From assembly GCF_902826555.1 (NCBI RefSeq), contig NZ_CADEFI010000016.1:32442-77450 (forward strand): 45,009 bases of DNA, read 5' to 3'. Position numbers and translations under genes: made by a program. Origin of the DNA: an uncultured Hyphomicrobium sp. (GTDB lineage Bacteria > Pseudomonadota > Alphaproteobacteria > Rhizobiales > Hyphomicrobiaceae). This document shows positions 1 to 45,009 of the stretch, piece after piece. Every line of letters starts with the position of its first letter. Positions within the stretch are counted from its first letter, which is position 1. Below the pieces are notes generated by a model, which had not been told where the DNA came from, made no database searches, and saw nothing but the letters and a program-made list of their open reading frames with translations.

Positions 1-273
1 CGCTCTCATGGCGTAGCTCGGCTCGGAGTGCATGGTAAACATGACGACACGGGAGGCGATATTCTCAGCCTTGAGCCGGCGGAGCAGCTCGAGCCCACTC
101 GCTCCGTCGAGATTGATGTCGAGCACGACAACGTCGGGATTGAGCGAGCGCGAGAGTGCCATCGCGTCCTGCGAGGTTGCGGCCTCGTGAATTTCTGAAC
201 CCGCAATGGTGGAGAGCAGACGGCGAATGCCCTCGCGCACGACAGCGTGATCATCGACAATCAGAATTTTCAT
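1..273 (-). CDS. Response regulator receiver domain, cut by the window's left edge
   Basis: Only the first 91 codons are in the window. They read as a CheY-like receiver domain: an acidic pair after the first strand (VDDH, residues 6-9), the phospho-acceptor Asp at residue 52 in VVVLDINLDG, and the switch Thr/Ser region near TMHSE. The small-helix pattern is that of NarL/FixJ regulators, so a C-terminal LuxR-type DNA-binding domain is likely to lie outside the window; that is inference. ATG is preceded by AGGAG about 10 nt upstream. It lies 84 bp downstream of the beta-propeller gene on the same strand and may belong to the xoxF-like transcription unit. Its sensor kinase is not visible. Confidence 0.85.
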   Translation of the reverse strand, partial: MKILIVDDHAVVREGIRRLLSTIAGSEIHEAATSQDAMALSRSLNPDVVVLDINLDGASGLELLRRLKAENIASRVVMFTMHSEPSYAMRA

Positions 274-357
274 GCGGCAAGATCTCCTCGCATGTCGGGA
301 GGGTATCACTCCCGGCGGACCTCAAACAGGTGGGATAATTTCCCGTTCTCAATGCCT

Positions 358-1323
358 TCAAGGCTTTACGGCAATACCCCACGGCAGGCGGCCGACCGGT
401 ACCGAGCGCAGCGGCTTCAAGGTGGCGATATCGACCACGGTCATGTCGTTGGTCAGCCCGTTGGCGACATAGAGCAGCGACCCGTTAGGATGAACGGCCA
501 TGTGCCACGGCCGCTGACCGACCAGGATGTAGCTCTTCACCTCGAATGTTTCGGTATCGACCACGGCAACGCGGTTGGCGTGACTCAGCGCGACGAACGC
601 CAGCTTGCCATCCTTTGACATCTCGATGCCGACCGGCTGGATCAGCTCCGGGTTCACGCCCGGGATCTCGAAGCCGAACTTCTTCACGACCTTGTAGGTC
701 TTGGGATCGATGACCGATACCGTGCCGCCGATCTCGGAGGAGACCCAGACGTGGCGGCCGTCGTTGGTGAACTGGGCCTCGCGCGGGCGGGTATCGACCA
801 GGATGTTCTGCAGGACATCGAACGTGCCGTTATCGATGATGTGCGCCATGCTCGTCTGCTCGGACGTGGCGACGGTGATCTTGTTGTCGGGCGCCACGGC
901 CATGCCCTCCGGCTCGACGCCGATCATGACCTCGGCGAGCATCTTGCCGTCTGCAAGCTCCATGATGGTCACGTAGCCTTCGTCCTCGTTGGCGATGTAG
1001 ACACGCTTGCCATCGGGGTCGACGTCGAGCAGCTCGGGGTCCGGCCCTGAGTTGAGGGTGCGCGTGATCTCGAGCTTTTCGGTATCGATGACATCCAGGC
1101 GATTGTCGTCGCCTATGCAGATCAGCACTTCCTTGTGATCGGGGGTTATGCGGATACCGCGGGGACGCAAGCCGGTGGGGATGGTCTTCACCACCTTGAG
1201 GCTCTCGTCGAGAACGGTGACGGTATTGTCCTTCTCGTTGGTCACGAAGATCGTCAGGGCGGCGGCGGGGATTGGCGCTGCGATGAGAAGCGCTGCGGCG
1301 GTAGCGATGATCTTGATCTGCAT
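358..1323 (-). CDS. Periplasmic YVTN beta-propeller protein associated with PQQ dehydrogenase
   Basis: This is a 321-residue protein with a signal peptide (hydrophobic residues 4-22, ending AAALT) followed by about seven 40-residue propeller blades. Typical blade motifs are VTNEKDNTVTVLD at the N-terminus and repeated forms of VxVIDxxT...VGxxPxG. It belongs to the family of beta-propeller proteins found next to PQQ-dependent alcohol catabolism genes; their molecular role is unknown. It is the last gene of a minus-strand set behind the XoxF-like dehydrogenase and the binding-protein/ankyrin fusion, 31 bp after the latter. An AGAAGG ribosome site sits 7 nt before the ATG. A close paralogue lies at 26904-27872, also downstream of a PQQ dehydrogenase, which supports a shared role with quinoproteins. 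Confidence 0.9.
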   Translation of the reverse strand: MQIKIIATAAALLIAAPIPAAALTIFVTNEKDNTVTVLDESLKVVKTIPTGLRPRGIRITPDHKEVLICIGDDNRLDVIDTEKLEITRTLNSGPDPELLDVDPDGKRVYIANEDEGYVTIMELADGKMLAEVMIGVEPEGMAVAPDNKITVATSEQTSMAHIIDNGTFDVLQNILVDTRPREAQFTNDGRHVWVSSEIGGTVSVIDPKTYKVVKKFGFEIPGVNPELIQPVGIEMSKDGKLAFVALSHANRVAVVDTETFEVKSYILVGQRPWHMAVHPNGSLLYVANGLTNDMTVVDIATLKPLRSVPVGRLPWGIAVKP

Positions 1324-1354
1324 TTGGCGCCTTCTGTTGCGTCGTCGTCGCTCG

Positions 1355-3220
1355 TCAATTGGGTCCTGCCGGCATGGGCGCGGCCTTTACGGCAGCGCCA
1401 CTCGTCTTGGACAGGAACTTCAACGCACCGACGGCCGCGTCGAAGCCGGCGCTAGTCGCGATGTCGAGTGCCGTCTGACCGTGCGCGTTCTTGGCGTTAG
1501 GATCGGCACCGGCGCCGACCAGCAGGCCGATGATGGGCGCGTTGTTGTGACCGGCCGCGATCATGAGCGCGGTGACGCCGTCCTTCGACAACCGTTTGAC
1601 GTCGGCGCCCTTGTCGATCAGAGCGCGCGCGAGATCGAGCGGTTGCGGACCCTGGGCGAGATTGCCGGACCGCGTCTTGGCGGCGAGTTGTGTCGCGACC
1701 ACCATGAGTGGCGTTACGTCTTCATAGCCTGATCGCGAATTGACATCGGCACCAACGTCGATCAGCGCCTTTGCGGCGAAATACTTTCCATCACCGATCG
1801 CCCATGAAAGGGGCGTGATGCCCTGCTTGGTCTTGAGCTCGAGGTTTGCGCCCTTCTTCGCCAACATCTCCACCGTGGGAACATGGTTGCGATTTATGGC
1901 GTGTAGCAGCGGGAAAAACCCGTCGGCATCGGGGCTGTTGGCATCCGCGCCCGCGTCCATCAGGATTTCGACGAGGGTCGTCGCGCGGTTGCGCGCGGCC
2001 GTATCGAGCGGCGTGAACCCACCCGAATCGCGCGCGTTCACGTCAGCGCCTTTCTTGATGAGGAACCGCACGCGATTTGCGTCATTGCCCGTAATCGCGT
2101 TGACCAGCTCTTGGTTGATATCGGCACCCTCTGCGAGCCATTTCTCGAGTCGGGCTTCGTCGACGATCTGATCCGGCGTCGCCAGTTCGGTCTGTTTGAT
2201 GTGATCGGCTTCTTTCAGGAAACGATCCTGGGAAACTTTGCGGATGCGATCGTAGTACGAGCCGTGGGCCGGGAGATCGCCATCGACGGCGCAGCGCGAG
2301 CACTTCACGAGCGGCACGCCATACTCCTTCAGGACGGCCGCGATCTTGTCTCTGGTGCGCGTCAGCGACCAATCGATCATGTACTTCAACATGACCTGAT
2401 TGCGCTGCATGCCGATGCCGAGCTCGAACTCCATTGGCACCTCATTCTCCCAGAGGTTCACAGGCTGAATGACGATCGGCGCGTTTTTCTGCACCTTGAG
2501 CCAGCCGGCGAACGGGCCCCAGACACCAGCCACGTCGAGCTTGCCGTCGATCACCTTCTGCACCTGCTGCCAGGGTTGATTCTTCGGCTGCAAGTCCGTG
2601 TCATAGGCGATGATATGAAGATCGAGATCCTTGATCCCGCGCCGTTCTAGCGCCTCACGCAGGCCGGAGTGCTGAAAGACGCCGATATTGAGCGTCTTCA
2701 AGATCGGGTCGTCGAGGCTCTCGATCTTGATGTTGCGGTCGGCGCGATAGGCAAAGACGTAGGTCGTGCTGTAAACCGGATCTGACGTGAGGAGATCCTG
2801 CAGCGCCACCGGCATGTCCATCAGGATATCGCACTCGTTGTTCTGGAACGTCTCGCGCGTCAATCCTCGCTCGTGATAGGGGCGCCAAAAGAAGCTCGCG
2901 TGCGTTCCGAGATCCTCGGCGATGATCTTCGCGATCTTGTTCTGATATCCGTCTGCCTGGTTGGACGAGAGCGGCATGTTTCCCGGATCGGCACAAACGC
3001 GCAGTGGCGTCGATAGCTTGCGAGTGCGCGCATCCTGACGAGCCTTGGTGTGCTCGGCAGCGGTGAGCTCGTCGAACGTCTTGTTCTTCGTGTACGACCG
3101 CAGAGCCGCCCTCTCGGTCTCGCGCTCCTGGGAAACGGCAGGGGCCGCGCCGATCGGCGCCAAGAAGCAGAGCGGCGCCAGCAGAGAGACAGACAGCAGG
3201 GCGTGCGACAGCTTTCTCAC
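1355..3220 (-). CDS. Quinoprotein-associated periplasmic binding protein fused to ankyrin repeats
   Basis: This 621-residue protein has three parts. Residues 1-30 are a signal peptide. Residues about 72-315 are a periplasmic solute-binding-like domain of the MxaJ/XoxJ type (LRVCADPGNMPLSS; CDILMDMP; VAGVWGPFAGW), with a CxxC pair (KCSRC) at its end. Residues about 355-605 carry roughly six ankyrin repeats (GADVNARDSGGFTPLDTAA, GADVNSRSG, GADPNAKNAHGQTALDIA). The binding-protein family is known next to methanol dehydrogenases, where MxaJ is needed for active enzyme; the ankyrin extension doubles the usual length. It starts at GTG with AGGTGA 5 nt upstream; no ATG suits the signal peptide. An AT-rich stretch just upstream (around 3225-3250) could be its own promoter, behind the hairpin that follows the xoxF-like gene. 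Confidence 0.88.
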   Translation of the reverse strand: MRKLSHALLSVSLLAPLCFLAPIGAAPAVSQERETERAALRSYTKNKTFDELTAAEHTKARQDARTRKLSTPLRVCADPGNMPLSSNQADGYQNKIAKIIAEDLGTHASFFWRPYHERGLTRETFQNNECDILMDMPVALQDLLTSDPVYSTTYVFAYRADRNIKIESLDDPILKTLNIGVFQHSGLREALERRGIKDLDLHIIAYDTDLQPKNQPWQQVQKVIDGKLDVAGVWGPFAGWLKVQKNAPIVIQPVNLWENEVPMEFELGIGMQRNQVMLKYMIDWSLTRTRDKIAAVLKEYGVPLVKCSRCAVDGDLPAHGSYYDRIRKVSQDRFLKEADHIKQTELATPDQIVDEARLEKWLAEGADINQELVNAITGNDANRVRFLIKKGADVNARDSGGFTPLDTAARNRATTLVEILMDAGADANSPDADGFFPLLHAINRNHVPTVEMLAKKGANLELKTKQGITPLSWAIGDGKYFAAKALIDVGADVNSRSGYEDVTPLMVVATQLAAKTRSGNLAQGPQPLDLARALIDKGADVKRLSKDGVTALMIAAGHNNAPIIGLLVGAGADPNAKNAHGQTALDIATSAGFDAAVGALKFLSKTSGAAVKAAPMPAGPN

Positions 3221-3356
3221 GCGTCACCTATAATGTTATATTGTTGCTATTAGTTGTGCGAGACCTGTTTCGCAAGTCCGGATCAGTCCGTTGCGCGATC
3301 ACAATTGCGCGCGTTGGAACATCGACTTCTAGCGACTGCGGGACACGCGACAGCAA

Positions 3357-3386
3357 GACGCCCGGCGACATTCATCGCCGGGCGTC
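3357..3386 (-). terminator. 12-bp perfect hairpin after the xoxF-like gene
   Basis: GACGCCCGGCGA and its exact complement are separated by a 6-nt loop. It begins 22 bp after the stop codon of the dehydrogenase. In the direction of transcription it is followed only by TTGCTGT, so it could be a weak terminator or an mRNA 3'-end stabiliser that lowers expression of the downstream accessory genes. Confidence 0.65.
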
Positions 3387-3407
3387 CTGTCGTTCATGAC
3401 CGAGCAA

Positions 3408-5324
3408 TCACTCGCTGAGAGCGAAGGTGTAGAGTTCGCCGCCCTGCGGGATCTTGTCGAGGCCGGTGGCCTTCGCCATCGCCGTCGCACCGATCGCGCC
3501 GAACTTGTCGTTCATGTCGAGACCTGCGGTGACGGGAATGCCGATCCAGCCGCCGAGACCAGCGAAGATCGAGACGTACTGCTTACCCTTGACCTTGTAG
3601 GTGATGGGGTTGCCGATGATGCCCGAGCCGAGCTTCTTCTGCCACAGCACCTTACCGGTCTTGCGATCGACAGCACGGAAGTGGCCGCTCTTCGAACCGT
3701 AGAACATCAGGCCGCCATCGGTGTTCATGGTGCCCGACCAGTTAGGATACGGATCCGGAATCTCCCAGTCGGCCTTGCCCGTCACGACGTCGAACTTCTT
3801 GATCTTGCCGGCGATGCCAGGTTTCTCCGGATACATGTACACGTTTGCGAACACGTAAACCGTGCCCTGCTGCGTGTGCGTGCGCTCCTGAGGCTCGTCC
3901 TCCATGCACCAGTTGTTCGTGGGGCAGTAGAACTTGTTCGGCTCCTTCGGGTCAACCGAGCACGGCTGCTGGTCCTTGCCGCCCATGGCGGAAGGGCAAG
4001 CCGGCGTGTTGCGGCCGATTTCGAACGGAGAGTGCTCGCGGACCTTGATGGGACGGCCGGTCTTGAGATCGACCTTCTCGGCCCAGTCAACAGTCACGAA
4101 CTTGCTTGCACGAAGAAGCGTGCCGTTGGTGCGGTCGTGGACATAGGAGAAGCCATTGCGGTCGAAGTGAACGAGCGCCTTGTACTTCTTGCCATCGACA
4201 TCCAGATCGTCAACGAGAATGTTCTCGTTCACGCCGTCGTAGTCCCACTGATCGAACGGTGTCATCTGATAGGCCCAGACGACCTCTCCGGTATCGACCT
4301 TGCGGGCAAAGGTGGTCATCGACCACTTGTTATCGTGCTTGCCATCGTTGCACTCGTCGTGCGTCTTGGCAGAGCAGCGATAGGTTGGGCTCCAGTGACC
4401 AGGGTTGCCAGTCGACCAGAAGATCATCTTGAGCTCGGGATCGTAGCTGCCCCATGCCCAGTACGAACCGCCGCCGATCTTCCACTCGCCTTCCGGATGG
4501 TCTTTCTGACCTTCGCGCGAAGGATAAGAGGTCACGCCTATGTCCGTGCCGGCCGTGCCGAAGTGCGGGTTGGCCTTGTTGCTTTCGCCCGTCAGACAGA
4601 CATCCTTATCCGGGCCGGTCGCATGGCACTTCCATACTTCCTTGCCGGTCTCGATGTCGTATGCCGTCAGGCGGCCACGGGCAGCGAACTCATCGCCGCC
4701 GAATCCAGCGACCACGAGATCCTCCGCGATCAACGTCGGACCGGTGATGGTTTCGCCGTGCTCGGGATAGGCGTGCTTCACGACCCACACTTCTTTACCG
4801 GTCGTCGCGTCGAGGGCGATCACGAAGCCGTCGAGTGTGTGATAGATCACCTTGCCCTTGGCGTAGTTTACACCGCGATGGACGGTGTCGCAGCAGGCGC
4901 GCGGCACGGCCGATTCATCGCGATCCGTCGTCTTGACGTAGTTCCAAACCTGGACCGGGTTGTCCGGATCCGTCAAATCGAGAGCCTGTAGAATGTTGCA
5001 CTGGGCCATGTTGGGGCAGCCCGACGAGAAGTACATCATCGGCTTGCCGTTGTGCTCGACGACCACGGGCTGACCCTCGTGGCCACGCAGCGCGCCGGTC
5101 GACTGCGACCAAGCGAATTGCAGCTTGGCGACGTTCGACGTGTTGATGTCTTTCAAGCTCGAGTGACGCGTCAGCCTGTTGTCTCGACCCGGCGCGGGCC
5201 ACAGGTTCTCGTTCTTCACGCGCTCGTCGATCTCAGCAGAGGCCGATTGGGCCAATGCTGCTCCCGACAAGCCTAGCGAGAGGGCCAAAAGGCCGCCCGC
5301 CAGGAATGCTAGTTTATGTTTCAT
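3408..5324 (-). CDS. XoxF-like lanthanide-type PQQ methanol/alcohol dehydrogenase
   Basis: This 638-residue periplasmic quinoprotein has a signal peptide (MKHKLAFLAGGLLALSLGLS) and an eight-bladed PQQ propeller. It keeps the adjacent Cys pair (RACCDTVHRG) that forms the ring disulfide. The catalytic motif is FDQWDYDGVNE: the Asp two residues after the catalytic Asp is the residue that marks lanthanide-dependent enzymes (XoxF, ExaF), where calcium MxaF has Ala. It should oxidise methanol or another primary alcohol and pass electrons to a cytochrome c; no xoxG cytochrome is adjacent. The start at MKHKL is chosen over an upstream ATG because AGGAGAGGAAAT lies just before it and the signal peptide begins there. 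Its sequence differs clearly from the MxaF in this window; which XoxF clade it belongs to needs a tree. Confidence 0.88.
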   Translation of the reverse strand: MKHKLAFLAGGLLALSLGLSGAALAQSASAEIDERVKNENLWPAPGRDNRLTRHSSLKDINTSNVAKLQFAWSQSTGALRGHEGQPVVVEHNGKPMMYFSSGCPNMAQCNILQALDLTDPDNPVQVWNYVKTTDRDESAVPRACCDTVHRGVNYAKGKVIYHTLDGFVIALDATTGKEVWVVKHAYPEHGETITGPTLIAEDLVVAGFGGDEFAARGRLTAYDIETGKEVWKCHATGPDKDVCLTGESNKANPHFGTAGTDIGVTSYPSREGQKDHPEGEWKIGGGSYWAWGSYDPELKMIFWSTGNPGHWSPTYRCSAKTHDECNDGKHDNKWSMTTFARKVDTGEVVWAYQMTPFDQWDYDGVNENILVDDLDVDGKKYKALVHFDRNGFSYVHDRTNGTLLRASKFVTVDWAEKVDLKTGRPIKVREHSPFEIGRNTPACPSAMGGKDQQPCSVDPKEPNKFYCPTNNWCMEDEPQERTHTQQGTVYVFANVYMYPEKPGIAGKIKKFDVVTGKADWEIPDPYPNWSGTMNTDGGLMFYGSKSGHFRAVDRKTGKVLWQKKLGSGIIGNPITYKVKGKQYVSIFAGLGGWIGIPVTAGLDMNDKFGAIGATAMAKATGLDKIPQGGELYTFALSE

Positions 5325-6040
5325 TCGATTTCCTCTCCTACCTCTAGGCGCGTTTCGGGCGGCAAAACTCAAAATCGGCCGGTCTCCGAAACCCGCTTCA
5401 TCTCGTTATCCGGCCCAATTCCAGAAACGAGATCTCACGCTGCGCAAAACGACACCGACGGCGCTCTCGCCGTGATGGTCCTGCGCATTCAAATTTGCCG
5501 TTCGCTAAGTGCTGACCTCCTCGCGGCGGAACTCGCTGCTTGCTTTGCGGAAAAGCCGGGCGCCGGGAGAACCCAAGGAGGAGAGCGGCTTTCTCGGCGC
5601 CCCAGCCATCCTGCAAGCAGCCGGACCTTAGGAAAGACCAATGACTTGCACTATGGGATGACCTCCCGATGTGGATTGCCAAGTTTCCCGATAACGAAAT
5701 TGTGAGTAGTGGCTTGAAACGCCCCCGCATTTGCCCACCGCCACTTGCATCTGCTCCGATGATCTCTCGGCACAGACGAGACGGAAGAACAGATTGCTTG
5801 AAGCGCCATCACGCAATCGACCGCCTGTTACGTATCGGCTGCCAAATCTGCCTGCATCCATTTGCATGAGCGCTGCCACGCGTGAGGATTTTCGCCCTCT
5901 CGCCCCTTTCCGGTTCGCGTTATGCCGACACCGGGACGCATTTCTCATCTTGATCTCATTTGATTGCGTCCCGATTTTTGTTTTCGCCACGCCGACATTC
6001 GCGTAACCCGCGCGATCGCACCCAACGAAGGATGGTCGAT
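5325..6040. other. Intergenic region between divergent xoxF-like and secreted-protein genes
   Basis: About 715 bp without a convincing gene. It should hold the promoter of the xoxF-like gene. The main structure is an imperfect inverted repeat: the arm at 5558-5571 (GGGCGCCGGGAGAA) and the arm at 5591-5603 (TTCTCGGCGCCCC) pair except for a 2-nt bulge, with a 19-nt loop. No consensus sigma54 site was found here. Short open frames on both strands have no recognisable features. Confidence 0.5.
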
Positions 6041-6544
6041 ATGCGTCTTTTGCCTCGGCAGTTTCTGGTCGCGCTTCTGTTCGCACCGGCGCCTGCCGCT
6101 GCCTCGACACTCGCTTTCGAAGACAACAAGCTCAATTTCAGAAGCTGCGACGGCCAGCACATCACGGCGCGGTGGCGGGAGAGCCACTTCTCGTTGAGCC
6201 TGCCCGGAAAATCGCTGGGGGATGCTCACACGTCGATCCAGTACGTGGCATGGGATGGACGCTGTCTCACCGGCGCGTGGAACACGGACGCGGGCACGTT
6301 CGCCGTGGGGGATGGCAGCGAAACGACGTCGAGCGGGCTGATCGGATACGTCGCGTGGGACGGCTCCAAGTGGGCGGGCGTGCGCGCCGGCAGCGGTTTC
6401 TTCGTCGCGCGTGTCGCCGAACCCGACGAGCCGATCACGAGCGATCGTTTGGCTCAGATCGCCGACTGGCTGCATAAGCGCAACACGTATCCGGCACCGG
6501 GCGCCACGCTCGCCAAAGAACTCAAGAACGCGTCCGCGCCCTGA
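6041..6544 (+). CDS. Small secreted protein of unknown function
   Basis: This 167-residue protein is not recognised. Residues 1-21 look like a signal peptide (MRLLPRQFLVALLFAPAPAAA). The mature part has two similar segments, IQYVAWDGRCLTGAW and IGYVAWDGSKWAGVR, suggesting a small internal duplication of a beta-rich unit. The ATG at 6041 is preferred over an ATG 81 bp upstream because it starts the signal peptide and has GAAGGA about 8 nt before it. It lies upstream of another small secreted protein and is divergent from the xoxF-like gene, so a link with periplasmic alcohol oxidation is possible but is only inferred from position. Confidence 0.65.
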   Translation: MRLLPRQFLVALLFAPAPAAASTLAFEDNKLNFRSCDGQHITARWRESHFSLSLPGKSLGDAHTSIQYVAWDGRCLTGAWNTDAGTFAVGDGSETTSSGLIGYVAWDGSKWAGVRAGSGFFVARVAEPDEPITSDRLAQIADWLHKRNTYPAPGATLAKELKNASAP

Positions 6545-6651
6545 CGATGCCACGACATCGGCTGGGAAAAAGTCGCACGCTATTCTGCCATGACTGCGCA
6601 CTGTCGCTGCGTCATGAGCATTCGCATTTGCCACGACATCGGAGATAGACC

Positions 6652-7281
6652 GTGAGAGTTCTTGCTGCCGCCGCCCTCATCGCCATCGCGTCCTGCGGTT
6701 CCGCGCACGCCGACTGCAAGGCCGAGGTTGATCAGGCCTTCTCGAAGCTCCGATCCAGCAAGGGTTTCCGCCTGGAAACGACCATCGTCAATGAGCAGCA
6801 GGGCACGCTGCGCATGACGGTCGACTATCAGCTTCCCGACCGCATGCATCAACGCGTGGCGCTCGGCAGCCAGGAGCAGAAGATGGAGACCATCGCCATC
6901 GGCGGGAAGGTCTGGTCGAACCAAGGGCAGGGTTGGTCGGAAGTTCCGGCCAACTTTGCCGAGGTCATTTCCAAGCAGCTCAAGGAAACCGTCGCAGAGC
7001 CGTCCAAGAGCACACTCGCCTATGAGTGCCTCGGCGACTCGACGTTCGAGGGAAAAAGCTATCTCGCCTACAAGGCCGCTCTGCCGGCGTCTGCCGAAGA
7101 GGCCGTCAAGGGCGACAAGGCGGCACCTGCCGGGCCGGCGAACATCCAGACGCTCTACATTGACAAGGCCTCGGGATTGCCGGCGCGCAATGTGGTGACA
7201 AAAGGCGACGGCTCCGACACGCGCCTCTTCGACGGCACGTTCAGCACTCCGTCCGACATCACCATCAACGCGCCGGGGTAA
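6652..7281 (+). CDS. Secreted protein of unknown function, possibly LolA/outer-membrane-lipoprotein-like fold
   Basis: This 209-residue protein starts at GTG, with GGAGA about 7 nt upstream, and has a clear signal peptide (residues 1-20, ending SAHAD). The mature chain alternates short charged strands (FRLETTIVNEQQGTLRMTVDYQLPDR; METIAIGGKVWSNQGQGW) and ends with a segment about conversion to a Thr/Asp-rich tail. The strand pattern recalls LolA/LppX-like proteins, which bind lipids in the periplasm, but I cannot assign it to the family. Two Cys residues in the mature part (DCKAE, YECLG) could form a disulfide. It follows the previous secreted gene by 107 bp and converges on the response regulator at 7288 with only 6 bp between the stop codons. 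Confidence 0.7.
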   Translation: MRVLAAAALIAIASCGSAHADCKAEVDQAFSKLRSSKGFRLETTIVNEQQGTLRMTVDYQLPDRMHQRVALGSQEQKMETIAIGGKVWSNQGQGWSEVPANFAEVISKQLKETVAEPSKSTLAYECLGDSTFEGKSYLAYKAALPASAEEAVKGDKAAPAGPANIQTLYIDKASGLPARNVVTKGDGSDTRLFDGTFSTPSDITINAPG

Positions 7282-7287
7282 GACAGT

Positions 7288-7968
7288 CTAGTCTTTGCCG
7301 CGCCGTCCCGATGGGCCGGGCAGGTGCTGGATCGCGATCCGCATCAGCTCCGGCAGGCTGCGGGCACCGAGCTTCATCTTGATCTGCGATGTCGTGTTGG
7401 CGACCGTCTTGTAGCTGATGTTAAGCTCCTCCGCGATCACGCCATAGGCCTTGCCCTCGGCGATCAGGGAGAGCGTCTGCAGCTCGCGAACCGTCAACGC
7501 CTGCAGGGGGCTCGCATTGAGACGTGTCTCGCTGAACGCGATCTCGGACGCGACCTCGTGACTGAGATACGGCCTCCCCTGGCGCACCGTCTGGAACGCC
7601 CTGAGAAACTCCTCCGAAGGCGCATCCTTGAGGAGGTAGCCCGTCGCTCCGGCCTCGAGCGCGCGCCTGATGATCATGGGATCGCTGTGCATGCTGAGCA
7701 CGAGAATCGGCGTCTTCCTGTCGTGCAGTCTGAGACGACGCACGAACGAAAGACCGCCCAGCGCCGCGCTTTTTATCGAAAGGTCGACGATGATCACGTG
7801 CGGATGATGGGCGCGATACTGGCGGTAGCCGTCGGCGAGCCCGCCGGCCTGCAAGACGCGGGCGATGTCGGCCTCCTCGAGGATGCGGGCGCACCCTTGC
7901 AGAACGAAGGGATGGTCGTCGATGATGAGCACACGGAGCGGCTCGGCGCTTTGCATGGCAAGTTGCAT
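7288..7968 (-). CDS. NarL/LuxR-family response regulator beside the mxa operon
   Basis: This 226-residue protein is a two-domain response regulator. The N-terminal receiver has the acidic pocket IIDDHP (residues 15-20), phospho-acceptor Asp62 in VIIVDLS and the conserved Lys in YLLKDAP. The C-terminal LuxR-type helix-turn-helix reads LTVRELQTLSLIAEGKAYG followed by SYKTVANTTSQIKMKLG. Regulators of this kind (MxaB in Methylobacterium, MxaX/MoxX in Paracoccus) control methanol dehydrogenase genes, and its position beside mxaF fits that role, but orthology is not established here. It lies 23 bp after the lipoprotein gene and is probably co-transcribed with it, divergently from mxaF. No histidine kinase is in the window. 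Confidence 0.85.
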   Translation of the reverse strand: MQLAMQSAEPLRVLIIDDHPFVLQGCARILEEADIARVLQAGGLADGYRQYRAHHPHVIIVDLSIKSAALGGLSFVRRLRLHDRKTPILVLSMHSDPMIIRRALEAGATGYLLKDAPSEEFLRAFQTVRQGRPYLSHEVASEIAFSETRLNASPLQALTVRELQTLSLIAEGKAYGVIAEELNISYKTVANTTSQIKMKLGARSLPELMRIAIQHLPGPSGRRGKD

Positions 7969-7991
7969 TGGTGTTTGTCCGTCCCTTCACT

Positions 7992-8510
7992 TCACGACTT
8001 CGACCCGTAGCGGGCTTTGAGCGTTTCCAGCGCGTCCGCGCGGCTCGTGCTGGCGGCTCGCAGATTGAAATAGTATTGGCTGATGGAGCCGAATCCCTCC
8101 GTCTGTCCGACCTCGCCGCCGATGCCGGCGAGATCTTCGAGGATACTGCTTGCGGGTTCGCGAATACCGATCCCATGCAGCATGTCGGAGACCTGTACCG
8201 ATCGATTGGCAACCATGCGTTCGCTTTCGCGATAGCGGATGTGGGCTACCGCAAGCAATCCGGCAATTCGCTGCACCTCGGGGTCGCTGAAGGGCCGGGG
8301 CTTTGCCTCACCCCGGCTCGCGAGCCATTGCGCCGGACTGATCGGGCTTGAAACCTCGAGCCATCCAACATGATGCGCACCACCCGCGTCGCCGCTGACA
8401 TGGCGCCGCTCGCCGGACTGAGGCGCCTCCTCTCCGCAACCGGCGACGGCGAGGCACATAAGGCAAACGAGCGATCGCACAGCGGCCCGGCCTCCGCGCG
8501 AAGGTGTCAT
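7992..8510 (-). CDS. Putative lipoprotein, divergent from mxaF
   Basis: A 172-residue protein with a lipoprotein signal: the hydrophobic segment RSLVCLMCLAVAGCGEE ends in the lipobox AVAGC near residue 26. The rest is mostly helical (RIAGLLAVAHIRYRESERM; a C-terminal ISQYYFNLRAASTSRADALETL segment) with no recognised domain. The chosen ATG gives a normal signal peptide but has no clear ribosome site; an in-frame ATG at 8552 is the alternative. In Methylobacterium extorquens the gene divergent from mxaF is the methanol-induced mxaW of unknown function; this gene is in the same position, but I cannot tell whether it is related. It is followed by the response regulator. Confidence 0.6.
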   Translation of the reverse strand: MTPSRGGRAAVRSLVCLMCLAVAGCGEEAPQSGERRHVSGDAGGAHHVGWLEVSSPISPAQWLASRGEAKPRPFSDPEVQRIAGLLAVAHIRYRESERMVANRSVQVSDMLHGIGIREPASSILEDLAGIGGEVGQTEGFGSISQYYFNLRAASTSRADALETLKARYGSKS

Positions 8511-8963
8511 GAGATTATAAAAACTGCCGAGCACGTGTCGTCGTGCCTCCATGCGGTTCGCTTCCCGCGCGCATGCTTGCGTCGCGCATCCCAATTGAAA
8601 CACCACAAGACGACACGAGGATGCGATCACAATTTTGTTACATAGTTACGTTTTTGGCTGACCTACGGGCGAGCCCGGCCCGTTTGCAAATTTGTCCTGC
8701 CGATGTCTGCCAGTCGGACTAGAGACCGCGACCAAAGTCGCAGTCTAGCGTGCGCTCGCGTTTCGAAATGCACGACCGAACTCGGCGGAACAAGCTGTTG
8801 TCGGTGCAGCGTATCGAGGCGTGCGCAATGTCCGTTGATTTCGATCGGCGGCATTGCGGGATGGAATGAGGCGGACTCCGCAGACGTGCTCGTTGGGCGT
8901 TCCCTTCGCAGCGCGGCGGCAGTGCGGCCTTGGCCTTGGGATGGAAAACGCGAGGTTTTGGGA
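8511..8963. promoter_or_regulatory. Divergent promoter region upstream of mxaF
   Basis: These 450 bp separate the lipoprotein/response-regulator pair from mxaF and must hold the mxaF promoter, usually a very strong methanol-regulated one. There is an AT-rich patch at about 8628-8660 and a short GC inverted repeat at 8665-8683 (ACGGGC ... GCCCGT). I found no consensus sigma54 site, unlike the other dehydrogenase promoters in the window, so mxaF is probably under different control. Confidence 0.5.
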
Positions 8964-10847
8964 ATGATGAAGCACCTTGGTAAAGGGCTGCTGGCAGGCG
9001 CGTCTGGCGTCGCGCTGGTGGTCGCCATGGCATCCGCTTCGTTGGCAAACGACAAGCTCAACGAGCTGTCGAAGAGCAACGAAAACTGGATCATGCCGGG
9101 CAAGAACTACAGCTCGCAAAACTACAGCCCCAACACGCAGATCAACACCGAGAACGTCAAGCAGCTGCGCGCTGCCTGGTCGTTCTCGACCGGTCTTCTG
9201 CATGGGCATGAGGGAACGCCGCTGGTCGTCAATGGCGTCATGTACGTCCACACGTCGTTCCCGAACAACACGTTCGCGCTCGACCTCAACGATCCCGGAC
9301 ATATCCTGTGGCAGCACAAGCCGAAGCAGGATCCGGCAGCTCGCTCGGTCGCCTGCTGCGATCTCGTGAACCGCGGCCTCGCCTATTGGCCGGGCGACGG
9401 AAAGGTCCCCGCCCTCATCATCAAGACCCAGCTCGACGGACACCTCGTGGCTTTGAACGCCGCGACGGGCGAGGAGTTCTGGAAGGTCGAGAACGGCGAC
9501 ATCAAGGTCGGCCAGACGCTGACGCAGGCGCCGTACGTGATCAAGGATCTGGCTCTCGTCGGATCGTCCGGCGCCGAGCTCGGCGTCCGCGGTCACACGA
9601 CGGCTTACGACGTCAAGACCGGTGCTCAGGTCTGGCGCGTCTACGCGACCGGTCCCGATAACGAGGTCGGCCTCGCGGACGACTTCAACAGCGCAAACCC
9701 GCACTACGGCCAGAAGGGCCTTGGCACGGGCACCTGGGAAGGCGACGCCTGGAAGATCGGCGGCGGCACGAACTGGGGCTGGTACGCCTATGACCCCGAG
9801 ACGAACCTCTTCCACTATGGCTCGGGCAACCCGGCGCCGTGGAACGAGACCATGCGTCCGGGCGACAACAAGTGGACGATGACCATCTGGGGCCGCGATG
9901 CGGACACCGGAAAGGCCAAGTTCGGCTATCAGAAGACCCCGCACGACGAGTGGGACTACGCCGGCGTCAACGTCATGATCCTTTCGGAGCAGACGGACAA
10001 GGCTGGCAAGAAGCGCAAGCTTCTGACGCACCCGGATCGTAACGGCATCGTCTACACGCTCGACCGCGAGAACGGCGACCTGATCTCGGCCAACAAGCTC
10101 GACGATACGGTCAACTGGGTGAAGCAGGTCGATCTCAAGACGGGCCTTCCGGTTCGCGATCCCGAGTTCGGCACGCGCATGGATCATAAGGGCAAAGAGA
10201 TCTGCCCGTCGGCCATGGGCTACCACAACCAGGGGCACGACTCCTACGATCCCACGAAGGAACTGTTCTTCATGGGCATCAACCACATCTGCATGGATTG
10301 GGAGCCCTTCATGCTTCCCTATCGTGCCGGCCAGTTCTTCGTCGGCGCCACGCTGTGGATGTATCCGGGCCCGAAGGGCGATCGTCAGAACTATCTCGGC
10401 CTCGGCCAGATCAAGGCCTACAACGCCATCACCGGCGAGTACAAGTGGGACAAGATGGAGCGCTTCTCCGTCTGGGGCGGCACCATGTCGACCGCAGGCA
10501 ACCTGGTGTTCTACGGAACGCTGGACGGCTTCATCAAGGCCCGCAACTCGGATACCGGCGAACTGCTCTGGAAGTACAAGCTTCCCTCGGGCGTGATCGG
10601 TCACCCGATGACGTATGAGCACAAGGGCACGCAGTACGTCGCCATCATGTACGGCGTCGGCGGCTGGCCGGGCGTTGGTCTCGTGTTCGATCTGCAGGAT
10701 CCGACTGCCGGCCTCGGTGCCGTCGGCGCCTTCAAGAACCTGCAGAACTACACGCAGATGGGCGGTGGCCTCCAGGTGTTCTCGCTCGACGGCAAGAATC
10801 CCTACTCTGAGGACATCAACGTCGGCGAATTCGACAGCAAAGGCTGA
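8964..10847 (+). CDS. mxaF: Methanol dehydrogenase large subunit, calcium type
   Basis: This 627-residue protein is the PQQ-containing alpha subunit of periplasmic methanol dehydrogenase, oxidising methanol to formaldehyde and passing electrons to cytochrome cL. It has a signal peptide ([19 protein letters not shown], cleaved before NDKLNEL) and the full MxaF sequence signature: [19 protein letters not shown] with the adjacent Cys pair, [13 protein letters not shown], and the active site [10 protein letters not shown]. Ala two residues after the catalytic Asp marks calcium rather than lanthanide use. Length matches known MxaF. The start is the ATG-ATG pair at 8964, with GAGG about 8 nt upstream; the longer open frame upstream lacks a signal peptide at its start. 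It heads the mxa operon. Confidence 0.98.
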
Positions 10848-10867
10848 TCGGATCTGACGCGAAGACT

Positions 10868-10895
10868 GCCGCAGCGCCCTCCGTGGCGCTGCGGC
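10868..10895 (+). repeat. 11-bp perfect hairpin between mxaF and mxaJ
   Basis: GCCGCAGCGCC, a 6-nt loop, then the exact complement, 20 bp after the mxaF stop. No T-run follows, so it is more likely an mRNA-stabilising or processing hairpin than a terminator. It would help keep mxaF transcript above mxaJ. Confidence 0.65.
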
Positions 10896-10996
10896 GATCG
10901 CCGAAGCCAAATAATCACGCCGTATGCCGCGCGCTGCTGCTCACGACCGGCAACAGCAAAGAAGACGGCCGGCTCGCCAAAAGAGGAAATTCCAAG

Positions 10997-11893
10997 ATGA
11001 CCCCCGTAAAGCGTCCAGCCTCAAGTCGCTTGCGTTCCTTGCAGTCTTTCCTGGTGGCGCCGCTTCTCGCGATTGGCGCCGTGACAGCTCCAGCAAATGC
11101 AGCCGACGAAGACGCGCTCTCGACTTCCAATTCGGACGTGCTGCGCATCTGCGCCGCGGCCGACGAGCTCCCCTACTCGCATGTCGACAAGTCCGGCTTC
11201 GAGAACAAGATCGCCGTCGCGGTCGCCGATGCGCTCGGCCGCAAGCCGCTGTTCGTGTTCTTCTCGCGGCCCAGCATCTACATCGTTCGCGATCAGCTCG
11301 AGATGAAGATGTGCGACGTGGTCATGGGGCTCGACACGGGCGATGAGCGCGTGGCGACTACGAAGCCCTACTACCGTGCGCCCTACGTTTTCATTCAGCG
11401 CAAAGACACCAAGCTCGACATCAAGGATTGGAACAGCCCGGATCTGGCCAAGGCGGCGAAGATCGGCTTCACGCCGGGTTCACCGGCGCAGATCATGCTC
11501 GAGAAGCTCGGGCTTTTCCGCGAGCAATTCAACTACATGCACTCACTGACCAACTTCCAGGACAAGCGCAACAAGTTCACGCGCATCCCGCCACAGCGCA
11601 TGGTCAACGAGGTCGCCGACGGCACGGCTGAGGTGGCCGTCAATTTCGCACCAGAGGTGGCGCGTTACGCCAAGGCCTCCGACAAGGTGTTCCTGACGAT
11701 CATCCCCGACAATAACGTGCGCGGCGACGGCGAGAAGGTTCCGCACCATTTCGATCAGTCGTTGGGGGTGCGCAAGGACGATACGGCGCTGCTCTCGGCC
11801 CTCGATCTGGCACTCGAGAAGGCAAAGCCGAAGATCGAGGAGATTTTGAAGGACGAGGGTATCCCGATCGTGGCGGGTCTGCCGCGCTCGTGA
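10997..11893 (+). CDS. mxaJ: Methanol oxidation periplasmic protein MxaJ
   Basis: This 298-residue protein is of the solute-binding-protein fold and is exported by a signal peptide ending near PANAADED. It has the family motifs LRICAAADELPYSHVDKSGFENKIA and MKMCDVVMGLDTGDERV. MxaJ is required for an active MxaFI methanol dehydrogenase in known methylotrophs and probably helps assemble or cofactor-load the enzyme; it has no known transport partner. The ATG at 10997 is chosen because AAGAGGAAA lies about 8 nt upstream and the basic N-terminus (MTPVKRPASSRLRSL) begins the signal peptide. It is the second gene of the operon and its stop overlaps the region before mxaG. Compare the ankyrin-fused relative at 1355-3220. 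Confidence 0.95.
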   Translation: MTPVKRPASSRLRSLQSFLVAPLLAIGAVTAPANAADEDALSTSNSDVLRICAAADELPYSHVDKSGFENKIAVAVADALGRKPLFVFFSRPSIYIVRDQLEMKMCDVVMGLDTGDERVATTKPYYRAPYVFIQRKDTKLDIKDWNSPDLAKAAKIGFTPGSPAQIMLEKLGLFREQFNYMHSLTNFQDKRNKFTRIPPQRMVNEVADGTAEVAVNFAPEVARYAKASDKVFLTIIPDNNVRGDGEKVPHHFDQSLGVRKDDTALLSALDLALEKAKPKIEEILKDEGIPIVAGLPRS

Positions 11894-11922
11894 ACGGAAG
11901 ACGAAACGCAAGACAAACACGG

Positions 11923-12537
11923 ATGGCGACCAAGCGAATGAAGAAGGTGAAGTCAATCTGGGCGTCGGCCGTGGTGCTGGCGGGAGCGTTGGGGATCACG
12001 GCCGTGTCGGCCGAGGAATTCCGCAACACGATCACGGGAGAGGACTTGAAGGTGCCGGAAACGGCCGCTCCTGAGGGGCGCGATACCGAGGCCGTCAAGA
12101 AGTTCCTCGAAAGCGGCATCAACCTCTACACCGAGGTGAAGGCCTGCCTGCCCAAAGGCGAGGAGATATATCTCACCTCCTGCTCCGGCTGCCATGGACA
12201 TGTCGGCGAAGGAAAGGTCGGCCCTGGGCTCAACGACGCCTACTGGACCTATCCGAAGAACACGACGGACAAGGGCCTCTTCGAGACGATCTACGGCGGC
12301 GCGCAAGGCATGATGGGCCCGCACAACGATCTGCCGCTCGACGAAATCCTGAAGGTGATCGCCTGGATCCGTCACCTCTACACAGGTGATGTGGCGGAAG
12401 CAGCGTGGCTGACCGAGGAGCAGAAGAAGACGTTTGCTCCGTACAAGGCTCCGGAACACACGTCCGAGGGGGGAGAGAGCACGCAGACGGCTGCGGCTCC
12501 TGCCGACGCGGGCGAGTGCAAGGTATCCGCTAACTAG
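11923..12537 (+). CDS. mxaG: Cytochrome cL, electron acceptor of methanol dehydrogenase
   Basis: This 204-residue periplasmic monoheme cytochrome c has the heme site CSGCH (about residue 88) and an axial Met in the AQGMMGPHND region. It takes electrons from MxaFI and passes them towards the terminal oxidase through cytochrome cH. The mature chain keeps the cL-specific parts: FRNTITGEDL near the N-terminus and a Cys at the C-terminal end (AGECKVSAN). The start is uncertain: GTG at 11890 overlaps the mxaJ stop, while ATG at 11923 or 11938 gives a more normal signal peptide (MKKVKSIWASAVVLAGALG). None has a strong ribosome site. Confidence 0.95.
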   Translation: MATKRMKKVKSIWASAVVLAGALGITAVSAEEFRNTITGEDLKVPETAAPEGRDTEAVKKFLESGINLYTEVKACLPKGEEIYLTSCSGCHGHVGEGKVGPGLNDAYWTYPKNTTDKGLFETIYGGAQGMMGPHNDLPLDEILKVIAWIRHLYTGDVAEAAWLTEEQKKTFAPYKAPEHTSEGGESTQTAAAPADAGECKVSAN

Positions 12538-12543
12538 CCGGTC

Positions 12544-12564
12544 ATGCGCCTCACAGGGGCGCAT
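12544..12564 (+). repeat. 7-bp hairpin between mxaG and mxaI
   Basis: ATGCGCC, a 7-nt loop and GGCGCAT form a perfect 7-bp stem, flanked by further partly pairing CCGG bases on both sides. There is no T-run. It is probably an mRNA processing or stabilising element. Confidence 0.45.
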
Positions 12565-12636
12565 CCGGCGGCGCGCGGGTGTCAAAGGCGGATTGAACCG
12601 CCCGAAGTTGAAGACGTGGATTGGAGGAACTGACCC

Positions 12637-12927
12637 ATGAAGAAGTCTATCGTGACGCTCGCCGCAAGCGCGGTGATCCTCGCCGTCGGTGCCGGTGTTG
12701 CCGGTGCTTACGACGGCACCAAGTGCAAGGCCGCAGGCGTCTGCTGGGAGCCGAAGCCCGGCTACCCGGAGAAGGTCGCCGGCTCGAAGTACGACCCGAA
12801 GCACAACCCCGCCGAGCTCGCCAAGCAGCAGAAGTCGCTTGACGACCAGGCGGCTCGCAACGCGAAGCGTTCCGCGCACTTCCAGAAGACCGGCAAGTGG
12901 GTCTACGACGTCACCAAAATTCAATAG
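12637..12927 (+). CDS. mxaI: Methanol dehydrogenase small (beta) subunit
   Basis: This 96-residue protein has a signal peptide (residues 1-24, ending GVAGA) and a mature chain of about 72 residues, YDGTKCKAAGVCWEPKPGYP, then a long Lys-rich helix (AELAKQQKSLDDQAARNAKR). Two Cys residues form the known intrachain disulfide. MxaI wraps along MxaF in the alpha2-beta2 enzyme; its exact role in catalysis is unclear. A strong GGAGGAA ribosome site lies 7 nt before the ATG, fitting very high expression. It is the last structural gene before the terminator at 13003. Confidence 0.98.
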   Translation: MKKSIVTLAASAVILAVGAGVAGAYDGTKCKAAGVCWEPKPGYPEKVAGSKYDPKHNPAELAKQQKSLDDQAARNAKRSAHFQKTGKWVYDVTKIQ

Positions 12928-13002
12928 TTCGGGACGTTCGACTTCCTCGGCTGCAGTGCCACGCTTGCAAGGGTGCTCTGCTTCCTCTCCGAGGGTTCTT
13001 GG

Positions 13003-13031
13003 GGTGCGGCTTCGGCCGCACCTCCTTTTTA
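13003..13031 (+). terminator. Intrinsic terminator or attenuator between mxaI and mxaR
   Basis: GGTGCGGC, a TTCG tetraloop and GCCGCACC form a very stable 8-bp stem followed by TCCTTTTT. This is a textbook Rho-independent terminator, 75 bp after mxaI. The maturation genes continue in the same direction with no obvious new promoter, so it probably acts as a partial terminator that keeps mxaFJGI transcript well above mxaRSACKLD. Confidence 0.85.
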
Positions 13032-13071
13032 CCGAGGCGGCGGTTCGGCCCCGTGTGCCCGTGAGGTTCTG

Positions 13072-14121
13072 ATGCCGCACGATGGGATGAACGCCGGCGA
13101 TGTTGCCGGGCGCATGGACTTGCGCGCTTGGCGCGAACGCGCGCTGAAATTCGAGACCGAGGTGGGAAAGGCGGTGGTCGGCCAGGGCCGTGTCATCCGT
13201 CTGTTGACCATCGCGCTTTTTGCGCGCGGCCATGTCCTCCTTGAGGGCGATGTCGGCGTCGGCAAGACGACGCTGTTGCGGGCCGCCGCGCGTTGCGTGG
13301 GCGGGGCCTACGAGCGCATCGAGGGCACCATCGATCTGATGCCCGGCGATCTCGTCTATCATACGTATCTCGCCGAAGATGGACGACCGCGTGTCGAGGA
13401 AGGTCCGGTCCTTAGGGCAGGCGATAACCTCGCCATCTTCTTCTTCAACGAGATCAACCGCGCGCGGCCTCAAGTTCACTCCCTGCTCCTACGCATCATG
13501 GCCGAGCGCAGCGTCTCGGCGTTCAACCGCGAGTTCCGCTTTCCGCATCTGGTCGTGTTCGCCGACCGCAATCGCGTCGAGCGGGAGGAGACTTTCGAAT
13601 TGCCGGCGGCGGCACGCGACCGTTTCCTAATGGAGGTGTCCATTGCGACGCCGAGCGATCCTGAGGTGCGACGCGCGCTCGCGTTCGATGCCCGCTTTCA
13701 CGACGGCGACCGGCTGATCGGCGAACTCACGGAAGGCATTCTGGGCTACGCCGAGCTCAACGAAGTGGCTGGCGCCATCCAGCGCGAGATCAAGACCAGC
13801 GCTGCGCTGGAGAGCTATGTGCTCAACCTTTGGCAGGCCGTGCGCAATCCGGGCGAAGCGGGGATCGAGATCCCCGGTGTCGACACGACGCGCCTCGTCT
13901 CGGCCGGCGCAAGTCCGCGCGGCCTCTCCTACCTCGTGCGGGCGGCGCGGGTTGCCGCCTGGCTCGATGGGCGCACGATGGCCGTCCCCGAGGACGTGCG
14001 TGAGGTTTTCTTCGAGACCATGGCGCACCGCATCTTCTTTGAGCCCGTCTACGAGATGCGCCGCGAGACCATCGCGCGGGAGCTGGTCGATGCGCTGTTC
14101 GAGACGGTGCCCGTGCCATGA
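13072..14121 (+). CDS. mxaR: MoxR-family AAA+ ATPase for methanol dehydrogenase maturation
   Basis: This 349-residue cytoplasmic protein has a Walker A (LLEGDVGVGKTTLL, about residues 62-75) and the Walker B region IFFFNEINRARPQ, where the usual Asp of the DE pair is Asn. The sensor region reads VVFADRNRVEREETFELP followed by ARDRFLMEV. MoxR ATPases work with von Willebrand A-domain proteins to mature metalloenzymes; here the partners are MxaS, MxaC and MxaL just downstream, and the known outcome is calcium insertion into methanol dehydrogenase. The ATG at 13072 has GAGG 5 nt upstream; the open frame extends further upstream, but through the terminator. Confidence 0.95.
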   Translation: MPHDGMNAGDVAGRMDLRAWRERALKFETEVGKAVVGQGRVIRLLTIALFARGHVLLEGDVGVGKTTLLRAAARCVGGAYERIEGTIDLMPGDLVYHTYLAEDGRPRVEEGPVLRAGDNLAIFFFNEINRARPQVHSLLLRIMAERSVSAFNREFRFPHLVVFADRNRVEREETFELPAAARDRFLMEVSIATPSDPEVRRALAFDARFHDGDRLIGELTEGILGYAELNEVAGAIQREIKTSAALESYVLNLWQAVRNPGEAGIEIPGVDTTRLVSAGASPRGLSYLVRAARVAAWLDGRTMAVPEDVREVFFETMAHRIFFEPVYEMRRETIARELVDALFETVPVP

Positions 14122-14131
14122 GGTCATGTCG

Positions 14132-14989
14132 ATGACCGTCGCGCCTCCGGTCGATCTCCCGTACCAGATCATCTGGCGCAGCCGCGCGCTGCGGCAGGGC
14201 GCGCATCGCAGCACGCAATCCGGAGCGGGCGGATTGTTCCGGGATCTCGCGACGTTGCTTGAACATCGCGATCCGCGCCGCATCGACCTGCGCCAGACGC
14301 TGCGCGATCCGTTCGGCATGTTGCATGTGCGGCGCTTCGAGGAGCGGAGCCAGATCGGCGTCACCCTGCTGCTCGATGTGTCGGGCTCCATGGGCTTCCA
14401 CGGTGCGGCGCGCAAGATGGCACTCGCGGCGGACCTCGCCCAAGTGTTCGCCGCAGCCGCGCGGCGGGCCGGCGATACCTTCGCGCTCTATGCGGCCGAC
14501 GATCAGGTGCACGACGCGCTTTCGGTGCCACCGACCCGCTCACGCACCGGGGAAGAGACCATGCTTGCCGCGTTGCGGGCTTATGTTCCCAAGCGAAAAG
14601 GAGCGTCGGGCCTCGTCGAAGCGGCCGGCAAGATCGGCCGCAAGCGTAGTCTCGTCGTCATCGTCTCCGACTTCCTGCTGTCCGAGGTGCAGCTCGAAGC
14701 GCTGTTCGCGGCACTGTCCGGTCACGACGTCGTTCCCATCCGCGTCGCCGATACGCGAGAGAGCGCGACGCTCCCCTCCTGGGGTTTGTTCGAGCTTGCC
14801 GATCTCGAAACGGGCCGGCGGCGTCTCGTGGTCATGAGGCCGGCACTCAAAGCGGAATGGCAACGGAGGATCGAGGCCCGCCGGGCGTTCTTCCGGTCGC
14901 TTGCCGCACGCCACGGGCGCGAGCCGTTCGAGATCACCGATCGCATCGCCTGGGATCGCCTCGGCGCCCATCTTGCCGCAGGAGCGTGA
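14132..14989 (+). CDS. mxaS: MxaS, DUF58/von Willebrand A-like maturation protein
   Basis: This 285-residue soluble protein starts with the DUF58-type segment and carries a von Willebrand A-like core: LLLDVSGSMGF is the MIDAS metal-site motif, followed by GEETMLAALRAYVPKRKG and SLVVIVSDFLLSEVQLEALF. It is part of the MxaRSACKLD set required for calcium insertion into methanol dehydrogenase and probably works with the MxaR ATPase. Two ATGs compete: 14126, only 2 nt after GAGG, and 14132, 8 nt after it; I chose the second. It begins 10 bp after mxaR and ends 3 bp before mxaA, so translation is probably coupled. Confidence 0.93.
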   Translation: MTVAPPVDLPYQIIWRSRALRQGAHRSTQSGAGGLFRDLATLLEHRDPRRIDLRQTLRDPFGMLHVRRFEERSQIGVTLLLDVSGSMGFHGAARKMALAADLAQVFAAAARRAGDTFALYAADDQVHDALSVPPTRSRTGEETMLAALRAYVPKRKGASGLVEAAGKIGRKRSLVVIVSDFLLSEVQLEALFAALSGHDVVPIRVADTRESATLPSWGLFELADLETGRRRLVVMRPALKAEWQRRIEARRAFFRSLAARHGREPFEITDRIAWDRLGAHLAAGA

Positions 14990-14992
14990 GCC

Positions 14993-15907
14993 ATGCTGCG
15001 CGCCGTCCTCGCGTTGCTGATGCTCGTTGCACTCGTGCGGGATACGGCCGCCGAGGTGCGCGCCGTGCACACGGTCGAGCCGCGGGCGTTCGGCTACTTC
15101 CTCGGCGATACACTGGTGCGCACGATCGAGATCGAGACCGGCGCCGATGACGAGATCGTGCCCGCGTCGCTGCCGCGCACGGGAGCGTCGAACTATTGGC
15201 TCGAGCTGCGCAGCATCGACCAGACGTCTAAACGGCATGGCGACGGGCGGTTGCATACGCTGAATCTCACCTATCAGGCGTTCTACGCGCCGATCGATCC
15301 ACGAAAGCAGACGATCCCGGCCACCGAGATCGCGGTGCGCGGACCGAACGGAAGCGAGACCGTCGCCATTCCGCCGTTCACATTCCTGATGTCGCCATTG
15401 CGCGAGATTTTTCCCGAGAAGAGCGGCGAGACGTCCGAGACGTTCCTGCGGCCCGATTTCCCGGTCGAGCATCGGCGGTCGGGACATCTGGGCACCGCAG
15501 CGTTGCTTGCGGCCGCGTTATCCGCGCTCTTTCTCGCGCTGCTCGCACGCGATCTCGCCTGGTGGCCATTCCATCGACGGCCGGCTCGGCCGTTCTCGCG
15601 TGCCGTGCGCGATGTTGGGCGCGCGCTGGCTCTTGGCGGCGCCGACGGATACCGGGCCGCGCTGATCGCGCTGCATCGCGCCTTCGACACGGCCTCCGGG
15701 CAACGGCTGCTTGCGGGCGACATCGACGTCTTCCTTGCCGCGCATCCCGAGCACGACGAGACGCGACTGCAAGTGGAGCGTTTTTTCTCCGCCTCGCGGT
15801 CCGTGTTCTTCGGCGAGGCGCAACGGGAGGGCGAGACGGACCTGCCACCGACCGATCTTCGCGCGCTTGCAGCCGCACTCGCGCGGCAAGAGAGGGCCGC
15901 GCGATGA
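14993..15907 (+). CDS. mxaA: MxaA methanol dehydrogenase maturation protein
   Basis: This 304-residue protein has a signal peptide (residues 1-20), a periplasmic beta-rich domain (EVRAVHTVEPRAFGYFLGD ... LPRTGASNYWLELRS) and a single membrane helix at about residues 165-185 (GTAALLAAALSALFLALLA) followed by a cytoplasmic tail. MxaA is needed for active calcium methanol dehydrogenase in Methylobacterium. It begins right after mxaS and its stop overlaps the mxaC start by 4 nt (ATGA), so the genes are translationally coupled. The proline-rich turn and RPARPFSRAVRDVG after the helix fit a membrane-anchored partner of the MxaR/S/C/L complex. Confidence 0.93.
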   Translation: MLRAVLALLMLVALVRDTAAEVRAVHTVEPRAFGYFLGDTLVRTIEIETGADDEIVPASLPRTGASNYWLELRSIDQTSKRHGDGRLHTLNLTYQAFYAPIDPRKQTIPATEIAVRGPNGSETVAIPPFTFLMSPLREIFPEKSGETSETFLRPDFPVEHRRSGHLGTAALLAAALSALFLALLARDLAWWPFHRRPARPFSRAVRDVGRALALGGADGYRAALIALHRAFDTASGQRLLAGDIDVFLAAHPEHDETRLQVERFFSASRSVFFGEAQREGETDLPPTDLRALAAALARQERAAR

Positions 15908-16905
15908 ACTTCGGTCTCTCGACGCCCATGGTGCTGCTTCTGCTGCCTCTGGCGCTGCTGCCTCTGCTGCGCTCGGCGCAGGTGCCGCAGAACTTTCCTT
16001 CCATCGAGGATATCGAGACCGATCCGGTTTCAGTTGCTGTCGATTGGGTGCTGCGGCTCGCGGGTGCGCTCGCGATCACGGCGCTGATCCTCGGTATCGG
16101 CGGGCTGCACGGACTCGGGCGCACCATCGAAAAGACCGGCGAAGGGGCGCACATCGTGCTCCTCATCGATCGCTCGTCGAGCATGGACAATACGTTCGCC
16201 GGGCGGGCGCCGGAGGGCGGCGAGGAGAGCAAGTCGGCTGCTGCACGGCGGCTGCTCAAAGACTTCATTCTGCGCCGGCAGCATGACCTCGTCGGCGTTG
16301 CCGCCTTCTCCACCTCGCCGATGCACGTGCTGCCGATGACCGAGCACAAGGAGGCGGTGCTGGCGGCGGTGGACGCCATGGACAGGCCGGGCCTCGCCTT
16401 CACCAACGTCGGGCGTGGGCTCGCGCTGGCCCTCGACATGCAGGAGGCGGATACGTCTCCTGCGGCGCGCGTGGTCGTGCTCGTCTCGGACGGCGCGGCG
16501 GTGATCGACCGCAAAGTGCAGGACGCGCTGCGCACGGCGTTCGCGCGCCGGCCCATCAATCTGTACTGGCTGTTCCTGCGCACAGAGGGTACGCCCGGCA
16601 TCTCCTCCGTTCCGGCGCCCGGTGAGGAGGACACGCCGCAGGCCATGCCCGAGCGCCACCTCGACCGCTTCTTCAAGTCGCTCGGTATCTCTTATCGCGC
16701 CTTCGAGGCTGAGAACCCGGAGGCGGTCGGCCACGCAATCGCGGAGATCAGCAAGCTCGAACGGAGCCCGATCACCTATACCGAGCGCATTCCGCATGAG
16801 GATCTCAAGGGGCGCGCCTTTGCAGTCGCCCTGGTCGGGTTGCTGATCCTGCTCGCGGCGAAACTTGCGGAAGTGCGCCTCGTTCCAGCGACGGAGGGCG
16901 CGTGA
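15904..16905 (+). CDS. mxaC: MxaC, membrane von Willebrand A-domain maturation protein
   Basis: This 333-residue protein has an N-terminal membrane segment (MVLLLLPLALLPLLRSA), a second one at about residues 45-70, a von Willebrand A domain with the MIDAS motif LLIDRSSSMDN, and a C-terminal helix (AFAVALVGLLILLAAKLAE). This topology is that of BatA/BatB-type proteins that partner MoxR ATPases. It is one of the genes required for calcium insertion into methanol dehydrogenase. It starts inside the mxaA stop (ATGA) and is followed by mxaK with a 1-nt TGATG overlap. Confidence 0.93.
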   Translation: MNFGLSTPMVLLLLPLALLPLLRSAQVPQNFPSIEDIETDPVSVAVDWVLRLAGALAITALILGIGGLHGLGRTIEKTGEGAHIVLLIDRSSSMDNTFAGRAPEGGEESKSAAARRLLKDFILRRQHDLVGVAAFSTSPMHVLPMTEHKEAVLAAVDAMDRPGLAFTNVGRGLALALDMQEADTSPAARVVVLVSDGAAVIDRKVQDALRTAFARRPINLYWLFLRTEGTPGISSVPAPGEEDTPQAMPERHLDRFFKSLGISYRAFEAENPEAVGHAIAEISKLERSPITYTERIPHEDLKGRAFAVALVGLLILLAAKLAEVRLVPATEGA

Positions 16906-17519
16906 TGGTCTCTGCTCCATCCGGCCGTCTTTCCCGCGCGCTGTCGCTCGTTGGCGCCGGGCTTCGCAAGGTGCGCACCTTGGCGCTGGCGACGGCGCTC
17001 GTCGCCTCGGTGTCGGCGCTCGCGGCGCTCACGTGGCGCCTCAGCGAGATCAGGCACGACAACGGCATCATCGATGCCCTCAAGGCCGGCGACGACGTCG
17101 CGGTCGATCCGCGCACGGCCTCGGGCGAAGTGCTGATGGCGCGTTCGGAGTTCCTGCTCCAGCGCGACCGACGCGAAGAGGCGCAGGCGCTGCTCGATGC
17201 TTCCTCGTCCATCGCCGATCCAAAACTGCGTGCCCGCCTGATCGGCAATCACGGCAACGCGCGTATCCGCGACGCGATTGCGGCCGTCGAGCGCGCCGAT
17301 AACGACAAGGCCATTCCGTTGACCCGCCTCGCCAAGGACGAATACCGCCTGGCGTTGCGCCTCGACCCCGACGCCTGGGACATCAAGTACAATTTCGACG
17401 TCGCCATGCGCATCGTGCGCGATTTCCCGGGCTACGAAAAGGACAGCGAGGACGTGCCGCCCGACGCGCCGAAGCGTCTCTGGACGGACCTCCCCGGCGT
17501 ACCGAAAGGGCTGCCGTGA
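16905..17519 (+). CDS. mxaK: MxaK methanol dehydrogenase maturation protein
   Basis: This 204-residue protein has one N-terminal membrane helix (RTLALATALVASVSALAALTW) and a periplasmic domain with helix-turn-helix repeats resembling tetratricopeptide units (SEFLLQRDRREEAQALLDAS; KDEYRLALRLDPDAWDIKYNFDVAMRI). It belongs to the mxaACKL genes required for calcium insertion; its direct role is unknown. ATG at 16905 is preferred over GTG at 16902 because the GGAGG site then lies 7 nt upstream. It overlaps mxaC and mxaL by one base each (TGATG), so the three are coupled. Confidence 0.93.
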   Translation: MVSAPSGRLSRALSLVGAGLRKVRTLALATALVASVSALAALTWRLSEIRHDNGIIDALKAGDDVAVDPRTASGEVLMARSEFLLQRDRREEAQALLDASSSIADPKLRARLIGNHGNARIRDAIAAVERADNDKAIPLTRLAKDEYRLALRLDPDAWDIKYNFDVAMRIVRDFPGYEKDSEDVPPDAPKRLWTDLPGVPKGLP

Positions 17520-18481
17520 TGCGCGAGCGGCTCGATGACGCGCGGTTCTGGACGTTGCTCGCGGCGACCGCGCTCACATGCCTTGCCATCCTGCTGCCGC
17601 GCGTGACGCTGACGCGCGATGTCTACGATCTCCTCGTCATCGTCGACATCACCGGCAGCATGACGACGCGCGACATGAGCGTTGCCGGAAAGCCCGCGAG
17701 CCGGCTCGATGCGGCGAAAGCGGCGCTCGAACGATTGGTGGCCGATCTTCCCTGCCAGTCGCGGCTCGGTCTCGGCGTCTTCACCGAGCGGCGCTCGTTC
17801 CTGCTCTTCAACCCGATCGACGTCTGTGCTGATTTCGCGCCGCTCGAAACCGCCATCCAGAACCTCGACTGGCGCATGGCGTGGGAGGGCGACAGCATGG
17901 TCGCCAAGGGTCTCTATCATGCGGTGGAGATCGCGGCGGATCTCAAGGCCGATCTCGTGTTCGTCACGGATGGCCACGAGGCGCCTCCGCTGCCCTCAGG
18001 CGGAGCGCTGCCCGAGTTCGAGGGCACACCTGGAAAGGTGCTGGGGCTCGTGATCGGCGCCGGCGGCACGGACAAGGTGCCGATGCCAAAGTACGACGAC
18101 GACGGCAACGAGATCGGCACCTACGGCCCGATGGACGTGCCGCAGGAGAACCATTCCGGCCCGCCGCCGCCGGACGCGCACCTACGCCCTGGCTACCACC
18201 CGAAATGGGCGCCGTTCGGCAGCGACGTACCGCAAGGCGAGGAGCATCTGTCGAGCGTGAAAAGCGAGCATCTCGCGGCGATTGCCGCCAGGGTCGGCCT
18301 CGCGCACGCCGATCTCATCACCTCGCCGGATCTTCTCAGCGCCATTACCAGCAATGCCCACCCACGCCCCGTCGAGGTGGCCGTCGACATCCGACCCTTA
18401 GCCGCCGCGCTGGCGCTCGCATTGCTGGTCGCCCTCTATGCCGCGCCTCTCATCGCGCGTCGCATCCCGATCGGTATTTGA
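17519..18481 (+). CDS. mxaL: MxaL, von Willebrand A-domain maturation protein
   Basis: This 320-residue protein has an N-terminal membrane helix (FWTLLAATALTCLAILLP), a von Willebrand A domain with the MIDAS motif LLVIVDITGSMTTRD, and a C-terminal helix (LAAALALALLVALYAAPLIA). It partners MxaC, MxaK and MxaR in loading calcium into methanol dehydrogenase. A Pro/Gly/Asp-rich loop (about residues 180-235, YDDDGNEIGTYGPMD then SGPPPPDAHLRPGYHPKW) interrupts the second half of the domain and might bind metal. ATG at 17519 is chosen over GTG at 17516. Confidence 0.93.
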   Translation: MRERLDDARFWTLLAATALTCLAILLPRVTLTRDVYDLLVIVDITGSMTTRDMSVAGKPASRLDAAKAALERLVADLPCQSRLGLGVFTERRSFLLFNPIDVCADFAPLETAIQNLDWRMAWEGDSMVAKGLYHAVEIAADLKADLVFVTDGHEAPPLPSGGALPEFEGTPGKVLGLVIGAGGTDKVPMPKYDDDGNEIGTYGPMDVPQENHSGPPPPDAHLRPGYHPKWAPFGSDVPQGEEHLSSVKSEHLAAIAARVGLAHADLITSPDLLSAITSNAHPRPVEVAVDIRPLAAALALALLVALYAAPLIARRIPIGI

Positions 18482-18498
18482 AAAGAACGAGGACAACG

Positions 18499-19032
18499 AT
18501 GTCATTATTTGCACGCACGATGGCGCTTCTGGCTCTGTGGATCGGGACAGGCGCACCCGCCTTTGCACATGGGCCGACGCCGCAGAAGGCGGAAGAGAAG
18601 ATCGCCATTGCGGCACCGCCCGCGAAGGTGTGGGAGGCGCTCAAAGCGTTCGGCGACGTGAGCTGGAATCCCGCCATCACGAAGGTGGAGGCAAGCGGCG
18701 GCAACGACACCGGCGCCAGCCGAACCATCACCCTCAAGACCGGCAACCTCGTCGAAGGACTCGACGAGTACAACGACAAGGACATGAGCTACGGCTACCG
18801 CCTTTCGACCGAGAACCTGGAAGCGCTGCCGGTGAGCTTCTACTCGGCGACGATTGCGGTCACGCCTGCGGGCGACGGCAGCGAGGTGACGTGGATCGGC
18901 CGTTTCTACCGCGGCGACACCAGCAACTTCCCGCCCGATAACCTCAACGACGAGGCCGCCGTGAAGGCCATGACGGGCTTCATGCAGGAGGGCCTCAAGG
19001 GGCTCAAAGCCAAGGTGGAAGGAAAGAGCTAG
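18499..19032 (+). CDS. mxaD: MxaD, periplasmic START/SRPBCC-like protein
   Basis: This 177-residue protein has a signal peptide (residues 1-24, ending PAFAH) and an SRPBCC (polyketide-cyclase-like) domain: IAAPPAKVWEALKAFGDVSWNP at the start and a C-terminal helix (VKAMTGFMQEGLKGLKAKVEG). In Methylobacterium, MxaD is a periplasmic protein reported to stimulate electron transfer between methanol dehydrogenase and cytochrome cL. The ATG at 18499 has GAGGA 7 nt upstream; the frame is open far upstream through mxaL, but that part is out of phase with any gene. It lies 17 bp after mxaL. Confidence 0.93.
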   Translation: MSLFARTMALLALWIGTGAPAFAHGPTPQKAEEKIAIAAPPAKVWEALKAFGDVSWNPAITKVEASGGNDTGASRTITLKTGNLVEGLDEYNDKDMSYGYRLSTENLEALPVSFYSATIAVTPAGDGSEVTWIGRFYRGDTSNFPPDNLNDEAAVKAMTGFMQEGLKGLKAKVEGKS

Positions 19033-19041
19033 GGGGCACCG

Positions 19042-19989
19042 ATGCGTCGCACCCTCTTAGCCGCTTATCTTCTTGCCGTCGCGCTCTTGGGCGAGGCGCA
19101 CGCTGCCGAGCGCACCTATGTCCTGAGCCAAGCCGGGGCGGCGTTGAGCGCACTCGACGACGGTGCTGACAAGCCGTCGTTCTCCATCGCTCTCGACAAG
19201 GCCCCGGCCGCGCTCGCGTTCGGTGCGAAGGACGGGCTCGCCTATGTCACGCATCCCGATCTCGGAAAAGTGTCCGCAGTCGACGTTGCGGCGCGCCGTG
19301 TCGTGCGCTCGATCCCGGTTCAAGGATCACCGTTCGGCATAGCGGCTGCAAAGGACGGCCGCCTCTACGTCGGCGACTGGAACGGCGCGCACGTCTCCGT
19401 ACTCGATGCCGCCGGCGGCGTGCCCGAGCACCGCATCGAGGTGGGGCGTGCGCCTGCCCATGTGCTGCTTTCTCCGGACGAGCGCCTGCTGTTCGTCGCC
19501 AACCGCGAAAGCGACAGCGTGAGCGTGATCCGCACTGCTGATCTTACGGTTGCAGCGACGATCCACGTTGGCCGTGCGCCATTCGCCATGGCGCTCTCGC
19601 CCGATGCGGCGCGGCTCTATATCGGCAACGTCCAGGACGGCACAGTCTCGGTGGTGGATACGGGGGCGCTCGCAGTGGCGGAGACGCTGGCGAGCGGGGC
19701 CATGCCCTATGGCGCTGCCGTCACTCCCGACGGCACTCGCCTTCTCATTACCAACCAACAAGCGAGCACGGTTGCGGTGCTCGGCAAGACCGATCCCGCC
19801 GCGACCCGCATCAAAGTCGGCGGATACCCCGAGGGCATCGCGATCAATAGCCTGGGGACGCGCGCCTACGTCGCCAACTGGTTCTCCGACGACGTCTCGG
19901 TGCTCGATCTCGGAAACCTTTCCGAAATTCGGCGCATCAAGTGCCCCGCCGGACCGCGTGGCGTCGCGGTTTGGAACGGCGGGCCATGA
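19042..19989 (+). CDS. Periplasmic YVTN beta-propeller protein of the mxa operon (mxaE position)
   Basis: This 315-residue protein has a signal peptide (residues 1-21) and about seven YVTN-type blades with repeats such as VAATIHVGRAPFAMALSPDA and LLFVANRESDSVSVI. It starts 9 bp after mxaD, behind a GGGGG ribosome site. In Methylobacterium the order is mxaD-mxaE-mxaH; this gene occupies the mxaE position, but I cannot confirm orthology from memory. It is distantly similar to the two other beta-propeller proteins in the window. A periplasmic role in methanol oxidation is inferred from the operon. Confidence 0.85.
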   Translation: MRRTLLAAYLLAVALLGEAHAAERTYVLSQAGAALSALDDGADKPSFSIALDKAPAALAFGAKDGLAYVTHPDLGKVSAVDVAARRVVRSIPVQGSPFGIAAAKDGRLYVGDWNGAHVSVLDAAGGVPEHRIEVGRAPAHVLLSPDERLLFVANRESDSVSVIRTADLTVAATIHVGRAPFAMALSPDAARLYIGNVQDGTVSVVDTGALAVAETLASGAMPYGAAVTPDGTRLLITNQQASTVAVLGKTDPAATRIKVGGYPEGIAINSLGTRAYVANWFSDDVSVLDLGNLSEIRRIKCPAGPRGVAVWNGGP

Positions 19990-20017
19990 CGGCCATCGCA
20001 ACAAGGAACGCATCGTC

Positions 20018-20347
20018 ATGATCATAAGGACGGGATGGGCCGCTCTTTTCGCAGTGTTGGCGCTGATGGCTCCGACCCTTGCGTTTGCCGGGAAATACTG
20101 CGGTGATCGCATCGAAAGCGGCCGGTCGTATGGGGCGACCCAGGACGAGGCGTTGGCAGGCGCACAAAACTGGTGGTCATCGCGCGCAGGCGCACTCGGC
20201 CGCGGCTACGAGAACTGGGACAACGCCGACGATCAGGCATTGGAATGCGGTACGGATGCCAAGGGGCAATTTCACTGCCAGGCCACCGCGCGCCCGTGCC
20301 TTCCCGAAGGCACGCTGCCCGACAATCTTCCCAAAATCGATATGTAG
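20018..20347 (+). CDS. Small secreted protein at the end of the mxa operon (mxaH position)
   Basis: This 109-residue protein has a signal peptide (residues 1-24, ending TLAFA) and a mature chain with four Cys residues (KYCGDRI, ALECGTD, FHCQATARPC) that could form two disulfides. No known domain is recognised. An AAGGA site lies about 11 nt before the ATG, and the gene begins 28 bp after the propeller gene. It is in the position of mxaH of Methylobacterium; that is a match of position, not sequence. The operon seems to end here, facing the convergent cytochrome gene. Confidence 0.7.
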   Translation: MIIRTGWAALFAVLALMAPTLAFAGKYCGDRIESGRSYGATQDEALAGAQNWWSSRAGALGRGYENWDNADDQALECGTDAKGQFHCQATARPCLPEGTLPDNLPKIDM

Positions 20348-20350
20348 TCG

Positions 20351-20387
20351 GACGCCTTTGGCGCCGCGCTTTCAGACCGGAGGCGTC
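20351..20387. terminator. Possible bidirectional terminator between convergent genes
   Basis: GACGCCT at 20351-20357 and AGGCGTC at 20381-20387 form a 7-bp stem with a long (23-nt) loop in the 48-bp gap between the mxa operon and the convergent cytochrome gene. It has no clear T-run on either side, so confidence is low. Confidence 0.35.
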
Positions 20388-20395
20388 GGCTCGAT

Positions 20396-21058
20396 TCAAG
20401 ATTTCGGACAGGCCGCTCCCGCATCGGCCCACGCCTGGATCAGGGCGCCGAACTCCTTCTGCGTCCCTGGTGCGGGCTCGCGCCCTTTTCCGGGTGCCCA
20501 GCCCCAGCCCACGAGCGTATCCTCGGCCATGTGATGGATCAGCTCCTGCATGGTCTTGCCGCCGTTGCGCCGCGGATCCTTGATCTGCTCGCAAATCTCG
20601 CCGAGCGTCCTGCCGAGCCACGCCATCTCTATCGGAGCGATATGCCATTGGGGATGGCCCGGCACCCCGTAGCGCACTCCGGCCGGATCGAAGTTCGCTT
20701 GCCCGTGGCATGTGTTGCATCGCATTCCGATGGCGCCCATTCCATCCTCGCCGCGTGTCACCATGGGTTGGTGGGGGTGATGGTCCTCACCTTGGACCGG
20801 TCTGTTGCCAGGCGGATGGCAATTCACGCACCGCGGGTGCTGGATCACGCGACCGGCTTCCTCGAACAGCGCAACGGAGCGTGCAGTGGGATCGCGCAGG
20901 TGATCGAAGGCGGAGATGGGTCTTAGCGATTGTCGTGGAGGCGTCTCGTCCGCGGATACCGACCACCCTGCCAATGCGGCAACCGCGCAGGCCATCGTCA
21001 CCGTGACCGTGTTCCGGCAGCCGAACCTAGGACCGATTGAACTCGTGTCGCTGGCCAT
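20396..21058 (-). CDS. Diheme c-type cytochrome (annotated in relatives as isoquinoline 1-oxidoreductase subunit-like)
   Basis: This 220-residue protein has an N-terminal hydrophobic export signal ([17 protein letters not shown]) and two heme sites: [14 protein letters not shown] and [13 protein letters not shown]. The C-terminal part reads [24 protein letters not shown], then [18 protein letters not shown]. Proteins of this pattern often carry the database name isoquinoline 1-oxidoreductase subunit, but a diheme electron carrier is all the sequence supports. It is convergent with the mxa operon and not co-transcribed with a dehydrogenase. It might accept electrons from one of the several quinoproteins. 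An internal ATG at about residue 22 would also give a good signal peptide. Confidence 0.85.
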
Positions 21059-21338
21059 TCATGCCCCGCGCGCCTTACCCACTCATATCGGCAACGTGCC
21101 GGGCTGGAAAAGGTTCAGCCCGCTCCGTTCGCTGCTGGTGAAGGAGAAACCCAAACAACGCGGGCAACGGCCACGCATCCGCCGGCTGGCACCTCGGCGA
21201 TGCGGCCGCTTGCTGCCATCAGATCGAGGTCCGCCGGCGATCGCTCGCGAGCGTGCGCGAGCCTGGCGGCAGGAACAGAACAGGCCTGAAACTCGGAATG
21301 AGAGGGTTTCTGGAAACTCGGAATGACAAGCTAAGTGT

Positions 21339-21415
21339 TGGTCGGGGCAGAGAGATTCGAACTCCCGACTTCCTGCTCCCAAAGCAGGCGCTCTACCAGG
21401 CTGAGCTATGCCCCG
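21339..21415 (-). tRNA. tRNA-Pro (anticodon TGG)
   Basis: The reverse strand folds into a full cloverleaf of 77 nt including an encoded CCA. The acceptor stem CGGGGCA pairs perfectly with TGCCCCG, the anticodon stem is CCTGC/GCAGG around the loop TTTGGGA, giving anticodon TGG, and the T-arm has GTTCGAAT. It stands alone between the diheme cytochrome and the second lanthanide-type dehydrogenase. Confidence 0.97.
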
Positions 21416-21763
21416 ATTACTTGTAAATCAATAACTTAGATCGCGACGCAGGCGGTGGAGAATGGTCTCATCTCGCAGGGCCGCGGCGGCCTTCTACCAT
21501 GATCGGTGATGGCCGATAAGCCCCCCTGCTCCCACCCCCAAACCCTTCGCGGATCACAGGATCCTCACCGTATTGCCACCGCTACACCTGTGGCGTCCAT
21601 TTTTCCCATGTTACCCAGGCAATATTACCCAAGTCATTGATATTCCCTTCCCGGGAAGTTTTCTCGGCTATGGCACGGTCGATGCAGCCGACCTCCCGCA
21701 GACCGCAAGGCAATCCCATCGGGTTGCCTAAAAAAGCGCGTCGAAACTAGGGAGCGAAGATCG
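21416..21763 (+). promoter_or_regulatory. Promoter region of the dehydrogenase at 21764
   Basis: This 350-bp stretch holds no gene. It has a pair of TTACCCA repeats about 15 bp apart (TTACCCAGG near 21610 and TTACCCAAG near 21626) and a TTCCCGGGAA palindrome just downstream, then the sigma54 site at 21671. The repeats and palindrome are candidate operator sites. Confidence 0.5.
21671..21686 (+). promoter_or_regulatory. Candidate sigma54 promoter for the dehydrogenase at 21764
   Basis: TGGCACGGTCGATGCA matches the -24/-12 consensus TGGCAC-N5-TTGCA except for one base, with the required GG-N10-GC spacing. Transcription would start near 21697, leaving a leader of about 67 nt before the ATG. Confidence 0.6.
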
Positions 21764-23488
21764 ATGAAGGGCTCAAGGGTTGGCCTCAAGAGCGTATTGC
21801 TCGCGAGCGCCGCAATTGGCGTTTGCGCATCGCCGGCATTCTCACTCGGCGTCTCGACACTCGATGGAAAGCATATCGAGTACTACGTCACCGAGGACAT
21901 GCTTCTCAATGCGGACAAGGATCCGAACAACTGGCTCATGTACGGCCGCGACTACGAGAGCACGCGCTATTCGCCGCTCTCGCAGATCACGACGGAGAAT
22001 GTCGGCGACCTGGTCGCCAAGTGGAGCCTCTCCTTCGGCGTTCTCGGCGCGCAGGATTCGCAGATTACGGCCGTCAACGGCCGTCTTTACGTGTCGTCAA
22101 GCCAGAACCGCGTGTTCGCCATCGATGGCGTCACCGGCAAGGTGCTGTGGCGCTACGACCGCAAGCTTCCTGCCGATCTCGGTCCGAAGCTCTGCTGCGG
22201 TGACGTGAACCGCGGCGTGATTGCCTATGAGGACAAGGTCATCCTTGCCACGCTCGACACGCATGTCGTTGCCCTCGACAACCACACCGGCGAGGTGGTC
22301 TGGGAAACGAAGCTCGGCGACTACAAGACCGGCGAGATCTTCACATCCATGCCGGTGATCGTCGACGGAAAGGTGTTGATCGGAAACTCCGGTGGCGACG
22401 TCGGTGCCAATCCGGGCACGATCTATGCCCTCAATGCCGACGACGGCAAAGAAGCGTGGAAGACGCACACCGTTCCCATGACGGGCAAGGAAGAGATCGC
22501 GAAGACCTGGGGCGGAGAGTCCTGGAAGACAGCCGGCGGAACCCCGTGGCTCCCGGGCTCCTACGACAAGGAAACCGGACTTCTTCTTTGGGGCGTCGGC
22601 AATCCGGTGCCGGACTTCGACGGCAGCGTGCGCCCCGGCGACAACTTGTATACGGGATCGACGATCGCAGTCGACGTGAAGACCGGCGCGATCAAAGGCC
22701 ACTTCCAGTACACGCCTCACGACGTGTGGGACTACGACGGCACCAACGAAGTCATCCTCATCACCGACAAGGAGAACCGCAAGTCTTGGCTGCATGCGGA
22801 TCGCAACGGGCACCTCTACTCCATCGATCGCAAGACCTACAAATGCAACTGGGTCGTGCCGATGGGACGGGTCAACTGGGTGAAGAGCTGGGGCGAAAAC
22901 TGCCGGCCTGAGGCAGATCCCGATAAAATTCCGACCTACGGCAAGGAGACGAAAGACATTGCTCCGGTCCTCGACGGCGGCAAGGAATGGGTGCCAGCCG
23001 CCTACAGCAAGAGAACCGGCTACGTCTATGTTCCGGGCCGCGACATGTCCATGGATCTCGCCGCGAAGAAGCAGGAGTTCAAACCAGGTCAATGGTTCCT
23101 GGGAACGGACGTGCTGCGTCTCAATCCGGGCGGAGGCTACGTGAAGGCGTTCGACGGCACGACCGGCGAACTCGTCTGGTCACGCCGTCAGAATACACCC
23201 GCCACGGGCGGCATGCTGGCAACCGCCGGCGGCCTGGTCTTCAACGGCGACGCGGAAGGAACCTTCCGTGCCATCAAGGACGACACCGGCGAGACGTTGT
23301 GGGAGTTCAATGTCGGCACCGGCATCCATTCGAACCCCACGACCTTCATGGTCGGCGATACGCAGTATGTTGCCATCCTGGCTGGACCGGGCGGCGGCAG
23401 CATCTGGCCGCTGGTCTATGGCGAATGGCTGAAGACACGCCAGCTCGGCGGCAGCCTGTTCGTGTTCGCTGTCCATAAGCGTAAATAA
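21764..23488 (+). CDS. Lanthanide-type PQQ-dependent alcohol dehydrogenase
   Basis: This 574-residue periplasmic quinoprotein has a signal peptide (residues 1-27, ending SPAFS) and eight PQQ-propeller blades. The adjacent Cys pair is present (KLCCGDVNRG). The catalytic motif HDVWDYDGTNEV has Asp two residues after the catalytic Asp, the lanthanide signature. It is shorter than MxaF and XoxF and nearer to ExaF/PedH-type enzymes, which oxidise ethanol and other alcohols; the substrate is not known. GAGCGAAG lies before the ATG. It is followed by a hairpin and then a cytochrome c gene 73 bp later, which is likely its electron acceptor. A sigma54 site lies 78 bp upstream. Confidence 0.88.
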   Translation: MKGSRVGLKSVLLASAAIGVCASPAFSLGVSTLDGKHIEYYVTEDMLLNADKDPNNWLMYGRDYESTRYSPLSQITTENVGDLVAKWSLSFGVLGAQDSQITAVNGRLYVSSSQNRVFAIDGVTGKVLWRYDRKLPADLGPKLCCGDVNRGVIAYEDKVILATLDTHVVALDNHTGEVVWETKLGDYKTGEIFTSMPVIVDGKVLIGNSGGDVGANPGTIYALNADDGKEAWKTHTVPMTGKEEIAKTWGGESWKTAGGTPWLPGSYDKETGLLLWGVGNPVPDFDGSVRPGDNLYTGSTIAVDVKTGAIKGHFQYTPHDVWDYDGTNEVILITDKENRKSWLHADRNGHLYSIDRKTYKCNWVVPMGRVNWVKSWGENCRPEADPDKIPTYGKETKDIAPVLDGGKEWVPAAYSKRTGYVYVPGRDMSMDLAAKKQEFKPGQWFLGTDVLRLNPGGGYVKAFDGTTGELVWSRRQNTPATGGMLATAGGLVFNGDAEGTFRAIKDDTGETLWEFNVGTGIHSNPTTFMVGDTQYVAILAGPGGGSIWPLVYGEWLKTRQLGGSLFVFAVHKRK

Positions 23489-23495
23489 ACCTCGG

Positions 23496-23528
23496 GCGGC
23501 ACGCCGACAGCCCATGCCGGCGTGCCGC
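23496..23528 (+). repeat. 11-bp perfect hairpin after the dehydrogenase
   Basis: GCGGCACGCCG and its exact complement, with an 11-nt loop, lie in the 73-bp gap between the PQQ dehydrogenase and the cytochrome gene. There is no T-run, so a role in mRNA processing or stability is more likely than termination. Confidence 0.6.
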
Positions 23529-23561
23529 TCCATCGACCTCACACGCAGGAGCCTCCGAAAG

Positions 23562-23960
23562 ATGAAACTCTTGACGGCAGCGCTGTCGATGGCCACGGCA
23601 GCGTTGCTCGCCACTCGTGCAGAGCCCACGTTCGCCGACGACGCCGCGGAACTGAAAAACCCACTCGAAGGCCAGGCGGAGGCGATCGAGGCGGGCAAAT
23701 CCCTCTACAGCAACACCTGCCTTTTCTGCCACGGCCCGAATGGCCTCGGCGCCCGCGCGCCGAACCTCGTCGAAGGTCTTTTTCGGCCTAATGGCGGCGC
23801 CGATGACACGATCGTGTTCGACATTATCCTCAAGGGGCGTCCCGGTACGCTCATGGGCGGCTTCGAGGGTACGTACACCGAGACGGAAATCTGGCAGGTC
23901 ATCTCCTACCTTCGGCAGGAAGGGATCGCGCGCGCGAAACCCAAACCCACGCCCAAGTAG
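23562..23960 (+). CDS. Monoheme cytochrome c, likely partner of the PQQ dehydrogenase
   Basis: This 132-residue protein has a signal peptide (residues 1-25) and one heme site, NTCLFCHGPNG (about residues 51-61). A Met in GRPGTLMGGFEGTYTETEIWQV is the probable sixth ligand. The fold is the common class I type used by quinoprotein-coupled cytochromes. It directly follows the lanthanide-type dehydrogenase and should take its electrons. AGGA lies 11 nt before the ATG, a rather long spacing. After it, 23961-24226 holds no evident gene. Confidence 0.88.
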   Translation: MKLLTAALSMATAALLATRAEPTFADDAAELKNPLEGQAEAIEAGKSLYSNTCLFCHGPNGLGARAPNLVEGLFRPNGGADDTIVFDIILKGRPGTLMGGFEGTYTETEIWQVISYLRQEGIARAKPKPTPK

Positions 23961-24226
23961 CGGATCAGTTGCACTTACGGCACGCTAACCACGTCGACGG
24001 CGTGTACGCACAGTTTTGCGCCAACCTTCAACCTTTGGAGGAGTTGACCAAGACAAGCGAACGCCGCACCGTAACATTTCCTCGATGAGAGAAAGCCCTG
24101 TCGCGCTGCGTGCGCGCTGCATTCACTTGCGTCGCCGATTGCGTTTCCAAAAACTCCAGAACCGCTCGATGGCTCGATGGTGTGGTGTCGCCGTTCGGGC
24201 CACCTCATTATTTGGATGGGTGAACC

Positions 24227-25690
24227 TTGAACAAGCCGCTCAGCCCCGCTATCGACGTGCCGCAAGCCGGCGCAGCAGAACGCGCCGTCTTGGAGGCTGC
24301 TCCGGCAGCCGACGAAATCATCCGGCGTTTCGCCACCGAAGCCAACGGCGTTGGGCACGGCATCGTGGATGTCGCGTGCAGCGTAGGCGAACTCGCGGCC
24401 AGGATGCAACGGCAGGCGAGCCAGCTCTCGGATATTCGCACCGAGATGCATGAGCTTGGCGCCGACAACGCGCGGATCGCAGACGGCGCCGCCTCAAGCC
24501 TCAGGATCGTCGAGAATGCAAGAACGGAAGTCGCGCAGTCGCTCGGCAAGCTCCGGGACTCCATGGACGGCGTAGATGCCCTCGTCGGTACCGTCTCGCA
24601 ACAGCGCGATCTTCTCGGAGGCGTGCAGGAGGCGTTGGGGAAAGTGATCAAGGTCGCGAACGGTATCAATACGATCGCGAGCCAAACCAACCTGCTGGCG
24701 CTCAACGCCACCATCGAAGCGGCCCGGGCCGGCGTGGCGGGAAAAGGCTTCGCGGTCGTCGCCTCCGAGGTCAAGGCGCTCGCCGGACAGACGGCGGCGG
24801 CCACACGCGAAATTTCTCTGACGATGAAAGAGCTCACTCTCGAGGTCCAGCAGCTGATCGAGCAGAGCCAGCGCAGCGCCGACATTGCCGCCGACGTGAG
24901 CGCGAGCAACGCGCAGCTTGCCGTCACCTTCGACGGCATCGAAGCGACGGTGGTTGGAGTTGCCGAGCAAACATCGGGGATCACGACGCGCGTTGCGGTG
25001 ATCGAAGAGCGCGGACGCATGCTGGTGCAGGGGATCGACGAACTCTCGAGTGGATTTGGCGAGTCGGCCGTCAATATCGCCCACATCGACAAGCGTCTCA
25101 CGACGCTGGAGAGATCGGGAGAAAAACTGCTCTCCATCACGGTCGATTCCGGCGTGCAGTCCGACGATACGCCATTCGTGCTCGAGGTCATGCGGCGCGC
25201 CGCACTCGTCTCTCAAAAGATCGATGACGCGGTCAGCGGCGGCGCGCTGACCCTGGAGGATGTGCTCGACACGCATTACACGCGTGTCGCGGACACCAAT
25301 CCCGAGCAGTTCCGGACGCGCTACGTGGATACTTTCGATCGCATCCTGCGCGACCTTATCGAGGAGGCTCTGCGCTTCAGCGAGCGGGTGGTGTTCTGCG
25401 CTCCTATCGACCGGAACGGGTACATCCCGACCCACAACAGCAAATTCTCGAAGCCGCAAGGCTCCGATCCCGTCTGGAACGCCGCCAACTGCCGCAACCG
25501 GCGAATTTTCAACGATCGGGTCGGAACGGCGGCCGGAAGCAATCGCGATCCGTTCCTGGTGCAGACCTATCAGCGCGACATGGGCCAAGGCCGCAAGGTG
25601 CCGATGATGGACGTTTCAGCGCCTATCCTGGTCGCGGGCCGTCATTGGGGCGGGCTCAGGCTTGCGTACACCAGCGAGGGCCGCTCGTAG
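24227..25690 (+). CDS. Soluble methyl-accepting chemotaxis protein with C-terminal sensor-like domain
   Basis: This 487-residue protein lacks membrane segments. The middle is a chemoreceptor signalling domain: long coiled helices flanking the hairpin tip (INTIASQTNLLALNATIEAA, then RAGVAGKGFAVVASEVKALA). The C-terminal 130 residues (VFCAPIDRNGYIPTHNSKFS ... NRRIFNDRVGTAAGSNRDPF ... VSAPILVAGRHWGGLRLAY) look like the Cache/PAS-type sensor segment seen behind some chemoreceptor signalling domains. It starts at TTG with a GGATGGG site about 6 nt upstream. It stands 266 bp after the cytochrome gene; no che genes are near. It may steer cells by intracellular energy or redox state during alcohol oxidation; that is inference. 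Confidence 0.85.
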   Translation: MNKPLSPAIDVPQAGAAERAVLEAAPAADEIIRRFATEANGVGHGIVDVACSVGELAARMQRQASQLSDIRTEMHELGADNARIADGAASSLRIVENARTEVAQSLGKLRDSMDGVDALVGTVSQQRDLLGGVQEALGKVIKVANGINTIASQTNLLALNATIEAARAGVAGKGFAVVASEVKALAGQTAAATREISLTMKELTLEVQQLIEQSQRSADIAADVSASNAQLAVTFDGIEATVVGVAEQTSGITTRVAVIEERGRMLVQGIDELSSGFGESAVNIAHIDKRLTTLERSGEKLLSITVDSGVQSDDTPFVLEVMRRAALVSQKIDDAVSGGALTLEDVLDTHYTRVADTNPEQFRTRYVDTFDRILRDLIEEALRFSERVVFCAPIDRNGYIPTHNSKFSKPQGSDPVWNAANCRNRRIFNDRVGTAAGSNRDPFLVQTYQRDMGQGRKVPMMDVSAPILVAGRHWGGLRLAYTSEGRS

Positions 25691-25751
25691 GTCTTTCCGC
25701 TTTTCATAGAAAGCCGCGCTCGCGTCCGCGACGGGGGCTCGGCAATCGCCG

Positions 25752-26333
25752 CTAACCGGCAGCCGAACGCAACTCCAGGGGCGGCGCGCCGAGCGCGCCG
25801 GAATTGAGCTTCGAGACCTCGATCACGATCTGCGTCCGCGTCGTGACGCCTAGCTTTCGCAATATCTCGCCGACGTGCGCTTTGACCGTCGCCTGGCAGA
25901 CGCCGAGGGCAAACGCGATCTGCTTATTGAACAGTCCTTGCCGAACCATCTGCAGGACCTGCAGCTCCCGCTCCGTCAGCAAGAGCAGTCTCCGCGACAG
26001 GCCGCTGCCGCTTTCCCCGCAAGGTCGTCCGACGGCGCGCAAGGGCATTTCCTGCGATCCTTTGCGCCGCGCGCCATGCTGGCAAAGCAGCACGGCCTGA
26101 GTGCGGGATTTCACGCCAAGCCGCCTCAAGACGCCGCTCACGTGCGTTTTCACCGTGGGCTCCTTGAGACCCAGGCTCTCGGCGATTTGCTTGTTGGTGC
26201 GGCCTTGGCAGAGCAGAACAAGCACTCGCCTTTGCTGGTGCGTCAGCAGGAGCCTCTCGGCAATGACAATGTGATGCTCCGATATCGCGGCGACGTTGGC
26301 GACCAAATCGGAGTCGTTCACGATCGAACGCAT
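25752..26333 (-). CDS. Regulator with two tandem LuxR-type DNA-binding domains and no receiver
   Basis: This 193-residue protein holds two LuxR-type helix-turn-helix domains in a row. The first reads LTHQQRRVLVLLCQGRTNKQ, then LGLKEPTVKTHVSGVLRRLG; the second reads LTERELQVLQMVRQGLFNKQ, then LGVCQATVKAHVGEILRKLG. They are about 75 residues apart and similar enough to suggest duplication. There is no receiver, PAS or ligand domain, only about 25 residues before the first domain. ATG at 26333 has AGGA 7 nt upstream; a GTG at 26486 would add 51 residues without clear structure. A consensus sigma54 site lies upstream at 26550-26565. Its targets are unknown, but it is surrounded by quinoprotein genes. 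Confidence 0.85.
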   Translation of the reverse strand: MRSIVNDSDLVANVAAISEHHIVIAERLLLTHQQRRVLVLLCQGRTNKQIAESLGLKEPTVKTHVSGVLRRLGVKSRTQAVLLCQHGARRKGSQEMPLRAVGRPCGESGSGLSRRLLLLTERELQVLQMVRQGLFNKQIAFALGVCQATVKAHVGEILRKLGVTTRTQIVIEVSKLNSGALGAPPLELRSAAG

Positions 26334-26903
26334 CGGGGCATCCTGTCGACGGGGCCGGGTGCATTTACGCGACGAAAAAAACGTGAGGCGGCTCGCCTCG
26401 TCGATTGGGAGAAGGGAATAGACGAGCCGCCTCCCCCCGGAAAACCTCGCAGCCTTCCCAAGGGTCACGAGACGAGCGTCGGACACACCATCAGCCGCGT
26501 GAAAACTGACTGCATCCCGCCCGTCTCGGAGAACGTCACATCGCAGTGAGCAAATGGTGTGCCAAGGAGAGCAAATGGTGCGCTAGACGACGGTCGATGG
26601 CCGCGCACGGCGGCGCGACGTGCGTATCCTTGGGAAATAACGTTCTGCCCTGCCTCGTTTTCTTCTGATCGACGCGGTTCGGGAAACGGCGCCGGGAATT
26701 CTTTCCCGAGGCCGATGTCCGTGTGACACGCGGATGCGACATATCCCTGAGACAGGTGACGCATACCGACGCCTCGCGTCGGAAACTCCTCGGAAAATTC
26801 GCTTTTTGTCCTCGTTACACGGATGGCGTTCGGCGGCATCGCTCATCGGCGCTGCGCACGGCCTGAACTTCGATCATTGGGAGAGAGCCCAGATCCCCGG
26901 CGA
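26334..26903. other. Intergenic region between the tandem-HTH regulator and the beta-propeller gene
   Basis: About 570 bp with no convincing gene. It holds the sigma54 site at 26550-26565 and its partial copy at 26569-26583. The rest (26590-26900) has short antisense open frames without recognisable features. Confidence 0.5.
26550..26565 (-). promoter_or_regulatory. Candidate sigma54 promoter for the tandem-HTH regulator, with a nearby partial copy
   Basis: On the minus strand it reads TTGGCACACCATTTGC, an exact match to the -24/-12 consensus with GG-N10-GC spacing. A second copy of the core, GAGCAAATGGTGCGC at 26569-26583 on the plus strand, repeats the first (26548-26562) at a 21-bp interval but lacks the GG of the -24 box. 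Transcription would start near 26538. Confidence 0.7.
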
Positions 26904-27872
26904 TCAGGGCCGGGCGGCAGCGCCCCACGGATATCGACCTACCCGGATCGACTTCACGGGAGCCAGCGTCGCTACGTCGATGAGCGTCACGTCGTTGGAC
27001 GCACCGTTGGTGGTGACGAGCAGCTTGTCCTCGCGCGTCAACTCGAGGTGCCAGACGCGCATCCCAACCAGCATGTATTTTTCGACGCTCCCGGACTCGG
27101 CATCCACGACAGCCACACGATTGGCCATGCCCAGGGCTACAAACGCCTTCTTGCCGTCCTTCGTGAGACGGATGCCCACCGGAGTGACCATGTCCTTGGT
27201 GAGGCCCGGCACCTCGAACGCGATCGTCCTGTCGATCGAGCGTGTCGCGACATCGATGACGGAAACGGATCCGGCGATCTCGGATGACACCCAGAGCTTC
27301 TTGCCATCGGCGGAGAATTCGGCGTGACGCGGGCGGGCGCCGACGAGAACATTGTCGAACACCTCGAGCTTCATCGCATCGATGAAGTGCACCATGTTGC
27401 TCGTCTCCGATGTGACGACAACGGTTTTTCCATCGGGAGACACGGCGATGCCTTCCGGCTCGACGCCCACGTCCACGCGTCCGACAACCTCCCGAGTTTC
27501 GATGTCAATGGCCGTGACGGCGGCGCTGTCCTCGTTGGCGGTGTAGAGACGCTTGCCATCGCTCGCGAGCGCCAGTTGCTCCGGGTCGTCGATGTCCTTG
27601 AAATCGGCAATGTGCTTATAGGTGTGCGCGTCGAACTCCTGGATGGCGTTGCTGTCGCTCGCGCAGAGGAAGATTTTTGTACCGTCAGGCGACAGCTTCA
27701 GACCGCGGGGGCGGCTGCCCACGGACATGGTGTGGACGACCTGCATCGTCGCGGTGTCGATCACCGAGACGGTGTTGTCCTTCTCGTTGCTGACGAAGAC
27801 CTCATGGGCTTCACCGATCGACGGCGAGAACGCCCAGAGTACGATGGCAACATGTCTCGCTCGGATCCGCAT
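26904..27872 (-). CDS. Second PQQ-associated YVTN beta-propeller protein
   Basis: This 322-residue protein has a signal peptide (residues 1-22) and about seven blades, starting HEVFVSNEKDNTVSVIDTAT. It is a close paralogue of the protein at 358-1323: both share VSNEKDNTV/VTNEKDNTV, PRGLKLSPDG/PRGIRITPDH, GVEPEGIAVSPD/GVEPEGMAVAPD and VSSEIAGSVSVID/VSSEIGGTVSVID. It lies 146 bp downstream of the quinohemoprotein dehydrogenase, with a hairpin between. Members of this family are found next to PQQ-dependent alcohol oxidation genes; the function is not known. Confidence 0.9.
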   Translation of the reverse strand: MRIRARHVAIVLWAFSPSIGEAHEVFVSNEKDNTVSVIDTATMQVVHTMSVGSRPRGLKLSPDGTKIFLCASDSNAIQEFDAHTYKHIADFKDIDDPEQLALASDGKRLYTANEDSAAVTAIDIETREVVGRVDVGVEPEGIAVSPDGKTVVVTSETSNMVHFIDAMKLEVFDNVLVGARPRHAEFSADGKKLWVSSEIAGSVSVIDVATRSIDRTIAFEVPGLTKDMVTPVGIRLTKDGKKAFVALGMANRVAVVDAESGSVEKYMLVGMRVWHLELTREDKLLVTTNGASNDVTLIDVATLAPVKSIRVGRYPWGAAARP

Positions 27873-27959
27873 GGTCCATTCCGTTCAGCCGACTAGGGAT
27901 GGGAACGCGATCTCTTCCGGCGCGCCGCTCACGTCGCGCGGGGCAGCTCTCGAGGGTTT

Positions 27960-27991
27960 GACGTGCAAGCGCAAACCAGCGCTTGCACGTC
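27960..27991 (-). repeat. 13-bp perfect hairpin between the quinohemoprotein and beta-propeller genes
   Basis: GACGTGCAAGCGC and its exact complement enclose a 6-nt loop, 27 bp after the dehydrogenase stop. In the direction of transcription it is followed by AAACCC, not a T-run, so it is likely an mRNA stabilising or processing element. Confidence 0.65.
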
Positions 27992-28018
27992 CGTCGAGCG
28001 GTTGGCAGCCGAGCGCGA

Positions 28019-30142
28019 TCAGTTGCTCGGCGGCTGCGCGGCGTCCAACGCCTTCTTTCTGATGAAGTTCTGCAGCGCCTTCAGATCGTCATCGGTAAGA
28101 TTCTTGAACTGCGGCATCCCGCTGGGGAAGAGAGCTCCCTCCTGAACGATCTTCTTGAGCTGCTCGTCGTGAAGGACTGCCTCGGACGCTCGCAGGTCAG
28201 GCGTGTAGCCGCCGGAGACGGCTCCGGCACCATGGCACCAGGCGCACGACGACTTGTAGAGATGCTCGCCGCGGTCCGCCAAAGCGGCATCCGGCGTGAA
28301 GCCGGCCGGCGTCAGCACCTTTGCGAAGGTCCGCTCGCCGACTTCTGGCATCGGCTTGTCCGCTCCAACCGCAAAGGTGAGGAGCTGACGAAGCTGCGCG
28401 CGGTAGCCCCAACCATACTGGGCCATGGAACTGCCGCCGCCATAGGCAACCGCGGCGCCACCAAAACCAACCAGGAGAGACACGTACTGTTTGCCGTCAA
28501 CGGCGTAGGTAATGGGAGGAGCGCTGATACCGCTTCCCACGTTGACCGACCAGAGCTCCTTGCCGTCACGTGCGTCGTAGGCTGCGAACTTGCCGTCGAT
28601 CTGGCCCTGGAAGACGAGATTACCAGCCGTGGTCATCGTTCCCGCATTCCAGTAGTTGGGCTGCGGGACCTCCCACACCTTCTTCTGCTTCACCGGATCC
28701 CATGCCGTCAGGAAGCTCGTTCCCGCATCCTTGGGGATGTCGCCGCCCAGGCCAACGTCGACGCCAACGTCGATCTGGAACGAGGGCTTCTTCCAGGAAT
28801 TGAAGTCGATCTTGGAGTCGTCCCAGTGGGTCGGCAACTCCATCTTGGGGATGTAAACCAACCCGGTGTTGGGGTTGTAGGACATGGCGTGCCAGGAATG
28901 CCCACCAAACACGCTCGGCCAGATCGTTACCGGCTCTTTCTCGTAACGCGCTCCAGGGGCTTCGATCGGACGACCGGTCTTCATGTCAATGCCGGTTGCC
29001 CAGGTGACCTTTGCGAACGGCTCTGCCGAGAGAAGCTTTCCGTCCTTGCGGTCGATGACGTAGAAGAAGCCGTTCTTCGGCGCGTGCATCAGAACTTTCT
29101 TCTTGCCCTCGCCCTCCTTGAGCTCGAGATCGGCAAGGACGATGTCCATGGTCGAGGTGTAGTCCCACGTCTCGCCGGGCGTCGTCTGATAGTGCCACTT
29201 GTACTTGCCGCTCGTCGCATCGAGCGCGACGACGGAGCAGAGGAAGAGGTTATCGCCGCCTTGCGGGCTGCGGATCTTCTGGTTCCAGGGACCGCCGTTT
29301 CCGGTTCCGATCAGGATCTGGTCGAACTCGGCATCGTAGGTGAAGGCATTCCACGTCTGGCCGCCACCGCCGATCTTCCACCACTCGCCGGTCCAGGTCT
29401 TGGCCGCCATCTCCTGGGCTGCATCCTCGAAGCCGTCGGCGGGGTTGCCGGGCACGACATAGAATTTCCATGCCTCTTTTCCGGTGTCGACATGATAGGC
29501 GGTGATGAACCCGCGCCCGCCACCCTGCTCGGAGCCGCCGTTGCCGATGATGACGAGGTCACGGAATGCCTTGGGGGCGCCGCTGATATGCAGCGGGAGC
29601 TTGGGGTCGAACGTCTGCGTGGTCCAGATCGGCTTGCCGGTCTTCGAATCCAGAGCAATGAGGCGGCCGTCGGCCGTGGCGATGATGACCTTGCCTTTGT
29701 AGAAGGTCAGACCGCGGCTCCAGCCCCACAACATGCGGGCGCGATCGCCGGCATGCTTCAAGGTCTCGGGATCATATTCCCAAATCAGTTTTCCGGTTTT
29801 CGCATCAACCGCACGAGCTACGCTGTAGCTGCCGGTGAAGTAGAGAACGCCATCGACGGTGACCGGGGTGCCGACGAGAGCACGGTCGGCCGGCAACGGC
29901 AGCGCCCAGGCGAGGCCAAGCTTCGAGACGTTGTCGACATTGATTTCGTCGAGGGGGCTATACCGCTGCTCGCTGTGATCGCGGCCGTAAGCCAGCCAGT
30001 TGTCTTTCTGTGCCGCGTCCGTCATTGCGGCATCATCGACCACCGTCTCCGCGGACGCACGGCTCCAAGAACCCGGAAGCGTACCGGCGATAGCCAGTAT
30101 CATTGCAGCGCCGGTCATACGTCCTAATCGGTTCGCCTTCAT
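28019..30142 (-). CDS. PQQ quinohemoprotein alcohol dehydrogenase with C-terminal cytochrome c domain
   Basis: This 707-residue periplasmic protein has a signal peptide (residues 1-31), a PQQ propeller (about 45-590) and a cytochrome c domain (about 610-700) with heme site SSCAWCHGAG and a probable Met ligand in SGMPQFKNL. This is the layout of type II quinohemoprotein alcohol dehydrogenases. The active site is GETWDYTSTMD: Thr two residues after the catalytic Asp points to calcium, not a lanthanide. The ring-forming Cys pair is missing; the matching segment reads RARMLWGWSRGLTF. Electrons should pass from PQQ to the built-in heme. It is divergent from the acetoin-dehydrogenase-like operon and has a consensus sigma54 site about 490 bp upstream of its ATG. 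Confidence 0.9.
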   Translation of the reverse strand: MKANRLGRMTGAAMILAIAGTLPGSWSRASAETVVDDAAMTDAAQKDNWLAYGRDHSEQRYSPLDEINVDNVSKLGLAWALPLPADRALVGTPVTVDGVLYFTGSYSVARAVDAKTGKLIWEYDPETLKHAGDRARMLWGWSRGLTFYKGKVIIATADGRLIALDSKTGKPIWTTQTFDPKLPLHISGAPKAFRDLVIIGNGGSEQGGGRGFITAYHVDTGKEAWKFYVVPGNPADGFEDAAQEMAAKTWTGEWWKIGGGGQTWNAFTYDAEFDQILIGTGNGGPWNQKIRSPQGGDNLFLCSVVALDATSGKYKWHYQTTPGETWDYTSTMDIVLADLELKEGEGKKKVLMHAPKNGFFYVIDRKDGKLLSAEPFAKVTWATGIDMKTGRPIEAPGARYEKEPVTIWPSVFGGHSWHAMSYNPNTGLVYIPKMELPTHWDDSKIDFNSWKKPSFQIDVGVDVGLGGDIPKDAGTSFLTAWDPVKQKKVWEVPQPNYWNAGTMTTAGNLVFQGQIDGKFAAYDARDGKELWSVNVGSGISAPPITYAVDGKQYVSLLVGFGGAAVAYGGGSSMAQYGWGYRAQLRQLLTFAVGADKPMPEVGERTFAKVLTPAGFTPDAALADRGEHLYKSSCAWCHGAGAVSGGYTPDLRASEAVLHDEQLKKIVQEGALFPSGMPQFKNLTDDDLKALQNFIRKKALDAAQPPSN

Positions 30143-30631
30143 CCTTGTCGCCTCCTCACCGTGTTTCCTATTATGCGATATTTTCGTTTTGTTTTCATGG
30201 CGATGGAAACTGCCCCGCGGCGGAGCTCGATTTCGCAGCGCTTTTTGTGCTGTCGGCGTTTACGGCCGCATTTCTTCGGAGAACATCCCGAGATCCGTCT
30301 CCCGACCACCCTCGTCCGCCATTCGAATTTCGAGTCGACGCCTCGTGTCGGTCGGACGGCGGACCAAGGGCGCAGCTGGACTCGGAATAGTGGGTGTGCG
30401 GATATGCCCGGCCACCACCGGATCCCCCCTCGCGACTGGTCCGACCAGACCGGATCAGACTGGAAGAAGCGCAGCGCTGCCGGGATCTGCTCGGAGCGGG
30501 TATGGGCTTGGCAGCGGACGTGACCGTCTCATTCTATTTCCTCCAGCCTGCGGGCGCGTTCTCAAGGACGGCCCGTTCGTTTTTCTTCAAGCGACGTTTT
30601 TTTCAGCCAACGTTTTTTCAATCAACAGTGG

Positions 30632-30647
30632 GCAAGCGCCGTGCCAA
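30632..30647 (-). promoter_or_regulatory. Candidate sigma54 promoter for the quinohemoprotein dehydrogenase
   Basis: On the minus strand it reads TTGGCACGGCGCTTGC, an exact consensus match with GG-N10-GC spacing. Transcription would start near 30620, so the dehydrogenase mRNA would have an unusually long leader of about 480 nt. Confidence 0.65.
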
Positions 30648-30882
30648 GTCGCATCAGCCCGGCAGTGCTTCCAATTTGGCGCTTGAGCGACGGTTCACGG
30701 GAGACATCTGTCTCAGCGTTGATCCAGCCGTTATAGGCGTTGCGCGCAGTGGCGCACGCTCCGACCCTGGACCGGGCCCGTGCCAACGGCCGCCCTCTTC
30801 GAAGCCCAACCGGAATTCCGGTCGCGAAACAGACTGCTGCGCCGCACAGCAGAGCAACGTGGCGCGCTCTGTCGATCGACAT

Positions 30883-30896
30883 GCGACGATTGTTGC
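30883..30896. promoter_or_regulatory. Candidate activator-binding palindrome
   Basis: GCGACGATTGTTGC differs at two positions from the palindrome GCGACAATTGTCGC, variants of which also occur at 44087 and 44393. It lies about 90 bp upstream of the plus-strand and 240 bp upstream of the minus-strand sigma54 site, typical distances for a sigma54 activator. Confidence 0.5.
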
Positions 30897-30982
30897 AACG
30901 GCGAGACAGGACCTGTCGCAACGCGTCCCTGCTCGCGAGCGTTTCTCGCAGTTCGTCAACACTTTAACTCCCTGCGCAGCTC

Positions 30983-30997
30983 TGGCACGAAGAATGC
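30983..30997 (+). promoter_or_regulatory. Candidate sigma54 promoter for the acetoin-dehydrogenase-like operon
   Basis: TGGCACGAAGAATGC matches the consensus except for one base in the -12 box and has exact GG-N10-GC spacing. Transcription would start near 31009, about 80 nt before the first gene. An AcoR-type activator is encoded at the other end of the operon. Confidence 0.7.
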
Positions 30998-31087
30998 GTC
31001 AGGACTTGCGCACGCGAGGGATAGGCTGAACGCTAGCGCGTGCCGTGATCGTCGCGCGAATAAAAATAGTTATCGGGGAGGGTGCTC

Positions 31088-32074
31088 TTGCTTCCAACAC
31101 GCGATCAAAAAATATGGATGTACGAGACTATGCTCGTCAGCCGTTACTTCGAAGAGACAATTGAAACAATTTACCTCGAGGGAAAGAAGCCTGTTTTCAA
31201 TATGGCCAAGGGGCCTATCCCGGGTGAGATGCATCTCTCCAACGGGCAGGAACCGTGTGCCGTCGGTGTTTGCGCGCATCTTACGCCAGAGGACGTCGTC
31301 ACCTCGACGCACCGTCCCCATCACGTCGCCATCGCAAAGGGTGTGAACCTCAAAAAGATGGCCGCCGAGATCTTCGGCAAGAAGACCGGATTGAGCGGCG
31401 GCCGCGGGGGCCACATGCACATCTTCGATCCCGACGTGAACTTCAGCTGCTCGGGCATCATTGCTCAGGGCATGGGGCCCGCGGTCGGCGCTGCGCTCTC
31501 GCGCAAAATGCAAGGCAAAGAGGGCGTCGCCGTCTCCTATATCGGAGAGGGTGCGGCCAACCAGGGTGCGTTCCACGAGGCGCTCAACCTGGCGGCCCTA
31601 TGGAAGCTACCCGTTATCTTCGTCGTCGAGGACAATGCGTGGGGCATCTCCGTCTCGAAGGCGACATCCACGGCGGTTCCCAATAACGCCATGCGGGCGC
31701 AGGCCTACGGAATGCCGGGCTACCTCGTTCCCGGCAACGATCCGATCGCCATCTTCTCGGCGGCGGGAGAGGCCATCGCGCGCGCGCGCAACGGCGGGGG
31801 TCCGAGCCTCATCGACATCGAGACCGATCGGTTGGCCGGCCACTTCATGGGCGACGCCGAGGGCTATCGGCCCAAGGGTGAGCTCGACACCTTGCGGGCC
31901 AGGGACCCGATCCCCGCGCTTGCACGGCGGCTGGAAAGCGAAGACGGCTTCACCGATGCAGACAACGCCGCGATCGTCGCGAGAGCCCGCAGCGCGGTGG
32001 ATGACGCCATCAAATTTGCACGAGAGAGCGATTACCCGGCGCCGGAAGAAGCGTTGGAAAAGGTGTTTGCCTGA
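31088..32074 (+). CDS. acoA: Thiamine-diphosphate dehydrogenase E1 alpha subunit, acetoin-dehydrogenase-like
   Basis: This 328-residue protein is the alpha subunit of an E1 component of the 2-oxoacid/acetoin dehydrogenase family. It has the thiamine-diphosphate motif GEGAANQGAFHEALNLAALW (residues about 155-174, ending in VVEDN) and the family motif THRPHHVAIAKGV. Acetoin dehydrogenase cleaves acetoin to acetaldehyde and an acetyl group passed to lipoate. The acetoin assignment rests on the sequence type, the AcoR-like regulator and the absence of pyruvate dehydrogenase features such as a fused E1; a 2-oxoacid substrate remains possible. TTG at 31088 is chosen because GGGGAGGG lies 5 nt upstream; GTG at 31082 would abut it. 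First gene of the operon. Confidence 0.85.
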   Translation: MLPTRDQKIWMYETMLVSRYFEETIETIYLEGKKPVFNMAKGPIPGEMHLSNGQEPCAVGVCAHLTPEDVVTSTHRPHHVAIAKGVNLKKMAAEIFGKKTGLSGGRGGHMHIFDPDVNFSCSGIIAQGMGPAVGAALSRKMQGKEGVAVSYIGEGAANQGAFHEALNLAALWKLPVIFVVEDNAWGISVSKATSTAVPNNAMRAQAYGMPGYLVPGNDPIAIFSAAGEAIARARNGGGPSLIDIETDRLAGHFMGDAEGYRPKGELDTLRARDPIPALARRLESEDGFTDADNAAIVARARSAVDDAIKFARESDYPAPEEALEKVFA

Positions 32075-32133
32075 CAAGCGCACCCGCTGATTCAGAAACG
32101 ACGAAGCTAAAAAATTAAAACAGGAGAACGCCC

Positions 32134-33186
32134 ATGTCTTCCGTAGCTGCCGCTGCGGTCAACGAGCGCCGGCTGACGATCGCACGCGCTATGGCTGAAT
32201 CGATTGCCCAGGAAATGCGCCTTGATCCGCGCGTTTTCGTCATGGGCGAAGACGTCGGACAGCTCGGAGGCGTGTTCGGCAACACACGCGGATTGTTCGA
32301 CGAGTTCGGCGCCGAGCGTATCCGCGACACCCCGATCTCGGAAACCGCCTTCATGGGCGCCGCCGTGGGAGCCGCGTCCGACGGCATGCGCCCGATCGTC
32401 GAGCTGATGTTCGTCGATTTCTTCGGCGTCTGCTTCGACGCAATTTACAACTCGATGGCCAAGAACATCTATTTCTCGGGCGGCACGGTGAAAGTGCCCG
32501 TGGTGCTCATGACATCGACGGGAGGCGGCTATTCCGACGCCGGACAGCACTCCCAATGTCTCTACGCCACGTTCGCGCATCTGCCCGGAATGAAAGTCGT
32601 CGCCCCGAGCAACGCCTACGATGCCAAGGGCCTGATGACGAGCGCGATCCGCGACGACAGCCCCGTGATCTACATGTACCACAAGGGCCTGCAGGGCATG
32701 GGCTGGCTCGGCACGGAGCCCGCCGCGACTGTGAACGTTCCGGAAGAGAACTACACGATCCCGTTCGGGAAGGCGGCCATCGTGCGCGAAGGCAAGGACG
32801 TCACCATCGTCGGCGTGGCGATGGGCGTTCACAACGCGCTCAAGGCCGCTGAGACGCTGTCGACGCAGGGCGTCAGCGCCGAGGTGATCGACCTCAGGAC
32901 ACTCGTGCCCCTCGATCGCGAGACGGTGTTTGCTTCGGTCTCGAAGACGGGGAAGCTCATCGTCGTCGACGAGGACTATCGCAGCTATGGCGTGTCCGGC
33001 GAGATCATCGCCAGCATCGCCGAGCGCGACATTTCCGTTCTCAAAGCCGCGCCTCAGCGTGTCGCCTATCCGGATATCCCCATTCCGTTCACTCGGCCGA
33101 TGGAGCAATTCGCGCTCCCGAACCCCGAGAAGATCATCGAAGCCTACGAGAAAATGAAAGGACGACGCGGATGGCGGTGGATGTAA
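32134..33186 (+). CDS. acoB: Thiamine-diphosphate dehydrogenase E1 beta subunit, acetoin-dehydrogenase-like
   Basis: This 350-residue protein is the transketolase-like beta subunit that completes the E1 heterotetramer: FVMGEDVGQLGGVFGNTRGL near the N-terminus, RIRDTPISETAFMGAAVGAA with the Glu that activates the thiamine cofactor, and the C-terminal transketolase domain VIDLRTLVPLDRETV. An AGGAGAA ribosome site lies 6 nt before the ATG. It overlaps the following lipoyl-domain gene by 16 bp, so the two are translationally coupled. The C-terminus ends in a short basic tail (KGRRGWRWM) created by the overlap. Confidence 0.9.
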   Translation: MSSVAAAAVNERRLTIARAMAESIAQEMRLDPRVFVMGEDVGQLGGVFGNTRGLFDEFGAERIRDTPISETAFMGAAVGAASDGMRPIVELMFVDFFGVCFDAIYNSMAKNIYFSGGTVKVPVVLMTSTGGGYSDAGQHSQCLYATFAHLPGMKVVAPSNAYDAKGLMTSAIRDDSPVIYMYHKGLQGMGWLGTEPAATVNVPEENYTIPFGKAAIVREGKDVTIVGVAMGVHNALKAAETLSTQGVSAEVIDLRTLVPLDRETVFASVSKTGKLIVVDEDYRSYGVSGEIIASIAERDISVLKAAPQRVAYPDIPIPFTRPMEQFALPNPEKIIEAYEKMKGRRGWRWM

Positions 33187-33404
33187 AGATCCCAACCGAT
33201 CTTTGGGAGGAGGACGCGGAGGCTGCCATTACCAGCTGGCTCGTCTCCGACGGAGCGCAAGTCTCGGCAGGACAGCTGATCGCCGAGATCATGGTCGAGA
33301 AAGTGCAATACGAGATCCGGTCTCCCGGCGCCGGCACCATCAAGATCGGGCTACCGGTCGAAGCGGTTGTCGCCAAGGGCGGCTCGATCGCCACAATCGC
33401 ATAA
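33171..33404 (+). CDS. Free-standing lipoyl-carrier domain
   Basis: This 77-residue protein is a single biotin/lipoyl-attachment domain. The lipoyl-lysine is Lys44 in AEIMVEKVQYEI, which aligns with the AEIETDKATVEV motif of E2 lipoyl domains. It follows E1 beta with a 16-bp overlap and precedes the E2 catalytic gene by 18 bp. In most complexes this domain is the N-terminus of E2; here it is a separate protein, and the nucleotide sequence shows a clear TAA stop and a new GTG start with GAGGAA upstream, so it is not a simple frameshift reading. It would carry acyl groups from E1 to E2. Confidence 0.88.
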   Translation: MAVDVKIPTDLWEEDAEAAITSWLVSDGAQVSAGQLIAEIMVEKVQYEIRSPGAGTIKIGLPVEAVVAKGGSIATIA

Positions 33405-33422
33405 CGGACGAGGAACTGAGCC

Positions 33423-34133
33423 GTGCAAGCTGAAATCCCGCCTCCCGTCGACGCAGAGATTCCAGACCGCATCATTCCGCTCACCGGAATGAGAGGGATG
33501 ATCGCGTCGAAGATGAAGGAGAGTATTTCGACCTCGGCTCAGTTGACTCATTTCGCCGAGTGCGACGTGACGGCCCTCAACGCAGCTAAGGCGCTTCTGG
33601 CGGCGCGGGGCGTGAAGGCTTCCGTAGAGGACCTTTTGGTTCATGCCGTCGTCGCGACGTTGCGCAAGCATCCGGGCCTCAACGCCACGCTCGAGGAGAA
33701 CGCCATCCGGGTGAAATCCGCGATGAACATCTCCTGCGCCATCGCGCTTCCCGGCGATCTCCTGGTCGCGCCGACGATCCTGAACGCAGATCGCATGTCG
33801 CTCGAGCAGCGCATCGAGGCGCGGCGCGATCTCGTGGAGCGGGCGCGCATCAACAAGCTTTCTGTGAAGGAGATGACGGCCGGGACGTTCACGCTGTCCA
33901 ACATCGGCTTGTCGCGTGTCCGCTATTTCACGCCCATCCTCAATATGCCCCAAGTTGCAATTCTAGGCATCGGCGAGTCCGGCGTGCGCCCGTGGGCCGT
34001 GGACGGACGGATCGTGGCCCGCCCGGTCATGGGACTCTCGCTGACGTTCGATCATCGCGCCGTCAACGGCGCACCCGCCGCGAACTTCCTCACCGATCTT
34101 TGCCTGGCCATCGAACAGTTCCAGCCCGAGTAG
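33423..34133 (+). CDS. Free-standing E2 acyltransferase catalytic domain
   Basis: This 236-residue protein is a 2-oxoacid dehydrogenase acyltransferase core. It begins IIPLTGMRGMIASKMKESI and has LPGDLLVAPTI and AGTFTLSNIGLSRVRYFTPI, the trimer-forming family motifs. The catalytic motif, HxxxDG in typical E2, reads DHRAVNG here, so the Asp is replaced by Asn while His is kept. There is no lipoyl domain and no obvious peripheral subunit-binding domain; the first 15 residues (QAEIPPPVDAEIPDR) are a short Pro-rich lead. GTG start with GAGGAACTGAG upstream. It should transfer the acyl group from the separate lipoyl protein to CoA. Confidence 0.88.
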   Translation: MQAEIPPPVDAEIPDRIIPLTGMRGMIASKMKESISTSAQLTHFAECDVTALNAAKALLAARGVKASVEDLLVHAVVATLRKHPGLNATLEENAIRVKSAMNISCAIALPGDLLVAPTILNADRMSLEQRIEARRDLVERARINKLSVKEMTAGTFTLSNIGLSRVRYFTPILNMPQVAILGIGESGVRPWAVDGRIVARPVMGLSLTFDHRAVNGAPAANFLTDLCLAIEQFQPE

Positions 34134-34137
34134 CGCC

Positions 34138-34896
34138 GTGCCGAGCAGCTTACAGGCGGCAGCACTGGAGACGGCGTCTCACGATCCGCTCCTCGACTTC
34201 AATACGGCTCAGACGCTCGAAAGACAGTTGCTCGATGCGGCGGCTGCACGCGGCGCCGGCTGCGATTGGGCGGTCTGGAGAACGCATCAATCGCTGGTCG
34301 TTCCCTCACAAACTGCAAACGCCGCCAATTTCTATGTCGCGTCCCTGGATATGTCGCTCAGGGGATGGCCGGTCTACGTCCGCGACACCGGAGGGGACGT
34401 AACGCCCCAGTCACCGGGGGTCATCAATGCGTCCGCTGCCTTCGTCGTGCCTCGCACGACGGACCTCAGCATCCGAGCCACCTATCAAAGGTTCTGTGCG
34501 CCGTTGCTGGAGTTTCTCGGCGCGCACGGTATCGACGCCTACCTCTCGAGCGTGCCCGGCGCCTTCTGTGATGGCGCCTTCAACATCGTCGTCGATGGAC
34601 TGAAACTCGCAGGAACCGCGCAACGATGGCGGCTGGTACAATTGCGCGACGGGCGACCGGGCGTGGCCGTACTCGCCCACGCCGCCATCCTGGCCGATCC
34701 CGACATCGAGTTCAGCATCTCCGCAACGAACCGCTTCTATCGGCTCTGCGGAGAGGAGCGCGAGGTGGATCCCGCTCGGCATACGTCGCTGGCCACGCTT
34801 TTCACGCCACGCGCAAGCACCGAGCTGATCGTGGAACGGCTCAGCCACTTCCTCCACCAGAGGAGAGATTTCAATCCTGCTGGTTCGGAGAGATGA
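34138..34896 (+). CDS. Lipoate-protein ligase-like protein
   Basis: This 252-residue protein resembles the lipoate/biotin ligase family. Residues about 60-100 match the ligase core (VVPSQTANAANFYVAS, then YVRDTGGDVTPQSPGVINAS in place of RRxSGGGxVxHDxGN), and residues about 140-165 match the lipoyl-adenylate site (GAFCDGAFNIVVDGLKLAGT, with the conserved Lys, then AQRWR). It should attach lipoate to the free lipoyl domain in the same operon; this is inferred from family and context. The His of the classical motif is absent (TPQ). GTG start, 4 bp after the E2 stop. Its 3' end overlaps the convergent acoR-like gene by 26 bp. Confidence 0.8.
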   Translation: MPSSLQAAALETASHDPLLDFNTAQTLERQLLDAAAARGAGCDWAVWRTHQSLVVPSQTANAANFYVASLDMSLRGWPVYVRDTGGDVTPQSPGVINASAAFVVPRTTDLSIRATYQRFCAPLLEFLGAHGIDAYLSSVPGAFCDGAFNIVVDGLKLAGTAQRWRLVQLRDGRPGVAVLAHAAILADPDIEFSISATNRFYRLCGEEREVDPARHTSLATLFTPRASTELIVERLSHFLHQRRDFNPAGSER

Positions 34897-36814
34897 TCCC
34901 GTACTTGCGGATCTTCCTGTGCAAGGTCGCCCGACTCACGCCGAGGGTTTGCGCGGCCGTCGTGATGCACCATTTAGTCGCTTTGAGAGCGTCGATGATC
35001 TTTTCCTGCTCGACGCGCTCGTAAGCGAGCTCCAAGGTCGCGCTCGGCTGACTGCCCGCAACCTGAGCCAGGTGACGCGTGACATCCGTCTTCGCCGAGC
35101 TCGACCAGGCCAGCAGCTCGTCCGGAAGGTGATCGAGCGTGATCACGTGATCGCTGTGGACCGACAGGATCCAGCGGATCACGTTTTTCAGCTCGCGGAG
35201 ATTTCCGGGCCAGCGGTACTTGCGGAAAAGATCCTGCACCTCGGCCGACAGGACGATCTTCTCCGCATCGGCGGCGCCGAGCTCGTCCTCGAAGATGCGC
35301 GCCACGAGCTCGAGAATGTCCGACCGCTCCCGCAAGGGAGAGACGACGATCTGCGCGCCTTTGATGCGATAGTAGAGGTCGCGCCGGAAGCGCCCGGCCT
35401 CGACGAGTTGCGGCAGGTCGCGGTGGGTCGCGCAAATGATCCTTACGTCGACGGCGATGGGCTCGGCAGCACCCAGCGGCGAGACCTCGCGCTCCTCGAG
35501 CACGCGGAGAAGATGGGCCTGGAGATCGGTCGGCATGTCGCCGATCTCGTCCAGAAACAGCGTTCCTCCGTTGCTCGCGACGATGCGTCCGACGCGGCCC
35601 GTCTTCAATCCGCCGGTGAAGGTGCCCGGCGCGTAGCCGAAGAGCTCGCTCGCCAGCAGCGTCTCGGGAATCGCAGCGCAGTTGACGGCGACGTAAGGCT
35701 TGGCCGCCCTGTTGCTCTCGAGGTGGATGGCTTTGGCGAACGTGTCCTTACCGACACCTGTCTCGCCGAGGAGCAGCAGGGAGATGTCGCGATCCAACAG
35801 CCTTCTGCAAAGATCGACGTTGTGGCGCATCTTCGGATCGCTGCCCGCCACGCGGTCCAGCGCGAGCGGTGCCGATTTGCCCGCGGCCCGCGACTTCGAT
35901 GGCGACGGGCTCGTCGGGCTGCGCGGCGCCTTCTTCTTGGGCAGGAAGGTCGTGACGTACATATCGGCGCCGTCGGTTCCGCTAAGCTTGACGTTGTGGG
36001 ACGCCAAGGGCTTCAGGTCGTCCAAGGACACGCGCCAAAGATCTTGAATCAGCAAGCCGCCCAAATCGGAGAGCTCAGCCACGCCGAGGAAGGACAACGC
36101 CTCCTGAGTGGCGCCCAGCAAGCGACCCGATTCGTCGGTGGCGATCAGCGCATTCAACGCGAGCGGCATCGCCTCCGGCTCCCGCGAAAGCGCGACGATG
36201 CAGCTGTTCTGGTGGCATTTGCGGAAAAGCGTCGTGCTGATGTTGGCGGCGGCCTCGCGGACGATGTGATGGGCGAACGAACATTCCGAGCTGTTCGCGA
36301 CTGATCGGCCGGAGAAGTCCAGCACTGCCGCCACGCGGCCGTCCGGCGCGAAGATCGGCGCTGCTGTGCAGGTGAATGCCCGCAAGGTCTGATTGTAGTG
36401 GGCGGCGCCAGCCACCGTCACCGAGCGGCGCGACACGATGCACGTGCCGATGCCGTTCGTGCCAACCATATTCTCGTTCCATCGCGATCCAGTCGCGAGG
36501 CCCTCGTGCACGAGCTCCTGGCTCGCCGTGGTGTCGGCATATCCCTGCACGACGATGCCCGTCGCATCACTGAGCAGCAGGCAATAGTCGGCATCGCGCG
36601 CCACGTGTCGCAGGTGTGCGACTGTCGCATCGGATTCGAAGAGAATCTCCTCCATGCGCGACCGCAGTTCCCGAATATTCTGGTCACCAACGCGCTCGAC
36701 GTCTCTGCGCATAGTCGGATCGAGGCCGTACTCCTGGACGCAGCGGTTCCAGGAAGCCTGAATAACGTCGCCACCAGACTGTTGTCCGGTTGTGCGGATC
36801 GGATTCTGGGACAT
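34871..36814 (-). CDS. acoR: AcoR-like sigma54-dependent transcriptional activator
   Basis: This 647-residue protein has the AcoR layout. Residues about 70-215 form a GAF domain (EGLATGSRWNENMVGTNGIG, SVTVAGAAHYNQTLRAFTCT), then a PAS-like segment, an AAA+ domain (about 325-555) with Walker A LLGETGVGKDTFAKAIH and Walker B NGGTLFLDEIGD, and a C-terminal Fis-type helix-turn-helix (CITTAAQTLGVSRATLHRKI). The sigma54 contact loop reads GTFTGG instead of GAFTGA. Such proteins activate acetoin, glycol and alcohol genes on binding an inducer through GAF. It lies between the two halves of the system, convergent with the lipoate ligase, and several sigma54 sites around it are likely targets. Confidence 0.92.
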   Translation of the reverse strand: MSQNPIRTTGQQSGGDVIQASWNRCVQEYGLDPTMRRDVERVGDQNIRELRSRMEEILFESDATVAHLRHVARDADYCLLLSDATGIVVQGYADTTASQELVHEGLATGSRWNENMVGTNGIGTCIVSRRSVTVAGAAHYNQTLRAFTCTAAPIFAPDGRVAAVLDFSGRSVANSSECSFAHHIVREAAANISTTLFRKCHQNSCIVALSREPEAMPLALNALIATDESGRLLGATQEALSFLGVAELSDLGGLLIQDLWRVSLDDLKPLASHNVKLSGTDGADMYVTTFLPKKKAPRSPTSPSPSKSRAAGKSAPLALDRVAGSDPKMRHNVDLCRRLLDRDISLLLLGETGVGKDTFAKAIHLESNRAAKPYVAVNCAAIPETLLASELFGYAPGTFTGGLKTGRVGRIVASNGGTLFLDEIGDMPTDLQAHLLRVLEEREVSPLGAAEPIAVDVRIICATHRDLPQLVEAGRFRRDLYYRIKGAQIVVSPLRERSDILELVARIFEDELGAADAEKIVLSAEVQDLFRKYRWPGNLRELKNVIRWILSVHSDHVITLDHLPDELLAWSSSAKTDVTRHLAQVAGSQPSATLELAYERVEQEKIIDALKATKWCITTAAQTLGVSRATLHRKIRKYGIISPNQQD

Positions 36815-37211
36815 TACCAGAGATCTCTAGTGGTTGTTCTTTAAGCGTTTCCTATTTCGACCTTGCCACTTGTCATCAGCACAAGCAAGGCGAGTTTGTC
36901 GCAGGATGGTGACGTAAAGAGTACAAGATTAAGCAACTTAGAGGCTGCTTCGCACTCCGCATACTGAGGTAGGAGCATCCCTCAACTTTAACTAGATGAG
37001 AAACGCGATTCTTGGCCGCCGATGCAGCCCATCACTCGCGAAGGCACTCCGATCCGATGCCCGGCACTACTCGGAATGGTTGCTTTCTCGCGCTCGACCT
37101 TGATGAAAGATCGATGAAGAAAAAGCGCGAGGCCCGCAGCAAGAGCCGCGAGCCTCGCGTCCGTCATCATCACGGTTCATGCCGAATCAGCGAAGGTGAT
37201 CTCTTGCGGCA
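36815..37211. other. Intergenic region upstream of acoR
   Basis: About 400 bp with no gene. It should hold the acoR promoter; there is no clear sigma54 site. A GCGAGTTTGTCGC segment at 36889-36901 resembles the palindrome found at the target promoters with one base missing, which could mean autoregulation. The left-directed terminator of the lpdA transcript lies at 37117-37159. Confidence 0.45.
37117..37159 (-). terminator. Intrinsic terminator of the minus-strand dehydrogenase operon
   Basis: CGCGAGGC at 37126-37133 pairs exactly with GCCTCGCG at 37152-37159, and the 18-nt interior can pair further. On the minus strand the stem is followed by CTTTTTCTT. It lies about 50 bp after the stop of the last gene of the group, the expected place for a terminator. 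Confidence 0.8.
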
Positions 37212-37790
37212 TTACTGGCGCGGTCCGCCGTAGCCGTTGATCTCACCGGTCGCCAGCGTGTTCTGGTAAATGAAGAACCCCGTCAGAGCAGCCGTCGCGT
37301 TTTTCTCGACCTCCAGCTTCGGCGTTTTCAGGGCGTGTACGGTAAATGTGTAACGGTGCTTGCGACCGACGGGCGGGCACGGGCCAAAGAAGCCCGGCTT
37401 GCCGAGATCGGTGTTGCCTTCGACGGCGCCGGTCGGCAGCACGCCGCCCTTGATGGCTCGGACGTCGGCCGGGATGTCGTAGATCACCCAGTGCCAGAAG
37501 CCGCTGCCCGTCGGGGCGTCATGATCGTAGAAGGTGATCGCGTAGCTTTGCGTGCCCTCCGGCCCAGCGTCCCACTCGAGGTCCGGCAGCTTGTTTCCGC
37601 CGCTACAGCCGAAGTTGTTCCAGAAGTGCTCGTTGCCGATCGGGGCCCCTTCCTTAAAGGTCGGGCTCTTGAGAGACAGCGTCGTGGCGGCGCCCGGCTC
37701 GGCTGCGACGGACACGCCGACGGCAGCGCCGAAGACGCACCCCGTTGCAGCGAGCGCAGCGGCCAGCGTTGCAATTCTGACTTTGATCAC
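37212..37790 (-). CDS. YbhB/YbcL-type PEBP family protein, exported
   Basis: This 192-residue protein belongs to the phosphatidylethanolamine-binding-protein/YbhB family: FGCSGGNKLPDLEWDAGPEG, then SYAITFYDHDAPTGSGFWHWVIYDIPADV and GPCPPVGRKHRYTFTVHAL. The family binds small anionic ligands; bacterial roles are poorly known. It has an N-terminal signal peptide (residues 1-29, ending VSVAA); a Cys at residue 17 sits in a weak lipobox-like context. GTG at 37790 is chosen because GGAGG lies 7 nt upstream; a longer frame from 37853 would overlap lpdA. It begins 19 bp after lpdA and ends the operon before the terminator at 37117. Confidence 0.88.
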   Translation of the reverse strand: MIKVRIATLAAALAATGCVFGAAVGVSVAAEPGAATTLSLKSPTFKEGAPIGNEHFWNNFGCSGGNKLPDLEWDAGPEGTQSYAITFYDHDAPTGSGFWHWVIYDIPADVRAIKGGVLPTGAVEGNTDLGKPGFFGPCPPVGRKHRYTFTVHALKTPKLEVEKNATAALTGFFIYQNTLATGEINGYGGPRQ

Positions 37791-37809
37791 TCTGATCCTC
37801 CGTTGACAG

Positions 37810-39279
37810 CTAAATGTGGATGGCCTGACCCGCTGCGGCCAATGCACTCTCATGCATCATCTCCGACAACGTCGGGTGCGGGAAGATCGTCAAGCTCAGG
37901 TCGCGTTGCGTGGCCCCGCACTGCATGGCGATGACGAAACCGTTGATCAACTCCGTGACCTCCGCGCCGCACATGTGGGCGCCGATCAGGCGTCCGCTTC
38001 CGGTTTCGAAGATCGTCTTGACCATGCCTTCGGTCTCACCCAACGCAATGGCTTTGCCGTTGCCCCTGAACGGAAAGCGGCCGATGAGAATATCGATGCC
38101 GGCCTCTCTCGCGCGTGCCTCCGTCAACCCCACGCTCGCAATCTGGGGATGGCAATAGGTGCAGCCCGGAATCCTCTCCTTCAACACGACATGGGCCGGG
38201 CGCTCAGCGATACCCTCGATGCAAGCGACCCCTTCGTGCTCCGCCTTGTGTGCCAACATCGGCGGACCGGCGACATCGCCGATCGCATAGATGCCCGGAA
38301 CGTTCGTGCGACCGAGAGCGCCGGTGGCGATGGTCCCGTTCCTGAGCTCAACACCGTGAGCTTCGAGACCGAGGTTCTCCGTGTTGCCGACGACGCCGAC
38401 CGCCGAGAGCAGGCGTTCGGCCGATATCTCCAGCGTGGCGTTATCGTGGATCACCGTCGCGCGCACGCCGTCGGGCTCTTTGGCGATCGCCGCGACGCGC
38501 GCGTTGGTCAGGATCTTGATCCCCGCCTTCTCGAACTGCTTGCGGGCAAACGCAGCGATTTCGACATCCTCTGCGGGAAGAATTTGCGGAAGCACCTCGA
38601 CCACGGTGACCTCTACGCCGAGCGCACGATAGAAGCTCGCGAACTCGATGCCGATGGCGCCGGATCCGACAACGATCAGCGACCGTGGAACCGACGGCGG
38701 GTTCATGGCCTCGAAATAGGTCCAGATGCGATCGCCATCCGGCTCGATGCCGGGCAGGACGCGCGGCCTGGCTCCGGTCGCAACGATGATGTGACGCGCG
38801 CGATAGGTGCCTGGCCCAAGCGCGGCCTTGGGCGCGGGGTGCTGCGGCTGCACGACGGGCTTCTCGGTGGCACGGACAGAAATTTCTCCTGGCACGCCGG
38901 CACCGGGTGCGCGCGCGATTGTCGCCTCTCCCCAGATGACATCGACCTTGTTCTTCTTGAGCAGGAAGCCGACGCCCGTGTTCAACTGCGCGGAGACGGA
39001 TCGGGACCGCTGAATGACAGCTGCGGGATCGTAGCCCACGCCTTCTGCCTTGAGTCCAAATTCCTTGGCGCGGGACGCGAGATGGATCACCTCCGCGGTG
39101 CGCAGCAATGCCTTGGTCGGAATGCAACCCCAGTTCAGGCAAATGCCGCCGAGATGCTCTCGTTCAACAATAGCACACCGGAGCCCAAGCTGAGCGCCGC
39201 GTATCGCCGTCACGTAGCCGCCGGGTCCGGCGCCGATGATGACGACGTCGTAGTCTAAATTGTCCATCGTGTCCTTCAT
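37810..39279 (-). CDS. lpdA: Dihydrolipoyl dehydrogenase (E3)
   Basis: This 489-residue flavoprotein re-oxidises the dihydrolipoyl group of the E2 complex and reduces NAD+. It has the FAD-binding start DVVIIGAGPGGYVTAIRGAQ, the redox disulfide GGICLNWGCIPTKALL, the NAD-binding VVGSGAIGIEFASFY, and the C-terminal His-Glu pair HPHPTLSEMMHESAL. An insert of about 25 residues (PVVQPQHPAPKAALGPG region) lies before the second motif. Two starts are possible: ATG at 39279 and ATG at 39267 with AAGGA about 4 nt upstream. It is 104 bp after the GMC gene; it would serve as E3 for the acetoin-dehydrogenase-like complex encoded on the other strand. Confidence 0.95.
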   Translation of the reverse strand: MKDTMDNLDYDVVIIGAGPGGYVTAIRGAQLGLRCAIVEREHLGGICLNWGCIPTKALLRTAEVIHLASRAKEFGLKAEGVGYDPAAVIQRSRSVSAQLNTGVGFLLKKNKVDVIWGEATIARAPGAGVPGEISVRATEKPVVQPQHPAPKAALGPGTYRARHIIVATGARPRVLPGIEPDGDRIWTYFEAMNPPSVPRSLIVVGSGAIGIEFASFYRALGVEVTVVEVLPQILPAEDVEIAAFARKQFEKAGIKILTNARVAAIAKEPDGVRATVIHDNATLEISAERLLSAVGVVGNTENLGLEAHGVELRNGTIATGALGRTNVPGIYAIGDVAGPPMLAHKAEHEGVACIEGIAERPAHVVLKERIPGCTYCHPQIASVGLTEARAREAGIDILIGRFPFRGNGKAIALGETEGMVKTIFETGSGRLIGAHMCGAEVTELINGFVIAMQCGATQRDLSLTIFPHPTLSEMMHESALAAAGQAIHI

Positions 39280-39296
39280 GCTTGAGAGCGAGAGGT

Positions 39297-39318
39297 CCTC
39301 GCGGGATTTGCCGCGAGG
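39297..39318 (-). repeat. 8-bp hairpin between the GMC and lpdA genes
   Basis: CCTCGCGG and CCGCGAGG enclose a 6-nt loop in the 104-bp gap between the GMC stop and lpdA. There is no T-run; a processing or attenuating role is possible. Confidence 0.45.
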
Positions 39319-39383
39319 CTCCTTGCTCGATGTGCGGCCGCTCGCAGAGGCGCAACGGCGGTTGATCTAAGGCGGAAGCGTCC

Positions 39384-40964
39384 TCAGATATTTCCCTGCT
39401 GCATTTCCTTAGCGAGGTACTCCGCCTGGCGGATTGCCAGAGCGACGATCGTCAGCGTCGGGTTCGGGGAGCCGCTGCTCGAAAACTGACTGCCGTCGGA
39501 GACGAAGAGGTTCTTGATGTCGTGCGATTGACCCCACTTGTTGAGCACGCCGTCGCGCGCCTTTTCGCTCATGCGGTTGGTGCCCATGTTGTGGCTCGCC
39601 GGGTAGGCCGGCAGATTGTAGATTTCCGTCGACCCGAGCGAGTTGTAGATCTTTTCCATCTGCTGATAGGCGTGGTTGCGCATATTGGTGTCGTTCGGGT
39701 GGTCGGTCTTGTAGACGACGGGCGCAGGCAAGCCGTACTGGTCCTTCTCGGTCGCGTGCAACTCGATGCGGTTCTGCTCCTGAGGCAGATCCTCGCCGCA
39801 GATCCACACCCCCGACATGTATTTGTACTTTTCGAGCGCACCGGACACCTTGCGGCCCCATCCCGTGGGTCCTGGAACGAGGAACGCGGACAGGAACCCC
39901 AATCCCAGCGCGAGCTTCTCGAGCGTATAGCCGGCAACAAAGCCTCGCTTCGGATCATTGTGCGCTTCGTCACGCACGATGCCGGCGACGGCCGTCCCGC
40001 GGTTCATGTGAACCTCGCCCGGCATGACGGCATACACACCTGCCGTCATGTGCGTCATGTAGTTGCGGCCCACCTGTCCCGACGAATTGGCAAGTCCGTT
40101 CGGGAACATGTTCGAAGCCGAGTTGAGCAGCAGCCGGGGCGATTCAATGGAGTTACCGGCGACGCAGACCACCCGCGCCTTCTGGCGCTGCTTGGTCCCG
40201 GCGGAGTCCGCATACACGACGCCGGTCACTTTTCCGGACTTGTCGTGCTCGATGGTCAGAACCATGCAGTTGGTGCGGATTTCGCAATTGCCCGTGGCCT
40301 CCGCCTTCGGCAACTCGGTGTAGAGCGTGGACCACTTCGCACCGAGCTTGCATCCCTGCATGCAGAAGCCGATCTGCTGGCACGCCGGCCGATCGTCCCT
40401 TTCGACGGAATTGATCGACATCGGTCCTGCGGTGATTTTCGAGTATCCGATGCGACGGGCGCCTTCGGCCAGAACCTTGAAGTCCGCGCTCCAGGGAAGA
40501 TGCGGCATGCCGGTCACCTCTCCGGTGGTGCCCATCTTCAGCTCCGCCTTGTCGTAGTAAGGCGAAAGCTCCGCCAGCGTGATCGGCCAATCGATGACGT
40601 TGGCGCCGGTGACGTCGCCGTTGGTCGTCCTCATCTTGAACTCGTGCTCCTGGAACCGGATCGATACGCCCGCCCAGTGCACCGTCGAGCCGCCCAGGCC
40701 CTTCACGATCCACGCCGGAAGATTGGGATGGTTCACCGCACCATGCCAGCCGCCTGCGGAGAAGCGCTTATCGAGCCACGAGATCTTGGAGAACATGGCC
40801 CATTCGTCGTTCTCGATGTCGTCCAAGGTCAGCTTGTTGCCGGCTTCCAGAACGACGCATTTCACGCCCTTCTGGGCGAGCTCGTTGGCCATCGTTCCGC
40901 CGCCTGCGCCGGAGCCGACGATAACGACAACGCTGTCGTCGTTGAGATCGAATTTCGTGCTCAT
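39384..40964 (-). CDS. GMC-family FAD-dependent alcohol/sugar dehydrogenase, large subunit
   Basis: This 526-residue flavoprotein has the FAD-binding start VVIVGSGAGGGTMANELAQ, the GMC motif WIVKGLGGSTVHWAGVS, the active-site His in PASHNMGTNRMSEKA and the C-terminal SSGSPNPTLTIVALA. The Cys pattern ACQQIGFCMQGCKLG resembles the 3Fe-4S site of membrane-bound FAD glucose dehydrogenase. With the Tat-exported small subunit encoded 28 bp upstream, it forms the gluconate/glucose/sorbitol dehydrogenase type of complex that oxidises polyols or alcohols at the membrane. It has no signal peptide itself, as expected if the small subunit carries it through Tat. The substrate is unknown; a diol or ketol fits the neighbouring acetoin-type genes. 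Confidence 0.9.
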   Translation of the reverse strand: MSTKFDLNDDSVVVIVGSGAGGGTMANELAQKGVKCVVLEAGNKLTLDDIENDEWAMFSKISWLDKRFSAGGWHGAVNHPNLPAWIVKGLGGSTVHWAGVSIRFQEHEFKMRTTNGDVTGANVIDWPITLAELSPYYDKAELKMGTTGEVTGMPHLPWSADFKVLAEGARRIGYSKITAGPMSINSVERDDRPACQQIGFCMQGCKLGAKWSTLYTELPKAEATGNCEIRTNCMVLTIEHDKSGKVTGVVYADSAGTKQRQKARVVCVAGNSIESPRLLLNSASNMFPNGLANSSGQVGRNYMTHMTAGVYAVMPGEVHMNRGTAVAGIVRDEAHNDPKRGFVAGYTLEKLALGLGFLSAFLVPGPTGWGRKVSGALEKYKYMSGVWICGEDLPQEQNRIELHATEKDQYGLPAPVVYKTDHPNDTNMRNHAYQQMEKIYNSLGSTEIYNLPAYPASHNMGTNRMSEKARDGVLNKWGQSHDIKNLFVSDGSQFSSSGSPNPTLTIVALAIRQAEYLAKEMQQGNI

Positions 40965-40992
40965 TGTCCCCCCTGGGAAATCAGTGCCGGTT

Positions 40993-41538
40993 TCAGAACC
41001 AGTCGATTTTGTCGAAGCCCTTGTCGATGAATCCGCCCGTCTCCCAGGACGAACCGTCGTATCCGAACTTCGGCCAGAGAGCCTTGTTGTTGTAGAGCCC
41101 CATCAGGAGGCCGCCCTTGATCTTCTGGAAGAAGTCGGTGAGCTCGATCGAGCGCAGGACTCCCTCCCGTTCCTCGGGCTTGGAAATCGCCGTGTAATTC
41201 ACTTTGTAAATGTGCTGCGCGCGTTGCTCGAGATCCTCGACACCTTTGCTCAAAAGGTCCGCAACGGTGGGCGAGCTTTCGGCTTCGACGAGAATGGCGT
41301 CGATCACTGCCTGGTAAGGGGCATCATCGAGAAGGCTGTCGTGGGGATAAATGTCGCGCGCAACGCGAAGCAGAGTGGTCTTCTGATCCGCGCTCAACGG
41401 GGCGGCGAAAGCATCCGGCGGCAGCGCCGGAAGGGCCAATGCGGCCGTCACGAGCATCATGGATTTAAGCAGGCGCCGACGCGTAAAGTCAGCACCCGCG
41501 ACAGCCGGTTCCCCGACCTGCAGCGGTGAATTGTACAT
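40993..41538 (-). CDS. Gluconate 2-dehydrogenase subunit 3-like protein with Tat signal
   Basis: This 181-residue protein has a twin-arginine signal (FTRRRLLKSMMLVTAALALP, residues 18-37) and the gluconate 2-dehydrogenase subunit 3 domain (LLRVARDIYPHDSLLDDAPYQ ... LKGGLLMGLYNNKALWPKFG form). These small subunits escort the folded GMC flavoprotein through the Tat pathway and stay in the complex. GGGAGGAAAG lies just before the ATG. A consensus sigma54 site lies 72 bp upstream. It is the first gene of the GMC-lpdA-PEBP transcript and is separated from the cytochrome gene by 251 bp. Confidence 0.92.
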   Translation of the reverse strand: MYNSPLQVGEPAVAGADFTRRRLLKSMMLVTAALALPALPPDAFAAPLSADQKTTLLRVARDIYPHDSLLDDAPYQAVIDAILVEAESSPTVADLLSKGVEDLEQRAQHIYKVNYTAISKPEEREGVLRSIELTDFFQKIKGGLLMGLYNNKALWPKFGYDGSSWETGGFIDKGFDKIDWF

Positions 41539-41609
41539 CTTTCCTCCCGTTGCCGCTGTTTCTGGCCCCTTGTCCGAGGCTCTTGTGGCGGCTCACACAG
41601 AAAACTTTC

Positions 41610-41625
41610 GCAAGTTGCGTGCCAA
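41610..41625 (-). promoter_or_regulatory. Candidate sigma54 promoter for the GMC dehydrogenase operon
   Basis: On the minus strand it reads TTGGCACGCAACTTGC, an exact consensus match with GG-N10-GC spacing. Transcription would start near 41598, about 60 nt before the Tat-subunit ATG. About 65 bp further upstream, GCTACAGTCGCAC at 41690-41702 resembles the palindrome at 44087 with three central bases missing. Confidence 0.75.
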
Positions 41626-41789
41626 CGGGTTCGTTCATGAAACCGCGAGAAATGCGAAGTCAGCAACGTGCGATGATCCCCATCGAGGCGCTACAGTCGC
41701 ACTGCTTGTGCGGCACCTGTAACAGAGCATCGCGTGTCGAAAGGCAAGGAGGCGCTTGAAGCGCACGATCTCGAGGGCCGCGCGGGCCA

Positions 41790-42158
41790 TCACTTGGAAG
41801 GCGGCTGCTTCGACAGGTAATTCAGATAGGCGACGAGCTCCCATATCTGCTCGGGCGTGAAGGTATTGCCCCACGGGGGCATCACGTCGGCGCCGGTGCG
41901 CCCCTCGGTGATGGTCTTGTGGGCGGCGGCGGCCGAGAAATTCGTGTTGCCTTTGAAGCTCGGCGTCTTGCCGCCCTCGCCTTCGGAACCGTGACAGTAG
42001 GCGGCGCAATTGGCGCCAAAGCGCTTTTTTCCAATCTCGATTTTCGCCGGATCGGACAGATCGAACGGAGGCGTGGCGTCCTCTGCGAGCGCGGGACGAT
42101 CTATGCATGCGCAGATCATCATGCAGGCAAGAGCGAGGCGCAGGCTTTGACAGTTCAT
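41790..42158 (-). CDS. Small c-type cytochrome with CX3CH heme motif
   Basis: This 122-residue exported protein has a signal peptide (residues 1-25, ending PALAE) and class I cytochrome c features: heme motif FGANCAAYCHGSEGEGG and probable Met ligand in GADVMPPWGNTFTPEQIWEL. The heme motif is C-A-A-Y-C-H, with three residues between the cysteines instead of two; the nucleotide reading (TGC GCC GCC TAC TGT CAC on the minus strand) is clear. It lies between the PQQ dehydrogenase and the GMC operon and should accept electrons from one or both. A terminator-like hairpin separates it from the PQQ dehydrogenase upstream. Confidence 0.88.
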   Translation of the reverse strand: MNCQSLRLALACMMICACIDRPALAEDATPPFDLSDPAKIEIGKKRFGANCAAYCHGSEGEGGKTPSFKGNTNFSAAAAHKTITEGRTGADVMPPWGNTFTPEQIWELVAYLNYLSKQPPSK

Positions 42159-42190
42159 CGCTAAGGGATCCCTCCGTCGAGAAACGCGAA

Positions 42191-42224
42191 AACGGCCACC
42201 GAGACGTAGGGCTCGGTGGCCGTT
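42191..42224 (-). terminator. 13-bp perfect hairpin after the PQQ dehydrogenase at 42240
   Basis: AACGGCCACCGAG and its exact complement enclose an 8-nt loop, 16 bp after the dehydrogenase stop. On the minus strand the stem ends in TTTTCGCGTTTC, so it can act as a partial terminator before the cytochrome gene. Confidence 0.75.
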
Positions 42225-42239
42225 GGATGCTAGTGAACT

Positions 42240-43919
42240 TTAGTTCACTGTAAAGACGAGCAGCGCGGCGCCGCCCGGAAGGTCCTTGATCTGCGGGAAC
42301 GCACCGCTGAGGAACCCAGGTGCGTGAGAGCCGAGACCGGTCGGGATGGCGATGTACTGCTTGCCATTGACCGCATAGCTCACCGGACCACCGCGAGAGC
42401 CGGATCCGGCGTTGAACTTCCACAGCTCCTTGCCGTCGTCGGCATCGTAGGCGTAGAGGTTGCCGTGCATGTCACCCGTGAACACGAGACCACCTGCGGT
42501 CGAGAGAACCGAGCTCAGCGGCGGCATGTCGTAGCGGATCTTCCAGGCTTCCTTGCCGGTCAGCGGATTGAACGCCGCGAGCCAACCATCGGCCTTCTTG
42601 CCCGGAGGATCCGTCAGCTTGATGTCGGCCAATCCGAGGGAGAGCGAACCGACGCCGGCCGGCTTCTCCTGCTTGGCGCTCGTCACGTGGTTGCAGACTT
42701 CCATGCCGTGCGAGTACCAGAGCTTCGTCCCAGGGTTATACGAGCCGTGATTCCAGCTGCGCGCGCCGAGAAGGTTCGGGCAGTGCAGCTTCGTCTTGTC
42801 GGTCTCGGGGAAGTTCGGCTCGATCGGAATACCCGTCTTCGGATCGACGCCCTTCGCCCAGTTCATGTTCTCCGTGTACTGCCACACGTTCCTGATATCG
42901 CCGTTGTCCTTGTCCATCACATACACAAAGCCGTTCTTGTTCAGATGCACGAGTGACGTCTTGTCTCCGTCCGGAACGAGCAATGCCTCGTAGGCGGAGT
43001 CGAAGTCCCACGTGTCGTTCGGAACCTCCTGGCGATACCATTTGATCTTGCCGGTCTTGGGATCGAGCGCCAGGACCGTCGCGGTGTAGAGGTTGTCGCC
43101 CTCGCGGCCTTCACGATTGAAATCCGGCGCAGCGTTGCTGGTGCCGATGTAGATGGTGTCGGTCGAGGGATCGTAGGTTCCGGGCAACCACGCGGAGCCA
43201 CCGCCGATGTGACGGCTTTCGCCAGGCCAGCTCTTGGGGTCGTCTTTCGGAATTTCGAAGGTCCATGCGCGCTCGCCGGTGTCGGCCTTCACGGCGAAGA
43301 TCTTGCCGACGATAGGCTGGTCGCCGCCGGTGGTGCCTCCGAACACGATGTCGCCCGCGAGCTGCGGCGGCGACGAGAACAGAGCGCCATACTCCGCCTT
43401 CATGTTCGTCAGCTGCGTGGACCACAGCTCCTTGCCGGTCTTCTGGTCGAGCGCAATGAAGCGGCCGTCCAACGAGCCGATGAAGACTTTGCCTCGGCCG
43501 ACGGTCACGCCGCGGCTCGCGGACTGATAGAAGACTTCCTTGACGATCGGATCGAGCTTTGCGGTGTAGCGCCAGATGATCTTTCCGGTCGCCGCATCGA
43601 GAGCGAAGACGTTGTTGTCGGCGGCGATCGTGTACATCACGCCGTCAATGACGATAGGCGTCGCCTGGAGGCCGTGCGTGATCACGCCCGGCTGATGGAT
43701 CCAGGCAATGTGCAGATCCTTGACGTTGCCCTTGTTGATCTGGTCCAACGGGCTGAAGCGCCATGCGTTGGGACTGCGATGATACTGCGGCCAGTTGTTC
43801 GGATCATCAAAACCCGGCCCTTTGCCTTCCGCGTTTGCGGCGCCCGCGCTCAGCAGAACAAGCGCTGCTCCACCGACAATGCTCGACCAGGAGCGCTTCC
43901 GCTCCATTCCTTTCAGCAT
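42240..43919 (-). CDS. PQQ-dependent dehydrogenase with lanthanide signature and no ring disulfide
   Basis: This 559-residue periplasmic quinoprotein has a signal peptide (residues 1-31, ending AANAE) and PQQ-propeller blades (VDGVMYTIAADNNVFALDAA form). The catalytic motif is NDTWDFDSAYEALL: Asp two residues after the catalytic Asp, as in lanthanide enzymes. The Cys pair next to PQQ is missing; the matching segment reads KEVFYQSASRGVTV. It has no heme domain. The ATG at 43919 is chosen because GGGGAGAGGAAC lies just upstream and a signal peptide follows; the open frame extends to 43997. It is led by a sigma54 site and followed by a hairpin and a cytochrome gene, its likely electron acceptor. 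Substrate unknown. Confidence 0.88.
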   Translation of the reverse strand: MLKGMERKRSWSSIVGGAALVLLSAGAANAEGKGPGFDDPNNWPQYHRSPNAWRFSPLDQINKGNVKDLHIAWIHQPGVITHGLQATPIVIDGVMYTIAADNNVFALDAATGKIIWRYTAKLDPIVKEVFYQSASRGVTVGRGKVFIGSLDGRFIALDQKTGKELWSTQLTNMKAEYGALFSSPPQLAGDIVFGGTTGGDQPIVGKIFAVKADTGERAWTFEIPKDDPKSWPGESRHIGGGSAWLPGTYDPSTDTIYIGTSNAAPDFNREGREGDNLYTATVLALDPKTGKIKWYRQEVPNDTWDFDSAYEALLVPDGDKTSLVHLNKNGFVYVMDKDNGDIRNVWQYTENMNWAKGVDPKTGIPIEPNFPETDKTKLHCPNLLGARSWNHGSYNPGTKLWYSHGMEVCNHVTSAKQEKPAGVGSLSLGLADIKLTDPPGKKADGWLAAFNPLTGKEAWKIRYDMPPLSSVLSTAGGLVFTGDMHGNLYAYDADDGKELWKFNAGSGSRGGPVSYAVNGKQYIAIPTGLGSHAPGFLSGAFPQIKDLPGGAALLVFTVN

Positions 43920-43981
43920 GTTCCTCTCCCCGTCGCCCGATGCCGGGCTGACACTGTTATGACTTAACGGCAATGATCGAT

Positions 43982-43997
43982 GCAGGCTCTGTGCCAA
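43982..43997 (-). promoter_or_regulatory. Candidate sigma54 promoter for the PQQ dehydrogenase at 42240
   Basis: On the minus strand it reads TTGGCACAGAGCCTGC, matching the consensus except for one base in the -12 box, with GG-N10-GC spacing. Transcription would start near 43970, about 50 nt before the ATG. Confidence 0.7.
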
Positions 43998-44086
43998 GCT
44001 TTGGGAGTATTTCCTAACCCGTCTTTCCGCTTTTCCTATCCGCTTTTTCCGATACCTCCTGGGCAGGAATATGCGTCACCTGACGC

Positions 44087-44100
44087 GCTACAATTGTCGC
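44087..44100. promoter_or_regulatory. Candidate activator-binding palindrome
   Basis: GCTACAATTGTCGC is one base away from the perfect palindrome GCGACAATTGTCGC. It lies about 90 bp upstream of the minus-strand sigma54 site. Confidence 0.55.
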
Positions 44101-44392
44101 ACGCATAGACATGCGATCTGACCGCGGAGTTCATTTTGCCGCTCGCGCGAAACCGCCGCGGCACCGGTTCATCAGAAAAATAAAAGTCGGATTTGCAAAA
44201 CACCGCACCAGGGCGGAACGAGAGGAGAGCCGACTCGCGCTAAAAGTTCCGCGGGATGGAATGCACGCGTGGAGATCGATAGAATTGGCGCTCGCTCAAG
44301 CCTCATCGCCAGCGCCTTTCGGCATTCAATTCTCTAACCACCTCCGCGCGTAAAGTCCCTGTGCGGACGTCGATGCGACTGTCGAACGTCAC

Positions 44393-44406
44393 GCGACAAA
44401 TGTCGC
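44393..44406. promoter_or_regulatory. Candidate activator-binding palindrome
   Basis: GCGACAAATGTCGC is one base away from GCGACAATTGTCGC; its 6-bp arms GCGACA and TGTCGC are exact. It lies about 245 bp upstream of the plus-strand sigma54 site that faces the porin. Confidence 0.55.
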
Positions 44407-44647
44407 ATGGGGTTTTCGCTTGTCGGCGTTGCATGGGTGAGTGCGTTCGGTGCGCATGCGTTCTTACGTTCACCGGTGGCTTTCCCTGTTGCGCATTGGC
44501 AACGATTCTTGTCGCCTTTCATAGCCTGACTCAAGCTGAGCTTGATTTATAGTGCTTTGATTTCCAAGTACATTTTCTCAATGTCTGTAATCGGTGCAAC
44601 TCGTGCGCTTTCCCTCCGCGCGCCGTCCGACAGTGGGTAGTGCCGGA

Positions 44648-44663
44648 TTGGCACAGCGCTTGC
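44648..44663 (+). promoter_or_regulatory. Candidate sigma54 promoter for the porin
   Basis: TTGGCACAGCGCTTGC, followed by T, is an exact match to the -24/-12 consensus with GG-N10-GC spacing. Transcription would start near 44675, giving a leader of about 200 nt before the porin ATG. Confidence 0.7.
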
Positions 44664-44873
44664 TCACACTATCCGTGACCGGACCACAGTGCGCGCCGGC
44701 AGTCCTCGATCTTGGAGAGCAAATCCGAACTTCCGGGGACAACAAGCGTAAAAAAGATGGTTTTCGACCAGAGCGCCAAAGAGAGAAATGGGGGTTTTGC
44801 CTTTGGCACTTTGAGAAAACCGACAACAAGGAAACTAGACCAAATAACAACTGACGGGAAAGGGCCTAACGCG

Positions 44874-45009
44874 ATGAATGGGGGAGTAAAAAATAGGGTG
44901 GCAGGCGCCTTGGTGGCAGCGGCCGGGCTGTGTTTCGCACACGCCAATGCCAATGCAGCTGACCTAGGCGGCAATTGCTGCGCGGATCTCGAGGAGCGGA
45001 TCGCGGAGC
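44874..45009 (+). CDS. Porin, cut by the window's right edge
   Basis: Only the first 45 codons are in the window. A signal peptide (VAGALVAAAGLCFAHANANA) is followed by ADLGGNCCADLEERIAE, the N-terminal motif of alphaproteobacterial trimeric porins, with its coiled, acidic start and paired Cys. Such porins form outer-membrane channels for small hydrophilic solutes. GGGAAAGGG lies about 9 nt before the ATG. The gene is divergent from the PQQ dehydrogenase and has its own consensus sigma54 site, so it may admit the substrate of that pathway; this is inference. Confidence 0.85.
   Translation, partial: MNGGVKNRVAGALVAAAGLCFAHANANAADLGGNCCADLEERIAE

Follow-up and report, generated by a model that had tools for sequence, protein, structure and literature searches.

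Sigma54-type promoter sites with a common upstream palindrome in an alcohol-oxidation gene cluster of an uncultured Hyphomicrobium sp.

Genes and sigma54-type sites of the cluster

The window analyzed in this study, i.e., the whole 45,009-nt stretch taken from contig NZ_CADEFI010000016.1 of an uncultured Hyphomicrobium sp., contains the genes and DNA elements listed in Table 1, and all coordinates are positions in this window. The PQQ dehydrogenases at 21764 and 28019 score 534.3 and 563.9 with TIGR03075, both above its cut-off of 480.05, and the PQQ dehydrogenase at 42240 scores 457.4, which is below it. The WDYDG motif of the 21764 enzyme is one that we take to mark the lanthanide type. The full-length relatives of the porin match Porin_4. 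The gene set of an acetoin dehydrogenase complex (E1 alpha, E1 beta, E2, and E3) is found together, with E2 split into a lipoyl protein and a catalytic protein and with the E3 gene located in the GMC operon. A sequencing error as the origin of this split was rejected because the split is found again in eight relatives and four plasmid records. The name "acetoin-type" given in a preliminary description of this DNA expresses similarity only, as E1 alpha is under every NCBIfam cut-off among the matches listed, those for PDH E1 alpha included (290.1 of 393.85 and 207 of 411.35). The same E1-lipoyl-E2-GMC cluster occurs on Gemmobacter plasmid p2, where genes for an activator and for RpoN adjoin it. 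A di-iron monooxygenase operon is also located near the Gemmobacter cluster; a soluble di-iron monooxygenase gave no match in the Hyphomicrobium genome, but the control query likewise matched nowhere, so that this negative does not establish absence.

Seven sigma54-type sites had been described here, and a pattern search with the consensus TGGCAC-N5-TTGC and GG-N10-GC spacing found all of them, four exact and three with one mismatch, with the spacing present in 7/7; only the porin site starts at 44649 instead of 44648, as the preceding T had been counted. Each site is intergenic and faces a gene, as was claimed, given our own gene calls, on which the intergenic status depends; in the mechanical ORF list, a 124-aa ORF (26465 to 26839, minus strand) with no NCBIfam or Pfam match covers the 26550 site, short ORFs span the 30.6- to 31.0-kb gap, and a TTG-started ORF reaching 43997 covers the 43982 site. 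The start of the fifth PQQ dehydrogenase gene was taken as ATG 43919, which is preceded by GGGGAGAGG. The 30632 site does face the quinohemoprotein gene, but the start codon is as far as 489 nt away.

Table 1. Features of the gene cluster (distances run from the site to the likely start codon; fractions are letters matching the palindrome)
Feature	Position	Strand	Remarks
Weak palindrome CGCTACACCTGTGGCG	21580..21595		10/14; upstream of 21671 site
Sigma54-type site TGGCACGGTCGATGC	21671..21685	+	One mismatch; before 21764 PQQ dehydrogenase, 78 nt
PQQ alcohol dehydrogenase, WDYDG motif	21764..23488	+	Profile matches
Cytochrome c	23514..23960	+	After 21764 PQQ dehydrogenase
Fusion ORF	25752..26333	-	First ~20 residues ThiS-like, then tandem LuxR HTH domains
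Two-hairpin leader, loop CTTCTCCC, T-run	26375..26463 (approx.)	-	Candidate attenuator or small RNA
Sigma54-type site TGGCACACCATTTGC	26550..26564	-	Exact; 216 nt
Palindrome TGAGACAGGTGACGCA	26748..26763		12/14; 184 bp upstream of 26550 site
PQQ-associated beta-propeller	26904..27872	-	After quinohemoprotein
Quinohemoprotein alcohol dehydrogenase	28019..30142	-	PQQ domain and cytochrome c
Sigma54-type site TGGCACGGCGCTTGC	30632..30646	-	Exact; faces quinohemoprotein, 489 nt
Palindrome TGCGACGATTGTTGCA	30882..30897		12/14; between divergent 30632 and 30983 sites
Sigma54-type site TGGCACGAAGAATGC	30983..30997	+	One mismatch; before E1 alpha, 90 nt
E1 alpha/E1 beta operon	31088..34896	+	Start to end of LplA-like ligase
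Stand-alone lipoyl domain	33171..33404	+	E1 operon
E2 catalytic domain	33423..34133	+	E1 operon
LplA-like ligase	34138..34896	+	E1 operon
AcoR-like sigma54 activator	34871..36814	-	Proposed regulator; AAA+ domain, Fis-type HTH
GMC operon	37212..41538	-	Whole operon
PEBP protein	37212..37853	-	GMC operon
Dihydrolipoyl dehydrogenase	37810..39279	-	GMC operon
GMC oxidoreductase	39384..40964	-	
TAT-type small subunit	40993..41538	-	GMC operon
Sigma54-type site TGGCACGCAACTTGC	41610..41624	-	Exact; before GMC operon, 71 nt
Weaker palindrome TGCGGCACCTGTAACA	41709..41724		11/14, moderate; GMC operon promoter
Fifth PQQ dehydrogenase (42240..43919) and cytochrome c (41790..42158)	41790..43919	-	
Sigma54-type site TGGCACAGAGCCTGC	43982..43996	-	One mismatch; before fifth PQQ dehydrogenase, 62 nt
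Tandem palindromes TGCGTCACCTGACGCG (44072..44087) and CGCTACAATTGTCGCA (44086..44101)	44072..44101		
Palindrome CGCGACAAATGTCGCA	44392..44407		13/14; 242 bp upstream of porin site
Sigma54-type site TGGCACAGCGCTTGC	44649..44663	+	Exact; before porin, 210 nt
Porin gene, start	44874..45009	+	Continues past contig end

The 26550 site faces the tandem-HTH regulator gene as described, but the regulator is a ThiS::LuxR fusion that follows a two-hairpin leader with a T-run. In four relatives, a site of this type precedes lipA, and in two of them ThiG or ThiS-ThiG is in between. Because lipA follows in these relatives and the LuxR ORF is fused here, the site was not, in origin, a promoter for the LuxR regulator alone. 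The leader has no credible match and no known riboswitch in Rfam. We rejected the idea that a small RNA is the sole product of this site because the leader continues in relatives into lipA, thiG-lipA, or thiS-thiG-lipA and its T-run is missing from G066 and G063.

Frequency and conservation of the sites

At up to two mismatches, the window contains 41 sites, against 46.3 expected, and at up to one mismatch the genome contains 235, against 268 in the control; neither is an excess. The 3.72-Mb genome has 12 exact sites but only 3 matches to the reversed pattern, and 4 of the 12 exact sites are concentrated in 18 kb of the window. The site count by itself is weak proof because the exact:reversed counts vary across the eight genus genomes (12:3 in the present genome and 10:9, 6:12, 7:9, 12:7, 12:5, 15:11, and 9:9). 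When GG and GC are held invariant and up to one mismatch is allowed, 11 sites are found in the window, 8 of which are intergenic, and 7 of these are between 21.5 and 45 kb, where 150 column-permuted motifs averaged 0.23 intergenic sites and never exceeded 3. The four window sites beyond the seven are at 18411 (+), 20266 (-), 22395 (-), and 28446 (-); the one at 22395 also reads TGGCAC and is within the 21764 gene.

Most sites are retained before orthologous genes in relatives. At most one mismatch is seen in the gmcS (GMC operon) site in 8/8 relatives that have the gene, in the E1 alpha site in six of the seven relatives with that upstream region, in the porin site in all four cases within the genus, and in the quinohemoprotein site in 3/3 relatives with the upstream region, at 79, 212, and 333 nt from the gene. 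The 26550-type site before the lipA leader is exact in four of four relatives; its 15 letters are identical in G066 and G067, and G068 and G063 have other letters of the exact consensus. The place aligned with the 21671 site has one mismatch in G066 and two in G067 and G068, and the 43982 site is unchanged in G067 and has two mismatches in G068. No site with at most one mismatch was found before E1 alpha in four plasmid clusters of other families.

A chance resemblance, in which G+C-rich intergenic DNA yields TGGCAC-like sites and ordinary promoters are used, would agree with the missing excess at two mismatches (window) and one mismatch (genome) and with exact counts that are not above the control in some genus members; given the permutation tests of sites and palindromes and the positional conservation in relatives, we regard it as extremely improbable. 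The case for putative sigma54 promoters is carried by the clustering, placement, and conservation of the sites and by the common palindrome, all of which are observed directly in the DNA, rather than by the count.

Upstream palindrome and candidate regulators

The palindrome TGCGACA-NN-TGTCGCA, which is absent from the preliminary description, occurs upstream of the sites; five of the seven have a copy matching in 12 or more of the 14 letters, whereas permuted half-sites gave a mean of 0.03. At eight exact sites elsewhere in the genome (permuted mean, 0.01), two reach this level, and one of the two faces another PQQ dehydrogenase. The palindrome would represent the enhancer-like upstream element of a sigma54 promoter, weaker at 21580 (10 letters) and 41709 (11 letters). 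The 21580 palindrome alone is not above shuffles (27% of 60 were equally good), but three relatives have the block CGCGACA-NN-TGTG in alignment with it; the blocks around the 30882 and 44392 palindromes are aligned in 4 and 3 genomes, respectively. The palindrome is missing from two other sigma54-type sites, which belong to an ammonium transporter and a permease.

Genome-wide, palindromes within two mismatches occur at 18 places, barely in excess of the control (13), and among the 16 of these that were inspected, 7 precede a site with at most one mismatch by no more than 330 bp. Four of the 13 PQQ-dehydrogenase genes have a site and a strong palindrome, and a fifth has a weak palindrome; both elements are found with two PQQ dehydrogenases that are not linked to the cluster, on C1 and C54. 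In the genus, at least 12 letters match at 11/17 cluster sites and at 7/7 further sites, the latter chosen partly for carrying the palindrome. The exact sites in further genus loci (L199 to L214, n = 19) comprise 6 that reach 12 letters, one with 11, and 12 without the palindrome, and in family members 4 of 10 sites reach at least 12 letters, with one further site left out. Since the palindrome was derived from these promoters and their relatives, the counts for the cluster itself and the genus are partly circular, and the held-out evidence is only the 2/8 exact sites elsewhere in the genome.

Both RpoN, with one match, and sigma54 activator domains, with seven strong matches, are encoded in the genome, and one of the latter is the product of 34871 to 36814. 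This protein contains PF00158, PF25601, and PF02954, i.e., an AAA+ sigma54 domain and a Fis-type HTH. An AcoR-like activator is therefore present among the genes, as had been stated, while its identity as AcoR is a similarity that reaches no family cut-off: among the best 25 of 27 NCBIfam matches, the best is DhaR (310.8 bits against a cut-off of 551), and an AcoR model is not among these 25. The sigma54 activator loop is GAFTGA; it reads GTFTGG in this protein and likewise in four genus orthologs. Four genus members have close orthologs (78 to 90%), and these are also the four with the cluster; an AcoR-like gene is found in 8/8 relatives whose cluster regions were compared; a search of the genome contigs gave only distant relatives among the matches listed.

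The sigma54 promoters could be real and yet be served by several activators, giving overlapping small regulons instead of one. The seven activator-domain matches and the weak palindromes at 21580 and 41709 would fit this, as would a PQQ dehydrogenase on C24, whose one-mismatch site without a palindrome adjoins its own activator gene. In G065, a PQQ dehydrogenase and a gmcS-GMC pair are preceded by palindrome-free exact sites, and therefore other activators can serve such genes. We nevertheless consider this arrangement unlikely, as five of the seven sites and two unlinked sites share the palindrome at a level of at least 12/14 letters and its blocks are aligned in relatives. A rival scheme, in which a LuxR-type regulator acting with sigma54 recognizes the palindrome and the AcoR-like protein acts elsewhere, is very improbable. 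Azospirillum exaA, as cited in PMC6115532, is reported to require sigma54 and a LuxR-type regulator, and a tandem-HTH LuxR ORF is within the window; however, this ORF is a fusion and itself follows one of the promoters, only G063 among the loci searched has a match (51%) covering both HTH domains, and it is the AcoR-like gene that recurs in all relatives compared.

Proposed regulon and known systems

The single sigma54 regulon suggested in the preliminary description is supported at the sequence level because RpoN (single) and activators (seven matches) are present, the sites are conserved in relatives, and the palindrome is common to most of them and to two unlinked sites. The seven sites are thus likely to be sigma54 promoters of one regulon, controlled by the AcoR-like activator at the palindromes in response to an alcohol-derived inducer. 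We infer the sigma54 dependence, the binding of the palindrome by the 34871 to 36814 protein, and the inducer as follows. The sites would act as -24/-12 promoters, and the activator would bind TGCGACA-NN-TGTCGCA, mostly ~65 to 260 bp upstream, and loop to RNA polymerase with the single RpoN. The promoters would open in the presence of the inducer, for which multi-carbon alcohols and hydroxyketones (e.g., acetoin or acetol) are candidates. The regulon would comprise several PQQ dehydrogenases with the associated cytochromes c, the GMC flavoprotein dehydrogenase, the porin, and the E1/E2/E3-type complex with its stand-alone lipoyl protein and own ligase; in relatives, lipoyl synthase would join it, and in two of them also thiazole (ThiG) synthesis, as cofactor supply for the complex.

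In aco operons, a sigma54 activator adjoins an E1-E2-E3-type complex, as it does here, whereas in the present cluster E2 is split, the lipoyl protein stands alone and has its own ligase, and quinoproteins, a GMC enzyme, and a porin are added. AcoR is treated in PMC4676750 and PMC8427195. The regulation of quinoprotein alcohol dehydrogenases is generally described in terms of two-component and lanthanide switches. Sigma54 control of several quinoproteins together had been called unusual; for a single quinoprotein, a precedent cited in PMC6115532 is the PQQ alcohol dehydrogenase gene exaA of Azospirillum brasilense Sp7, reported to be controlled by sigma54 with a LuxR-type regulator, and no case of several together was found in the portions of the literature searched. 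The exaA system, as cited there, comprises a single dehydrogenase gene with a regulator of the LuxR type, in contrast to the several dehydrogenases, common palindrome, and AcoR-like activator described here. When its GMC oxidoreductase Msil_1641 is deleted, Methylocella silvestris accumulates acetol and can no longer grow on 2-propanol or acetone, according to PMC7364539; the parallel with the GMC enzyme here is one of enzyme class. A stand-alone lipoyl protein with a lipoate-protein ligase is also known from the LbpA lipoate-binding proteins of Hyphomicrobium denitrificans sulfur oxidation, which have dedicated ligases (excerpts of PMC6067878), where the neighbors are heterodisulfide-reductase-like genes instead of the E1 and E2 genes.

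A wider interpretation, which we put forward only tentatively, is that one AcoR-like activator and a new palindromic enhancer set the whole multi-carbon alcohol program, including cofactor supply through an attenuator or small-RNA leader. Its scope covers the PQQ dehydrogenases, the lanthanide-type one included, the E1/E2 complex expected to act after them, with its free lipoyl protein, the sigma54-driven cofactor operon, and the two-hairpin leader. The analysis provides a concrete candidate enhancer sequence and predicted unlinked members on C1, C54, and C29. If true, a sigma54 regulon containing several quinoproteins, their cytochromes, and the complex would explain how a methylotroph activates growth on larger alcohols.

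Sigma54-type sites and the shared palindrome

The genome of this Hyphomicrobium sp. comprises 3.72 Mb in 81 contigs, and the right end of the window is the end of its contig C16. In its left half, the window contains a cluster of the methanol-oxidation type, which encodes an MxaF-like enzyme (at 8703, with WDYA), a MoxJ-like protein, MoxR, and VWA proteins. The seven sigma54-type sites (TGGCAC-N5-TTGC) placed by the preliminary description were confirmed in position by a pattern search, four being exact and three having one mismatch. When GG and GC were kept invariant and no more than one mismatch was tolerated, the window gave 11 sites, of which 8 are intergenic, as judged from our gene starts with some short mechanical ORFs across gaps set aside. 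Seven of these eight lie within 21.5 to 45 kb, versus a mean of 0.23 and a maximum of 3 for 150 column-permuted motifs. The whole genome contains 12 exact sites, versus 3 with the reversed pattern; its sites with up to one mismatch are not in excess, and the numbers of exact sites in the rest of the genus give a mixed picture.

Features of the window, with palindrome scores out of 14 for the sites
Feature	Position	Strand	Remarks
Site, 21764 PQQ dehydrogenase	21671	+	score 10
Two-hairpin leader RNA	26375-26463	-	conserved, invariant CTTCTCC loop; candidate attenuator or small RNA
Site, tandem-HTH regulator	26550	-	score 12
Site, quinohemoprotein	30632	-	score 12
Site, E1 alpha operon	30983	+	score 12
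Split E2	33171-34133	+	77-aa stand-alone lipoyl protein and separate catalytic protein; LplA-like ligase behind; kept in relatives
AcoR-like activator	34871-36814	-	
Site, gmcS	41610	-	score 11
Site, 42240 PQQ dehydrogenase	43982	-	score 12
Site, porin	44649	+	score 13

Blocks common to the aligned promoters gave the palindrome TGCGACA-NN-TGTCGCA, which was scored 30 to 300 bp upstream of each site; with permuted half-sites, a mean of 0.03 of the seven sites scored at least 12. The window contains 10 matches with at most three mismatches, versus an expectation of 3.46; no shuffle out of 100 gave as many as 10. The eight exact sites elsewhere in the genome were held out from the reading of the motif; two of them score 12 and the remainder 8 or 9. 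Of the two that score 12, that at C1:126256, with its palindrome 65 bp upstream, is directed towards a PQQ alcohol dehydrogenase gene (540.5 bits, cut-off 480.05), and that at C29:42807 towards an O-methyltransferase-type gene. The exact sites of the ammonium transporter and amino-acid permease genes lack the palindrome, as expected if a different activator serves them. Genome-wide, the palindrome with at most two mismatches shows little excess (18 places versus 13 in the control); 16 of the 18 were examined, and 7 of these lie at most 330 bp upstream of a site with at most one mismatch. At locus L143, a sigma54-type site and a palindrome (9807, 9938) lie ahead of an O-methyltransferase-type gene close to a contig end.

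In the genus, 11 of 17 cluster sites score at least 12 (the site at L046:15020 being left out), as do 4 of 10 sites in family members, with one site left out. Seven further genus sites all score at least 12 but were picked partly for carrying the palindrome. Further loci of the genus contain 19 exact sites, 6 of which score at least 12 and one of which scores 11; the other 12 are without the palindrome.

Conservation in relatives and the 26550 promoter

Cluster regions were compared in four genus members (G063, G066, G067, and G068) and four other family members (G016, G018, G051, and G087). A site with no more than one mismatch precedes gmcS in all eight, the porin gene in the four genus members, the quinohemoprotein gene in the three relatives that have the upstream region, and the E1 alpha gene in six of seven, G087 having no such site and G066 being uncounted, as its contig stops short of the region. 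No such site precedes the porin-like pieces of G051. Upstream of the 42240 gene, G067 retains the site and G068 has it with two mismatches; the site of the 21764 gene shows one mismatch in G066 and two in each of G067 and G068.

The 26550 site was described as facing a tandem-HTH regulator, which holds for this genome and misses a likely ancestral role that emerges from the four genus relatives. There, the lipoyl synthase gene (lipA) lies downstream of the 26550-type site, preceded by ThiS and ThiG in G068, by ThiG in G066, and by nothing in G067 and G063; in G063 a tandem-HTH LuxR gene follows lipA. The ORF behind the leader in this genome (25752-26333, minus strand) has a ThiS-like start of about 20 residues and goes on as this tandem-HTH LuxR protein, and from this ThiS::LuxR fusion in the sequence it seems that a deletion removed the genes between thiS and luxR. 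The ancestral role of the promoter was likely to supply the E1/E2 complex with cofactors (lipoate and the thiazole of TPP).

In the alignment of the leader RNA, 95% of cells are paired, and both sides have changed in 4 of 26 pairs among only five sequences. At an E-value no higher than 0.01, the leader model has matches in 11 of 103 family genomes; the five strong matches are its five input sequences, and the others are weak (4e-5 and above). No credible match to Rfam was obtained. A T-run follows the leader in this genome, G067, and G068 and is absent in G066 and G063. G063 also has a hairpin (L213 8226-8329) whose CTTCTCCC loop is similar, behind an ORF resembling the porin start.

Quinoprotein genes across the genome

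The TIGR03075 search found 19 places, which were grouped as 13 genes, with one weak match on contig C18 left out. A site with a palindrome of at least 12 precedes the quinohemoprotein gene, the 42240 gene, the C1 gene, and the C54 gene, the last with a one-mismatch site 222 bp from the palindrome. At the 21764 gene, a site is accompanied by a weak palindrome. The PQQ dehydrogenase gene on C24 (L253) lacks the palindrome; it has a site with one mismatch and, upstream, its own sigma54 activator gene (L253 667-2803). No facing site within one mismatch was found for window genes 3408 and 8703, nor for C16:26837, C23, C46, C59, and C1:319101 in the approximately 1.2 to 2.3 kb fetched upstream. The corresponding residues are WDFDS in the PQQ dehydrogenase at 42240-43919, WDYDG in the enzymes encoded at 21764 and 3408, and WDYAG in that at 8703.

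The AcoR-like activator and its possible inducer

E1 alpha, E1 beta, the stand-alone lipoyl domain, the separate E2 core, and the LplA-like protein are encoded in a single operon. The lipoyl/E2 split also occurs on plasmids of Gemmobacter, Phaeobacter, Paracoccus, and Sphingomonas; among these four gene lists, a GMC gene adjoins it only in Gemmobacter and Phaeobacter, and no ligase was seen in that of Sphingomonas. On p2 of Gemmobacter fulvus, the cluster adjoins an activator gene and an rpoN gene (L228 21873-23159), and a di-iron monooxygenase operon lies about 4 kb beyond it. The PDB entries nearest to the GMC protein are fructose and glucose dehydrogenase subunits.

In the mechanism proposed here, the AcoR-like protein would bind the palindrome, and DNA looping would bring the bound protein to the RpoN polymerase; expression, binding, and the inducer are all inferred. 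Acetol use in Methylocella requires a GMC oxidoreductase (PMC7364539), and this requirement, taken with the E1/E2 complex, makes acetoin and acetol fair guesses for the inducer, and no more. In the literature searched, from which most subscription papers are missing, control of several quinoproteins by a single sigma54 activator was not found.

The cluster is present in the genus members that have close activator orthologs (78 to 90%); the match to the activator in G065 reaches only 35%, and G064 and G069 have none at E 1e-60. In four genus members (G063, G065, G066, and G068), exact sites occur close to further AcoR-like genes and to PQQ genes, which suggests that the association of sigma54 with PQQ enzymes extends beyond one activator.
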